A stretch of 64,000 nucleotides of DNA, taken from positions 23,985,608 to 24,049,607 of the forward strand of contig CM046868.1 of the NCBI GenBank assembly GCA_025617745.1, written 5' to 3'. The notes under the pieces are model-generated. The model was not told the origin of the DNA. It worked only from the letters and a program-made list of their open reading frames with translations, and ran no database searches. Source of the stretch: Heliocidaris erythrogramma (taxonomy: Eukaryota > Echinodermata > Echinoidea > Camarodonta > Echinometridae). This document shows positions 1 through 64,000 of this stretch, piece by piece. The translations under genes were made by a program, and so were the position numbers. How positions within the stretch are numbered: position 1 is the first letter of the stretch; each line of letters starts with the position of its first letter.

Positions 1-66
1 GGCTATTGAGCTTCGTGTAGATCCCTTCGACTTCGTGCCATTTCAGCACTTCATTTTAGCTTTTTA

Positions 67-314
67 AAGACAAAATCCTACATCAACGATGGCATCATCT
101 TCTTCAGCCAGGACACTTATTCAGGATCAGATATATCTGATTTGGAGCATCAAGTCCCAGAAGAAATTGAAGAGGAATTAGGGGCCCGGCCGTATACTTT
201 TTACTATGTTTGAGCCAGACATGTCGGATTCTAGGCAAGATTCTGATGATGACAGAGACGTCCCTGATTTTAATAACGGAGAGGATATCGACGGGAGACT
301 TGGGAATAACAACT
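67..314 (+). pseudogene. Possible decayed exon fragment with a P2X7-ballast-like acidic region
   Basis: An open frame encodes an acidic stretch that ends in ARPYTF (about 180-210). It then breaks: the expected continuation FEPDMSDS, an Asp/Ser-rich run and RLGNNNW are in another frame after a short insertion. The order 'RPYxFEP, acidic run, LGNxxW' recalls the region ahead of the cysteine cluster in P2X7-ballast-type domains, which are common in marine invertebrate genomes (recalled, not searched). The frame ends at TG followed by gtaatt, which could be a splice donor. No cysteine cluster follows. A repeat-borne pseudogene copy is as likely as a real exon cut by the window edge. Confidence 0.28.
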
Positions 315-1032
315 GGTAATTATTTTTTGATAATAAATTACCGATTAAAGTTTAATTCACGCATATCCACGTATTATGAATCTTGTTTACGCTTGCAAAT
401 TGCCCGAGAGGCTGAGCTGATACTTCGCTGATCGAGGCAGTGAGCTCGATGTGCGGCCGGGGTACACGCCGCACCGTTTGGTTGTTCGCCTGCTGACCCT
501 GCCTGGGCTTGCGCTTGGGCAGTTTTACTGGTGCATGGGGTGGTAGCGTTTGATTCTAGTAAATTCTAACATTGATATCCAGAAAACTCTTAGCTCTCCT
601 GTTATCTTGCTTGTTTTCTTTGTGCTGCTACACTAAGTAAGTGTAGGTACCGTTATAGTTGACAATAGATATGATCTTCTTCTTCTTCTTCTCCACCCAG
701 GGTTTCATCCAGTGTGTCTGCATGGAGTGGTATGTGATGGAAACTGCTTACTATAGTATTTGTATCGACAGCAGTATGGCGGACAGGCAAGGCAGGCTTT
801 GAAGAGGCGTAGACCTACATACAATTTTGCTGTTATCTTTTCCCCCACCTTGTCAAGATCTATGTTTACAGAAAAATATATGTTTTACTTCCACCTTATT
901 ACTGAGATTTTTATTACTGTTCTAAGATAGATTTTCAAAGATATTTTTTTTAAATTGGAAATATTCCCTGCATTTTACCTCTTTATGGTATTTTCTTTTC
1001 AAAGTTTACTGTATGTATATATATTTTTTTAA
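315..1032. other. Intergenic, nothing recognised
   Basis: AT-rich sequence with a short CTT run near 680. Frames are short and no coding signature or RNA gene was seen. Confidence 0.5.
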
Positions 1033-1112
1033 CCTTTGCAAAAAAAATCAAAAGGGAGGGCAGCTCTGTGGAACTTTAATTTAAGCTATGCAACCATTAT
1101 TCTCATTTTTTT
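1033..1112 (+). repeat. Fragment of the dispersed repeat that flanks the tRNA-Arg-like genes
   Basis: This stretch (cctttgcaaaa, then gggagggcagctctg, then ggaactttaat) is a diverged copy of the sequence directly downstream of the tRNA-like gene at 9618-9689 (9697-9775). It shows that the tRNA flank belongs to a dispersed family and is not unique DNA. The tRNA part itself is absent here. Confidence 0.6.
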
Positions 1113-2189
1113 TTTATTGGGGCTTGGATATGACATGCACAAATCTCAACATTATGCAAAGGTGATAGTAAAATTGAACATTTTAAAAATATTTATGTAT
1201 CAGAACTGTTGTTCCATCAGTGTAAACATTTACACAAAGTCATTATTTGAAAGAAAAAAATATTCAGTACTAATGACTGGCAAACATCTTTTATTTAATC
1301 GGGTCATTCATGTGATCATCATTATTGTTGCTTCACATCATATTTCTTTTCAAATTGACATTATTTTTTCTACAGAATTTTTTTTCTTCTTTCATTTGAT
1401 TTATTGTATTTATTATTATGTACTAGTTGTTAACTTGATAACGCTTAGATAGCATATACATTTATCATGTATATAACTGTTTATAAGAAATGTTAAAAAT
1501 GCTAGTACGTCATTGTTCAGTCTTTTCATGATATTTAATTCCTATACATGGATATCAGTTTCCCTGAAAGTTGGGTTTATTACATGAGGGTGTGCTACAC
1601 TGTGACAATGTGGTAAAAATTTTATTGCTGTTTTTGCTTCAAGTATCAGAGGAGAAGAGGAGTCTAGGAGGCTTATTTTGAATATTCATTTTCACTGTCA
1701 GAAATAAAATTGGAATTGGGTAACTGAGTTCACATCTAAGTATTTGCCCAGAGCATTTTTTGTAATTGATGTTGTAAAGATGCATGTATCTCAGTCAAGA
1801 ATGATAACTCTATTGTTAATGGCATATGAGGACTGTTATTTTTTATGGCATTTGTTGTTTAATTTGTTAATGAAACACACTTTGGAAGCTAATTAGTTTT
1901 GTTTGTTTTGTTTTGTTATTTTTTTTTGGGGGGGGGGGGGTGGGCATTCCATTGAATTTTTGATGTTCAATTGTAAGACAACCATTTCCTGGATACAACA
2001 TCTATATCTACATTTTTCCAGAAGTAATAATATATTTCAAATCAGTTGAATATTTTTGTCATCTCTGGAAGAGCTCAAACACATTTACTATGCAAGGCTT
2101 GTCGTGAATGAAACTAACAATTGAAAAGAAAGGTATGAGTGCGGGAATGAGATCAAAACCAACAATTGGCAGAATGGAAAAAGAAAAAA
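1113..2189. other. Intergenic, AT-rich, no gene seen
   Basis: Low-complexity AT-rich DNA with a T/G homopolymer block at about 1918-1940. A 138-residue frame at 1036-1452 is poly-A/T driven and shows no family resemblance. Confidence 0.5.
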
Positions 2190-2690
2190 AAAAGAGAGAT
2201 AAAAAGTTGAGAGGAGATGTGTGTAATTGGAGAATATTGGGCAAAAAGAAGGAGAAAGGGAGACAGAAAGCACAAGAGAAGAAATAGTGAAAAAGAGAGG
2301 GAATCACTGGGGGAAAAGGGAGAGATAAAAAAGTTGAGGGAAGATGTGTGAAAGTGGAGAATTTTGGGCATAAACAGGGAGAAATGGAGGGAAAGCACAA
2401 GGGAAGAAATAGAGAGAGAGGGAATCATTGGGGGAAAAAGGGAGAGATAAAAAAGTTGAGGGAAGATGTGTGAAAGTGGAGAATTTTTGGGCATAAAGAG
2501 GGAGAAATGGAGGGAAAGCACAAGGGGAGAAATAGAGAGAGAGGGAATCATTGGGGGAAAAAGGAGATAAAAAGTTGAGGGAAGATGTGTAAGTGGAGAA
2601 TTTTGGGCATAAAGAGGGAGAAAGGGAGGGAAAGCACAAGAGAAGAAATGGTGAAAGAGAGAGAGGGAATCATCAGGGAAAACAGATTTT
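2190..2690 (+). repeat. Purine-rich minisatellite, about four copies of a ~118-bp unit
   Basis: Copies begin near 2195, 2321, 2442 and 2565 and share gataaaaagttgag, gatgtgtg, ggagaat, gggcataaa, gaaagcacaag and gggaatca. The + strand is almost pure purine, so the opposite-strand Ser/Phe/Leu/Pro-rich frames are an artefact. Length differences between copies are a few bases. Confidence 0.85.
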
Positions 2691-2828
2691 CTGTCAAATG
2701 AACTACATGTATAAGGTAGAGAAGTAGGAATCAACCTGTGATGTATACCCCTTTTTCCTGCTATGTATAGGATCGTCATTCCTTAATGTACCGTTACGTT
2801 GTTTTCACTAAACTGTCGCATGGTGCAA

Positions 2829-3093
2829 ATATTTCGAGGGAACGAAATAGTATATTTCGAGGGAACGAAATGGTATATTTCGAGGGAACGAAATCATATA
2901 TTTCGAGGGAACGAAATGGTATATTTCGAGGGAACGAAATGGTATATTTCGAGGGAACGAAATGGTATATTTCGAGGGAACGAAATGGTATATTTCGAGG
3001 GAACGAAATAATATTTCGAGGGAACGAAATAATATTTCGAGGGAACGAAATATTATTTCGAGGGAACGAAATAATATTTCGAGGGAACGAAAT
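2829..3093. repeat. Tandem array of 12 short hairpin units (ATTTCG...CGAAAT)
   Basis: The core ATTTCGAGGGAACGAAAT occurs twelve times. Spacing is about 23 bp for the first eight and 20-21 bp for the last four, where the linker shrinks. Each core is an inverted repeat, ATTTCG against CGAAAT, around a 6-nt loop. A frame runs through the array but simply translates the repeat. Confidence 0.9.
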
Positions 3094-3674
3094 AAAAAAA
3101 AATTGTCATTATAAATGTCCTCTTAGGGGCTCCGTATTCCACAATTTTGCAGGCATCGTCAAATTTCTTTAAATGTCCCATGTATATGTAGTTTCGTCTA
3201 TGGATTAAAGTCGAAAGACCCTTGCTATATTTTTAAAGAAATATAGTACGGTTGACCGTATCAATCATTTGGTGGGAAGAACTGATTCCTGGAAATGCTA
3301 GATGTTTAGAAGGCCTGATATTATTCATAGAATTTTTTTTCAATATTCATTATATTTTTATTGTCCATATAAGGAAAATCGTCTAGTTTACATGCATCAC
3401 AAAAGTACATATAGATACAGGTAATAATCAACAAAAATACAGATAGATACATAATAATATATAGCATAATTTTGAGAGTATAATGGTACGGGAATGTGTT
3501 CAATAAAGTGGGAATATGATATTTCAATAAAAGTTACAAAGCGAAGAGTAAAATGTATTAGTGTTTTAGATATATCTTATTTTTACACAGTCACGTTTAA
3601 TCATAGAGCACCAAGAAGATCCCCAAGAAGAAGCCGGCAACACACCCACCTGCTTCCGAAATGATAACTTAACT
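3094..3674. other. Intergenic, nothing recognised
   Basis: AT-rich DNA between the hairpin array and the SINE-like element. No frame with family resemblance and no RNA signature. Confidence 0.45.
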
Positions 3675-3677
3675 TTA

Positions 3678-3860
3678 ACTGGGCGTTGTGGCGTGCGCCT
3701 GTAATCCAGGTATCAGTGGAAGTTATAAACTGATTCAGCGGACCCAGGTTCGAGACTGAGTCACGTCTTTCGGATGGTGACGTTAAAGGTCGGTCCCAGA
3801 CGTAAATAATCATATCTGATTGATACACGTCTGTAAAAACCCAATTACACACACACACGA
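3678..3860 (+). mobile_element. SINE with a 7SL/Alu-like head and an invertebrate SINE body
   Basis: The head at 3681-3708 contains GTGGCGTGCGCCTGTAATCC, almost the textbook Alu/7SL 5' sequence including its pol III A box. The stretch AGGTTCGAGACTG at 3747-3759 matches the Alu/7SL B box. The body that follows (ctttcggatggtgacgttaaa, then ggtcggtccc) resembles the central domain of invertebrate SINEs. The 3' end runs into a short CA repeat at 3846-3858. The match is to recalled consensus sequences. A tRNA-derived head is the alternative. Confidence 0.6.
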
Positions 3861-5033
3861 GTTGAAGGAGCAAAAAGAAGAAAGGAGATGGGGGCTGCAC
3901 GGCCTTTGCGGATTTTGAAACTCCCAATTTTCGGGCAACCATCACTTTACACTCGAGTAATGACTAAATATCATTGTAATTTGTTTAAATCTTTTTTTAG
4001 TCAATAGCGAAATTGCATTAAAACGCAATAAATGCATGTGTTATGTACCACATGTGGTTGCCACCAAAAAAAGTCCCCAAAGTGTGCACACTCTCTAAAT
4101 TTTATGATTTTTATCCCATGATAATATAATAATGTTATACATGATTATGGATACAATATTACGGATTACATAACCATGGCAACAACAGACACATTCACTT
4201 TCAAGATTATTCATGATAATGCATTTCTTACGAAAGAATGGATATACTGTATAGCAATGAAAGACAACCCCTCTGCGAAATGATGCCCGAACACCCATGA
4301 GTTTGATTAAACAAAGTTTTATCACTTTAGACTTGCTAGAACATATGTAAAGTGTGCCAAGATGACGTTCAAAACAAACACTTAAATTGTTACGTGAGAT
4401 CTGCACAGGTTCTTCGTGAGTATGATCATTAGGCATAATATCTCATTTTAGACTTTGGCTCTAAATTTCATATTCAAAGCATCTTGAATGTTGGAGATAT
4501 GAAGCTTAATGTAAGAACTTATTTGATATCTACAAGCTGCAGAAAGAGTACACTTAGAAATAACTTTTATATTAAACTAACGTGTGAGAGAGTATTTATA
4601 ATAACAAACAATTTTCTCAATATTTACAACTTCAAAGTTCAAGATGTCGACACCACCCTACGAAAAGAAAGGAAATAATACCATCCCCAAATAAACTAAA
4701 GGCTGTGTCGCCTGATACGAACACGTGCTATCATCAGATTGAAATATAGGTCTCACGGACAAAGTTCAAACAGGACAATGAAAAAAAAACGGTGACATGT
4801 ATTGTGATCAAGAAACCATTATTGAGAAAAAATACACATATCTTCCATGTTTTGAAATGATCTCATTTATGTATGCTCTATATTCCATTTGTACTTATTG
4901 TATATTACTGTATGTTGTTTTTGTTGTTTTTAATAGATTTCTGGTAGACCTCTGAAGAAGTACATACCACCTATTTTATTCAACTGACAGAGTATTTTGG
5001 AGCAAGCACCATGAGCGCCCGAGTTGGAGGACA
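3861..5033. other. Intergenic, AT-rich
   Basis: No gene recognised. It contains GTTCAAGATGTCGACACCAC at 4634-4653, which recurs exactly near 5860. Confidence 0.5.
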
Positions 5034-5077
5034 TCATTATCATTATCATTATCACTTTTATCATTAGTAGTAGAAGA

Positions 5078-5111
<34 letters not shown>

Positions 5112-5250
5112 ATGCTAGTACTGTTATTATTATTATTATTATTAGTATTATTAGTATTACTATTATTATTATTATCATTATTATCATTGTTATTATTATT
5201 ATTATTACTATTATCATTCTCATCATTATTATCATTATTATTGATAATTT
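5034..5250. repeat. Trinucleotide/hexanucleotide microsatellite (ATT, ATC, AGT)
   Basis: Runs of cattat, gtagtagta and attattatt fill this stretch. Poly-Ile and poly-Ser frames on either strand come from the repeat. Confidence 0.9.
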
Positions 5251-5276
5251 CAGCTCTAAGGGTGTTCCACTGAAAA

Positions 5277-5545
5277 ATTAATGAATGGATAATTGAATGA
5301 ATAACTGAATGAACTGGAGAACGAATGCATGGATGAATGAGTGCATGAAATTATGAATATAAATGAATGAATGGATTAATTACTGGTTGAGTGGATGCAT
5401 GAGTGAGTAAATAAAACAATAAATACATGGATCTTTGTAAATTTAGTCGAATGACTGGATGAATGCTTGAAAGACTGCATGAACGCGCGAATGATTGTAA
5501 AAATGAATAAATGAATGCCTGCATGTATAATAATGAATTAATGAA
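5277..5545. repeat. Degenerate GAATGA/GGATGAAT-type minisatellite
   Basis: Irregular repetition of aatgaatgg, gaatgaat, tggatgaatg and similar words with a 4-bp register. No fixed longer unit. Confidence 0.7.
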
Positions 5546-7072
5546 ATTGAAATTTAAGTTATCTTGATAAGAAACCCATCGACAGTTCAGCAAACATCAC
5601 TATTTGTTCGGTTGGGCAATTTTTAATTTATCAAAGTAAATGTAAGAATGTGGACTATGGCGTACCAAGACATAAGCACTCCCAAGATGTCATAACTACC
5701 CTGTTAAAAAAATTAATTTAATGGGTGCGGTACTATATATATTTTTTTTAAATCGAATTGTAATCCTCCATTGTAACATATTTTTCTGTACGAGAGGGCA
5801 AACAAATGTTACATTTTTAAAATTATTTTTTAAAAACTTTTTTACCTTTTTACTCTATGTTCAAGATGTCGACACCACAATACGAACAAGTTAAATATGT
5901 TTCAAAATGTTTTACTTATAACCTAAATCTACCCATGTTGAAAAAAAACTGTATCATGTAAAAAGAAATTAATCTAACGCATTTCTTGAAGACTAATACT
6001 TAATTGGAGAAAGCTCCAATGCTTAATGACTATTTCAGCATTTATTTTCAAACATGAAAAGTGTTGCAGTTTTTTAAGGGAATGGATAGCACATTATGCA
6101 TGTATATAACCCCGCCTAGAAAAAAAAAAGGTTTAGAAGAGGCATACTTTGCAAGGGGGTTATGGTATTGAAGGACTCCGCAAAAAAATCAATTAAAAAC
6201 ACATTACTGCACACAACCACAAAACAAATTCAGAGTGTAGGCGCGTATTTGAGTGACCGGGCCTGCAGAGGAGGGGTGAATTTCGTCACCCACTTCAAAA
6301 TATTTTGTATGGGGTACTAATTGCTCCCTGTCATCACCCTCTTCCGACACCTTTGTCATGTGTAATAGGCCTATCTATTATCTACGTCATCAAAGACGCT
6401 CATCTCCACTATTAATTTTGTTCAGATATATATATTATAATCTATCTTATGCAGCCAAGTGATAGGGCTATCAAAAGTACGCTTATAATAATAGTGAGTT
6501 CATCCACTGTGCGTCAAAACCGTTATTCCTTTGAAAGTTTTGCTCTGCAGGCGTTTATGAGCACCCCCACGAAATATTGAAAACGGGAATGTATTGCAAC
6601 GGGCCTCTGCTATACAAGTGGATAGCTATGGGTTCAATCTGCTTTACATCATTCCTTAGAAATTCGATGGTAGCCTAATGTGTACCTGTCCACGCACGAG
6701 GTTATGTAAATACATTTTCATGTATAGAACTTTCGAGAGAACGGAGTTACATCATCACCATAGGCTTACGAGGCGGTGAGTGAAGGGGGAACGGGGTGGG
6801 GACTTGGGAGCCTTTTTTGCCCCCCCCCCCCTCCCAAGAATGATTAATAAAATACATATATTCAGTCAAACATCACCTCTTATTTGGGCAGGAGCTTGAA
6901 TAAGTAATGTTCAGTCTTAATCTAGTATTATTTTGAAGTCGAAAGAACATTGTTACCACATAGAACCCAGAAAGTTGATAAAGGGACAAGAGGCGTCAGC
7001 CCACCCTTACCACCCCCCCCCCCCTCGTAAAAATATGCTACTGCACATATGACGACAACCAAGCTGATTTAA
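5546..7072. other. Intergenic, no gene seen
   Basis: AT-rich DNA with C homopolymers at about 6818-6834 and 7011-7024. It carries the second copy of the exact 20-mer GTTCAAGATGTCGACACCAC near 5860. Confidence 0.45.
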
Positions 7073-8127
7073 GAGATGATAAGTATTTTTGTTCCAAATT
7101 GACTCTGACAGAGTTCAAATTCAGATTTAGGATTCCGCCATATCCATATTGTTAAAGATGATTGTGACTACTATTCTACGTTTTATGGATTCATAACTTG
7201 AACTTCTCTATTTAGCTTGTAGACGAGTGCGTAAGAATACAAAATAAATGATAATGAAATACTACGAGGGATATCTACCCAATTCGCTGTTTTTCCACAC
7301 ATGTAAACTTGATGTCAAGTTATCACCTAGTCATCGTGTAATGACATAGCAATTAGGAAAGGATTTATTTCTTTTGTATGCACATAGAAACAGAACAGAC
7401 GATCACATTTATAATGAAAATACAACAAACACAAAACAAAAAAGGGGCTGAATACTCCACGATCATCTATATTTGCACAATCAGACAATGTGACGGCAAT
7501 CGGAATGAAACACTCCTCTGTGTATGGACTTGTGAGGAATGTACTTTTGTCTTCCTTACATCTTCAGCAGTGTTTGATGCGTCTGACCATGATTCAGCAT
7601 TTTTGTTTCCTTATGGGTTGGTCTTCATCATAGGAATTCCAAGTTGATTCCATCATTTTTAGCATCCCTGCATGTCTGGTAGAACCTCGATCCTCATATT
7701 GTCTGGTTGTACAAATATAGATGATCGTGGAGTATTCAGCCCCTCTTTTTGTTTTGTGTTTGTTGTACAGGTATATTTTCATTATAAATGTGATCGTCTG
7801 TTCTGTTTCTATGCGCATACAAAAGAAATCAATCCTTTCCTAATTGCTATGTCATTACACGATGACTAGGTGATAAGTTGATATCAAGTTTACATGTGTT
7901 GAAAAACAGCGAATTGGGTAGATATCCCTCGTAGTATTTCATTATCATTTGTTTTGTATTCTTATGCACTCGTCTACAAGCTAAATAGAGAAGTTCAAGT
8001 TATGATTACATAGGCCTAAAACGTAGAATAGTAGTCACAATCATCTTTAACAATAATGGCGGAATCCTAAATCTGAATTTGAACTCTGTCAGAGTCAATT
8101 TGGAACAAAAATACTTATCATCTTTTC
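7073..8127. mobile_element. ~1.05-kb foldback element, arms ~420 bp
   Basis: The left arm, about 7073-7492, is repeated in reverse complement at about 7697-8127. For example gatgataagtatttttgttcc at 7075 returns inverted at the right end, and the words around 7260-7400 return inverted at 7790-7960. The 200-bp centre is not repeated and holds no recognised coding sequence. The arms have diverged by a few percent. No terminal duplication was identified, so the superfamily is unknown. Confidence 0.85.
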
Positions 8128-8154
8128 TCATAATTATATATATATACATATATA

Positions 8155-8966
8155 CACTAAAGGAAAAAAGAAACTTATAAAAGTTCAAGAGATCACCAAA
8201 TTAAATTCTCTGCATGGAAATGTACCAAATTTGGATATAATGTTGATTCAATACATGGCTTTAAATGACAGTCAATAACAAAAAGTTTTCTTCAATGCCA
8301 CAAAAGAAATGTGCACTGAAGCAAAGGACTCTCTAATCCCCAAGTCACAAAGACAAACTGCAGCCTTGTACACCATATGCATGTCAATGAATGAAACAAA
8401 AGAATTTCAAAAGGGATTTGCAAGTTCATATCCAAACAGATTAATAGCCAGTATGTCCACCTCTAGCTTGCTGGCAAGCTGTACACCGTCTTCGCATGCT
8501 TCCGATCAGATTCGCGATGGTAGCCTGGGGAACATTGTTCCATTCCTCTTGCAGTGCTGCAATGAGCATCTCCCTATTGATGGGCTGATTGTCACGCCTT
8601 GACACACGTCGACCAAGCTCTTCCCAGAGATGTTCAATTGGGGAAAGGTCTGGTGAACGGGCGCACCATGGCAGAACATCAATATCCTCTTGCTCGAGAG
8701 GTGCAAATCCCTTTTGAAATTCTTTTGTTTCATTCATTGACATGCATATGGTGTACAAGGCTGCAGTTTGTCTTTGTGACTTGGGGATTAGAGAGTCCTT
8801 TGCTTCAGTGCACATTTCTTTTGTGGCATTGAAGAAAACTTTTTGTTATTGACTGTCATTTAAAGCCATGCATTGAATCAACATTATATCCAAATTTGGT
8901 ACATTTCCATGCAGAGAATTTAATTTGGTGATCTCTTGAACTTTTATAAGTTTCTTTTTTCCTTTA

Positions 8967-8969
<3 letters not shown>
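8155..8969 (-). mobile_element. Tc1-like deletion derivative with ~280-bp inverted repeats
   Basis: The ends are CACTAAAGGAAAAAAG and its reverse complement, flanked by TA on both sides (8153-8154, 8970-8971), the Tc1/mariner target. The terminal repeats are about 8155-8432 and 8698-8969. Between them lies the 3' end of a transposase on the minus strand. Most of the transposase gene has been deleted. Confidence 0.85.
8441..8703 (-). pseudogene. Tc1/mariner transposase C-terminal remnant
   Basis: Read on the minus strand the segment encodes LEQEDIDVLPW, ARSPDLSPIEHLWEELGRRV and a closing ARGGHT. These are hallmarks of the C-terminal third of Tc1-family DD34E transposases: SPDLxPIEHLW carries the last catalytic Glu, and the basic helix follows. 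The N-terminal paired-type DNA-binding domain and the first two Asp residues are missing. Upstream the frame runs straight into the terminal inverted repeat, so the 124-residue open frame is a junction product, not a working enzyme. It could at most serve as a remnant in a non-autonomous element. Confidence 0.85.

Positions 8970-9008
<39 letters not shown>
8970..9008. repeat. (TA)n microsatellite
   Basis: Uninterrupted TA dinucleotides directly after the Tc1 derivative. Confidence 0.95.
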
Positions 9009-9011
<3 letters not shown>

Positions 9012-9161
9012 TGTAAGGAAATAACATATACAACAGCTTTGGCAAATCTCGTGGAAATAAATACAAATGTGAAAGAAATTGCGAGAATAACGTTGCGTAG
9101 CTCAATCAAAGTTCCCCAGAGCTGTCCTCCCTTTTTGAAATTTTTGCAAAGGCTGAAAAAA

Positions 9162-9233
9162 TGTCTCCGCCGGGAATCGAACCCGGGTCGTTGGCTTAGA
9201 ACGCCAATGCCTTAACCACTAGACCACGGAGAC
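9162..9233 (-). tRNA. tRNA-Arg(UCU)-like gene, left copy
   Basis: The minus strand folds as a full cloverleaf. Acceptor GTCTCCG pairs perfectly with CGGAGAC, D stem GTCT pairs with AGGC, the anticodon stem TTGGC/GCCAA encloses loop GTTCTAA (T33, anticodon TCT), and T stem CCGGG pairs with CCCGG. Discriminator A is followed by six T, a pol III terminator. Box A (TGGTCTAGTGG) and box B (GGTTCGATTCC) are intact. The D and T arms resemble metazoan tRNA-Glu more than tRNA-Arg (recalled). It may be functional or an amplified repeat-borne copy. Confidence 0.75.
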
Positions 9234-9617
9234 GGGTTAGTGGTTTCGGCAACACCAGATTCAATTGACCGACAGATCGACAAATCCTCAACCTTTATTA
9301 ATTAATTCCTTTGTCGGGGGCAGGTGAGTTTTGAACAAAGACAAGCCGCGTGCCTCAGCTGGATCGCAATTTCTTTCACATTTGTATTTATTTCCACGAG
9401 ATTTGCCAAAGCTGTTGTATATGTTATTTCCTTACACTTGTTAATAATTATTCTAATGTATACATGTATTCAAAGCATTCGCTTGGATCCAGCTGAGGCA
9501 CGCGGCTTGTCTTTGTTCAAAACTCACCTGCCCCCGACAAAGGAATTAATTAATAAAGGTTGAGGATTTGTCGATCTGTCGGTCAATTGAATCTGGTGTC
9601 GCCGAAACCACTAACCC

Positions 9618-9689
9618 GTCTCCGTGGTCTAGTGGTTAAGGCATTGGCGTTCTAAGCCAACGACCCGGGTTCGATTCCCGGCGGAGACA
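9618..9689 (+). tRNA. tRNA-Arg(UCU)-like gene, right copy
   Basis: Reverse-complement twin of the left copy, with the same perfect 7-bp acceptor stem, anticodon TCT in a 7-nt loop, and TTTTTT at 9690-9695. No difference in the 72 nt was seen between the two. This means either recent inverted duplication, gene conversion across the palindrome, or selection on both. Confidence 0.75.
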
Positions 9690-9782
9690 TTTTTTCAGCC
9701 TTTGCAAAAATTTCAAAAAGGGAGGACAGCTCTGGGGAACTTTGATTGAGCTACGCAACGTTATTCTCGCAATTTCTTTCAC

Positions 9783-9785
<3 letters not shown>

Positions 9786-9875
<90 letters not shown>
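9786..9875. repeat. (TA)n followed by (GT)n microsatellite
   Basis: About 45 bp of TA then about 40 bp of GT, at the right edge of the tRNA palindrome. Confidence 0.95.
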
Positions 9876-9876
<1 letters not shown>

Positions 9877-10782
9877 TATATAGGCATTCCTTCACGATAT
9901 ATCAATTATTTCGTGTATAAATGCATGGCCGTTTGTGTCGCAGCGCGCGGACGAATGAATTCCAAGAAGACGGGATAGACGACTATATATATACTACTAT
10001 ATGTTTGCGTGCGACCGTATGAACCTTAATTATTATGCAGATTATATATCACGCTGGCCAGTGCAATTTCTCTGCTGGCTCACTGCATGGCTATACTATA
10101 TGTTTACCAGCTACTAATACTACATCCTGTCTCATATTTGATCAATAATAAATATTCAGCCTTGAAGACACTGAACACTCAACATATGCGACGTGCGTTT
10201 CCCTAAAAAATGATCAATTTAAAGCACGATTTATGGTAACCATATCTTTATGAATGAACGCTCCGTTTACACTACTCCGCAATAAAGAGCAATCACAATT
10301 ATAGACATACTATACATATATTATAAATACCTTATATTGTATGAAGTAAACATATAAATCATATTCATATACATCAGATTCTTTAGGGTTCAGAGTTCAC
10401 TATCTCTTCCATTTCAACAATGAATTAGTTTCCAGGAATGAGTAGAAGCATGAAGCTACATGGTAGAAGGTATAGGCCTATACAATGTCCACCCTCTTAC
10501 AACGAGCTAGTGTCCGTCGTATTCATTGGAGCGTGAGAGTAGAACCGGTTTGAAGTGGTTCCCAAGTGGTGTAGTCATTACGGGGTCCGTACAGTCTGAA
10601 AGCACACTATACACACAGTGGATTATTTGCCTCGTAACTCCTCGGTGGTATGAACGAAACATGCATGCGCGTTGTTGTGTGAGGGAACATAATACTGCAC
10701 ACTGACCTCTAGGTACTCGCGGCGCGAGATATGATGTAAAAATATACTGTGTATACCAACTTAACGACTTGCGACAAGTAAA
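9876..10782. other. Sequence upstream of first exon 1A
   Basis: No gene or clear repeat was recognised. It would contain distal promoter sequence for exon 1A if that exon has its own start site. Confidence 0.4.
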
Positions 10783-10790
10783 TATAAATA
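10783..10790 (+). promoter_or_regulatory. Candidate TATA box for exon 1A
   Basis: TATAAATA lies about 150 bp upstream of the exon 1A start codon. It would place a start site near 10815 and give a 5' leader of about 120 nt. This rests on motif and position only. An acceptor-like tttcag at 10925-10930 just before the ATG would also allow an upstream non-coding exon. Confidence 0.3.
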
Positions 10791-10938
10791 GTAGTAGGTG
10801 GTTGGAGACAGGAGACGAAGCTAACATTTCTTCCCATTGAGGACAAGTTAGACATCTTTATTCGGGTGCAGTACTACAGCACAACGGAATAAACAGGGTA
10901 TTTTCATCAGTAGTGACTAAATACTTTCAGATTTTACT

Positions 10939-11572
10939 ATGGCGGATGACGATTCGATGCCGAATGGAAGCACGGCGAACGGTGTTGCAGCTCCTGCGGG
11001 GAACTCACCGGTTCACGGTGGTCAGGCAGCCGATAGTCAAGTCGTCTTTCGACCCAATAGCAAAAACAATGATCATGATGATGGCGATGTCGAAACGAGA
11101 CTGGCCGATAAGGCGAAGGAGGCTGGCGACGAAGATGGAGCCAGTGCAGATAGCAACGTCGAGCTCAAGCGCGAGATCTCGCTCTTTGGCGGCGTCGCGG
11201 TCAACGTGGGCGTCATCATCGGGTCGGGCATCTTCATCTCGCCGAAGGGTGTCCTAATCGGATCCGGGAGCGTCGGCATGACCATGGTCAACTGGTCCAT
11301 CTGCGGCGTCTTCTCCATGGTCGGTGCCCTGTGCCTTGCCGAACTTGGCACCATGATCCCGTCATCGGGAGGCTTTTACGTCTACGCCCAGCAGAGCTTC
11401 GGTAACTTTTGGGCCTTCTTGTTGCTTTGGACAATGAGCGGGATGATGCAGCCGGTGGCCATTGCCGTGATCTCGCTGACTTGTGCTCAATATATACTTG
11501 AACCTTTCTTCATGATGGCCGAATGTCACCCGCCGGGTTCGGCCATCAGTATACTCGCTATATGTGCCCAAT
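10939..11572 (+). CDS. SLC7 transporter, variable coding exon 1A
   Basis: Begins at ATG 10939 (G at +4) with an in-frame TAA at 10918-10920. It ends before GTAAGTAC, leaving one base (phase 1). It encodes 211 residues. Residues 1-75 are a long acidic, low-complexity cytosolic tail. [11 protein letters not shown] then leads into TM1 with GSGIF at 95-99, followed by TM2 ([14 protein letters not shown]), TM3, and an extracellular loop with Cys196 in AECHPPG, the position that bonds the heavy chain in this family. TM4 starts at the exon end. No partner exon 2 was found in the 11 kb that follow, so it would have to splice to exon 2B or 2C downstream. Confidence 0.9.
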
Positions 11573-14500
11573 GTAAGTACAAACATTCATTTTCATACTA
11601 CATTACAAATCTCTATTATATTGGTCAACCAATATTCATAAATTAGAATGAAAAAAAAATTTAAATAAAAGCATTCATTTTCACTTTACGCCATTATGAT
11701 ATTAGTCAACCAATAATTTAATGATTTGGTATTTTTGAAAATTACTGTCTATGCTTACACTATAATAATCTTGACTGCATAAAATATACTTGGAGAAAAT
11801 TACAGAGGTAGACCAAGGAGGTACTCGGCAAGCTAGTACCCCGGGCTAGTACCTCCTTGGGTAGACAAATGCCTAATTAAAAGGAGGGAGAGAGAGAGAA
11901 ATAGGGATGAGAGAGACAGAGGTGAGGCATAATCTGTAGTCTTGACCAATCTTTTGTTTGTATCCAGACTGTCCTAAATTGCACCCTTCCGACTTTCATT
12001 CAGTCCGAGTATCACAGAAAAGGTTAATCCTGAAAATTGCTTCTTTGTCCCGCACTGAACAATACATTGAATACATTCACTACATGTACCTTAGTCAATG
12101 GCTCAGTCCGAAATGGAATGATGAACCCAAAGCAAAGGGAGGTCACAAGACTGAAAACCTTCACTTTTAAGTACCAATGGCCCTATTGTATCGATATGTA
12201 TTAGGCCTACTGTAATGTCATTCATGGTCAATATTATGAATGGATCATTATTTTTTTTTCATATCTACCGGTATTGATATAATATGTGATGGTGATTTTG
12301 ATGTTTGATTAATGAACACATTATTAATTAAATATCATAATTGATAGGATTGAAGTAAATTGAATATATCATAAAGAAATGTGAGAAAATTACAATGCCC
12401 CGACCGGGATTCGAACCCGGGACCCTGGATTACATGACCAGTGCTCTACCAACTGAGCTATCCGGGCTCCCGTCGAAGCACAGTAATAATCTCACATATA
12501 GCCCCTCTCTTTCCATCGAGCGTAGGGGGTACATCCATACCAATTCCATGCGTAGGCTATATAATGGCCTACCAATGAGACAGGTCTTCCCTCTAAAGTC
12601 GGGCAAATCCATGCCAACGAATTTCTATAGAGGACAATTTGAATTTGTAATTAAATATCATAATTGATAGGATTGAAGTAAATTGAATATATCATAAAGA
12701 AATGTGAGAAAATTACAATGCCCCGACCGGGATTCGAACCCGGGACCCTGGATTGCATGACCAGTGCTCTACCAACTGAGCTATCCGGGCTCCCGTCGAA
12801 GCAAAGTAACAATCTAACAACAAACACATAATTCGGGATCAAGCAGCTAGCAGCCAAGCAGAGCGAGTGAGCGATATAATACGTACACATATGAATGTAT
12901 ATATTTTGTATGATAATTGAATTTTAATTCACTTTTTCATTTAAAAAAAAGTACAAAGTACAATATTATACGCTACCAGTTTGTTTTACCTGAGACGTAG
13001 ATCCAAAATACTTATAACCCAAGTAGTGAGCAAAGATCAGTGTAATTCTAGTTGTACTTTGAAGTAAATTTAAGTAGATTTTATTTAAAAATTGCTTCTC
13101 CCTACTTCCAAACAATAATATAGAAGGCCGTTGTTGATTAATCGCCGGTAACGCATACACATGTCGAATTTGATTTTTTTTAATTGTTAAAACTGTTCTT
13201 CAGAATTAGGCCAATGTTAGAACTTACACGATAAAGGATTCAAACTTCACAGCATAACTGTTGATAGAGACCGTGTTGAAGTGCATCGCAAACACAGTTC
13301 TCAAGAAGGGGTGGGGGGGGGGGGGCGTTGCTGGTGCGACGCCTGCGAGTTGTTTGTATATCTGCCCTACATTTTCGCAAAACCTTTTAGTTCATGTTTT
13401 CAAAATGTACCTTCTCACTCGTCATAGCCACAAGTTGACAGAACAATCGAAATAGCAGACCAGGATTCCAGGATAACTACCCCCTGGAACAACTACAGTG
13501 GAACCTCTTTATAACAAACTCATTAGCACCAAGGAAATTTCCTCTTTATATCGAAAGTTTGAAACGTTGTTGTATCAGGGCTAAAAACAATAGAATACAA
13601 AGAAGTGGGACAGGCAAAATTACCTTGTTATAACAGTGTTCTTTAAAACGAGGTTCCACTGTAACTCCTCTGGACTTCTACCTCCTATAACAGCTACCTG
13701 GACATAATCTATACCCCATCCCTCCCGAAGACCTACCCCGAACATCTACCACCCCCCCTTTTTTTTAGAAAACCTCGCCCGGAATCTATACCCCAGAACA
13801 ATTACCTTGGGTTTGAATCCTAGAACAATTATGTACAAAATGTAGGTATACCCCAATTACATGTACCCTTGCAGTGGCGGATCTACAACGGGGGAAAACC
13901 GGCCCGTGCCCCCTCTTTTGAAACCCAGCTGGCATACTGTACATTAAGTACACAATTTTTAAAAAATACCCCCTTAATTGTGCACTTTTCCGGCTCTGTG
14001 CCCCCTCTTTACAAAATCCTGGATCCGCCCCTGGCCTTGTAATCTATCCTATAGAACATCCAAACCGGGCATGTAAACCCGGACAGCTATCCACGGACAA
14101 CGAGCCCTCAGGACAACAACCCCATACTTGTAGTAGCTCCCTCTTGGACCACTATAGTAGGGGCTAATTGTCCGAGGGGGTAATTACCCTCCAGGGTGGG
14201 GTAGTTTTAATAGTTGTAATCAGGGGATATGAGTAGACGAGGAATTCAGTATGGTCCAACTAGGATAAAGTACTTTTAACTGAGATAAGGATATGTACAT
14301 GACTGTATACCATGACGACCACCTTTGTAGAAAGGCCATCATGCATGCATCATATATATATATATATATGTATCACTCTTTAGAACTGCATGCTATATTT
14401 TCTATACTCTACATTATGAGAACTGCCACCTGTTAAACCGAACCAATCCTCGCGTTTTCCCTCGACCTAGTGGATGGGATCTTCTACGAACTGAAAGAAA

Positions 14501-17500
14501 GGTGCCCTTTATGATATATCTGAATGTACATGTATATTAGAACGTAATGATACAATACTTAATCGTAAAAGTACAAGTCAGGATTTCCGCGCCAATGACT
14601 TCCATAATATACAGATACGGGTGGATCAAGCTGCATTTTCCCACAGTACAACATGTATTATGTAATTGCATTGTATTCAAAGCGATTGTGTTCGGGTAGG
14701 CGGGGAGGTTACTATACTGTTGCTAATCCGAGAGGAGACAATAGTATAATAACAGTTAAAGAGCAGGTTGTGTTCTCATAAAGATGGAAAATAATTTGCG
14801 AACTTTCTCATTCTTTTTGTTTCTATATGAATGAATAACATAGTAGCACTTTCCCATGACGCTTGATATGCTATCGAATTTCAAAAATGATGAGAGAGAC
14901 TTTACAGCTTTTGGATCAAATTCTAACGTCCCATATACCCACATCTGTGTCGTGTGCTTTCACGTTTGTGATTTTCTTCTGATGAGATACACAAGATATT
15001 AACTACATAATCAGCCATTCAAACTAAATGTAACTTCTTGTAGATTGTTTTTACAATAAAATTGCATGACCATTCACCAATGTGTCTTAAAGTAACTTGG
15101 GAAGTGATTGAGAATGCGTGTGTTCGTTGCGTTGGTTCAAAGATAGTCCACTCGCTTATTGAAATGTGGTGTATCCCAACTTTACAAATTATGGAAATTG
15201 TATAAAGGATCAGCAGTTGAAGACTTCGCCCTTACAAAAAACAAATATTTCCTCTGAAAATTTAATATTTCGGTTAGACGGCATGTTGGTAATCTCTGTT
15301 TGAGTTTATAAAAAAACTTATTTATTCATTCTCGGTTCTAAAAAGCCAGTGAAAGCTGTCTTTCAGAAAGGCCGATATCATTCAAGAGGTTTTGGGTTCC
15401 AAATTCAAACAGTATTTATAATAGAATCTACGGACCTGTGAGAAGCGTCTTGAATATGGTCCTGAGTGAAAACTCATCAAGCATTTGAAAAGAGAAATGG
15501 ATAGGCCATCCAGGCCAAATATCCAAATGCAAAATACCAAAATTCAAGACACGGGCGGACATTTGACAATTTTTGAAAATTTGAAGGCCAGTAGAATATA
15601 AGTATTTAACCGAAGAGAGCTAATTTATATTTCATTGTGAAGGGCATCACTGAAGGAGTTGAAATTTGATACTAAAATTATTATCCATAAAATATTTAAT
15701 GTCACGGACGGACAAAATGCCCACTCTTAATCGGTCAGGCTGATGTATTGTACAGTTAGAGAAATAGGAGATTTGCTTCCAGCACTTGAAGATTTATTCA
15801 CGGACGGCACTACAACTCGAGTATTCAAACTATGATCATTCAAAGTTCTAGTATACGTGTGTATTCATCTTTCCGATGATGCAGCTTCGGAAGCGAACCA
15901 GAAGGGCGTTAACTCTGTGTTATGAGTTGAAGGGAGTTAACCCCCTTCTGGCGCTCAGCCGACGTTCTGTTATGTGTGTTTTGTGTGACTTTCACAACAT
16001 ATAGAGCTTTGTGAAAACGTGATGGAACGCAATTGTGAAGATTTGGCCCCAAATATTTGCATTATTTGCACTGCTTCTATGATCAGCAGTTTTTGTATTG
16101 TTCATAACACTAGTGCTTCTGATTCACCACGGTGACAATTCCTATATAGATTTTAATTTCTAGTCACCACAATATTTCTACACCAAAACTTTACTAGTAC
16201 AAACTATAGGAATAATCAATTACAGAAAACTCTGGGATTCCAGTCGGCATTCCGAATAATTGGAAGATTTCAGAAAGGAGAAATTTATATTTTTCCAAAT
16301 AATCTTCAAGCTCATATTATTTGAAAGTGTCCTTTCTCTGAAGATTATGAGGTAAAATGAAAATTTCTATTTTATTTGGGATGGCGAGTGGATTTCCGGA
16401 CTTGTGAATGAATCATCATTTTTTAGTAAATTCTTTACAAGGGAGCACAGGGGCGAAGGATAACTTTTGTCGAAGTTGTATTTTGTTGTGGTATTTGAAT
16501 TTACAATGTTATAAGTATAAGGAGTACTAACAGTTTGCCCTTTCCTCATTCTTCATCTACATTTTACCTGGCTTATGGACATGATGGATACTCCCATGTA
16601 CTGTTCTTTCGACCGGGACGTTTCTTTACATAAAATTGCATGTACTTTAAAATTGCTTGTACTTTCAAATTGCGGGTACTTTAATTGTAACTACTAACTA
16701 TAAAGTCATACCACCGGTCATACATGAGTAACCGATAAATTAAAAGTGCTGGCAAAATGCAATTTAGTATTCTGGATTTGTGCCAAAATTCCACATTGTT
16801 TAATTCGGGTTACCACAGCATTGATGTGTTGAAAACAAACGCGAATTATTATTGCAGGATGGGAGTGGTTATATACATAACAATGTGGCATAAGTTATAG
16901 CACAATCATACAATTGTTTTTTTACAATACAATACAAGACAATATGTTAGAAGTATATATGCATGCACGATAATATTGCGTGTAACCCACAGAACTCATA
17001 AGGCCGTCTTTAGGAGTCCTGTGGTGTAACCGCTTTGGATTATCGGCTCTCGTTGAAACAACAGGTGCTTTTTCGTTAATGTCTTTTCTCCCATTTGTCT
17101 AATAATTATAGTTAATCATAATGACATCATTTAATCCACTTCGAACAATAGGTCGCCCGCGATGTACCTCAACGATAGGAGGATTTGATTTGGTTAATTT
17201 AGCTTAATGGTTATGGTGAGGACAATATTTGCTTAGTAAAATAGCGCTATCAGTACATACAGTGGAAGTTGATAGCTAATGTTTTCCTCTTTACAATACA
17301 AAGGAAGATGTCATTACTGTAACCTGGCATTACTGGCCAGTCTTTGTTTCTGTTTCGTTTACTGCGGAATACAGTTCTACATGTATGTTATATCTTAAGA
17401 GAAGCATGTCCTTTGATTTAATCATTGAGACAAAGTTAATGATTACTCCAGGGGCTATTATAACAGTAATTAATGTATGCTCAAGAACATTAGTTATGAC

Positions 17501-20500
17501 TGGTTGCTCAGTGCTGTTGTACAATAGTCAACTCCACAGCCTGAGATTAAGTATCGTCAAGGCCCGGATGAAATAGAATTTGTGCCTGCAAACTAACACT
17601 AATAACACATCTACTTTTTGTGCGGACGATAATGGGCATAACGCATTTGGTAATGATGTTAGCCGTTGACCTTGGCTGTGAGACAGATTGACCTCACCAG
17701 TGGTCTGTTTCTAGCCTTACTTCAAGACGCAGATTCCCGGTCTTTTACCAAATTCCTTAGCCTAGGATCCCCCTCTCCCTCCTGTGCAAAAGAAACACGG
17801 ATAGCGAATGGAGGCTGCTACTACCATGGATAAACCTCTTTGGATATAGATATATATATACAACCGTTCTATGGTACTCTTCTACCAGTAGGGGTTTAGT
17901 CTCCATACGCCCAGACTAGACATTTTATTGATGATGGTGTGGGGGAACTCCATTAGCCTTGGAGCTAGGCTATTAACCTCCCATTCTGTAAGTGCTTCTG
18001 ACCTCTTGCAAATGACTATTTCCCATATTCCATCGTACGGCCCTGACACAACACAATGACAAAGGAGTAGTGAACAAATATTTTTTCTGGGGAATAGGAG
18101 GAAATACTAATTTCGCTTGGAAGTTAGGCTAACCGACCCTGTCCGAAGTCATACCATGCTGTGTTCAAGGAGTTTGGTATTTCCTCTTCTCAATCTCAAT
18201 CTCAGACGAAAGACCTTACAGAAAAAAACAAAAAAATAGTTAAAACTGATTTCAAAATCTGCCGTCGTTTGGGTTGACACAATTTATTTTTCATAAAATC
18301 TAGGCCGTACACGTTTGGATGCAGAAACCATAGTCGGTCAGAGCATGGACCCTACCATAGGGTCAATGGTATGTGTCAGCTAACTTGAAATTCATCAGAT
18401 GCACTACACTTGTCAGTGTGCTCCATTTTTTACAATAAATTTCTTTTCTTGAAGTATTGCACTTCAAATTAAAAATGATAGTAGTGATATGTAATAAATC
18501 ACTTGGTCGACCAGTTTTTAAGCAGGTGACTCAAATTAGCTTGACCATGGGAAGTTTGGGTAGTTTTCCCCACAGGCCGGTCAATATTGTGGTTAAAAAG
18601 GGGCAGTGATACAAAACAAAAAGGCCGCTCTACAACTAATGTGTCCCGTCGCTCCTCTACTTGAAGTTTAGTCCCTGTCCGCCTCTGAGCCGAAATCATA
18701 CTGACGATACAATACCTTTCATACAAGGTTGTAAGTCAAAGCAAAGGCAATGCACTTGTGTCCTTTAGCTTGACATAAGGTCCCTCGGATAGGAACTTGA
18801 AACCATAGATCGAACGATTACTTACAAGCGTATCTCGTAGGAGACAGGTGGGAAAATTGACTGTTGTGTACATCGCGCTTCGCTGTGTGGGTTATTACGT
18901 AACTAATTCCTCATCGAATTAGTAGGAGATTACTCAGATAATCAGATTCCGTAAAGTTCATTGTTACTGAAAACTTCATAAGATCATCCCGAATTTTGAC
19001 CAAAATAAGAGAAAAAAATCCCACAACTTAATTAAAAAACCGCACAATTCTTTCAAACATGCAGATTTTAAAGAAAAATGCGTAAGCCTAAGAATTTGGT
19101 AATGAACAAGTAATGCGAGGATGTTATTTGGTCTGTTTTATGTTATCGAGTATTGAAAAGAAATTGTTCTGACATCTTGGTTTTCTTCTTTTTTTTTTTG
19201 AAGCCAAGTATTTTATGCTTGATTTGCTGACTTGAAATGATAGTTCTAATTTGTGTTTCCATCATAAACAAAAAATCCTTTTATTTCGTAACCAGTCGAA
19301 AAATAACAGGGAGTAATATTACCCATGTGACACCCTCTTGAATCCAAGTTTCAGGCAAACCATTGGCTATGACTCGCAAATAAGTATACGCAAGACACTT
19401 GCCTACATTTTTTTAAACCAACATTCTACCTACCCATTATCCGCAAAGTTGAGCCTGTACATCAAACGTTTACTAGATTTCGATTAATCGCAAATCAGAG
19501 GTGGGCTGTATTGAACAGGAAATGGAAGAAGAAAAAAATCACGAATACATGTACCAATCAGTGACGCATTGCAGTGGCGAATCCAAGCCCGTTGGGGGGG
19601 GGGGGGGGGGGGGGGACAAGTCTGGGAAAATCTCTGAAAACATGCCTTTCGTTGTCTAAAATTGCTGCCGGTTGCACAACTAGGGGTATACTTTTTTATG
19701 TCGGGATGGGTTTTCCGGAGAGGGAAATGTGCCCCGTGTTGAATCCGCCCCTGCATGAAAATGTGTTTTACTGCTGGTTAGTAGTGGCATGCATCTGTCG
19801 TGATTAATCTACTTCATTTCTAATGGCATGTTAGGCTCTGAAGGTCAACTGAAAGTCACATACAAGTCACAATACATACAGTGTTCATCCATGCTCTTAT
19901 CATATGCCCATAACTCTGTGTAAATGTCTCAATCATCAGTGCGTCTGAGCTTGAAATGCCCGTTGCACACATTGGGTCATTTCATTGACGGAGGGCTACG
20001 TCATCGACTGGCGCTGTCTTTGACGCGCCTTGTGAAAAAGATGTCGTACAAGAAATGAATGCACAGTGAACAGTTTAAACAATTGCGCTGAAAGATTTTT
20101 GCATGCACTAAACTGCCTTCACAGGCTTTATTAGCGCAGGTAATGAGGCAATCGAAATGTCGCCCCGCGGTGCAACGGGATAGTGCCATGATGTGCATCT
20201 GTTGCGATTGATCTGCTTTCGGCTCCTGAGATTTAATTTGAGCTATCCATGTTTTTGTCATTATGGATATTACTGTCTGCGATTGTAATCAAATTATTTT
20301 CACGGATTAAAGCTTGTAACCTGGAAATTAGACCAAGTTCACGCATCTTGTGTGTACAACCGGTCTGTATACGTTCCTATATTTATATTTTCTCATCACT
20401 CATACATCTCTCATGGAACCAAAATAACATAACGGCAATATTCAGTTCTGGTATAGGTGAAAATAATTTATGAGCTTTCTCATTTTTAAATGTCAGTTTT

Positions 20501-23133
20501 GAAGAGCATTATATAATAGAAATGTACCCTGATAAGGATGGCTCTTCAAATGCCCTCGTATTCGACATATGGCGAGAAATATGTGAAGTGTTTTAACCAA
20601 ACATTCATGCCATATGTGTGTGCAGTCCCATAAGCCCACATCTGTGTTCAGTACATGTGCTTTTCAGCGAGGTTGGGCCAATTTCTTATAATTTAGATGA
20701 TACCAAAACCTCACAGTATACACTAATTTGAATGTGCATGGACCACATGATCAACCTTTCCCAAATGCTTTCAGAGAGTTTCTTTAATAATTTAATAGCA
20801 TGACCAGAACTCAATTTATATTTAAAACTACAATTTCCTTGTTGAAAGCGTTGGTGTTCACTATCCATGTTCCCATTTTGATAACACCGGCTGGGCATAC
20901 TGATCTACAATCTACAACCAACCAAAACGCTACTGGCAACCTTTTTTTGACTAAGCCCACCTCTTTCCAACGCCTGATCAAATTTGACTCAAAGGGATTT
21001 ATATCCGACGATAATGCAATTTCTAAAGAATGAATACCAGCATTCAGCTATTATGTACATATTTTCATTTCTTTTTCATTCATGCCAAAAGTATGCACTC
21101 CATAGAATCTCGTATACTGGCAGTAAAGGTGAAGAGCAATATAAATGGGGATGAGAATAAATGTGGCGTCTATTTCAGACATTTTTTTAAATAGCCTATT
21201 CTATGATAATGCGAATCTGTAAAGTAGTACATGTAGGCCTATACGATATGGAATTGTAGGGATGACACTTCAGATTGGAATCAAATTATATACATGTTCA
21301 ATAATCTGTTTTATAATGGAAAACGTCAGCTTCTTAATGATTGTTCTTCAGTATTTAGATACATCCGACGTACGTGTACGCAGACATGAATATTCGCCAT
21401 GTCAAAAATGTATTTCAAACTTTTACGGTATCTTTCAATGTTTGAAAGTGGAGAATTTATTACCAAGAATCGTAATTATTTTCGACACTTAATTCCTTGA
21501 TAATCCACGTAAGGATAACAATGAAAACTTCATAGGAGCTTTAAGTTGTGAGCATCTTGCTTTCTACCAATTGCAATTAAAGCAGTCTGATGAAGAATTT
21601 TTTAGAGGTTAATGCCCGTCGCACAAGTTGCGTCATTTTCATTGCGTTAATACCTGCGCCAATCAAGCCCGTTTATAGCCCATACGCAAGTAATCCAACG
21701 CAGTGTTTGCACGTGCATATGGCAGTCACTTATTGTACGATCCATGTATCACTGCACTGATAGCGCGTCGAAGATCGCAATGACGTTTCGTTGCAACGAT
21801 CATTATCCAAACTATATACAATCTTTGTACCGCTTTGCGTCGGAATTCAGCCACCAGTCATGTACAAGCTCGGCGAAATTGCAAATACATGTACTGCAAT
21901 ATCTTATGAACCCAGCTGAGGCTCTATGATGAGAATCTAGCCTTCTGTGACTATTTAAACTTTGTAGTTTCTACACTTATCTCGCCAATTAGTATTGCTC
22001 TCAGTATTTCTTGTAAGGATCCAATGCTACAAGATCTTGGTGACCTCAGGTTGACTTGGCCATTAGAGACACCTGTTGTTGTTACCACAAGATAACACAA
22101 GAAACTAGTTCGATTGCAAGAATGATTTGTATAATAATTTATGAAAATTGTAGATAATATTTCTTTCTGGTTTGAACTGCTTTTCTTCATTGATAACAAT
22201 TTTGTGTAATAGTTTCTTTGTAGTATTGGGAGCATCATTGAGTAGTGTATAGTTTTAAGGAACATTTATTCAGAAAACAATCAGTAGTAGTTCAACTTCA
22301 AAGATGAAGTGGAAGATTTCTCTTCTGCAGGAGTGTATTATTTGCTTCTACGTCTTGCGTCTAGAAGCTGTAAAGGAAACGGCGTCGCTTGCATGATTAA
22401 AGACAGTGATAATTTGAGTTGCTTGTTCTCGATGAGTATGTGGTACATGTAGGCCTCATTGTCTTTTGGATCTCCGTTGTCTTTCATGTCCTTTGTCTTG
22501 AGCCTGGCCCCGTATCATTAGAGGAAGATGGGACGACGCCTAACAGTGAACAGTGCCAGTGAAGCAGGTCTCGACCGGATCACTGGCGAATTCCATAACG
22601 ATCCCGACAAGGTCGGGCTCAAACGCGAGATCGGTCTCGTGGGCGGCGTCACCATCAATGTTGGGAATATCATCGGATCAGGGGTCTTCCTGACTCCCAA
22701 GGGAGTGTTCATGGGCGTCGGCTCCGTGGGCGCGTCCCTGATCATCTGGGCCATAAGTGGAGTGTTTTCATTGCTTGGGGCTCTCTGCTTCGCCGAGCTC
22801 GGTCTTTCGATCCCGTCGTCGGGCGGACACTACGCCTACATCAAGGCGGCTTTCGGCGACCTCCTCTCTTTCCTCTACATCTGGATTTCCATGGTGATGA
22901 TGTTACCCGCTCAGCAGGCTGTGATCTGTATGGTCTTCGCCCAGTATCTTTTAGAGACGTTTCTCCCCGCTGAAGACCCGTGCTATATAAATTACATCCG
23001 GCCTCCGACCATCATCCTGTGTAATATTTGTGTCGGTAAGCAATGTGCCAACATTCTGACTAGTTATACATGATGTTTTTCCATACTCCTGCCTCCAAGA
23101 CGGTTGGGCCTATGTGTTAGAGAGAGCGAGGCA

Positions 23134-23174
<41 letters not shown>

Positions 23175-26100
23175 GTAGAGGGGATTGGGAGGGAGGGGAG
23201 GGAAAAGGAGAGAGGAGAGAGCGTATTAGTATGCCCAACTCGAGTATTTTTTGCTCAGTTTGTAGCAAAAGTTGATTGTGATTGGGCAAAAAACGTAATA
23301 GACAGAGACAGAGAGGGAGGGAGACAGGCAAAGAAAGACTGACAAGTAACTGTCCTTGGCCATATTTCCTATAGAGATGGTATTGATCAGGCGATCATCT
23401 TGTCTTCCTGTGGCCTCGTCTCTAAATGTTTCTAAGTTTGCACTTTGCAAATAGAGTGAGAGTGTTTGTCTACGCTATTGTTTATCCACTTTGAAGGAAA
23501 CTTCATGTTATTGTTAGATATGGAATGTTAAAAGAATGAATATATGGACTGCATGCATGTGATTGAGGTTCAGATTTATATACATATACATATCGACAAG
23601 TTGTATGGTACATATATTTAAAGCCTTGCAGTCGGAGCAAAATCCAAATCGGTTAACAATCGTTCGCCAGTCATGCAGTTGGTATGAGGTCACTTTGATC
23701 CGCAGCCGATCAAGTCCCTGTCTGTGTAGCACAGCGATTGATTTCTAGATTGTAGCTGATCGCTATGTGCAGTCGAGCGCAAAATATTGATCGTACGATC
23801 AATTTATAAGGTTTGTGTTACAGGGACAAGGGCTTTTTCTCACAACATGCTTACAACACCGTTCAATTTCGATGCTACTATTCATGACAATTCGGGTCCT
23901 TTATCAGAAAGAATTAGCATTTCCGAAGTCCCATATCAATTCTTTTTCAATAACTTTTAAAATACAGTCGTTGTCAGGTCCTAAACGAATTGCAGTGGCT
24001 TTCGATTACACGGACTCTCTCGACCCAGGAGTATAGGATAATCGTTGAACTTGCCCCATTTGACGTGTGAGTGGTTTTTGTTTCCAATGCCAAATTTATT
24101 TCCAAGAGCCTGTGTAATCTGGGTCATGTCACTAGTCGCGTGACTCGCATCTTTATTTGTTGGTAAATATTAGTGAATATTAACGTATTGTGAAAAAAAG
24201 AACAATCGGTACATAATACAAATTTAGTAGTCCTAATTGATTTTATAAAGTCCGAAATTGTTTGTTCTGTATTCATAATACATGTACTGTGTAGGGTTAT
24301 ATTGCACTGTAAAACAATTTCAGATAAATCTGTTGATATTTTGAATATGATTCTCAATATTTATGTCATTCTCCTTTAGAAACAGGCCTATCTTGTATTC
24401 ATTCAGAGTTTCAGAATTAGCAGTAAAATATATCATATTAGTATGTGTCCTTTGTTGGCCTAGTCTGCATACTCAGACTCTATTTTGACATTTCATGATG
24501 ACCGGAGCCCAAGTTGAATGAACTTTAGAACGGTTGTATCGGGAACTACTACAGTTCATGGCCTGAAAAGGTGTATAGTCTACCACCGAGACGTTCCAAG
24601 GTCCTATAAGTTATACGGACAGTGGTCACTGTCTGTCGTGGAAATGAGATTTGACAGTAGCAGCCACTTGTTGTGGTTATTGTTGTCACCCTCACCGTGT
24701 GTCAGCTCACTGGTTTTCAGGCGTAGCAAGTTTCCTGTACAGTATAGTCACTCTCACTGTCCGGAATGGATTGACTCATTCCACCCCAGCCGGCACACCG
24801 CCAGACCGACACCAGATCGACCCCAGACTGACCAATAACCGACAAAATATTGACCATTCGGGGTAATGTAACATTTTGTTCGATCTTTTATTGGTCTGGT
24901 CTCGGTCTTGTCGGTGTGACTGGATCACATGGGATATTGGACTTATTAAGTAACACTTAACTAGCTTTTTCACCCCGTGAATATAGATAATATACACATG
25001 GTTTTAATGAGAAAACTTCCTTAGCCTGGGAGCCAGGATAAATTCAGACTAATTCTGAGAGCCCAAGGGATACGCCACCAGGCGGCCGTGGGGAAAGTCA
25101 GGATTGCGTAAGCCCCATTCACTCGTACACAAAGTTTTTGCGTCGAACGCGCCCGTCAGACTACTGGACTGCACGAAGCCAACCGAATCTCGCACGAGAG
25201 CTCGAGCTCAGGCGGAGCGTGCATGTTGCGCAGCGACCAGTCTGTCCGGAGTTTTCATCCGCGGGGCAACGGCATGATCAGGTAACTATCATGGTGCCCT
25301 CTCGTGGAATAAAAACGTCCACAATCTGCGGTTGAGTATCCCTTCAAATCTTAATACTTAACATAAAGTCAATACCTATCTGAAATTCAGCATTTGCTTG
25401 TACATTAAAAAAACTAACTTGATAACCGAAGATCAATAAGGTGAATAGGCTAATTACCCACGCCGATGAAATCGGCAGGGTTATGTAAAGGGCTCCGTAT
25501 GTTTGTATGTTTGTTTGTTTGTGTACAAGATAACTAGAGAATGGGTGAACGGATTTGCACCAAATTTTCAGGGAATGTTCGGATAGTGACAAGAAAGAAT
25601 CGGATTATATTTTGGTGATGATCGGTTGACGTACGCCTACAAATTCTGTGTAGCCTTGTAGTTTTGACCCCATAGTTAGTATAGTATTGCAACTACTCTG
25701 TAGCGCCGCTAAGGCGTGGGTCTGCCGCCTTTGACGGCCTTTCTAGTTTTAAAATGTAGTGAACTTGAGGGCGACAGGTACCCCTGTCCGTCTTCTGCCT
25801 TCCCCTCTCTCTCAAGTTTTGTAGAGAGTTTGAAACACTCCTTCCAGTCCAAAACCTATATTCTCTACCAATTCTGACGTCTATTTTGAAGCCCCACAGA
25901 GCAAATAAACTTTGCGAACTTAAATATAACCGATATCAATCTTGTCAAAAAGCGATAAAAAAAAAGATATGCAAACAGCGAACAATGGGGTTATGTAAAA
26001 ATATTTGAGACAAGTCAATATAATTAGAAGACGTAGGCCAATGTTAACTTGATGTCTCATGATAAATGCACACTTCAGGGGCTCAGGGCACGTACTAATT

Positions 26101-27540
26101 GGGTCCTGGATGTCAGACCACTGAAGGGAAACATCAATACATTGTCCTCTGGAAAAGGAGGTGTGCTTCCTTATTTGATTCATATTTAGCGTAATACCAA
26201 ACTGGACACCAGCTTATCGTGTTTAACAGTTTAGAACTCCCATAGGCCTATACATCAAGACTTAGTGTTTTGGATATACATGTATTGCATATTTTGCATA
26301 AAGTATCCATAAATTGTAGATCCACTGAATTTTATATGAATTCTATACTTTGGCCTTCAAGCCTTCGAGCCTAACCTAACTAACCAGTTTAACCCTAACC
26401 CTATTGTAAAGTAACATACCAAGGTCAAATAGTTAAACTGGTTTTCATTGGTGTAAGTGATTGGACTTGTAGAAACATACCAAGGTCAAATAGTTAAACT
26501 GGTTTTCATTGGTCTAAGTGATTGGACTTGTAGAAATTTAAGGGATATGAAAAGGATAAACATATATCATAACAGCTCAGTATAATGTTAGAAAGGTTTC
26601 AGGAAACCAACACATAGTAAGTAAACATACCAAGGTCAAATAGTTAAACTGGTTATACTGGTTTTCACTGGTTTAAGTGATTGGACTTGTAGAAATTAAT
26701 AACCCTAACCTAACTAATTTCTACAAGTCCAATCACTTAGACCAGTGAAAACCAGTATAACCTTGGTATGTTACTTACAAGTTACTGAACGTAATCCGGT
26801 CCAAATCCTGCAAAGGTACAATGTCTGCCGTAACACTGGCTTCATCCTTTGTCTTGAAAGGGAATCACGGGATTAATTTAGGGTGAATATATAACTTCGC
26901 TTGTGCCATCATGAATTATGGATTTGAAAGAAGGAAACTACTTTAAAGCAGTGTCACCATAATCGCAGCTTGGCCTTATAATACCTTGTACCTTTTGTTG
27001 AGTTATTTTGACCATGATTATTTGCTATACGTACTTGTAATACATGTATTTGGTAATCTAACAAAATCACGCAAATATCTATCATTTTAATTCAAATATT
27101 TCCATAAGTTGACAACTTTATGGGCTCTTTTTTGGATTTCCGACTCCTGTGTGGACATTATCCTTATAGGTACTCGAAATATGTAACCGATTTAAATGCC
27201 TGTGAAAATCAGGAGGCCTATAATCAAAGTCCTTTAAATAGCTTCGTATAAACACTATTTTCATTGCGCCAAATCCATTGTTGTATTGAGTGTGTGTGTG
27301 TGTGGACTCTGCACTCTGAGATAAGATGGCTATTTACACGCCCTCATTCAATGACAGATTTTGTGTTATCAATCAGTACCATGCTATTGTTTTACAGGGA
27401 AGGAAGAGAGAGGTCTTGGCCAAATAAAGATGAAAATGGATTAAACCAAAACACTGTATGCAGATGAATAGGGTTAATGTACTTTTAGCAATTAGGCCCC
27501 CGCCCCGCCCACCCCTCTATAACCCCCCCCCCCCCCCAAC

Positions 27541-27590
<50 letters not shown>

Positions 27591-30500
27591 GTCAGCTGTT
27601 GCCCATATTAGTGAGACGGGGAGAATGTAGACACCAAAAGCATCAAAAATAATTTTCTTAAATAGAATTAATTGAGTTTAGTAGCAAAATACTTTCGATA
27701 CTAAACGGTAGCGATATTTCGTTTCTTCTATCCTTGAGTAAAAGAAAACAAGAGGTTACGATATAATTCATAACACATGGGACCCATTTCATAAAATGTG
27801 TCGTGTTTAAAGCCATGATAGTCCCCAATCATGTCAGTCGGTCCCCAATAGTTACAAGTGCATGGGGCCAATGATTGGAGGATTTTGATCGCGGCAGAGC
27901 AATCGCCATTTTTATGCTTCCGCCCACCGTAGTGCCGGAGGCATTATGTTTTCGGGTCGTCCGTCCGTCCGTCCGTCCCCTTTTCGTTCTCGCGATAACT
28001 TCAAAACCGTTTGGCGGATCAGTTTGTAACTTGGCCCATGTATGCATATGGGAGGGACGATATTAGATTTTGGGGTCTCAATGTCAAAGGTCAAAGGTCA
28101 TAGAGGTCATTATATACATAAAAATGGTTCGTTCTCGCGATAACTTCAAAACCGTTTGGCGGATCAGTTTGTAACTTGGCCCATGTATGCATATGGGAGG
28201 GACGATGAGCTGATTAGATTTTGGGGTCTCAAGGTCAAAGGTCAAAAGTCATAGAGGTCATTATTTACATAAAAATGGTTCGTTCTCGCGAAAACTTCAA
28301 AACCGTTTGGCGGATCAACTTCTAACTTGGCCCATGTATTCTTATGGGAGGGACGATGAACTGATTAGATTTTGGGGTCTCAAGGTCAAAGGTCAAAGGT
28401 CACAGAGGTAATTATGTACATAAAAATGGTTCGTTCTCGCGATAACTTCAGTTGTTTGACAGATCAACCTCTAACTCGGCCCACGTATGCATATATATGT
28501 GAGGGACGATGAACTGATTAGATTTTAGGGGATCTCAAGGTCAAAAGTCATAGAGGTCATTATATAAATAAAAATGGTTCGTGATGTATGGAGTCTATAG
28601 GCCTACCTATTTTAGAAATTTCAAGGGGACAGTGGTCTATTTGCTATAAAATATCTATTTTCTTGGTGTATTTGATGATTGTAAGTCATCAATGGTAATT
28701 AAGTTTTTTATTTGAAAATAAAATGAAATAAATTTTCTGTCTCCTGTGCTTTTGAAGTGAAAATATTTGTAATTTTGATGGACCAATCCTTTTTAAAGTG
28801 TACATGTATGCCATACATTGCCAATCTAGTGATGGCGGAGGCATAAATTCCGACCGCGCATGGTCGGAGATTCATCTAGTTATTTATAAGAAGTTATGAA
28901 TTTGGACTGCATTTTAATTTACATTATTTTTTTTTTTTTTTGCCTTATTTTTTTTTGTAGCTCCCGTCGAATGTGTAAACAGTTGTTTCATCGAAAGTAA
29001 TAAAATAATATGAACGGGACCACAAGCATATCAATGAAACTTGTTATTACTCTGCATGGCTTTTATTCACGGTCCATTATTCCAGACACAATTGAGGGTA
29101 AGACACTTGCATTTCAAGGTTATAACAGCGATCGGACTTTTATTAACTTACTCGATCATGCTGATAATATAGATGTCTGCAAGACGTATCGGATGAATGT
29201 CCTTCATCTTGACAAATACCCTTCATCTTGACAAATACGTTGTACTTTACTCTTCAGCAATCTGAGGGACTGGCATGACTGAGGGAGATGTTGTGCTCAT
29301 TATGGTCATAGACATTTTACTATGAGCGCTTACAAAGCTAACATTCATATAGTGTTTTGCTTACAAGTAAATAAGGGAATGTATCTCCTTTGTCCATGAT
29401 TAGTTTTACCATGATTGCGTGATTACGCTCGAATACAAAGCGTGCTTGTGTAGGTTTATTTAAGATATCATGTAGATTCAGATGTACAGTGTAACAAAAA
29501 AAAACAGAACCACAAACCCTAATGATGGAAATGCACGATTTACACACCACACAGTGCCCGCCCGCCCCTCCCCATTTGCTGCCATTCCTACAAAAAAGGC
29601 TTTCAGGGGCAGGGGTTGCACCCTTATCAGATAGCTCTATACCAACATAGCATGACAGAAAATATGTGACTGATGAGTTCATGAGTTTAGGTACATGTAA
29701 AGGTGTTGGCGACATTCATAATTCTGGTCCATTCCAATACCCTTATTCGGGAACAGGGGTCGCAGACCAACCCGTGTTCACCCGGGCACGATGGCGGGGG
29801 GCATCCTTCCCGTGCGTGCCATCGTAATGGGAATGTCCTCGATCATCTCGCGATGCATGACCCATATTTGACTTGTTACATATGATTGTGATATATCACA
29901 CAAAGACAAAGTCAGTGGACACGAGATTGTGTTTATGCCCGTTCAGTGGCGAAGATACAGGGGGCACGGGGGCACGTGCCTTTGAATCGTATGGCAGCGC
30001 GGATGAGGGGGGATGCAAAGAAGAAATAAAGAAGAGAAAATGTGACAAAATGAGAGGGAGAGGGAAAAGGAGCGTGAAAAGAAGACAGCAGAACATCCTC
30101 CCATATATACGACCCAGGCTACACCGCTGTGTCCGTTACGCCTCTCATCCATACTGAAATTCGTTTGGACCGTTGCCATAAAAAACATGAACCCTGTATA
30201 ATGAGCACTATACATACGTGTACACAGATGTCACGGACAAGGCTACTCACCAAAATGTGTATACCATAACTAAGCTGGGAAATGCACTAATATTTATACT
30301 TTTCAAAGTTTAATTTATTAAGATTGTTTCACTGATGAAGATTGGCCCCATTTTCAGAATCTTCAAACAACGCGCATGACTGTGATGTTGTATTTTGAAT
30401 CGCCTTATGTAGTTAATCAGATAAAGGGTTTACCAAAGAACTTATCCCGATGATTATTTTAATGACCATCCTCTCTTGTTTATATTTGTTTATATTTGCT

Positions 30501-33500
30501 GCTCGTGTTTCAAGTGTTGCTCCATGATATGTTTTCACGAGTGTTAAAGCATTGAAGTTGATTTTTTTATAGTAGCATATGGTGATGACGGAGATATTAA
30601 AACGCACCCATCTAGAGCGACAGAGTCACATTACCTTGACAGTGACGTCATTCTCTGTGCGGAATATCAGAATATTAACCCGAATACCCCAATAACAACA
30701 GAACTAACAATAAATTAACATATAAACGCATCCGTGTTGACATGTGATGATAATTATAAAAAAATCAACATATATGGCATTTACGCAATGATAAGATAAT
30801 TATTGAAATTCAAACTTTTTCTTGAGGTCTGAATAACTACAATCACATCATGTAATTGGCTTGAAATTTAATCTGCTGTTTTTTTAGACCAATTTTGTTT
30901 CTTAATTCATTTTAACCAATTCCGATTCATTAACTGAAATTGACCGTTACTACCGGCGTTACTAGTACCGTCGCTATTGTAGATCTTACTGCTGATGTGC
31001 TAATACGAGGCATATTTACTGTTTGTACGGTTACCCTTGACTAAGCACTACTTTAAATGTACTACTTGTATTGTTACTGGTACTTCTTTCTATGCTATTA
31101 CTCCTACTTCTGATACATGTATAACTCCAGTGACGTATCCGGAAATTGATAAACAGACGGCGGATTCATATCAGAAGGATGGGTACCCGGTAGAATGTTT
31201 GTTAGCAGCCCCGCTTGCCTTAGACCCACTGCAAGCTCGCCTATATATATCTATAATTATATCTAGATATATATTTTAGGGGAGTGGGGAAGGGAGTTTA
31301 TACCAGCTTCACCATATGCTGGATATTACGCACCCTGAGTCTATGCTGCTGATAATTACTTTCTACTGTCGCCTGTTTTACTACTGGTATTCGTATACTG
31401 CTACCTGTATATTTCATGCACTGCTGGTGTTCCAAACTCTTCTACTACTATTTTTGTTTTGTTCTTAAGAGCATACAATAAAAGCTTATTCATAAAACAT
31501 AATATGTAAACTAACTATGCTGGCTGGTTATTCATTATAGTCGGCCTCTTAATGCTGTGAGTATGCATGGGGTTGAAGAGGTCACGTAAGATCAAACCCT
31601 TGATATCTTTCACACACAACAATGGAAGTCTGAGTTTGAACTTAAAAGTGCAGGGAGACAGAACGAGATATGGTTCTAAATGAAAATGTCCTCTCATTCA
31701 AACTCACCAATCTGTATGTATAAATATTTTGAAATGATGTACGCATTTGTTATCATTTAGGAAGTAAATTGTGGTTTGTTTTCATTAGGAAGCCAATGAT
31801 AGGTCTATTATATTCTTTCTTTTATCTTTGTTAACGCGTTTTTGTACATCTATCTGTTTTCCTCTGTGTGTGTGGGGGGGGGGGGGGGCATCTCCCTAGA
31901 AATATTTAGGCACCCTCTGTATGAAACAACACCAAAACAATTATTACGGACTGTAATTGTTCAGCGATATCTTAGTAAAAACAATTTATTTATTTATTTA
32001 TTTTTTTTTTTTTGCTTTTGCTTCCTTCAACCGCCGTTGATTTCGTTTCTGTCTTGTCATTTAATTATAACAAAATGAATTGTGATATTAAGTCTAAATA
32101 CTTAAGTGATCATGTTTTCAATGGGCTTCAGGATAGGATATATTGTAATGGTCACTATTTTTGTTATTACAGCTCTTTTAAGGATTCGCATTTGGTAACC
32201 TTTTTGCTTAAATACTCTTTTTTTAAATAATCATTTTTTCCTGTGGCAAGTTGCTGCCCATATCACTTCTTTTTTTTTTGTCATGTCACTTTTCATATCC
32301 AAACATTTTGTTATATAGAGGTGAACAGGTGACTGGTTAGACAGTTCATGACAAGTTCAACAACAAGCAATATTATCCATGTATTCACTGATAAGAATCC
32401 AAATTGTCCTTTATCCGAACCAACTTCCGACTGTTACCTAAAATTACGGGAATGGTATTGGGCGACAGGTTATTCGGTTCATATAGGTAATCTAAATCTG
32501 GTCTTGTGTATACAGTGCGTATAAAAAAAAACGCAACAAGATTTGATTTCAAATTTGTGAAGATTGTGTTAATTTTACACCAAAGTGAGTTGCAACATCT
32601 TAAAACCACATATCTCCTCTTTCCAATGATATCTTATTTATTCATACACGGTCATGGATGGCTGAGTAATCATTCTTTTTGGACAATGGGTCAAATTGGA
32701 CTTGGGACCAAATTTAGACACTGCAAGAATCAACGCACCTTATCAGAAATTAACTAAACAAATGGAATAATGAAATTAATAATCGCACCTTACCATTGTC
32801 TTCTTTCGGATATCTCTTTTTAACATTACATCCCATACCCCTCAACATGGCCCCAATCCTTTCCACGTCAGAGATTAGCTATTTTCTCCATCTCACGCAC
32901 AGCCCTGCGAATCATTGGGGCTTGGTGGTGTAGAGCTTCAAACTCATCAGTGATTCTTTGTCTCAGAGTTGCAATGTCAGGTGGAGGTGTTCAAAGTGTT
33001 CATTACCCCTCCACCTGACATTGTCAGTCCAATTTGACCCATTGTCCAAAAAGAATGATTACTCAGCCATCCATGACCGTGTATGAATAAATAAGATATA
33101 ATTGGAAAGAGGAGATATGTGGTTTTAAGATGTTGCTACTCACTTTGGTGTAAAAATAACACCAAAAATGCTTAAATACTCTATCATTTTTTTCCTGTGG
33201 CATGTTGCTGCCCATGTCACTTCTTTTTTGTCATGTCACTTTTCATATCCAAACATTTTGTTATACTAGTTGAATGACTGGTTAGACAGTTCATGACAAG
33301 TTCAACAACAAGCAATATTATCCATGTATTCACTGATAAGAATTCAAATTGTCCTTTATCCGAACCAACTTCCGACTGTTATCTAAAAATACCGGAATGG
33401 TATTGGGCGACAGGTTATTCGGTTCATATAGGTATTCTAAAACTGGTCTTGTGTATATGTCTCAAGTCTTTAATCATGTCCTCACAAATAGAAGTTATTT

Positions 33501-36500
33501 TGAATACCAATCGAGAGTTATTGTAACAATAGGCAATTAATTACCCTTATTTCTGCCTTACGAGTGTGTTATAAAACATAAAAAAGAGGTCAAGAAATAA
33601 ATAATACCGGATGTGGTAATTAGTAAGATAAAAACTGCTTTCGAAAAATAAGACAATTTCAATAGCCCTGTCTATCACCTTTAGAAACGTGCGAACATTA
33701 CAATGGTGTATTACATAATCCGAACCTAACACGATAAGAACTACTTTCGAAAAATAAATTCAAGGGCAATTTCAAAGGCCTATTGTACTGCCCATAGAAA
33801 TCATGTTCGGATTATGTAATACACCATTGTAATGTTCGCACATTTCTAAAGGTGATAGACAGGGCTATTGAAATTGTCTTGAGTTTATTTTTCGAAAGTA
33901 GTTTTTATCGCGTTACCTGATTTCTATGGGCAGTACAATAAGCCTTTGAAATTGCCCTTGAGTTGATTTTTCGAAAGTAGTTCTTATTGTGTTAGTTTTT
34001 TCTTCGCCGATTTTGAAAGTTGTACGACGCAGTCATGTTCCGCCGACGATTGCTCCGCGGTCAATATCCCAAGCTAGCAGAATTCTAAACTTCAACCACT
34101 TAAAGATAAAGTTGAGTTCTGTTCGTGAGATTGAATTGTCAAAGAAACTGTCTCAAAGCCATTGGGAAAGATTGATTATATAGCACATAATAATTGGTGT
34201 ATGTATGCTGTAAGATTTTAGAATCACCAAAATCCTGCTGAGAGTCGCATGCACTGCACACAAAAACGTGTATATGGGACTACATACAAATCCTCGGCCC
34301 GAACATTTCAGCTGTTGTCATATTTGAATGTGAGGGCATTTGAAGAGCAATCCTTTTTAGGGGCCATATCTATTATCATAATCATAAACTAACATAAAAA
34401 GAATTAGAAAGCTCACAAATTATTTTTCAAACCTTTCCTAGAACTCAACTTTTTCTTTAACTTCAACCCTGGACCAAAAACTATCCATAACTCTAACTCT
34501 AACTCTAAATCTAACCTAAAACACAAGTGCAACCCTAAACCCAACCCTATATCTTTGATGAAACAAAGCGCGGGGCAAATGTCGCCTGAGCATAAGGGCG
34601 GAGCGCCATTTTGAAGTATCTTGTTTTTAATTGATATAAAACCACGTGTAATACAATTTCTTATAATTCATATGAATGATATGATATTTCTTCATGAATG
34701 TAACTGTTGAATACATCTTCCTTTTGTTCTTATTTTTGTACAGTTACGGTGATGTACGTGAATTGTCGGAGTGTGAGGTTAGCGACCAGCGTACAGTCAA
34801 TCTTCACCGTTGCCAAATTAGCAGCACTCTCGATAATTATCATCTCAGGCTTGGTGTTACTAGCTAAAGGTTTGTTGATTATCACTTTTTACGCAATTTT
34901 CACTTGCATGTGACAAACAAATATGTAAATGGAAGTGAGTAAAAAAAAATCTTTCTCAGCTGTCAGTGTTTAAGGGCCTTCTTGCAGAAGAGTGTTAAGT
35001 TTAACATGTTTAATTGCAGCTGCAACAATTAAGCGCAATCACTAATACGCGATCCTGATTGGTTGAAAATCAAGTTGTGTTAAATTTTTGGACTTGCGTT
35101 TAAACGCAAATTTTTATGCTAGAGGGTCCAAGTATTTCTTTAACAAATTTGGCAAGCAATTTTTTTTTCTCGGGCAGTAGAACTGTCTGGCTGCTTTGGC
35201 ATGCAGGTAGAAAGAAAGTAATGTCTCATAGCACTTGCATATAAACAGCCTTTACTCTCCGTAAGTAGTATTGTATTCATGTAAGCTGTAAAGTTACCAT
35301 TTTGCTTCATAGACGATACGAAAGTCGATACATTTGCTCAGACTTGAACTGACCCCACGTAAACCCAACATATATTATTGCAAAATCAAGAATGAATAGT
35401 TTGTTTTTCTGTCATGGGACGATGGTGGGAGGGTGATTGTAAAGATGCTTTAAGCTTGTTAAGTGTTGACATGGTGGAGAATTTGAGATATATACTATTG
35501 AATGACGGTTTGAACGAATGAGTGACTGATATGAGAAGATTGTTACTGAGAACTTAATCTGTGATTGAGGTCTGGTAAGACTTGTTTAATTCAATGGATT
35601 CATACCGCGCTCATATGAAGAAAAAACGTTGCTTGAAATTGAATTTACTTATCAATAGCTCGATTTACCGGTATCGTTCTATATCTGTCTGTCAATTTAT
35701 CTATTTATCTCCTCCCCCTCTCCCTCTCTTTCTTTCTCTCTCTCTCAACCCCCATCTCTCTCTCAATTTGTGTACCTATCTAATATATATATCTACAAAC
35801 CGATTCATTAGTTTCCAAAGTGTTTCAAGCATTCAATCCTAAACAAATTCGAACAAAATATTCATTACATAGCAAGTTGCATATAAAAATAGAAATACAT
35901 GAAAGCATTTTCGTTTAATAAATCTTCGACGGTTTAAATTCAATGAAGTCAGGTTTGCGGCAAAATTAAGATTTAGAAATTCATCACTCATTTTGACCAA
36001 AAGAAGGAACGGATTTGATGTGTAATTTTTCTTTTGAGTGTACAGCGCCACCTCAAGCCAGTACCTCGATAACGTCAACCTTGGAGTCGTTTACTTACTT
36101 GTTTGGATCAATTCGAGTGCAGATAATTTTGAACTTCCAAATGCCCAATAAATCTTTGGAATATCTTTAGATCCCAGTAGTTTCGTCCTTTAGTGCCCGT
36201 TAGTCAAAGAGTATATTTCAGTAAGTTATTGTAAATGTAAGGATATTTTCAGTCACAGTGCATGATGCACAAATTATGTACTTTCTCAGGTATTGGGTTG
36301 ATCTAAGGCTCAATGTTCATGGAAGTCTCTGAGTCAGTTGTCTCATATATTTTCTTCTTCTTTTTTGTTCGGAAGGGAATGAATAAAGCGCAGAGATAAG
36401 GGAGAAATACGAAAACAAATTTTGTATATTCACCACCTTGAAATATATTGAGATAGCACAGCGACCACTAAACTTCTTGTCTTTTTCTTTTATTAAAAAA

Positions 36501-39500
36501 AACTTTCGTGTCCACCTTTTCCAGGTTATGGAATGTTATACGAATATTATGATCCATTCTTGTTGCAATGAAAACGATTATTGTTTGTCTTTGTCCAAAA
36601 TTACATTCAGAAGACATGTGAAAACAAAATCATGAATATTTTTCCCAAACAGACTCTTCTTGTTAAAAAAAAATAAAGTATAGCATATATGAGCTGTGTA
36701 AGTCTTGAATCTTCGTTCTTTATCATCTGTAATATGACCACATCGTTTCCCTGATATTGCGTTGAATAAAACAAGACAACCCTATAGGAAAACTATGTTT
36801 GGTCATGGCTTAATCAAAGAGTAAGGGTTGTATAATTGACCAATAAAACCCTCTCTTGCTTTACAAGTGCAACTACAAATTTAGGCTGATCAAGGAGCTT
36901 GGGTTGACGACATTGCTGCCGGCTTTATTTCGTCTTAGATAAAAGGTTATGGTTAGGGTTACTCGTGGGTTCTTGGTTTGTAAAGGATTTTGGATATAGT
37001 GTAGGATATTTCGGAGCACTTGTCGCCGCAGCATGTACATGTATGTCGTTGAAGTTACTTCAGACATCATGGACATGACTTGTATAGTGATTGTGGCAAT
37101 TTTCAAATCGGAATGGCGCAGAATGGCACTGAAATTGACCCACGCTGGTGCGGTTTTTGATCTAAATGTGATATGGACAGTTGAAGATGTTATTGAAAAT
37201 CACTAGTCATCTAAGTTGACAAAAACAGCAAAAAATAGTATAGTCATAAAGATTGAGCCTTATCTTAGCAATTACCCCTTTATCTATAATGGGTCAACAA
37301 GGTTGAGATTTGCAAAGTTACTTAAGTTTATGATACATTTATGAGGACGGTCCAATGTCTAGTCTATTATACACTATCATCAGCATTGCTCCTTATTGAA
37401 TCAATGCGAAACACTTTGTTACCAGATAGTGACAGTGTTTGTGGAATATAAAGAAGCGACTGCAGTTTCTAAAGTAGTGAAGAACAGTATTCTTCCTTTT
37501 GTTGTCAAGATCGTCTGTATATTTACTTGCTACAGGAGCACACACGCATTCATCATCTTGATCATATTTGATGTTCGAGTCTCATGATCAAGTAAACTGT
37601 AAACTCTTTTAGAACCATTAGTGTAATTTATGGCGCTGTCGTAGACCTTGGTAGGGCGTTGCTTGATCATCGACTTTATAGGCAAGACGGTGGAGGTGAT
37701 GTTCTTTCGGAAGTCTTGAAGACATCCCCACAGCACCCATCTTCGATTAAAGTAAAGAAAGAGTAGCCGGTCGTGACGGATATCCAACAATGGCGGCAAA
37801 TAGCGATGAAGACCAATTATCAGTGTCGAAATCTTTCGACGAGGCTGACATTAAACCGACACGACAACGAACCAGCGCCCTTAAACACATCTACGAACAA
37901 GGGGATAATGACGGTAGCCAGAACGATAACGACAGCGAAGATGCCGTGAAGCTCAAACGTCGCTTGACATTGCTGGATGGAGTCGCCATCAACATCGGGA
38001 TCATCATCGGATCCGGGATATTCGTGTCCCCCAAAGGTGTCCTGAACGGTGTCGGCAGCGTGGGCGCAACCATGGTGGTCTGGGCCGTCTGTGGAGTCTT
38101 CTCCATGGTTGGTGCTCTCTGCTATGCCGAGCTGGGCACCATGATCCCCGCCTCAGGTGGTTCATATGCCTACATCCAGGTGATATACGGCGACTTCTTC
38201 GGCTTCATGCTGCTCTGGATCGCCGCTGTCATGGCGCAACCGGGATCGATGGCTGTCATCGTACTGACGTTCGCGAACTACAGTCTGCAACCCCTGTACC
38301 CAAACGTCGAATGTCCACCACCACGGACACCGACTGTACTCATTGCTATCAGCTGTACCAGTAAGTACTGGTGGTACCACCTCATTTTTTGCCATTTCTT
38401 GATTTCTAAAAGTGTAATTTGAGATAATTATCTTGTACAAAGGCCTATTATTCTCAGCTGAATGACTGCAATGTGAGGTGATTGATACCCTATTTCGTAT
38501 TAGAATTACTGAAATTTCAAATAATAATTGATCTAATGGCATTCTCGCTGTAACGAAAGATGAACATTATTTATTGTGAATATTGTCACAAAAGATATTC
38601 AAAATAATACCTCAAAATTTCAGATAACTTGCCTCTGTATATTGGATGCGACTTTTTTCGGGGGGGGGGGGGGAAGTATTTTAATCTTTAATAATCATGG
38701 GTATACTCTTTTCCATTTAGGAAAAGGTCGACACAACCTTTAAAAATATTATGATAACTACCCAACCCGCTATTTAATTGTTCTGAATATATTTAGCGGA
38801 AGTTGCCAAATTCTTTTGAAACTTCTATATGTAACATTAACATTTTTTGGGGAAAGGACTTAGTTGATATGAGGTAAACTCAAATATATTTTCCTACTTC
38901 TGGGTAATACCATGTGATCATATTATCGTTCCACAGTCGTGGTCACATTGATAAATGCCATCAGTGTACGATGGTCTAGCTGGCTCCAAGATATAACAAG
39001 CGTCTGCAAGATCGGAGCTCTTATCATTATTATCATCTCGGGTATGGTAGAACTCGGAAAAGGTATGTCTTACTATTTTTCATTTCCTAGCAAGCGGTTC
39101 GTAGAGAAATTTGAGTATTTAATTTCAAGTAGAATTGGTGCCTTGCAAATCATGAATGTTGAAACCTTTGAGGCATGTTCTAAGAGCAAGATGCATGAGC
39201 AGGAGCGTCGCTAGAACATTTTGAATGGGGGGGGGGGGGGTGACACCCAAATTTGCCGACAATTTTTTAGGGCGTGATACCCAAATTTGCCGACAAAAAT
39301 GCTGCACCCTAATCCCTCTCCCCACAAATAATAATAAAAGAAAATCGCAGACGTAGAGATCTTGATCATACGGGCCCATTTTTGCAAGGAGGGGGCTGAC
39401 GCCTTTTGCCCGAATTTCTAAATTTTTGCGAGCGAGCGAAGCGAGCGAGAAATTTCTTTTGAGCTTTTCATAGTGAAAATGTACAGAAGTATTATAGAAG

Positions 39501-42500
39501 TTACATAATTGTCTGCATGGGAACTTTTCGCTGCCCGAATATGACTATCGGAACTTTGAAAATCCTAGGGGGCGCGGCTGCAGCCCATTGCCGAAGGGGA
39601 CGGCATTTGCCCGAATATTAACATTCCAGTGTTTTGCGAGCGAGCATAAAATTAGGCCAGTTTCTTTCTTTTTTCTTATCCTTTCTCTTTTCTCCTTTTC
39701 TTTTTCTCTTCCCCCTCTCTTTTTCCCCTCCTTTTTTGCCGCCAGAGGTGGCGCATTTGCCGACAACAATTTTGAGTGGGGGCGGGTGTGACACCCCCCC
39801 CCCCTGCTAGCGACGCCCCTGTGCATGAGACATCTTTTAGAGCAAGAACGAGCCTCATCAGAAGCAATCATCATTGTTATGATCAGTATAAAGGGAATAT
39901 CCTGAATTAGTCCATTTGCCTGAAAGAAATATATATATATATTTTTAATGTTTCTCCCACCTTTTAAAAATCTATGTTCAGGCTGGAAAACAATGTATGC
40001 CATGTTGAATGAATTTGGGAACTTTTGCTAAAGGTCTTCAATCACAACTCATAACCGTTAAAATCGAGATGATGACGTACATCAATGAATAATTCGCCTT
40101 TTGTCTGATTGCAGTCTTGTCAGACGACTTGTCGCGAAATAAGTATGGTCTAAGAAATGTTTGACATTAGTTTATTGATTGACCTCGAATAGGATGAGAA
40201 GAAAGTCATGCTTTGGCTACATGAGACGTGATAAGAATGTCACCTTGTGATCTAAATATCTGTGGAGCTGTAAAACTTTGTTTACAAATAAATTATGATA
40301 GAGGTTCTGTGTGTTACCATTCAACATCAAGAACAATGTTTGATTTGAGAGCAATATCAAGATCAATTTTTAAAGCCGATAGTCAATGCGGTTTGATACT
40401 GTAAGACCAGCCGGCCTCTATTTTTATTAGTTTTGTGTTTTTCCCCATTTAATTTCTTTGTCAGATTATACAAATTCATATATCTATAAATGTTACTTTG
40501 GTTTTTACGTTCACTATTGATACGTATAATTGTTTAATGTATATGAAATCGATATAATAAAGAAATCGACTTTGTGAATAAGAGTACGGTAGTATGACTG
40601 TAAAGAAGTAAAATTGTGATCGGCGTCTTGGTGTGGGCGTGTTTTGTGGATGGGTGCAAAAAGGAGGTTATTTAGTGATGAGGGAAGGTGTGTGATTGTT
40701 TGTGTCTATCTTATTTTAGCATACACTTCATATTGCGAATGTGATACAATGTTTTATGAGCTGTGTCCCAAAATGTATACATTCCTCTATATCAATTTAA
40801 CTCTAGCTTTGAAAAAAAAGCTAGTCCGGTCATGGATTGGGGGGGGGGGGGGGGGTGGCCTACTGGTGCACCGGAAAACGGATGAAATGCAATTGAAATG
40901 CGGATGAAAGGCCATAGCGTAAGGGAGGGTGTGGAAGAGGATTTTATTGTCTCCTTTTCAAGTTGCCCGTTCTCTCTCTCTTTCAGATTCTGTGATGAAG
41001 AGTAGGATGTTGTTCCATATTTTTGATGTAGCCACTGAGAAACGTTTTTCAGTTGATGAGAGTCTGGTTTCAGGAATAATGAGCTTACACTTGTCAGTTG
41101 CTGAGCGAAAATTGCGAGTTGGTGTATTTATTTTGAGTTTGCTATTAATATTTAGGTGCCAAATGATTTAGATATGCCACTGCATGATGATAACAAAACA
41201 GTTGACACTATTAAACATAACTATTCTACGTGGATCACGGGGACCTAGTAGGCTGCCGAGCGCTATTATGATCTCACCTCCACGCTCACGGTAACCACAT
41301 GATAGGAATACTCCCGAAGGAGTGGAGAAGATGCACATGTTGTGTCCCTATAAAAGTTGTGAAGCGCTATAGAAATCCAGATTACCATCATTGTTCTGAA
41401 TACAGTTAATATCTTCGAGTTTTTCGTTATCATTTTATGCAGGAAATACTCAGAATTTCGAGAACTCCTTCGAAGGAACGGATATGTCTGGCTTGGGAAT
41501 CGCTCTCTACTCGGGTCTGTTCTCCTACGCAGGATGGTAAGACGACCTCTTTATCTTAGTTTTAGGGGTATAGGACCTTGTGGCAGATTAGCCTTTTGCT
41601 AAACAAGTTATCCAATAAAGTCATCTCTACTACTACTACTACTACAACAACAACAACACCACCACCACCACCACCACCAACTACTACTACTACAACACCA
41701 CCAACAACTATTACTACTACTACTACTACTACTACTACAACACCACCATCACCAACTACTGCTACTACTACTACAACACCACCATCACCAACTACTGCTA
41801 CTACTACAACAACACCACCACCACCAACAACGCCACCACCACCAACGACTACTTCTACTACAACAACAACAACTACTACTACTGCTACTACAACAACAAC
41901 ACTACCAATAACAACTACTACTACTACAGCAACAACAACACCCAACAACTACTACTACTACTCCTACTACAATAACACCACCACCAACTACACATGTACT
42001 ACTATTACGACTACTACTACAACAACTACTACTACAACAACTACTACTACTACAACAACTACTACTACTACTACTACTGCTTCTACTACTACTGCTTCTA
42101 CTACTACTTCTACTACTACTGCTATTACTACTGCTATTACTACTACTACAACAACACCACCACCACCACCAACTACTACTACTACTACTACTACTACAAA
42201 AACCCCACCACCAACGACTACTTCTACTACTACAACTACTACTACTACTACAACAATACTACCACCAATAACAACAACTACTACTCCTACTACAATAACA
42301 CCACCACCAACTACACATGTACTACTATTACTACTACTACTACAACAACTACTACTACAACAACTACTACTACTACTACAACAACTACTACTACTACTAC
42401 TGCTTCTACTACTACTGCTTCTACTACTACTTCTACTACTACTGCTATTACTACTGCTATTACTACTACTACTACAACAACACCACCACCACCACCAACT

Positions 42501-42850
42501 ACTACTACTACTACTACTACTACAAAAACCCCACCACCAACGACTACTTCTACTACTACAACTACTACTACTACTACAACAATACTACCACCAATAACAA
42601 CAACTACTACTACTACAGCAACAACAACACCCACCAACAACTACTACTACTACTTCTACAATAACACCACCACCAACAAACTACTACTACAACAACACCC
42701 CCACCCCCACCAACAAATACTTCTACTACTACAACAAAGACAACAACTACACATGTACTACTATTACTACTACTACTACTACTACTACAACAACTACTAC
42801 TACTACAAAAACTACTACTACTACTACTACTACTATTACTACTAGTACTT

Positions 42851-42891
<41 letters not shown>

Positions 42892-45800
42892 GCTACTACT
42901 AATACAGTGTGTTGCTAAACTTCGAGTTTCGAGTTTCGAGTTTCGAGTTTCGAGTTTCGAGTTTCGAGTTTCGAGTATCGAGTATCGAGTTTCGAGTTTC
43001 GAGTTTCGAGTTTCGAGTATCGAGTATCGAGTTTCGAGTTTCGAGTTTCTGCCCCCTGCCCCCTAGATACGCCACTGAGCGAAGCGACCGAGCGGGGGGG
43101 GGGGGGTATGGGAGGGGGCCTTTTTTAAAAATCTGTCTATGAAACTTGCATTTTAGAGCATCCCAAAATGGTTTTTAATGAAAAGAAGGAATACTCGGAT
43201 CAACGCCAATGGAGGGAACCGCTTAATTAAGAATAACAATGCAAGCGAACAATTCGTCTTCGATATTTTGCATTGAAAATATGGCATTTCTTATTTCCTT
43301 ACTTCTTTTTCAAGATCAAACATAATGAGTTTGAATGATTATTAGTTTTAAGTTAATGTATCATAATTCTAATGTTTTTTAACCAAAAATATTGGGAGGG
43401 GAATGATAATACAGGCCATCCCCCACCTCAAGTTTGGGGTGATATATACCTAGCCCCCCCCCCCCCCCCCCCACCCCATCCTCCCGGGATCGATGATAAT
43501 TCCAGAGTTGAAAACTTATCTTTGGCTTATTATAGCCTATAGGTGACATAATTATGACCCATATTGACCCCAATCGCATGCGCACGATATATGTTTCTAT
43601 CCCAACATTTTATTATCGATGGAACATTATATAACTTAGGAGAGAGAGAGAGCAGCGGTTTTGAAAACTTTAACCAAACATTTAAAACGATGTGATCTGA
43701 CACGCCATACACGATCCTTTATTACTCAAAGGTAAGAAGTTCATAGTTGAAGGTTCAAAACCTTATGGCGATCAAAACAAATGGAAGATCAGACAAATGA
43801 GCAGCGATTTCTAACAAAATGATCAATGTGACTTTATCAGCACAAGATGTCACTTGACCCTAACATCGTACACACCACTATCATTGATTGTGTATACGTA
43901 ACATGGGGTGAAAGTCAGAAGGACGCTATCACAATTCAAAGATGTTTCGTTGACAACCAGAAAAGCGCTATCACCATAGACATTATACCGCGATAGCGCT
44001 CCTCTGGCTCTCAACTGAACATCGTTGAATTAAGATAATGCCCCTCTTGTTCTCAAGACAAATTAAGATTTCTGGTCTTATGCCTCCGCTGACTAAAATT
44101 ATTTGCCATGTTTATGATGAGATCATGAGAATTAAACGGCTATCAAACATTTGTTAGGCAGCGCTGCGATATAAGAAACTTGTCAAACATGATATTGTCT
44201 TGACATTTTTAATTTAGGCAAGGTCGCAAATTATCTTTACTGGCAGAATGGAGAATTTAGATGGGTACAGATCCCCCAGTATCTCCCACGTCCTAATTGA
44301 CACCGATGAGTTATTAACAGAACTTACATATTTTGTAATATCAGTTAAAGTCAGAAAACTAATAATCATCCAAACTCATGTTGGATCTTAAAATAGAAGT
44401 AAGGAAATAAGAAATGCCATAATTTCAATGCAAAATATCGAAGAAATTTTGTTAGCTTGCATTGTTATTCTCAATTAAGGGGTTCCATTGGCATTGATCC
44501 GAGTATTCCTTCCTTTCATTAAAAACCATTTTGGGATGCAAGGTTCATGGACAGATTTTTGAAAAAGCCCCCTCCCATACCCACCCCTGCTCGGTCGCTT
44601 CGCTCAGTGGCGTATCTAGGGGGGCAGGGGGCAGATGCCCCAGGGGCGCAATAAACGCAAAGGAGAGAAAGAAAAAAAAGGTGGGACATGAAGAAAAATC
44701 ATAATCATTGCGGATTATGCTCCCTCATATCGCTGGGTATATGCACTAGAAATCTCGTTTTTGAAGGTTTGAAATGCGAAAAGTTTCCAAAGCTCGGTCG
44801 CTTTGCTCCCTCGCACAATTATTTTCTTTCAGTATCTCGTAATTTCGCGCCCTCGGTATATAGTTCTTGAAAAGATTTATGGGTTCAAAATTTAAAAAAA
44901 AATAAAGATGTAATTGCTTTGCTCGCTATATCATGTAAGTTTCATATGACTCCTGCTCATAGGCGTAGCCAGGGGGTACAATGAGACCATACCCTCCCCC
45001 TATTAATTCTCTTGAGAGCGAAAAAGCGGGGAAGTGAGAGAGAAAAGGCCTAAAAAGGCGCCACAAGCCGTTATCTTTCAATCAAAATTTGCTAAAACGT
45101 CAAAGCATTCGCGCTTCAAGCTCAAAAGGGGGAAGTAACTCCCCTCTCCCGGCACCCACGCCTGTAATATACAGTACAGTATATTGCCTCCAACTAAAAG
45201 CAGTCCGGGTGTCGAGCTAACTGTCCTCCTAAAAAAAAGGTGCTACGAGCCGTTGTTTTTCTCTCAAATTTGCTATGTATCGTCAGAGCTTTCAAAATCC
45301 CCCCTCCCTGCACCCACCCCTGTTACAACAGTGCAGTTTTACGTCCAGGCAATTTAAAAACAGTCCGGGTGCCGAACTAACTTTCCGCCTAAAAAAGTTG
45401 CTACGAGCCGTTGTTTTTCTCTCAAATTTGCTATAAAACGTCAGAGCTTTCACGATTCGCGCGGGAGGGGGAACACCCCCCCCCCTCCCTACACCCACCC
45501 CCCTGGGGAGCACGCATCTCACAACCGCACCACAAAATGATATCCTACCCCCCCCCTATTGAAAAATAATATTTACGCCATGCAGTGCTCCTGATAAATA
45601 TTGCAACCCCATTGTAGGATAGTGTATAAAACAGCATTTGCAAAGGTTAAACTTTTGAAAGAAATCTCAACTTCAGGTAAAGAGTGTACAGCCATTATTA
45701 TTGGTAGCAAAAAAATATTTGAAATCGGGCAAGAAAGACGTAACTCGAAAACGGGAAAAGTTCGAGTTTAAACTTTATTATAGAATTTGAGCTTTACAGC

Positions 45801-48466
45801 AATAGCAGTATTGAATTTTGTGATTGAATTGTGTTAAGAGTGTACAGCCCTTATTATTGGTAGCAAAAAATAAATGAAATCGGGCAAGAAAGACGTAACT
45901 CGAAAATGGCAAAATTTCGAGTTAAAACGTTATTATTGAATTGGAGCTTTACAGCAATAGCAGTATTGAATTTTGTGATTGAATTGTGTTAAGAGTGTAC
46001 AGCCCTTATTATTGGTAGCAAAAAAATTAATGAAATCGGGCAAGAAAGACGTAACTCGAAAATTGAGCATTTTCGAGTTTCAAACTCGAAAATGGCAAAA
46101 TTTCGAGTTAAAACGTTATTATTGAATTGGAGCTTTACAGCAATAGCAGTATTGAATTTTTTGATTGAATTGTGTTAAGAGTGTACAGCCCTTATTATTG
46201 GTAGCAAAAAAATAAATGAAATCGTGCAAGAAAGACGTAACTCGAAAAATGAGCATTTCGAGTTTCAAACTCGAAAATGGCGAAATTTCGAGTTAAAACT
46301 TTATTATTTAATTGGAGCTTTACAGCAATAGCAGTATTGCATTTCGTGATTGAATTGTGTTAAGAGTGTACAGCCCTTAATATTGGAAGCAAAAAAATAA
46401 TTGAAATCGGGCAAGAAAGACGTAACTCGAAAATTGAGCATTTTCGAGTTTCAAACTCGAAAATGGCAAAATTTCGAGTTAAAACTTTATTATTGAATTG
46501 GAGCTTTATAGCAATAGCAGTATTGAATTTTGTGATTGAATTGTGTTAAGAGTGTACAGCCCTTATTATTGGTAGCAAAAAAATATTTGAAATCGGGCAA
46601 GAAAGACGTAACTGAATTTTGTAAATTTTGTAAAACGTAAATTTGTATCTTGAACTTTTTCGCATGTTCAGGTATTGAATTTTGTGCCGGTTTTCGAATG
46701 CATTATTGATGCCGAGATTTAAAAAAACCCCAAAAGACCCCCCCCCCCCCCCAAAAAAAAAAAAAAAAAAAAAAACACAAAACACACTGCTGTTAACAAT
46801 TACCATTTTTTCTTATTCGCGTTCACTTTACTGCCAAGAAGGAATACATTTTTTGAGTGACAAGATGGGAAGTGCCTTGTGGATTTTTATACAATGACGT
46901 TGAGCTTCCTGTATTGCTGCGATTCTTACTGATAGATTATCAATCTTACCGTCCTCACTATTCGTTTTAGTTAAGATTTCATATTTTTCATAATCAGGGA
47001 TTGTCAGAAGATAATGCTCATCGGTTTACTAGCACAAAATATTTTCCGCATATTCAAGACTCAATTTTTAAAAATAGCTGCTTTAATTTTCATATTCTAT
47101 GAAGAGAAAGTAATGTTTTGCGTAAATCTACTGAGATAATCCAGTGGCATTAATACGAAAAAGGGCAAATAATAACGTCTAAATACATCGCGAAGATCAA
47201 AAGTAGCGAGATAGCTGCAATGCAGTTCGCATAAAAATGATAATAATAATGATAATACTGATCTTAAGAATGACAATAATTATAATCATAACAATGATAA
47301 TAACAATAAAAATAATAATAAGGATAGTAATAAATGCATAGATAGATGAATGCCTTGGAACAAATGATAAGATAAAGACGTGAAAAAAATAATTAGACAG
47401 ATATCGGTATAAAAAAAATTGAAATCCGCCAAGAAAAGCGTAACTCGAAATTTTGTTTTGATAGTTTCGAGTTTCATTACACGAATAGTGCAAAAATTAA
47501 AAAAAAAACTTAAGGTAGCGCAGATTCCCGTGGTTTAGCTAGCAAGTATGATTCATCCGTTTTGGTTTCATTTTTATGAAGAAGTGACTGCTTGAAGTAG
47601 AGCTACCATGGGCTTTACAGTTACCAGTTAGCAGCTACTGGAAATTTAACATTTGAACTCGAAACTCGAAACTCGAAACTCGAAACTCGAAACTCGAAAC
47701 TCGAAACTCGAAACTCGAAACTCGAAACTCGAAACTCGAAACTCGAAACTCGAAACTCGAAACTCGAAACTCGAAGTTTAGCAACACACACTAATACAAC
47801 TACTAGTACTAGTACTACTAATATACTACTACTACTACTACTACTTCTACTGCTACTACTAGAAGTAAGAAGATTGGTTAAGAGAACAAAGAAATCTAGA
47901 CTCGGTTAACCTTGTAGATAAAAAATGGCATAGATGAGGAAAGTAGAAGATATTAACAGCAGTTTTAATAGAAGTGGTAGTAGTAGTGGTTGTTTTGTTG
48001 TTGTAGTAGTAGTTGTTTTTATTGTTGTAGTAGTTGTTGTTGTTGTAGTAGTAGTGGTAGTGGTAATAGTAGTAGTAATAGTAATGGTGGTGGTGGTAGT
48101 AGTAGTAGTAGTAGTAATTGTTTTGTTGTTGTTGTGGTGGTGGTAGTAGTAGTAGTTGTAGTTGTTTTAGCAGCAGTAGTAGTAGTAGTAGTAGTAATAG
48201 TAATGGTGGTGGTAGTAGTAGTAGTAGTTGTTGTTTTGTTGTGGTGGTGGTGGTGGTAGTAGTAGTAGTTCTAGTAAAAGTAGTAGTTCTAGTAGTTGTT
48301 GCTGTTGTGTTGTAGCAGTAGTAGTAGTAGTAGTAGTTGTAGTAGTAGTAATGGTGGTGGTAGTAGTAGTAGTAGAATTATTATTAGTAGTAGTAGTTGT
48401 AGAAGTAGTAGTAGTAGTTCTTGTTGTTTTGTTGTTGTGGTGGTGGTAGTGGTAGTAATAGTAGTG

Positions 48467-48514
<48 letters not shown>

Positions 48515-51500
48515 CTAGTACTAGTACTAGTAGCAGTAGTTGTAGCAGTAGTCGTCGTCGCTCTAGAAGGAAGAATGCTGTAAATTGTAAAACGGACGTC
48601 CATCCTCTTAAGGAGTTGGGGGATACGGGCAAAACAGGAAAACAGATACAATGAAAATACCTCAAATGTTTTAGGATAGGGAGCCGGTCATATGGTCATC
48701 ACAAAACAGAGAGAGAGAGAGAGAGAGAGTGTGTGTTTGTTATGACAATAGGGTGACAAGAAAAACTTTGCAGCCTTTTAAATGGAGGAATCGCATGGAT
48801 ATTGACTCCCACTCGTCCCCTCTCCATGATGTCCGTGAATAAGATTTTTTTTTAAATAAACTTTTTTATATTTGATGCTTTTATTCTGCTTTTATTTCAT
48901 TTTTGTTATTGTATTTATTCCTGTTCATTGTTATTAAACGCTGCCAAATCATTTATTATGAGTTTCGTTTTGTAGTATAAAAAAATGGAAATTCTGAAGT
49001 CGTTCAGACAATTTCACATTCAGTTGATTTTAATTATTTATTGTATTTACGAAAAATCGACTATAGTCCAAAATGTCTTTGTCGTCTTACTTTTCACATT
49101 ATACTCTATCTAAAAAAAGAGTGCGATATGACTAAATATTACATTATGTTTATGTATTTTGATTTGCATATAGCAATGTGTCCATGTATATCACACTTTA
49201 TTCGCAGGTACTCCCTCAACATTGTAGTGGAAGAATTGAAAGACCCTTACAAGTAAGAATTCATCAAATTTGAAAAGGAAAATAAATTTCTGTAGTCGTA
49301 AGATGTTGTATTCAACTCCTTTTTAAAAATCTTTATATACAGTTATCTCAAACATAACCAAAGGAAAATATATTTTTGAAATATCTTTACCTGCATGACG
49401 CATGTAGAAAAAAACCCCGGAAATTTCAGCATGATTAATTTTCTTTATTCAAATAAACAATTAAGTGCATTGTATTGTTAAACATCTTTTATTTATTCCA
49501 AATTTATTTTCTGCAAAGAGATTGATTTATCGACGTTTTTATTCATGATATTACAGGATGAAACTACGATTTCGTGAATAGCTCTGTTAACGAGGATTAC
49601 TTAATGCCAAAGAATACTGTGAAATCGATTGCAACATTCGGTAGCAATTATTTATCTATTTCTGGCCATATCTTACCGTGTACAGCTCACGTGTTATAAT
49701 CATGATCATATCTATTTGTGATAAGCCTTTAAGAAAGAATTTCCGAGCCAAAATCGACCAAAGTTGAATGAGCAAGAAGTTGAATTATTCTTGACGCTCG
49801 TGTTTTCTTTTTAAGGGTCAGAGTTTAATGCGATAACATTGCCATGATACCGTCGATCCTTAAAAAAATTGTGGAGATAATATAGATAATGTGTATGTAT
49901 ATTAGGATTATTTGTTTTATAGATATCTTTCTACACCTACCCAGTGGCGGCACCAGGGGGGGGGGGGCATGGGGGCATTTGCCCCCCAGTCAGAAGCTTT
50001 GCCCCCCAGTTGCCCCCCCCCCCCAATAATTATCGGAGTGAAAAAAAAATGAAAGGGTGGAAAATTTTTTTTTACTTGGCGCCATCTTTCTTGTTTTTTT
50101 CTTTTTTTTGCTTGCTTGTCAGGGAATTATGGAGGCAAGCTGGGCCCCATAACCCCTTTACTGAGCGTTTTTTTGAAGTTTGGCGAGAATTTTTTTTTTG
50201 TCCCTACCCCCCCCCCCCCCCCCCCCCCACTAAGCGACTTTTTGAGAAGCTGGCGAGACCAAAAAAATACGGGTCTACATTTTGACTTTCATTTTCCTGC
50301 ATCCGCCCCTGCCCCCCCTACATTTTCTTTTGCCCCCCATTTGCCCCCCCCCCCACTTTAAAAATCCTGGTGCCGCCACTGCACCTACCACGAATAATGC
50401 ATTTTATTCCATATCATAACTAACTTTAGGCCTACTTCGCAAGGTCGCGGAAATCAATGTATGCGATATTGTACAATATTGTTACTGTCCTTACGATAGG
50501 CTTGTTACTTATGTTGTATACAATGATTGTAATCATATCTCAAAGTGGATCGCCTATGTTATATATTATGATCACGATTATTTTAATTGAAGGCAACCTT
50601 GTATGACCCAATCTTGCCACAACTAATAAAATCATACATTTATACATAAAGAGTATTATGATATAAATATATATATTTTAATTTTGTTGCAAATTTCAAT
50701 TATTTTATACTACATGTATTCGCCTCAATAATGACATTTTTCCAAACTAGGGTATAATCTTACTTGAAAAGGGGGCGAAAATTCAGAGCGAAATGACACA
50801 AAGAAAGAGGGAGAGTTAGAATGATTTAGCGGATTTTAAAGATCAGAAAGAGGACAATTTCTCCAAACGGGGAGGATAAATGTTTGACTGCAGGATGTAC
50901 ACTTTTTCGGCTATTGAAAATAATTTCAAGAGTGCCTTTCAAGATTCCAAAAGATTCCAAGTACTTTTAAAATCAGAATTATATACAACGGAGTCTCCAT
51001 GGAACATTACTAAAATTGTCTTCAATGGAGTCTACACACTTAGAAATAAAGGTACAATTTTGCACCTTTTTGGGTGCAACTTTGCACCCTAAGAAGCTTT
51101 TTGCACTTTTAAAGGTGCAGTTACTGTAGCTACAATTTGCACCCTTAAAGGGTGTAGAGTTGTACCCTTTACAAAAGGTACAAATTTGCACCCTTTTGGA
51201 TGCAAAGTTGCATGTTTTATGGTGCAAACAGGCGTCAAAGGGTGCAAGCAAGAACAAAAACGTGCATTTTTGCACCCTTTTCATGTAGGGTGCAAGATTG
51301 CACCCAAAAAGGTGCTGCCAGTGTTGCATTTAGGGTGCAAACCTAAACCTTTTTTTCTAAGTGTGTAAGGATAGATCATTCCCAAGTAGGCCTACATTCT
51401 ATCAAAGACAATTACCTCTTTATAGTTATCGGAGGGGTACTTTGGGTAAATTTAGGTGTCTTGGCGGATATTATATCTTAGGAGGGTATACTCAGGATGG

Positions 51501-54500
51501 GGTTGGGGGCTGGTAGTTGCCGTGGTGCTAGCTAGTCCAGGGTAGATCATCTGGACACAATAAAATGAGACTTATATAACTACCGTTTGAAAGAACATTA
51601 CCTTGCACTCACCATTTTTCATCTGCAGTTTGGTATATGATACATAATGACGGTTCGTTATAATAGCGGTATTGTTGCAAATGATATGAATTTATCTGAA
51701 CCTCTCAACAGAAACCTACCGCGTGCAATCGTCATCACCATCGTCACTGTGACCATAGTCTATGTTCTTACAAACATCGCCTACTTCGCTGCTCTATCAC
51801 CAGAGGAACTCCTAGCTTCAAATGCTGTCGCAGTGGTCAGTATATAATGCAAATTAATGTATAGGAATATAGAGGCAGAGCTATAGTAAGTGGGGTTTTT
51901 ATACCCCCGCCAAACAAAGTTTGAAGGGGGTATATAAGAATCAGCGTACGGTCGGGCGGTCGGTCCGTTGCAAATCTGGCGTATCGAATTACATGCACTT
52001 CCTCATTTATCGAGCATTGCTCATGAAATAAGACATACATGTATTGTTTCAATGTGTGGCAAACTGCGTTGCCATGGTAACGACATATGGCATTAAAAGG
52101 GGAAAATATTGCATATCAAACCACTTCCTCATATTTGGAGCAATGCTCAGGAAATTTGGCGCACACATTGGGGCGGGGGTATTCTAGCTTTAGTAGGCAA
52201 GCAAAGAAAAAAGTTTTTTTTTTAAATATGTGTATGCTGGGATGATCCTAGGGAAATGGGCCCCATCCCCCATAACCCCATTTCTGCATGATGATATTTA
52301 TTGCATATAGTCCCTTTTCGAAGTGATATAGATACATGAATATGACAAGAAACTTTTAATCCATAACAAATGTCTAATAATCCAACGTTTCAACTGAAAA
52401 CATAAGCATGGACAAATTTTGTTGATGCTCTTGTAGTATGATGTTTTGTTTTCAAGGGTTACTATTATTCAGACATGTATTATCATACCATGGAAGTGGG
52501 CTTAAAGTTTATCTGCCCCTCCGCAATATGAAAATGAATTATGTTCTATGTGAAAGGCTCTGTATTGTACAATTTCTCTTCAGTTATTTTTAAAGGAGCA
52601 TATAACAGTTATTAATAGTAGACATAGTTATTTTTGGCAGAGAACTTCAGTAACATTTCGAAAATATTAGTCTATTTACTGGTATTAATTCTTTGTGTTC
52701 TATTTTGACAGACATATGGGGCCAAAGTATTGGGAAGCTTTGCCTGGATCATGCCTGTATCTGTGGCTCTTTCCACTTTCGGTTCGGCTAATGGAAATAT
52801 GCTGACCTGCTCACGGTAAGAATATTGATGCTACCAAATTGGGCCATTTGTGTAGCCCCCTCCAACCCCTACCTATTTATCATTGAAACTTGCCCCTTCT
52901 CCTCCTCCACCTCCTCCTCCTCCACCTCCTCCTCCTCCTCCCCCTCCTCCACCTCCCTCCTCCCCCTCCTCCTCCTCCCCCTCCTCCTCCCCTCCCCTCC
53001 TCCTCCCCTCCTCCCCTCCTCCCCTCCTCCCTTCCTCCTCCTCTCCTCCCCCTCCTCCTCCCCTCCTCCTCCTCCTCCTCCCCTCCTCCTCCTCCTCCCC
53101 TCCTCCTCCTTCTTTTCTTCTTCTTCTTCTTCTTCTTCTTCTTCTTCCACCACTTGTTTTTTTGCTCAGTATGCTACCAAATTGGGCCATTTGTGTAGCC
53201 CCCTCCAACCCCTACCTATTTATCATTGAAACTTGCCCCTTCTCCTCCTCCACCTCCTCCACCTCCTCCTCCTCCACCTCCCCCTCCTCCACCTCCCCCT
53301 CCTCCTCCTCCCCCTCCTCCTCCCCTCCCCTCCTCTCCTCCCCCTCCTCTCCTCCTCCCCTTCCTCCTCCCCTCCTCCTCTCCTCCCCCTCCTCCTCCCC
53401 TCCTCCTCCTCCTCCCCTCCTCCTCCTCCTCCTCCTCCCCTCCTCCTCCTCCTCCTCCTTCTTCTTCTTCTTCTTCTTCTTCTTCCACCACTTGTTTTTT
53501 TGCTCAGTATGCTACCAAATTGGGCCATTTGTGTAGCCCCCTCCAACCCCTACCTATTTATCATTGAAACTTGCCCCTTCTCCTCCTCCACCTCCTCCAC
53601 CTCCTCCTCCTCCACCTCCTCCTCCTCCTCCCCCTCCTCCACCTCCCCCTCCTCCTCCTCCCTCCTCCTCCCCCTCCCCCTCCCCTCCCCTCCTCCCCCC
53701 CCTCCCCCTCCTCTCCTCCTCCCCTCCTCCCCCTCCTCTCCTCCTCCCCTTCCTCCTCCCCTCCTCCTCTCCTTCCCCTCCTCCTCCCCTCCTCCTCCTC
53801 CTCCCCTCCTCCTCCTCCTTTTCCTCTTCTTCTTCTTCTTCTTCTTCTTCTTCTTCTTCTTCCACCACTTGTTTTTTTGCTCAGTATCAAAAGAATATCT
53901 TAGAACTTTTTTTATTGAGGTGCCTAATTTTGAAACTGCTACCTTTAGACAAATTTTTAATGTCTTCTTGATTTTGGTTATGTTTGATAATTGCAAAGAT
54001 TCCATTCCAAAATTCCAAAGTTTGGGCAAATTGTATACCACATACAAATGCTTGCTCCTACTACTTTTTTCAAGATATAGAGCTTACAAATAAGACAAAG
54101 TCGCTCACAATAAAAAAGCTAACATTTGCAACATTTCTTTTCTCTACAGATTATTCTTTGTAGGTGCTCGTGAGAAGCATCTTCCCAACCTCCTATCCAT
54201 GATCAACATTGAGAGAAATACACCTGTGCCATCATTATTATTTACAGTAAGTCACTAGAACATTTTGAATAAGAAAAAGGAAGGTTGTCCGTGGAATGAA
54301 TGATGATTCCATGATCAACATTCCATGGACATGTTTATCAATTTTCCTCAATATAAAGCCGTTGTAAAATTATCTTTAGCAAAATATTCCAGATCACTTT
54401 GGACATCAAACATGAATCATTGGGAAAATCGTGTTATATCTGACTATAAGAATGTAGTTAGATTAGGATGATGATCAGTTCAATTTTTTTTTAAGGGGAT

Positions 54501-54508
54501 ACACCCTA

Positions 54509-54544
<36 letters not shown>

Positions 54545-57500
54545 TATCTTATAATATAATACACTAAGGATTTCAGGCTCTTTTTTTGGTTCAAATAGGC
54601 TCCTCCCCTGGCCCTTTCGGTCCCCGCCTTTTGGTACCCACGGGTGGGGAAGGGTTCTTAGGGTGGTGGGAGGCACTTCTTGAGGGCTGACGTCCCGTCC
54701 ATATTTCATAAATTCATTTTTAAACATTGAATTTCCGCAGGGAGTAGGCCTAATAATTCCACCAACCCATGAAGCGGGTTTGTAGCTTCAGGCCCAGCCA
54801 ACCCATATACCTTTCCCTGTGAAGGGGAGCTATGCCAAAGAACAGCATGGCCATATATCCGCATGGCTTCAGTGTACAGTGCAGTATTATACACACGTGT
54901 TAGATCGTTTGCACGTACGTGTACAGGTCATCATACAGGTATAGAGTTACATCATTTGAAGCTTCATGGTCACACACACAGTTTAGTGTGTATGTTTCAC
55001 GACCAGTTCGCTACCGGTAATTTGAAGAAAATTCCTTCGAAAATATTTCCATAATGATTATGAATACGTATAATGATATTAATCCCTTCTCCCCTCGCCC
55101 TGGGGGTGATGGGATGACAATGGAATGGGGGGAGCTGGAGGGGGGGGGAGTAGTAGGGGAAAGTCAATCCGTCGGTCCTCCCAAGACCCATATAAGGGGG
55201 CCATAATCCCCCTGAAAATAAAATGACAAATTCATTTTTTCTCATTATTGCATCCTTTACAGGGGATGTACCGCTAATTATGGATGTTACTCTGAGTATT
55301 AATAAACCACAGAAACATGGCAAGATCAAATCGCTCCCTCTAGGTCTATGCATGGATATTCTACTCGAATATTATTATATCCATATCATCAATTTTCTTC
55401 AAGATGCAAGCTTTGGATAAATAAGACATATTCACGTGATCAGGGGCGAATCCAGAATTTAGTATAAGGCGGGGAAAACAAGTGCAGGTTTGTCAACTTT
55501 TGGAAAAGGCAGACCTAGAAAATTCGCTCAATAGGGGGTGGTTATGGGGGTCCCTCCATAATTCTCTGACAAGCAAAAAAAAGGTTTCATTCTAAAAGGG
55601 GGCGGGGGCACAATCAACAAAAGGGCGGATCGTCTATGGTCAAAATGCATACTTTCCTGCCATTGAACGGGGGGGGATGGCACGGGCCAGAAGCACCCCC
55701 CCCCCCCCCCCCCCCCCGGTCCGCCAATGGACATGTTGTAAATACTTCTTGGTAAAAATAACTTTACCCGACTTTTTTATTTATTCGCTTGATTATTGTA
55801 ACAAATATACGGTACGGTGATTAACCATAAACACAGCTAGCGCCCGTGGATGTCCACGGGCTGCTTCTGCTAGTATATATATATAACAGTAATTGCAACT
55901 TCAAAAAGACCCCAAAAACTAAACAAACAAGGGTGTACATAATGGAGTATGAGAACATGATACCGGTACATGTTACATATAGTTCACGTCTTTCTGAAAG
56001 TAGTTTGCCAGCCCAAGAATCATGTGTATACTTAAGAAGAACAGTAACAGAAATCTTTCACATTTACTGAATATGTATACTCTGATATGATAACAATGCA
56101 TGACGCTGTCAACTCTTTGGTTATTTGCTATCATCCTATCAATTGTTAGCCCTTTATGATCACTGACAAACCTGCCACATAATTACTTTGAATATATTTG
56201 CCAGAGTTTAGGGATTCACAAAGTGAGTTTTGATATGCCAGCATTGGGGTACTGACACATTGCTGCATTCATATATCTAACCTAGGGTAAAGTGATTTTT
56301 TTCTCAAGTGGATAATGTGAAAGGATATATAATATCGATGTTGCTACAGGAGGAATTGGCCTAGTAATTTCTGGGCAAAATCGCCCAAAGCAACATCACA
56401 GTCGGCAAAAAAAAAAAAAAAAAAAAATCAACTGTTACTTTTAGACAATGTTTTTTATTCATGATACAATCGCATGATGAAAACTCGATTTCATCTCCTT
56501 GTTTTATTTGGTCTGTTCATCTTATTGACAGTCTTTACTAACCATCTTATACTCGTTGGCTGGAGATGTCTTCACCCTTATCAACTACTTCAACTTCGTG
56601 ACATGGTTCAGCAGTGGTCTGGCCGTAGCTGGTCTAATCTGGTTGCGATACAAGGAGCCTGATAGACCCAGACCATACAAGGTATGACTTACAAGGAAAT
56701 GGTATATTATAATGGACATGATATATGATAAGATGCTCCATCGATGTATATCAAGTTTCAGGATTTTTTGTCACTCCATGGCTGAGATCAGGGGGGGGGG
56801 ATTCCTAAATTTGTTCACCGTTTTTACCAAAAAACAAGCAGTTCAGGGCCTTAGTAATATATTTTGTCATATTGTGTGCAATTCTTGTTATCATTCTTTC
56901 TTGAAAGAGTTTCGAATGCAAAACAAAATAATGAAAAGTAACAAGGTAGACGTTTTGAACATTTCACAATAGTACCTCCTTAAATACACCAGGGCTGTGT
57001 TTAAAACATATGTTATCAATAATGAGTTGCAATAACTAATGTAAGCTACTGAAATCGGTGCATTTGATTGGCTGTGAGCAATATTCTTTGTAGAATTTTG
57101 GCACTTGTTTTTGATAACTAGTTTATGAATGAGGGCCTAGTCCTTTTTCCCTCTTGACTGTGTATATCAAACACTAGTCATTGTGGCAGACATTCATCCT
57201 CCCTTTCTTTTTATCTTTTTTTCTTGACTCAATAGGTAAACATTTTTCTTCCAATTATCTTCGTCATCGCCTGCATCTTCCTCATCGTCATGGGCACCAT
57301 CGCCGCCCCGATCGACACCGTCATTGGAGTTGCCATCATGTGCTCTGGAATCCCAGTCTACTTCTTCATCGTGAGACCCAAGAAGAAACCCGAGATCATT
57401 GTCAAAGCCAATGGTAAGTGGTTGTCAGCGGTGGATTCAGGAGCCAACAGCCGGCCTATGCCCCCCTTATAACACCCAATGTGACATACCTAAGGAAAAC

Positions 57501-58126
57501 AAAAGATAAATGTTCTCCCCCCCCCCCCATTTGTGTTTGTGCAAATTATCTTACCAGCTATGTATGTATAATATTACTCACATAAATGAACATATCAATA
57601 GCCATATGTTAATTACAAATGTACATGGTAAAGGAGAGCTCCCCCCCCCCACCCCCAAAAAAAAGAACAAATAAATAAATAAATAAATAAAAAATAAATT
57701 AATTTAAAAAAAATAAAAAAAAATTAAAAATTAAATAAAAATCACTCTGACCTATTTTTATTTATTTAGTTTGTCTTATATGAACACTGGTTTTCAAGAA
57801 GGCCCTGCACATTGACAAATATAACATTGATAATACAATACTAGAACATTAATAAAATTATTAAAAAAAAAAAAACATACAAAATCATGATCAAACAGTC
57901 AAAATGAAATTCCAATACCATGGGTTTCTCCTAGAAGGGAAATACACGTCTACCTCTAAACAGAGGTTACCCCTCCCCTATTTTTTTAAGGAGTGCAGGG
58001 GATTTGATGAGGAGGATAAAAAATACTATTACGTTCATATTCTCTATTTTTCTATCTGTTCTCTCCTCAGATTTCGTTACCCACTGGTTCCAAAAACTGA
58101 TGCTTGTCGTCGCGGAAGAAAGATAG
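10939..58126 (+). CDS. SLC7-family amino acid transporter light chain with variable 5' exons (whole locus span)
   Basis: This is the locus span, made of the separate exons listed below. The product is a 12-TM APC-fold exchanger of the SLC7 light-chain (LAT) group, expected at the plasma membrane and disulphide-linked to an SLC3 heavy chain. Family hallmarks visible are GSG(I/V)F in TM1, VGALC(L/Y)AELG in TM2-3, a Cys in the TM3-TM4 loop, FENSFEG and [12 protein letters not shown] around TM6, [28 protein letters not shown] in TM8, [13 protein letters not shown], and a short C-tail ending VVAEER. Joined exons give 535, 493 or 514 residues depending on the first exon, normal for LATs. LAT2/Asc-1-like motifs dominate, but y+LAT-type features (EPDRPRP) are also present, so substrate class is not assigned. 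Confidence 0.9.
11573..12329. other. Intron after exon 1A, first part
   Basis: Contains a near-perfect hairpin at 11815-11864 (CCAAGGAGGTACT paired with AGTACCTCCTTGG), also rich in ctagtacc. Otherwise AT-rich with no exon signature. Confidence 0.5.
12396..12467 (-). tRNA. tRNA-like segment, Thr(UGU)-type anticodon but A33, copy 1
   Basis: The minus strand has intact A and B boxes (TAGCTCAGTTGG; GGTTCGAATCC) and perfect D and T stems. The acceptor stem has one G-G mismatch. The anticodon stem ends in a T-T mismatch and the loop is CATGTAA, so the universally conserved U33 is A. The arm resembles tRNA-Thr(UGU), but these defects and its place in a repeat favour a tRNA-derived pseudogene or SINE head. 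Confidence 0.5.
12719..12790 (-). tRNA. tRNA-like segment, copy 2, anticodon position reads TGC
   Basis: Differs from copy 1 by one base inside the anticodon (loop CATGCAA in place of CATGTAA). Naive reading would change isotype from Thr to Ala. It has the same acceptor mismatch and the same missing U33, so decoding function is doubtful. Confidence 0.45.
12821..13495. other. Intronic, nothing recognised
   Basis: AT-rich with a G homopolymer at about 13310-13325. No exon-like segment. Confidence 0.4.
13496..13661. mobile_element. 166-bp MITE with CAGTGGAACC ends and TA duplication
   Basis: Terminal inverted repeats CAGTGGAACCTC and its complement (about 22 bp with mismatches) are flanked by TA at 13494-13495 and 13662-13663. 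Ends of this form are typical of pogo/Tigger-type Tc1-mariner MITEs (recalled). No coding capacity. Confidence 0.8.
13662..14240. repeat. Degenerate ACCCC-GAACA repeats with an inserted MITE
   Basis: Words such as ctaccccctggaac, ctaccccgaacatctacc, ataccccagaacaattacc and, inverted, ggggtagttttaatag recur with loose 25-30-bp spacing. This looks like an old decayed tandem repeat. It is interrupted by the element at 13872-14033. Confidence 0.55.
13872..14033. mobile_element. 162-bp hAT-like MITE (CAGTGGCGGATC ends)
   Basis: Ends are CAGTGGCGGATC and GGATCCGCCCCTG, an inverted pair typical of short hAT-like elements. A clean 8-bp duplication is not visible. The interior is the usual 'ccccctcttt' type filler. 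Confidence 0.6.
14241..19571. other. Long intronic stretch, largely unique, no exon found
   Basis: About 5.3 kb, AT-rich, with a short (AT)n at 14350-14370. A hairpin at 15899-15951 pairs CCAGAAGGGCGTTAACTC with GAGTTAACCCCCTTCTGG. I looked for a 126-nt partner exon for 1A with the SLC7 TM4-TM5 pattern and saw none. Confidence 0.4.
19572..19753. mobile_element. 182-bp hAT-like MITE with a long G run
   Basis: Ends CAGTGGCGAATCC and GAATCCGCCCCTG form an imperfect inverted pair. It contains 20 or more consecutive G at about 19595-19614. No matching 8-bp flanks were seen. Confidence 0.6.
19754..20449. other. Intronic, nothing recognised
   Basis: No exon signature and no clear repeat. Confidence 0.4.
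20450..20840 (-). repeat. Dispersed ~0.4-kb repeat, copy 1 (inverted)
   Basis: Its reverse complement aligns over nearly 400 bp with 34050-34430. Shared words include gagggcatttgaagagc, aagaaactctctgaaagc, attgagttctg and gaaagctca. Read on the minus strand both copies give a short similar peptide (KKLS then WERLI). This suggests a decayed transposon gene, but no family was recognised. Confidence 0.7.
20841..22527. other. Sequence upstream of first exon 1B
   Basis: No TATA consensus near the exon and no gene seen. Any promoter for exon 1B would lie in its last few hundred bases. Confidence 0.4.
22528..23035 (+). CDS. SLC7 transporter, variable coding exon 1B
   Basis: Starts at ATG 22528 with an in-frame TAG at 22519-22521 and ends before GTAAGC in phase 1. 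It encodes 169 residues with a short N-tail (about 30 residues, against 75 in 1A and 55 in 1C). Visible in order are [12 protein letters not shown]1 with GSGVF at 50-54 (Val where 1A and 1C have Ile), [15 protein letters not shown] in TM2-3, PSSGGHYAY, a distinctive TM3 ([11 protein letters not shown]) and Cys152 in DPCYINY. It is the most diverged of the three first exons yet has no stop or frameshift. The likely partner is exon 2B, 11.7 kb downstream. Confidence 0.9.
23036..25019. other. Intron after exon 1B, first part
   Basis: A (GA)n tract lies at about 23125-23170 within a purine-rich stretch to 23335. Nothing else was recognised. Confidence 0.45.
25020..25335. other. GC-rich patch of unknown nature
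   Basis: Markedly richer in G+C than its surroundings (gcgtcgaacgcgcccg, gagctcgagctcagg). A 65-residue Arg-rich frame has no family resemblance. Repeat-like, but no second copy was noticed here. Confidence 0.35.
25456..25721. mobile_element. Short foldback element with ACCCACGCC ends
   Basis: ACCCACGCC at 25456 and GGCGTGGGT at 25713-25721 are inverted ends. The interior contains ggatttgcaccaaattttc, a phrase typical of dispersed marine-invertebrate repeats. A small hairpin follows the right end. Similar architecture recurs at 27914-28844 and 51901-52182. Confidence 0.55.
25722..26367. other. Intronic, nothing recognised
   Basis: AT-rich sequence without exon or repeat signatures. Confidence 0.4.
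26368..26780. repeat. 61-bp unit: three direct copies plus one inverted, with CCCTAA motifs
   Basis: The unit (acataccaaggtcaaatag, ttaaactgg, ttttca, aagtgattggacttgtagaaa) occurs at about 26415, 26475 and 26625 and inverted at 26712-26770. Between the last two, and at 26390-26402, are aaccctaaccct-like telomere-type words. The inverted fourth copy makes a foldback end. Confidence 0.8.
26781..27529. other. Intronic, nothing recognised
   Basis: No exon signature. A short GT run near 27292. Confidence 0.4.
27520..27588. repeat. C homopolymer and (AT)n microsatellite
   Basis: A run of C ends at about 27537 and is followed by more than 40 bp of TA repeats. Confidence 0.9.
27914..28844. mobile_element. 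0.93-kb element with four ~150-bp internal direct repeats
   Basis: Ends ATGCTTCCGCC and GGCGGAGGCAT are inverted. After a (GTCC)n tract at 27957-27980, a unit starting ttcgttctcgcg and containing aaaaccgtttggcgg, acttggcccatgtat and gggagggacgat repeats at about 27984, 28129, 28280 and 28431. Each unit closes with runs of aggtcaaaggtca. The last copy is the most diverged. No coding frame. Confidence 0.7.
28845..29943. other. Intronic, nothing recognised
   Basis: Begins with a small hairpin (ccgaccgcgcatggtcgg). The rest has no exon-like segment. Confidence 0.4.
29944..30129. mobile_element. 186-bp hAT-like MITE with near-perfect 8-bp target duplication
   Basis: Ends CAGTGGCGAAGATACAGG and CCAGGCTACACCGCTG form an imperfect inverted pair. 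The flanks tgcccgtt (29936-29943) and tgtccgtt (30130-30137) agree at 7 of 8 positions, fitting a hAT duplication. Confidence 0.7.
30138..32207. other. Intronic, no gene
   Basis: AT-rich. 31178-31197 (atgggtacccggtag) matches the body of the SINE at 59494-59850 and may be a SINE remnant. A T/C/G homopolymer block lies at about 31873-31890. Confidence 0.4.
32208..33463. repeat. ~290-bp tandem direct duplication split by a Tc1-like derivative
   Basis: About 32208-32513 and 33170-33463 are direct copies (tcctgtggca, gttgctgccca, acttccgactgtta, ggcgacaggttattcgg). Between them sits the Tc1-type element at 32514-33169. Copy 2 continues without the element and so represents the empty arrangement. 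Confidence 0.8.
32514..33169 (-). mobile_element. Tc1-like deletion derivative with transposase remnant
   Basis: Preceded by TA, it begins CAGTGCGTATAAAAAAAAAC. Inverted arms are about 32563-32703 and 33026-33165. The outermost 50 bp of the left end have no partner on the right. On the minus strand about 32885-32970 encodes [15 protein letters not shown] then MIRRAVREM, the C-terminal signature of Tc1-family transposases. All else is deleted. Confidence 0.75.
33629..33995. repeat. Interleaved inverted repeats (A-B-A'-B')
   Basis: A, 33629-33726, is inverted at 33807-33908. B, 33730-33803, is inverted at 33917-33995. The four blocks alternate instead of nesting. A and B each contain an actttcgaaaaataa-like word, so they are themselves related. 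No coding sequence. Confidence 0.85.
34050..34430 (+). repeat. Dispersed ~0.4-kb repeat, copy 2
   Basis: Opposite-orientation partner of 20450-20840. It lies just upstream of exon 2B. A short frame ends in KKLS, then HWERLI, shared with copy 1. Confidence 0.7.
34436..34555. repeat. Degenerate telomere-like CTAACT/AACCCT repeats
   Basis: ctctaactctaactctaaa, aaccctaaacccaaccct and similar words fill this stretch. Too degenerate and short to be a telomere. Confidence 0.6.
34744..34869 (+). CDS. SLC7 transporter, coding exon 2B (alternative)
   Basis: Acceptor tttttgtacag precedes 34744 and donor GTTTGT follows 34869. Length is 126 nt, phase 1 to phase 1. The split codon becomes Phe, Val or Ile after exons 1A, 1B or 1C, all suitable inside TM4. 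It encodes the rest of TM4 ([11 protein letters not shown]), a short loop with [11 protein letters not shown], and TM5 ([16 protein letters not shown]), the standard SLC7 pattern. It is open throughout and differs from 2C at about half its residues. The donor is weaker than the others (GTTTGT). It lies between exons 1B and 1C, as expected if an exon 1 plus exon 2 module was duplicated. Confidence 0.85.
34870..37789. other. Between exon 2B and exon 1C
   Basis: No exon 3-like segment (FENSFEG/YSGLF pattern) follows exon 2B here, so 2B has no private 3' half. A CT-rich tract lies at about 35710-35765. A TTTATAG word at 37675 is the only weak core-promoter-like motif before exon 1C. Confidence 0.5.
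37790..38360 (+). CDS. SLC7 transporter, variable coding exon 1C
   Basis: ATG 37790 in a good context (CAACAATGG) has an in-frame TAA at 37748-37750. It ends before GTAAGTAC in phase 1. It encodes 190 residues: an acidic, Asn/Asp-rich cytosolic tail to about residue 52, [13 protein letters not shown]1 with GSGIF at 74-78, [22 protein letters not shown] in TM2-3, and Cys175 in VECPPP. It is closest in sequence to 1A and to vertebrate LATs. Exon 2C follows after only 576 bp, so 1C-2C with the common exons is the most compact and probably default transcript. Confidence 0.92.
38937..39062 (+). CDS. SLC7 transporter, coding exon 2C
   Basis: Acceptor ttccacag, donor GTATGT, 126 nt, phase 1 to phase 1. 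It encodes the TM4 end ([12 protein letters not shown]), the loop [11 protein letters not shown] and TM5 ([16 protein letters not shown]). Interchangeable in frame with 2B. Inclusion of both would add a 42-residue repeat of TM4-TM5 without breaking the frame but would disrupt topology, so mutually exclusive use is expected (inference). Confidence 0.9.
39200..39821. mobile_element. 622-bp hAT-type non-autonomous element with exact 8-bp duplication
   Basis: Ends CAGGAGCGTCGCTAG and CTAGCGACGCCCCTG are inverted. TGCATGAG flanks both sides exactly (39192-39199, 39822-39829), the hAT target length. The interior carries (gcgag)n words and C/T-rich blocks and no transposase. Confidence 0.85.
39830..41224. 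other. Intron 2, no gene
   Basis: AT-rich with a G homopolymer at about 40838-40855. No exon signature. Confidence 0.45.
41225..41400 (+). mobile_element. Truncated SINE
   Basis: aatactcccgaaggagtggagaa at 41309 and the tail gaagcgctatagaaatccag at 41361 match the corresponding segments of the SINE at 59494-59850. The tRNA-like head is missing or unrecognisable. It ends 40 bp before the exon 3 acceptor region. Confidence 0.6.
41443..41536 (+). CDS. SLC7 transporter, common exon 3
   Basis: Acceptor tttatgcag, donor GTAAGA, 94 nt, entering in phase 1 and leaving in phase 2. It encodes [12 protein letters not shown], then [15 protein letters not shown]: the extracellular loop before TM6 and the unwound TM6 segment. 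The Phe of GLF is the gating residue position in LATs (family knowledge). The first exon shared by all predicted transcripts. Confidence 0.93.
41627..42897. repeat. 1.27-kb trinucleotide array (ACT/ACA/ACC)
   Basis: Almost pure NAC/ACN triplets, with an internal higher-order duplication: about 41985-42260 and 42310-42560 are near-identical, including acacatgtactacta. Frames of up to 339 residues (poly-Thr, poly-Tyr, poly-Leu) are repeat translations. Confidence 0.95.
42920..43047 (+). repeat. Left terminal heptamer array (TTTCGAG)n
   Basis: About 18 heptamers. Two TATCGAG variants appear together twice about 42 bp apart, indicating a six-heptamer higher-order unit. Confidence 0.95.
43050..44633. 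repeat. 1.6-kb foldback inside the composite element
   Basis: 43050-43370 is inverted at about 44340-44633 (tgccccctgccccctagatac, gagcgaagcgaccgagc, aaaatggtttttaatgaaa). The centre at about 43950-44015 is also palindromic (CCAGAAAAGCGCTATC with GATAGCGCTCCTCTGG). CAGTGGCGTATCTAGG-type hAT-like ends face outward at both edges (43061-43077 and 44606-44622). Confidence 0.8.
45684..46600 (+). repeat. Six-copy tandem repeat rich in TTCGAGTTT/AAACTCGAA
   Basis: Units begin at gtgtacagcc near 45684, 45839, 45994, 46181, 46366 and 46551, so spacing goes 155, 155, then about 186. The longer units have gained a ~30-bp insert (gagcattttcgagtttcaaactcgaaa) that is itself palindromic. Each unit also has gggcaagaaagacgtaactcgaa. 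The same motif appears singly at 47430-47475 and is the sequence of the terminal heptamers. Confidence 0.9.
46601..47655. other. Right part of composite element, no gene
   Basis: A C-run and A-run lie at about 46738-46777, and an (ATA/ATC)n patch at 47236-47325. No transposase signature. Confidence 0.5.
47656..47776 (-). repeat. Right terminal heptamer array (ACTCGAA)n
   Basis: About 17 uniform heptamers, the reverse complement of the left array, ending in cgaagtttagcaacacac. Confidence 0.95.
47798..48560. repeat. Second trinucleotide array (ACT, then GTA/GTT/GTG)
   Basis: A short (ACT)n stretch at 47798-47862, then about 600 bp of GTA/GTG/GTT triplets from 47965. Poly-Val, poly-Ser and poly-Cys frames are artefacts. 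Confidence 0.95.
48561..49207. other. End of intron 3
   Basis: A (GA)n tract at 48709-48728. Otherwise AT-rich, leading into the exon 4 acceptor. Confidence 0.5.
49208..49252 (+). CDS. SLC7 transporter, common exon 4 (45-nt microexon)
   Basis: Acceptor ctttattcgcag, donor GTAAGA, phase 2 in and out. It completes the Trp codon of exon 3 and encodes [14 protein letters not shown], the end of TM6 and the conserved EE(L/I)xxPxxN intracellular segment. Too short to be found by length, but its sequence, frame and sites fit exactly. Confidence 0.9.
49253..49941. other. Intron 4, first part
   Basis: AT-rich, nothing recognised. Confidence 0.45.
49942..50381. mobile_element. 440-bp hAT-type non-autonomous element with exact 8-bp duplication
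   Basis: Ends CAGTGGCGGCACCAGG and CCTGGTGCCGCCACTG are perfect 16-bp inverted repeats. CACCTACC flanks both sides (49934-49941, 50382-50389). The interior is tgccccccat-type filler. Perfect ends and flanks indicate a young insertion. Confidence 0.9.
50390..51034. other. Intron 4, middle part
   Basis: AT-rich, no exon signature. Confidence 0.4.
51035..51365. mobile_element. 331-bp MITE with TA duplication and repeated GCACCCTT motifs
   Basis: Ends CACACTTAGAAA and TTTCTAAGTGTG are flanked by TA (51033-51034, 51366-51367). The interior repeats TTGCACCCTTT or its inverse, or close variants, about a dozen times. A Tc1/mariner-type MITE is the simplest reading. Confidence 0.8.
51366..51711. other. 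End of intron 4
   Basis: Leads to the acceptor cctctcaacag before exon 5. An upstream CTGCAG at 51623-51628 is also acceptor-like, but the sequence after it does not encode the family pattern in a usable frame with exon 4. Confidence 0.5.
51712..51835 (+). CDS. SLC7 transporter, common exon 5
   Basis: Acceptor ctctcaacag, donor GTCAGT, 124 nt, phase 2 to phase 0. The first base completes Lys, then [13 protein letters not shown]7 ([12 protein letters not shown]) and the loop [13 protein letters not shown], one of the strongest LAT signatures. The GTCAGT donor is a less common but acceptable site. The reading continues to an early stop if unspliced. Confidence 0.92.
51901..52182. mobile_element. 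Short foldback element with ATACCCCCGCC ends
   Basis: ATACCCCCGCC and GGCGGGGGTAT are inverted ends. Inside, cacttcctcat...gagcattgctcatgaaat and its variant near 52123-52156 are an internal direct repeat. Same general architecture as 25456-25721 and 27914-28844. Confidence 0.65.
52183..52711. other. End of intron 5
   Basis: AT-rich, nothing recognised before the exon 6 acceptor. Confidence 0.5.
52712..52815 (+). CDS. SLC7 transporter, common exon 6
   Basis: Acceptor ctattttgacag, donor GTAAGA, 104 nt, phase 0 to 2. It encodes [20 protein letters not shown] and [15 protein letters not shown]: the end of EL4 and TM8 with the small-residue STFG.NG motif that lines the substrate path in LATs (family knowledge). 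Confidence 0.93.
52829..53885 (+). repeat. Three-copy ~340-bp VNTR of (CCT)n/(CTT)n ending in acceptor-like CAG
   Basis: Units start atgctaccaaattgggcc at 52829, 53170 and 53509. Each holds about 200-250 bp of CCTCCT-type polypyrimidine, a (CTT)n block, ccaccacttgtttttttgctcag and then the next unit. Strand asymmetry is nearly complete. Pro- and Leu-rich or Glu/Gly/Arg-rich frames of up to 286 residues come from the repeat. Confidence 0.95.
54150..54246 (+). CDS. SLC7 transporter, common exon 7
   Basis: Acceptor tttctctacag, donor GTAAGT, 97 nt, phase 2 to 0. It encodes [19 protein letters not shown] (completing the Arg codon), then [12 protein letters not shown]: the intracellular loop after TM8 with the (V/A)GxREGHLP motif, here Lys for Gly, and the start of TM9. 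Confidence 0.93.
54247..56531. other. Intron 7 with simple repeats
   Basis: (TA)n at 54513-54542, G runs near 55140 and 55671, C run at 55697-55718. 55441-55735 starts CAGGGGCGAATCCAG and may be a degraded hAT-like MITE. An A run lies at 56406-56427. No exon signature. Confidence 0.5.
56532..56681 (+). CDS. SLC7 transporter, common exon 8
   Basis: Acceptor cttattgacag, donor GTATGA, 150 nt, phase 0 to 0. It encodes TM9 ([20 protein letters not shown]), TM10 ([20 protein letters not shown]) and [10 protein letters not shown]. The closing EPDRPRP motif is shared with y+LATs, whereas the rest leans to LAT2/Asc-1. An upstream start codon in the same region is in a different frame and unrelated. 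Confidence 0.92.
56682..57235. other. Intron 8
   Basis: 554 bp, nothing recognised apart from a G run at about 56790. Confidence 0.6.
57236..57413 (+). CDS. SLC7 transporter, common exon 9
   Basis: Acceptor ttgactcaatag, donor GTAAGT, 178 nt, phase 0 to 1. It encodes TM11 ([20 protein letters not shown]), APIDTV, TM12 ([16 protein letters not shown]) and a basic [13 protein letters not shown] start of the C-terminal tail, as in LATs. Confidence 0.93.
57414..58070. other. Intron 9 with (AAAT)n low-complexity tract
   Basis: A-rich (AAATA)n at about 57657-57745 after a C run. No coding signature. Confidence 0.7.
58071..58126 (+). CDS. SLC7 transporter, last coding exon 10
   Basis: Acceptor ttctctcctcag. 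The phase-1 split codon becomes Asp, followed by [17 protein letters not shown] and TAG at 58124-58126. The short amphipathic tail (THWxQKL, VV) is the expected LAT C-terminus. The whole joined frame closes without remainder for all first-exon choices, a strong check on every boundary. Confidence 0.92.
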
Positions 58127-59449
58127 TCTCATGCCGATCAACTTCAACTGCCCATACAACCAAAGCTCAGAAGGAAAGGATTATAAGTTATTTTTTTAAG
58201 ATTGTCAAATTTTCTCGATCGAGGTTCCAAATCGTCATACCAATAGGCCCAGTTAACAAGTGTATTCACATACCTTGTAATGAAATATTAGTCATTTTAC
58301 AAGTTTAAGTGCATTCCAGTAGTCAGGATGAGGTTTCAAAATTGCATGTTGCTATGTTGGGCAAGCCACTGCCGAATTTCCGGGCCATTAAAAGTTATTT
58401 TTAGAAAATGAATGCTTAATGATTTGAATACATTTGTAAACTGATCTAATGACGGGACTTCTTCGCGTGGAATTGGAGAACTAGGAACTGTCACTAGTCC
58501 ATATGTTCTGCATTTTGAGTGAGGGGTTCAATTCCAGACTGCATACTCTTGATGTGGATAATTTGACAGCTTGAATCTTTCTCTAGAGATGACCCCGTCG
58601 CATTTTCGTCACAAAACGAACTAATGAGGTCCATTTGAGTCAAGTAGGTTAGGCTATATCTAACCAATGTATTTTTTTTGTTATTTGTACAGTTTTACGG
58701 GAAAGGTTTTTTTTTTATAGAATGTGTCACTGACACTGGAGGTTTATGTGTGCATTATTTGCTGTGATAAAGGGATATTCCAGTGAAGTGTAAATTTTAC
58801 GAAGTAATCATGAGCAAGGGATTAATACTGAAATTAATCATCTATGAGCAATACAGATTATTGTAATTTTATTGATGGGAGATTCTGAATTGTTATATAT
58901 TTGATCACCATAGTGAATTCCAGGCATTGAGATGTTCTATGGAGATTGATGCAGGAGTTTATCAATGTAGAAATTATTTCCTTGCGTAAGTATGATGCAC
59001 CGTTCTGCTAAATGGGTTAAGCAGAAGGTCATTAGCGTAAGAATACCTGTAACTTCAAAAAGATGGGCTTATTGGATACTACTGCAATTACTTAGTTACT
59101 ATCCATTTTCACTTTTTTATTAGTCGATGGCATGCGTGCATAGTAACGCCCTTTTGCCAGCCATACGTTGAAATGATGTTTCCTAACAAGAGTTTGTTAT
59201 GATGGAATGAAAATGATGTTTTGAAAGGACCAAGTTTATTAAGCACAAATTATTGTCTTAGGTGAAAGAAAAAGAAACTTAAAAAAGAAATATATACACT
59301 TTTATTAAATTTTCCTTTCAATCTAGACAGGTCTGTTTACATATGCGACTGTGTCTTTTAGACTTTCACTCATATTCATATTTCACTGTCGTAGTTGGAT
59401 GATGACTGCAAAAAACTGCCATATGACTAGTGACCAATAGAGGATTCTC

Positions 59450-59905
59450 ATGGCAGCCATGCTGGAGGACATAACACTAAAAACCTGTGCATCAGAGGTG
59501 TCGTGGTTTAGTGGATATTTCACCGGACTGTGGATCACATGGTTCGCGGTTCAAGTCCCGCCGCGGCACTAATGTCCTTTGGCAAGACATTAATCTACAT
59601 TTGCCACTCTCCACCCAGGTGTTAAATGTTAAATGGGTACCCGGTAGGATGCGAATGTCACTGTGACTGGAATAGTATATGTGTGCCTGTAAAATGGCAG
59701 CCAGACTGGAATGCTCCCTTGTGGAGTGGAGAATGTGCACTATAAGTGCAGAATCGTAATAGGATCCAACCGGGGTAATAATACACTGTAAAGCGCTTTG
59801 AGCAGTTACTAACTGAAAGGTTCCATATAAATGCAGATTATTATTGTCATGGTCTAGTACACAGGTTTGTATTGTTATGTCCTCCAGCATAGCTGCATCT
59901 GGGAA
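59450..59905. mobile_element. Foldback element with a SINE between its inverted ends
   Basis: About 45-bp inverted ends (left 59437-59486, right 59862-59912) share GCTGGAGGACATAACA and AACCTGTG. The ~375-bp interior is the SINE at 59494-59850. Either the SINE inserted into a hairpin MITE or a tRNA-derived element acquired the ends. No target duplication of the SINE was resolved. Confidence 0.7.
59494..59850 (+). mobile_element. tRNA-derived SINE
   Basis: The head is tRNA-like: GTGGTTTAGTGGA as A box, GGTTCAAGTCC as B box, and GTGTCGTG/CGCGGCACT as acceptor remnant. The body contains gggtacccggtagg and the tail gtaaagcgctttgagcag and tataaatgcagattatt, a 3' end common in marine-invertebrate SINEs. 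A truncated relative lies at 41225-41400. Confidence 0.75.
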
Positions 59906-60616
59906 CCCTCTGTACACAAAAATCACTGGTCAAAATGAAAGATCAAGTTTCTTTATCGCATTGTGTGTGAGATATATTTGTAACAGGCACTAAACCTTAA
60001 ACCTCTTGCCTTTTATTAGCATATGGTGTTGAGAAGGAAGTGTAAATGTAATGTACAGTTAAATATTTTAACGATTGTTATTGCTGTCATATTTCTTCCT
60101 CTTTTATGTGTACAACATTTTAGGCATTTTTTTTTTATTTTTAAGAATAGGTAAAAGAAAATACATTTGTATGATGCAACTTGCAACTCTGCAGATGTAT
60201 GTAAAACATTTATGTGTGATGTATGTTGAGGTCTTGGCCTTTTTAAATTCATGAAACTCATTGAAAATCTGTAGCGTCACTGTCTTCAGGAACTTTGATG
60301 AATTTTTATTAGTGGCATTATTGATCATCTAAAACAATTTATTTGTTTAACTTATTAGACTTATAGTGCCTGCCTTTTCTAGATTGTCTACATGTATGAG
60401 AAATGAGTTCCTATGTACGAATTATTATTCAATCATGTACTTGTACTCAAAATACTTTTTATCTTTGCCTGTTAGCGAAAGACATTCCATAAAATAGTGA
60501 ATAATCAAATCAGGGTTGTATTAACTTAAAGGAATTGTTACTCGAGCTAAACATTGATGCAAAACCAATGTCTTCTGTTACAACATATATACTATGTATT
60601 TAAGTCAAGTGCCAAG

Positions 60617-60622
60617 AATAAA
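60617..60622 (+). terminator. Candidate polyadenylation signal
   Basis: AATAAA about 2.5 kb after the stop codon. Other A/T-rich variants exist, and the downstream GU-rich element is weak, so this is only one candidate. Confidence 0.25.
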
Positions 60623-60640
60623 CATAGTCTACTACATGTA

Positions 60641-62035
60641 TATCTAATAGGATTGATACAAGGTGCTATATATTCCTTAATGCTCAGAATTATATTTTCT
60701 TAGTCACAATAACATATATATCTTGTTGAAGAGATAAAGGCAACATAAGCGTATGTTAATGTATATAGAAGATATAAATGAGCACTGTTTTAAAGATGAG
60801 TTATCATGATTATAAATACCAAGGATATGCTTCATTAGGACTAATGTATTGGCGCGGAATTAAGCACAAAATGCAAATGAAATACTCCATGTCGCCTTTG
60901 ATTTGTACATGCAACAAGTTCTGATGAAATTCTCATTAATTTGGATTCGTTCATAAGAATAACTAACAGTGAATATGAAATAAGATGAGCTTTGTAGGTT
61001 TGCGTGGTGGAACAATCAGAATGTGTGAAAGTTTGTCGAAGCACCATGTTAGGATAGTCCTGAGACAGCATGCCGTTCGAAATGCTGAGACTACTCTTTT
61101 ATAAAAGTTCTTTTCAGAACTCTGCCGAAAGATTATCCAACAATTCTTCTCAGGACTATCCTTACATAGTGCTTCCACAAACTTTCACGCAATTCAGTAT
61201 GAAATTGTTGAATTTCTAGAGCTTCCACATTGGACTAGAGTGCAATTACATTTGTAGCTGTATGTATAAGAATTTGAAAAAAAGAAGCTTGTGAATATGA
61301 ATAACAGAGAATGGTCCCATGTTTGTCCACCTTTTCAAGTACAGTATAGTATTGTACATGTATTGTAAAGTATTATTGATTCTAATTTTCCTCTAATAAT
61401 GAACTTTTTTTTCAAAGACCAAGCAGATTCTTTGTTTTAATATTTCTTTTAAAATGACAAGTTTCATTTATGTTTTTGATGTTTTTCAAAACTCTTTCTT
61501 TTGATCTTTCGAAAGTAGGGAACTTCAAAGTTATACTTTTAAGTGCAAGTATGAGAGAGTAATAAGGATGAACTTAGGTATACAAATGACAATTAGTCCC
61601 ATATTTTATATGCCATTGTATCACGATATATAAATCATTCTAGGTCTTCTGTTTTGTTACATACATTTCTTTTGTGTATTTTCTTTAGTGAAATGGTTTT
61701 TGTTATTTTTTTCTTGTATTTGTTGATATTTTCTTCAGGAAACATGCATGTCATTACTGTTTATATTGTAAAATACATTGTCACTTTGATTTGACTGCAG
61801 TATTTTGGGGACTAAAATGTAATATAAACATGCATTTATTCTGAAATTGTAATTGTCTCGGTTTTTGTTTTTGTTTGTTGTTTTTTGTTTTGTTTTGTTT
61901 TGCTTTTTTTTGGGGGGGGGGGGTTAGTTTCCTATTATGTGTTTTAATGTCTGTTTTTTTTTTTTGGGGGGGTTGTTTCCTAGTATGTGTTTTAAATGCT
62001 GAATACGGTATAGAAAACTTTGAATGAGGTCAAAA
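60641..62035. other. Downstream flank, no gene
   Basis: Contains a ~170-bp inverted-repeat element at 61021-61193 (tgtgaaagtttgt, aggatagtcctgaga on both arms) and T/G homopolymers at 61895-61925. Confidence 0.5.
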
Positions 62036-62348
62036 GAGAGGATGGAGATGGAGATAGAGAGAGAGGGAGAGCGAGGGGTGAGAAAGAAGGAATAGATAAA
62101 GGACTGTAAGAAAAGGATGCAGAGAAATATTTAGAGGAAATGAAAGGAAAATATGAAAGGAAGGAAAGAATGCAAGAGTAGACTAGAAAGAAACTGAAGG
62201 AAATACAGAGTTTAAGGTGAAGAATTAAAAATTTTGAAAGCTGAACGTGATATGGAGGATATGAATGAAATTCGAGAGAGAGAGTGCTGGAGAGGGGAAG
62301 AGCGAAAGAGAGAGAGAGAGGGGGCGCGGGGGGGGGGGGGGGGGGGGG
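62036..62348. repeat. Purine-rich (GA/GGAA) low-complexity tract ending in a G run
   Basis: Irregular gagaga, ggaaa, gaaagg words for 300 bp, then more than 20 G at 62326-62348. Opposite-strand Ser/Leu/Pro-rich frames are artefacts. Confidence 0.85.
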
Positions 62349-62420
62349 CGTAATAAAACGCATGCATGAAGACAGAGAGAGTGAGAAAATGGGAATACAG
62401 AACAGTAAAGAAAAAATCCA

Positions 62421-62601
62421 TAGTATACAGATGATGCACAGATATGAGTGGGTCGGTAGAATTGTTTGCATAAGGTAAATTTGAGCATGGTTTAAACACA
62501 CGAGGCGCAGCCGAGTGTGTTTTAGACCAGGCCAAATTTACCGAATGCAAACAATTCTACCGACCCACGAAATAAATCCGTGCATCATCTGTTTTATAGA
62601 A
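62421..62601. repeat. ~170-bp hairpin element around a cacgaggcgcagccgag core
   Basis: 62421-62492 returns inverted at 62526-62601 (cagatgatgcac, gtgggtcggtagaattg, tttgcat...ggtaaattt). The short centre reads cacacgaggcgcagccgagtgtgtttta and is itself palindromic. Then ttaccggacgcatgat occurs twice nearby (62660-62700). Confidence 0.8.
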
Positions 62602-64000
62602 TGGGCGTACAGGATAAATGGCATTATTACTGGTATCATGCAACAACTTACCGGCCAAATTTTACCGGACGCATGATCCAATTTACCGGACGCATGATAA
62701 GAGAAAAAAACCTTATACAAGGCACTGCTTCATGCTTGCACTGGTAAATCATTTCCATGCATCATAAATAGATTTTAGAAATTTAATGACTTCCATAGAG
62801 AACTGAAAATCTGGCTAATTTAAGGTTAAATTTCAGAATTTCATTTTATTTCAGTGTACTTAAAGTCTTGACCCTAAGGCTAAGCTAACTACTGTCATGA
62901 CTGTCAACTTTTTTATTTTAGAATCTGTCAGTGTCAACAACAAGCCCAAGTTAGATATAATCTAGTCTATTTACATTAAAGCAAGTAATTAAAAAAATTA
63001 ATGCAAAGAGAACTTCTAGTCTTGCATCAACAAATTTTAAGTCTGGTCATCCCATAATCCAGGCCAGCCCACACCAGTGTATGCTGCGCTGTACATAGAC
63101 TGTAGTGAATCACAGTACCGTATGCGCTGCAGTGCAGTGCAGCGTACGGTACTACACAGTAACCCTCTCCTTCACTTTCAGTTTCACACTGCACTAATTT
63201 TCATTTAATCGCCTTTTCAGTTTGCTTGTTTTTAAACAGGTAGACCTATAATCGGATTTTATTGGGCTTACCATCAGAATCCGAAGTCAACTATCATTAA
63301 CATCTGAATTTTGTCTCAAATTTTGCAATTCTCCGTCATTAAAAAGTCGTATATCGCGGCTCTCAGCTCAGACTCTCGCACTCGCTAAAATAAATATCGA
63401 TAGCATGTTTACAGTGGCTATCGTCAGTGATCGTAATAATTATTGATATCGAACGTGCAGGCCAGTAAAATTCAAGGCACAGCTCTTGACCAATGAGATT
63501 GCAGGGATTCTGAAACCCATTCTAAAATAGATAATGAAAATAGAGTGTGAGAGAAAGGTGAAAAGAGCAGGAAATGGGTAATAAAATCTTGAGAAAAAGG
63601 TTAGATTATTTACATACATGTCCTACAATGTCATGAATTACCAACTGATAGTACATTTGTTAATCTAACAGGGTAAATCATTTTTCTCCATCAAACAAAT
63701 TCTGAATGAACTTCACAAATAATGGGATTATATTTTTATATAGATGTATTTCTTTAATAAAATACACACAGGTACAGTTATTTATCAATTCCATATACAA
63801 AAGAAAAGAGATACTATGTTAATAATACACAAAAGTATGATATTCATACAACTTAGTTGCAGGGGACAAACAAACAAAAGGTAAACATTTTTCACCGCAT
63901 TAGGCAGGTGATGTAATGATATGGGCGATACTGCTCTAGCACCAGCTATCGACATGATGTTTGTTGATGCCGGATACCAGTAAACAATGCACACTGAATT
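62602..64000. other. Right flank, no gene recognised
   Basis: AT-rich with a short GC-rich palindromic patch near 63100-63150 (gtatgcgctgcagtgcag...). No exon or RNA signature to the window end. Confidence 0.4.

Follow-up and report, generated by a model that had tools for sequence, protein, structure and literature searches.

Within the window, by which we mean the whole 64,000-nt stretch of DNA that was analysed, lie 13 exons with homology to SLC7 amino acid transporters, which follow one another on the plus strand in the order 1A, 1B, 2B, 1C, 2C and then exons 3-10. There is no N in the 64,000 nt, and every intron is bounded by GT and AG. The exons are as follows.

Exon 1A: 10939-11572, + strand; first coding exon, 634 nt (211 codons plus 1 nt), SLC7 match
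Exon 1B: 22528-23035, + strand; first coding exon, 508 nt (169 codons plus 1 nt), SLC7 match
Exon 2B: 34744-34869, + strand; second exon, TM5 region, 126 nt, profile match
Exon 1C: 37790-38360, + strand; first coding exon, 571 nt (190 codons plus 1 nt), SLC7 match
Exon 2C: 38937-39062, + strand; second exon, TM5 region, 126 nt, profile match
Exon 3: 41443-41536, + strand; shared, TM6 with the FSYAGW substrate-site motif; joins, alignment and profile match
Exon 4: 49208-49252, + strand; shared; joins and profile match
Exon 5: 51712-51835, + strand; shared; joins and profile match
Exon 6: 52712-52815, + strand; shared; joins and profile match
Exon 7: 54150-54246, + strand; shared; joins and profile match
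Exon 8: 56532-56681, + strand; shared; joins and profile match
Exon 9: 57236-57413, + strand; shared; joins and profile match
Exon 10: 58071-58126, + strand; shared last coding exon with the TAG stop; joins and profile match

The original prediction placed three intact, diverged first exons and two second exons 5' of a single set of exons 3-10 and read them as a variable-first-exon organisation. The arrangement itself is borne out: the anatomy of the locus is confirmed, and it is unusual. Exons 2B and 2C share 50% identity across 40 aa. The boundaries proved phase-compatible as foreseen, in that the first exons of 634, 508 and 571 nt each leave one base and both second exons are 126 nt long, and all six joins of an exon 1 to an exon 2 run in one open frame to the common TAG (58124-58126). 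Each first exon also has the ATG of its own that had been claimed for it, preceded by an in-frame stop 21 (1A), 9 (1B) or 42 (1C) nt upstream; no in-frame ATG lies between stop and start in any of them, and the start context is strong at all three ATGs (A at -3, G at +4).

Because 1C lies 3' of 2B, 2C is its sole exon 2 partner in cis. Inclusion of both second exons (1B-2B-2C-3) also stays in frame, giving 536 codons including the stop, so that frame alone does not enforce a choice between 2B and 2C and something else must prevent double inclusion. The 4,067 nt that separate 2B from 2C we take to be too far for simple steric exclusion, and incompatibility of U12-type introns was rejected as the cause of their exclusion after no U12-like donor or branch motif was seen in the three introns inspected. 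A nearest-acceptor rule would favour inclusion of both 2B and 2C, which counts against the variable-first-exon reading, as does the length of the introns that would have to be removed from 1A transcripts (23.2 or 27.4 kb).

Further exons were sought with a profile HMM built from the three window isoforms, LAT1 and the xCT consensus, which was run against the whole window translated in six frames and cut at stops into 2,752 pieces of 15 aa or longer. Among the best 35 matches, the top 13 are the 13 exons, all scoring at least 13.9 bits, and the next piece reaches 5.9 bits (E 0.61); since window proteins went into the model, part of the match to the true exons is built in, and decayed copies would have been favoured likewise. 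None of exons 3-10 is seen twice among these matches in the window. The claim that no private exons 3-10 follow 2B is upheld in this window, where the six-frame search detected none on either strand, and private exons 3-10 for 1A were likewise not detected on either strand. By the same search of the window, 1B is followed only by its own 2B and 1A has no detectable exon 2 of its own, an exon 2A having been found on neither strand, which counts against a variable-first-exon reading. Exon 4, the weakest of the 13, scores 13.9 bits and exon 10 only 18.8 bits; since such short exons score low though intact, they could escape the search once decayed or broken into fragments below 15 aa, and several lost long exons could hardly do so. 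A tblastn comparison over the window covered the first 80 matches by position, to about 56.9 kb, and the whole-window statement is that of the HMM search instead.

The introns and the 5' flank hold a variety of repeats. Intron 3 carries, at 41563-48568, long trinucleotide-like arrays and TTCGAG-type repeats set as inverted arms around about 4.6-6.2 kb; 168 nt of these arms are 90% complementary, others are 71-75% complementary, and a 155/186-nt tandem repeat (45677-46613) lies between them. The whole looks like a large fold-back element. In intron 6, a CTC/CTT-rich unit of about 340 nt is repeated about three times (52828-53887), starting 13 nt past exon 6. Between 1B and 2B (27983-28582) lies a tandem array whose units of about 151 nt resemble each other at 66-93%. 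The stretches 20441-20825, before 1B, and 34100-34448, just before 2B, match at 67% in inverted orientation over about 390 nt; this pair is probably an old mobile element. Two 172-nt copies at 12325-12496 and 12648-12819 are 98% identical, and each contains a tRNA-like sequence, called as tRNA-Thr(tgt) in one and tRNA-Ala(tgc) in the other; since the calls differ on near-identical copies, these may be tRNA-derived repeats. Two tRNA-Arg(tct) calls with the same Rfam score, at 9162-9233 (- strand) and 9618-9689 (+ strand), are both overlapped by copies of one reading frame. A 288-nt inverted repeat (8135-8422 and 8702-8989, 99% identical) surrounds a weak match to the DDE_3 transposase family, which lies on the minus strand (8441-8842, E 0.005, under the curated cut-off).

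Relation to known SLC7 transporters

Homology places the encoded protein among the LAT-type SLC7 light chains. The 1C-2C join is homologous end to end to LAT1 (6irs; query 35-513, 495.9 bits) and scores 517.2 bits against the xCT consensus, 486 against LAT2, 485 against y+LAT1, 480 against y+LAT2 and 452 against xCT. Further SLC7 chains follow with 434 (Asc-1), 400 (b0,+AT) and 230 bits (SLC7A13), and no chain named cationic amino acid transporter exceeds 77.1 bits. Taken alone, 1A finds the xCT consensus as its top match (144.0 bits, next 133.0), 1B finds y+LAT2 (137.5 bits, next 135.9) and 1C finds LAT1 (155.7 bits; LAT2 152.9). The best family for all three pieces is the NCBIfam L-type model TIGR00911, with 156.3, 156.7 and 175.2 bits for 1A, 1B and 1C, its cut-off of 701.8 applying to the whole protein. 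A scan of IMG/VR with exon 1C gave four pattern matches, none of them confirmed, and thus no relative there.

A tree of nine exon-1 rows was built from 1A, 1B and 1C together with LAT1, LAT2, y+LAT1, y+LAT2 and two xCT rows, the six references being presumably from vertebrate species. The window exons form one group against the six references with a moderate support of 88/92, below the tool's 95 mark, with a small reference set that includes two pairs of close relatives and a shorter LAT2 row. Within that group 1A and 1C are the closest pair (85/84). Three residues are common to 1A, 1B and 1C and absent from all six references; together with the grouping they suggest duplication within the lineage, and the three exons look like old in-lineage duplicates. 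The idea that three separate paralogues of known types were joined here by accident was set aside on the same two observations, whose support is moderate. The terminal branches of 1A (0.61) and 1B (0.74) are longer than that of 1C (0.36), which counts against the variable-first-exon reading.

Substitution patterns, splice sites and alternative readings

The first exons were compared pairwise by NG86 over 117 core codons. The dN/dS ratio is 0.16 for 1A-1B, 0.15 for 1A-1C and 0.32 for 1B-1C, with a dS of 1.2-2.2 that is saturated. Differences at codon positions 1/2/3 number 42/27/67, 30/24/66 and 48/25/57 for the same pairs. For 2B-2C, dN is 0.51 and dS was not computable. At the nucleotide level, a blastn match of the window with itself joins the first-exon regions only inside the exon cores (E 1e-8, 80 nt). 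GC3 is 0.66 in 1A, 0.69 in 1B and 0.64 in 1C, and the GC content of the window is 0.38. Forty columns are invariant in the six references, of which 1A keeps 34, 1B 33 and 1C 36; the losses of six and seven columns in 1A and 1B, against four in 1C, are counted against the variable-first-exon reading. When LAT1 is left out of the yardstick it keeps 40 of 47 invariant columns itself, with 40 kept by 1A, 38 by 1B and 41 by 1C, and when LAT2 is left out it keeps 40 of 49, with 39, 36 and 41 kept by the three window exons. By dN/dS and kept columns, 1A and 1B look to be under selection. The joins through 2B exceed those through 2C by five identities to LAT1, indicating that 2B is not a decayed partner.

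Splice sites of 1A, 1B and 2B were scored with a matrix trained on the gene's other exons. The donor of 1A (AAT|gtaagt) falls in the top 0.8% of GTs in the window, that of 1B (TCG|gtaagc, score 5.71) in the top 2.7% and that of 2B (AAG|gtttgt, score 6.34) in the top 2.1%, and the 2B acceptor in the top 1.2% of AGs. All four are inside the range of the gene's nine other sites (donors 0.06-5.7%, acceptors 0.5-4.1%). Eight of the nine other donors outscore those of 1B and 2B, a point against the variable-first-exon reading; so is the lack of a TATA-like box within 600 nt upstream of 1B or 1C, such matches being seen within that distance only at 1A (10353 and 10783). Taken together, the substitution pattern, the invariant residues and the usable splice sites appear as marks of selection or use on 1A, 1B and 2B. 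These marks sum over the time since the duplications, and the loss of 3' halves is not dated by them.

That last point bears on a reading in which only 1C-2C-3-10 is a gene, and in which 1A and 1B-2B are the 5' remains of tandem paralogues whose 3' exons disappeared too recently for these remains to have decayed. Tandem duplication and 3' loss are common events, and the longer branches of 1A and 1B would fit such a history. In a neutral simulation with 12% as many indels as substitutions, of which two thirds break the frame, the frames of 1A, 1B and 2B all survive with a probability of 0.48 when divergence is 0.5%, 0.23 when it is 1% and 0.05 when it is 2%, so that truncation within about 2% neutral divergence may have occurred and intact frames are insufficient by themselves against it. 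The same simulation gives 0.0005 at 5% neutral divergence, and two separate losses, both recent, would be needed; moreover, the splice sites of 1A, 1B and 2B are intact too, and the six-frame HMM search detected no remnant of exons 3-10 for them in the window. We regard recent truncation as unlikely, and it is the main alternative.

Alternatively, A and B might in reality be complete genes, the assembly having collapsed, deleted or misplaced their 3' halves. The introns are rich in repeats, which lends this some plausibility, yet the window is free of N, two clean losses would be required, and collapse requires near-identical 3' halves, whereas the exon-1 cores and the second exons differ by 36-50% in protein. 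An artefact of assembly or sampling is improbable on these grounds.

A third scheme, to which we give equally little credence, has a single far-upstream promoter and a non-coding leader, to which 1A, 1B and 1C are spliced as mutually exclusive cassette exons. Candidate acceptors lie upstream of 1B (22503, score 4.98) and of 1C (37536, score 7.70), both within the gene's acceptor range of 4.06-10.89, and these exons may thus follow a non-coding leader rather than start transcription. About 27 AGs are expected per 500 nt (3,479 in 64,000), however, and chance can produce scores of this size; near 1A the best AG, 320 nt upstream, scores only 4.27, little more than the weakest real acceptor. When 1A or 1B is spliced to either of two candidate 1C-leader acceptors, a stop follows at residues 177-233 in all four joins, so that inclusion of the 1C leader after 1A or 1B would have to be avoided. 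Chance reading frames, finally, are ruled out by homology and phase, the first exons matching each other in tblastn with E values of 3e-37 to 1e-54 and conserving their phase.

Proposed function and comparison with known systems

On balance, we consider a working variable-first-exon locus, in which a single LAT-type SLC7 light-chain gene has a cluster of variable exons at its 5' end, to be the somewhat more probable reading. The predicted organisation gains from the anatomy and from the marks of selection on 1A, 1B and 2B; 1B and 1C, given their candidate acceptors, may not be true start exons. The cluster would most likely have originated when the 5' end, or whole genes that later lost their 3' ends, underwent tandem duplication within the lineage.

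In the arrangement that we propose, 1A, 1B and 1C would serve as alternatives for the first coding exon, and each would probably have a promoter to itself. Promoter choice would yield a 1A or 1B transcript whose phase-1 donor is joined to 2B or 2C, or a 1C transcript joined to 2C only; 2B and 2C would be mutually exclusive, and either would lead into the single constant set of exons 3-10. More tentatively, and at somewhat less than an even chance, the locus might make up to five heteromeric transporters (1A-2B, 1A-2C, 1B-2B, 1B-2C and 1C-2C) through promoter choice and a regulated, exclusive exon 2, with the transcription start setting the transport specificity.

The placement of the exon boundaries suggests what would be exchanged. 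With helix limits taken from LAT1, 1A presumably comprises the cytosolic N-terminus and TM1-TM4. TM5 falls in exon 2, exon 1 stopping short of it, so exons 1 and 2 together correspond to TM1-TM5 and exons 3-10 to TM6-TM12 when the LAT1 helix limits are carried over in the alignment. The glycine-rich TM1 motif is kept as GSGIF in 1A, GSGVF in 1B and GSGIF in 1C. The TM3 equivalents of LAT1 residues 139/140/141/144, which we take to be part of the substrate pocket of LAT1 and xCT, read M-M-Q-A in 1A, M-M-L-Q in 1B and M-A-Q-S in 1C. TM6 (FSYAGW) and TM10 are constant because their exons are common to all joins. The swapped TM1-TM5 half would therefore carry the TM1/TM3 side of the substrate site against a fixed TM6, TM8 and TM10, and each front half may confer a different substrate preference. 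The 1A-2B, 1B-2B and 1C-2C joins all have a cysteine at the position of LAT1 C164, which we take to be the disulfide cysteine to the SLC3 heavy chain.

If the variants are expressed, a LeuT-type fold would be exchangeable by half in nature, and three TM1-TM4 modules with only 55-64% of their core residues in common would all have remained compatible with a single 3' half. Expression would also make these natural chimeras a direct test of the roles of TM1/TM3 and of TM6/TM10 in substrate choice, and the variable-first-exon genes would gain a membrane transporter.

One of the closest parallels is the UGT1A locus of vertebrates, in which tandem diverged first coding exons share one constant 3' set and the first exon encodes the substrate-binding half. 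As in UGT1A, several diverged first coding exons on one strand lie here 5' of one constant set, phase-compatible and with no private constant exons detected in the window; unlike UGT1A, this locus would encode a membrane transporter, with three first exons and an extra alternative second exon. In the clustered protocadherins and other genes with multiple variable first exons, the choice of a large first coding exon is linked to its promoter; the variable exon of the protocadherins covers almost the whole ectodomain, whereas the join at this locus falls inside a single membrane fold. Within the SLC7 family, alternative exons are found in SLC7A2 (CAT-2A/CAT-2B), whose mutually exclusive exons alter transport properties, but SLC7A2 belongs to the CAT branch and exchanges one short internal exon pair, whereas whole front halves would be exchanged here. 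The 1C-2C join resembles the light chains of SLC7A5, SLC7A8, SLC7A7, SLC7A6 and SLC7A11 (LAT1, LAT2, y+LAT and xCT) over its full length, and to our knowledge none of these light-chain genes has several full first coding exons.
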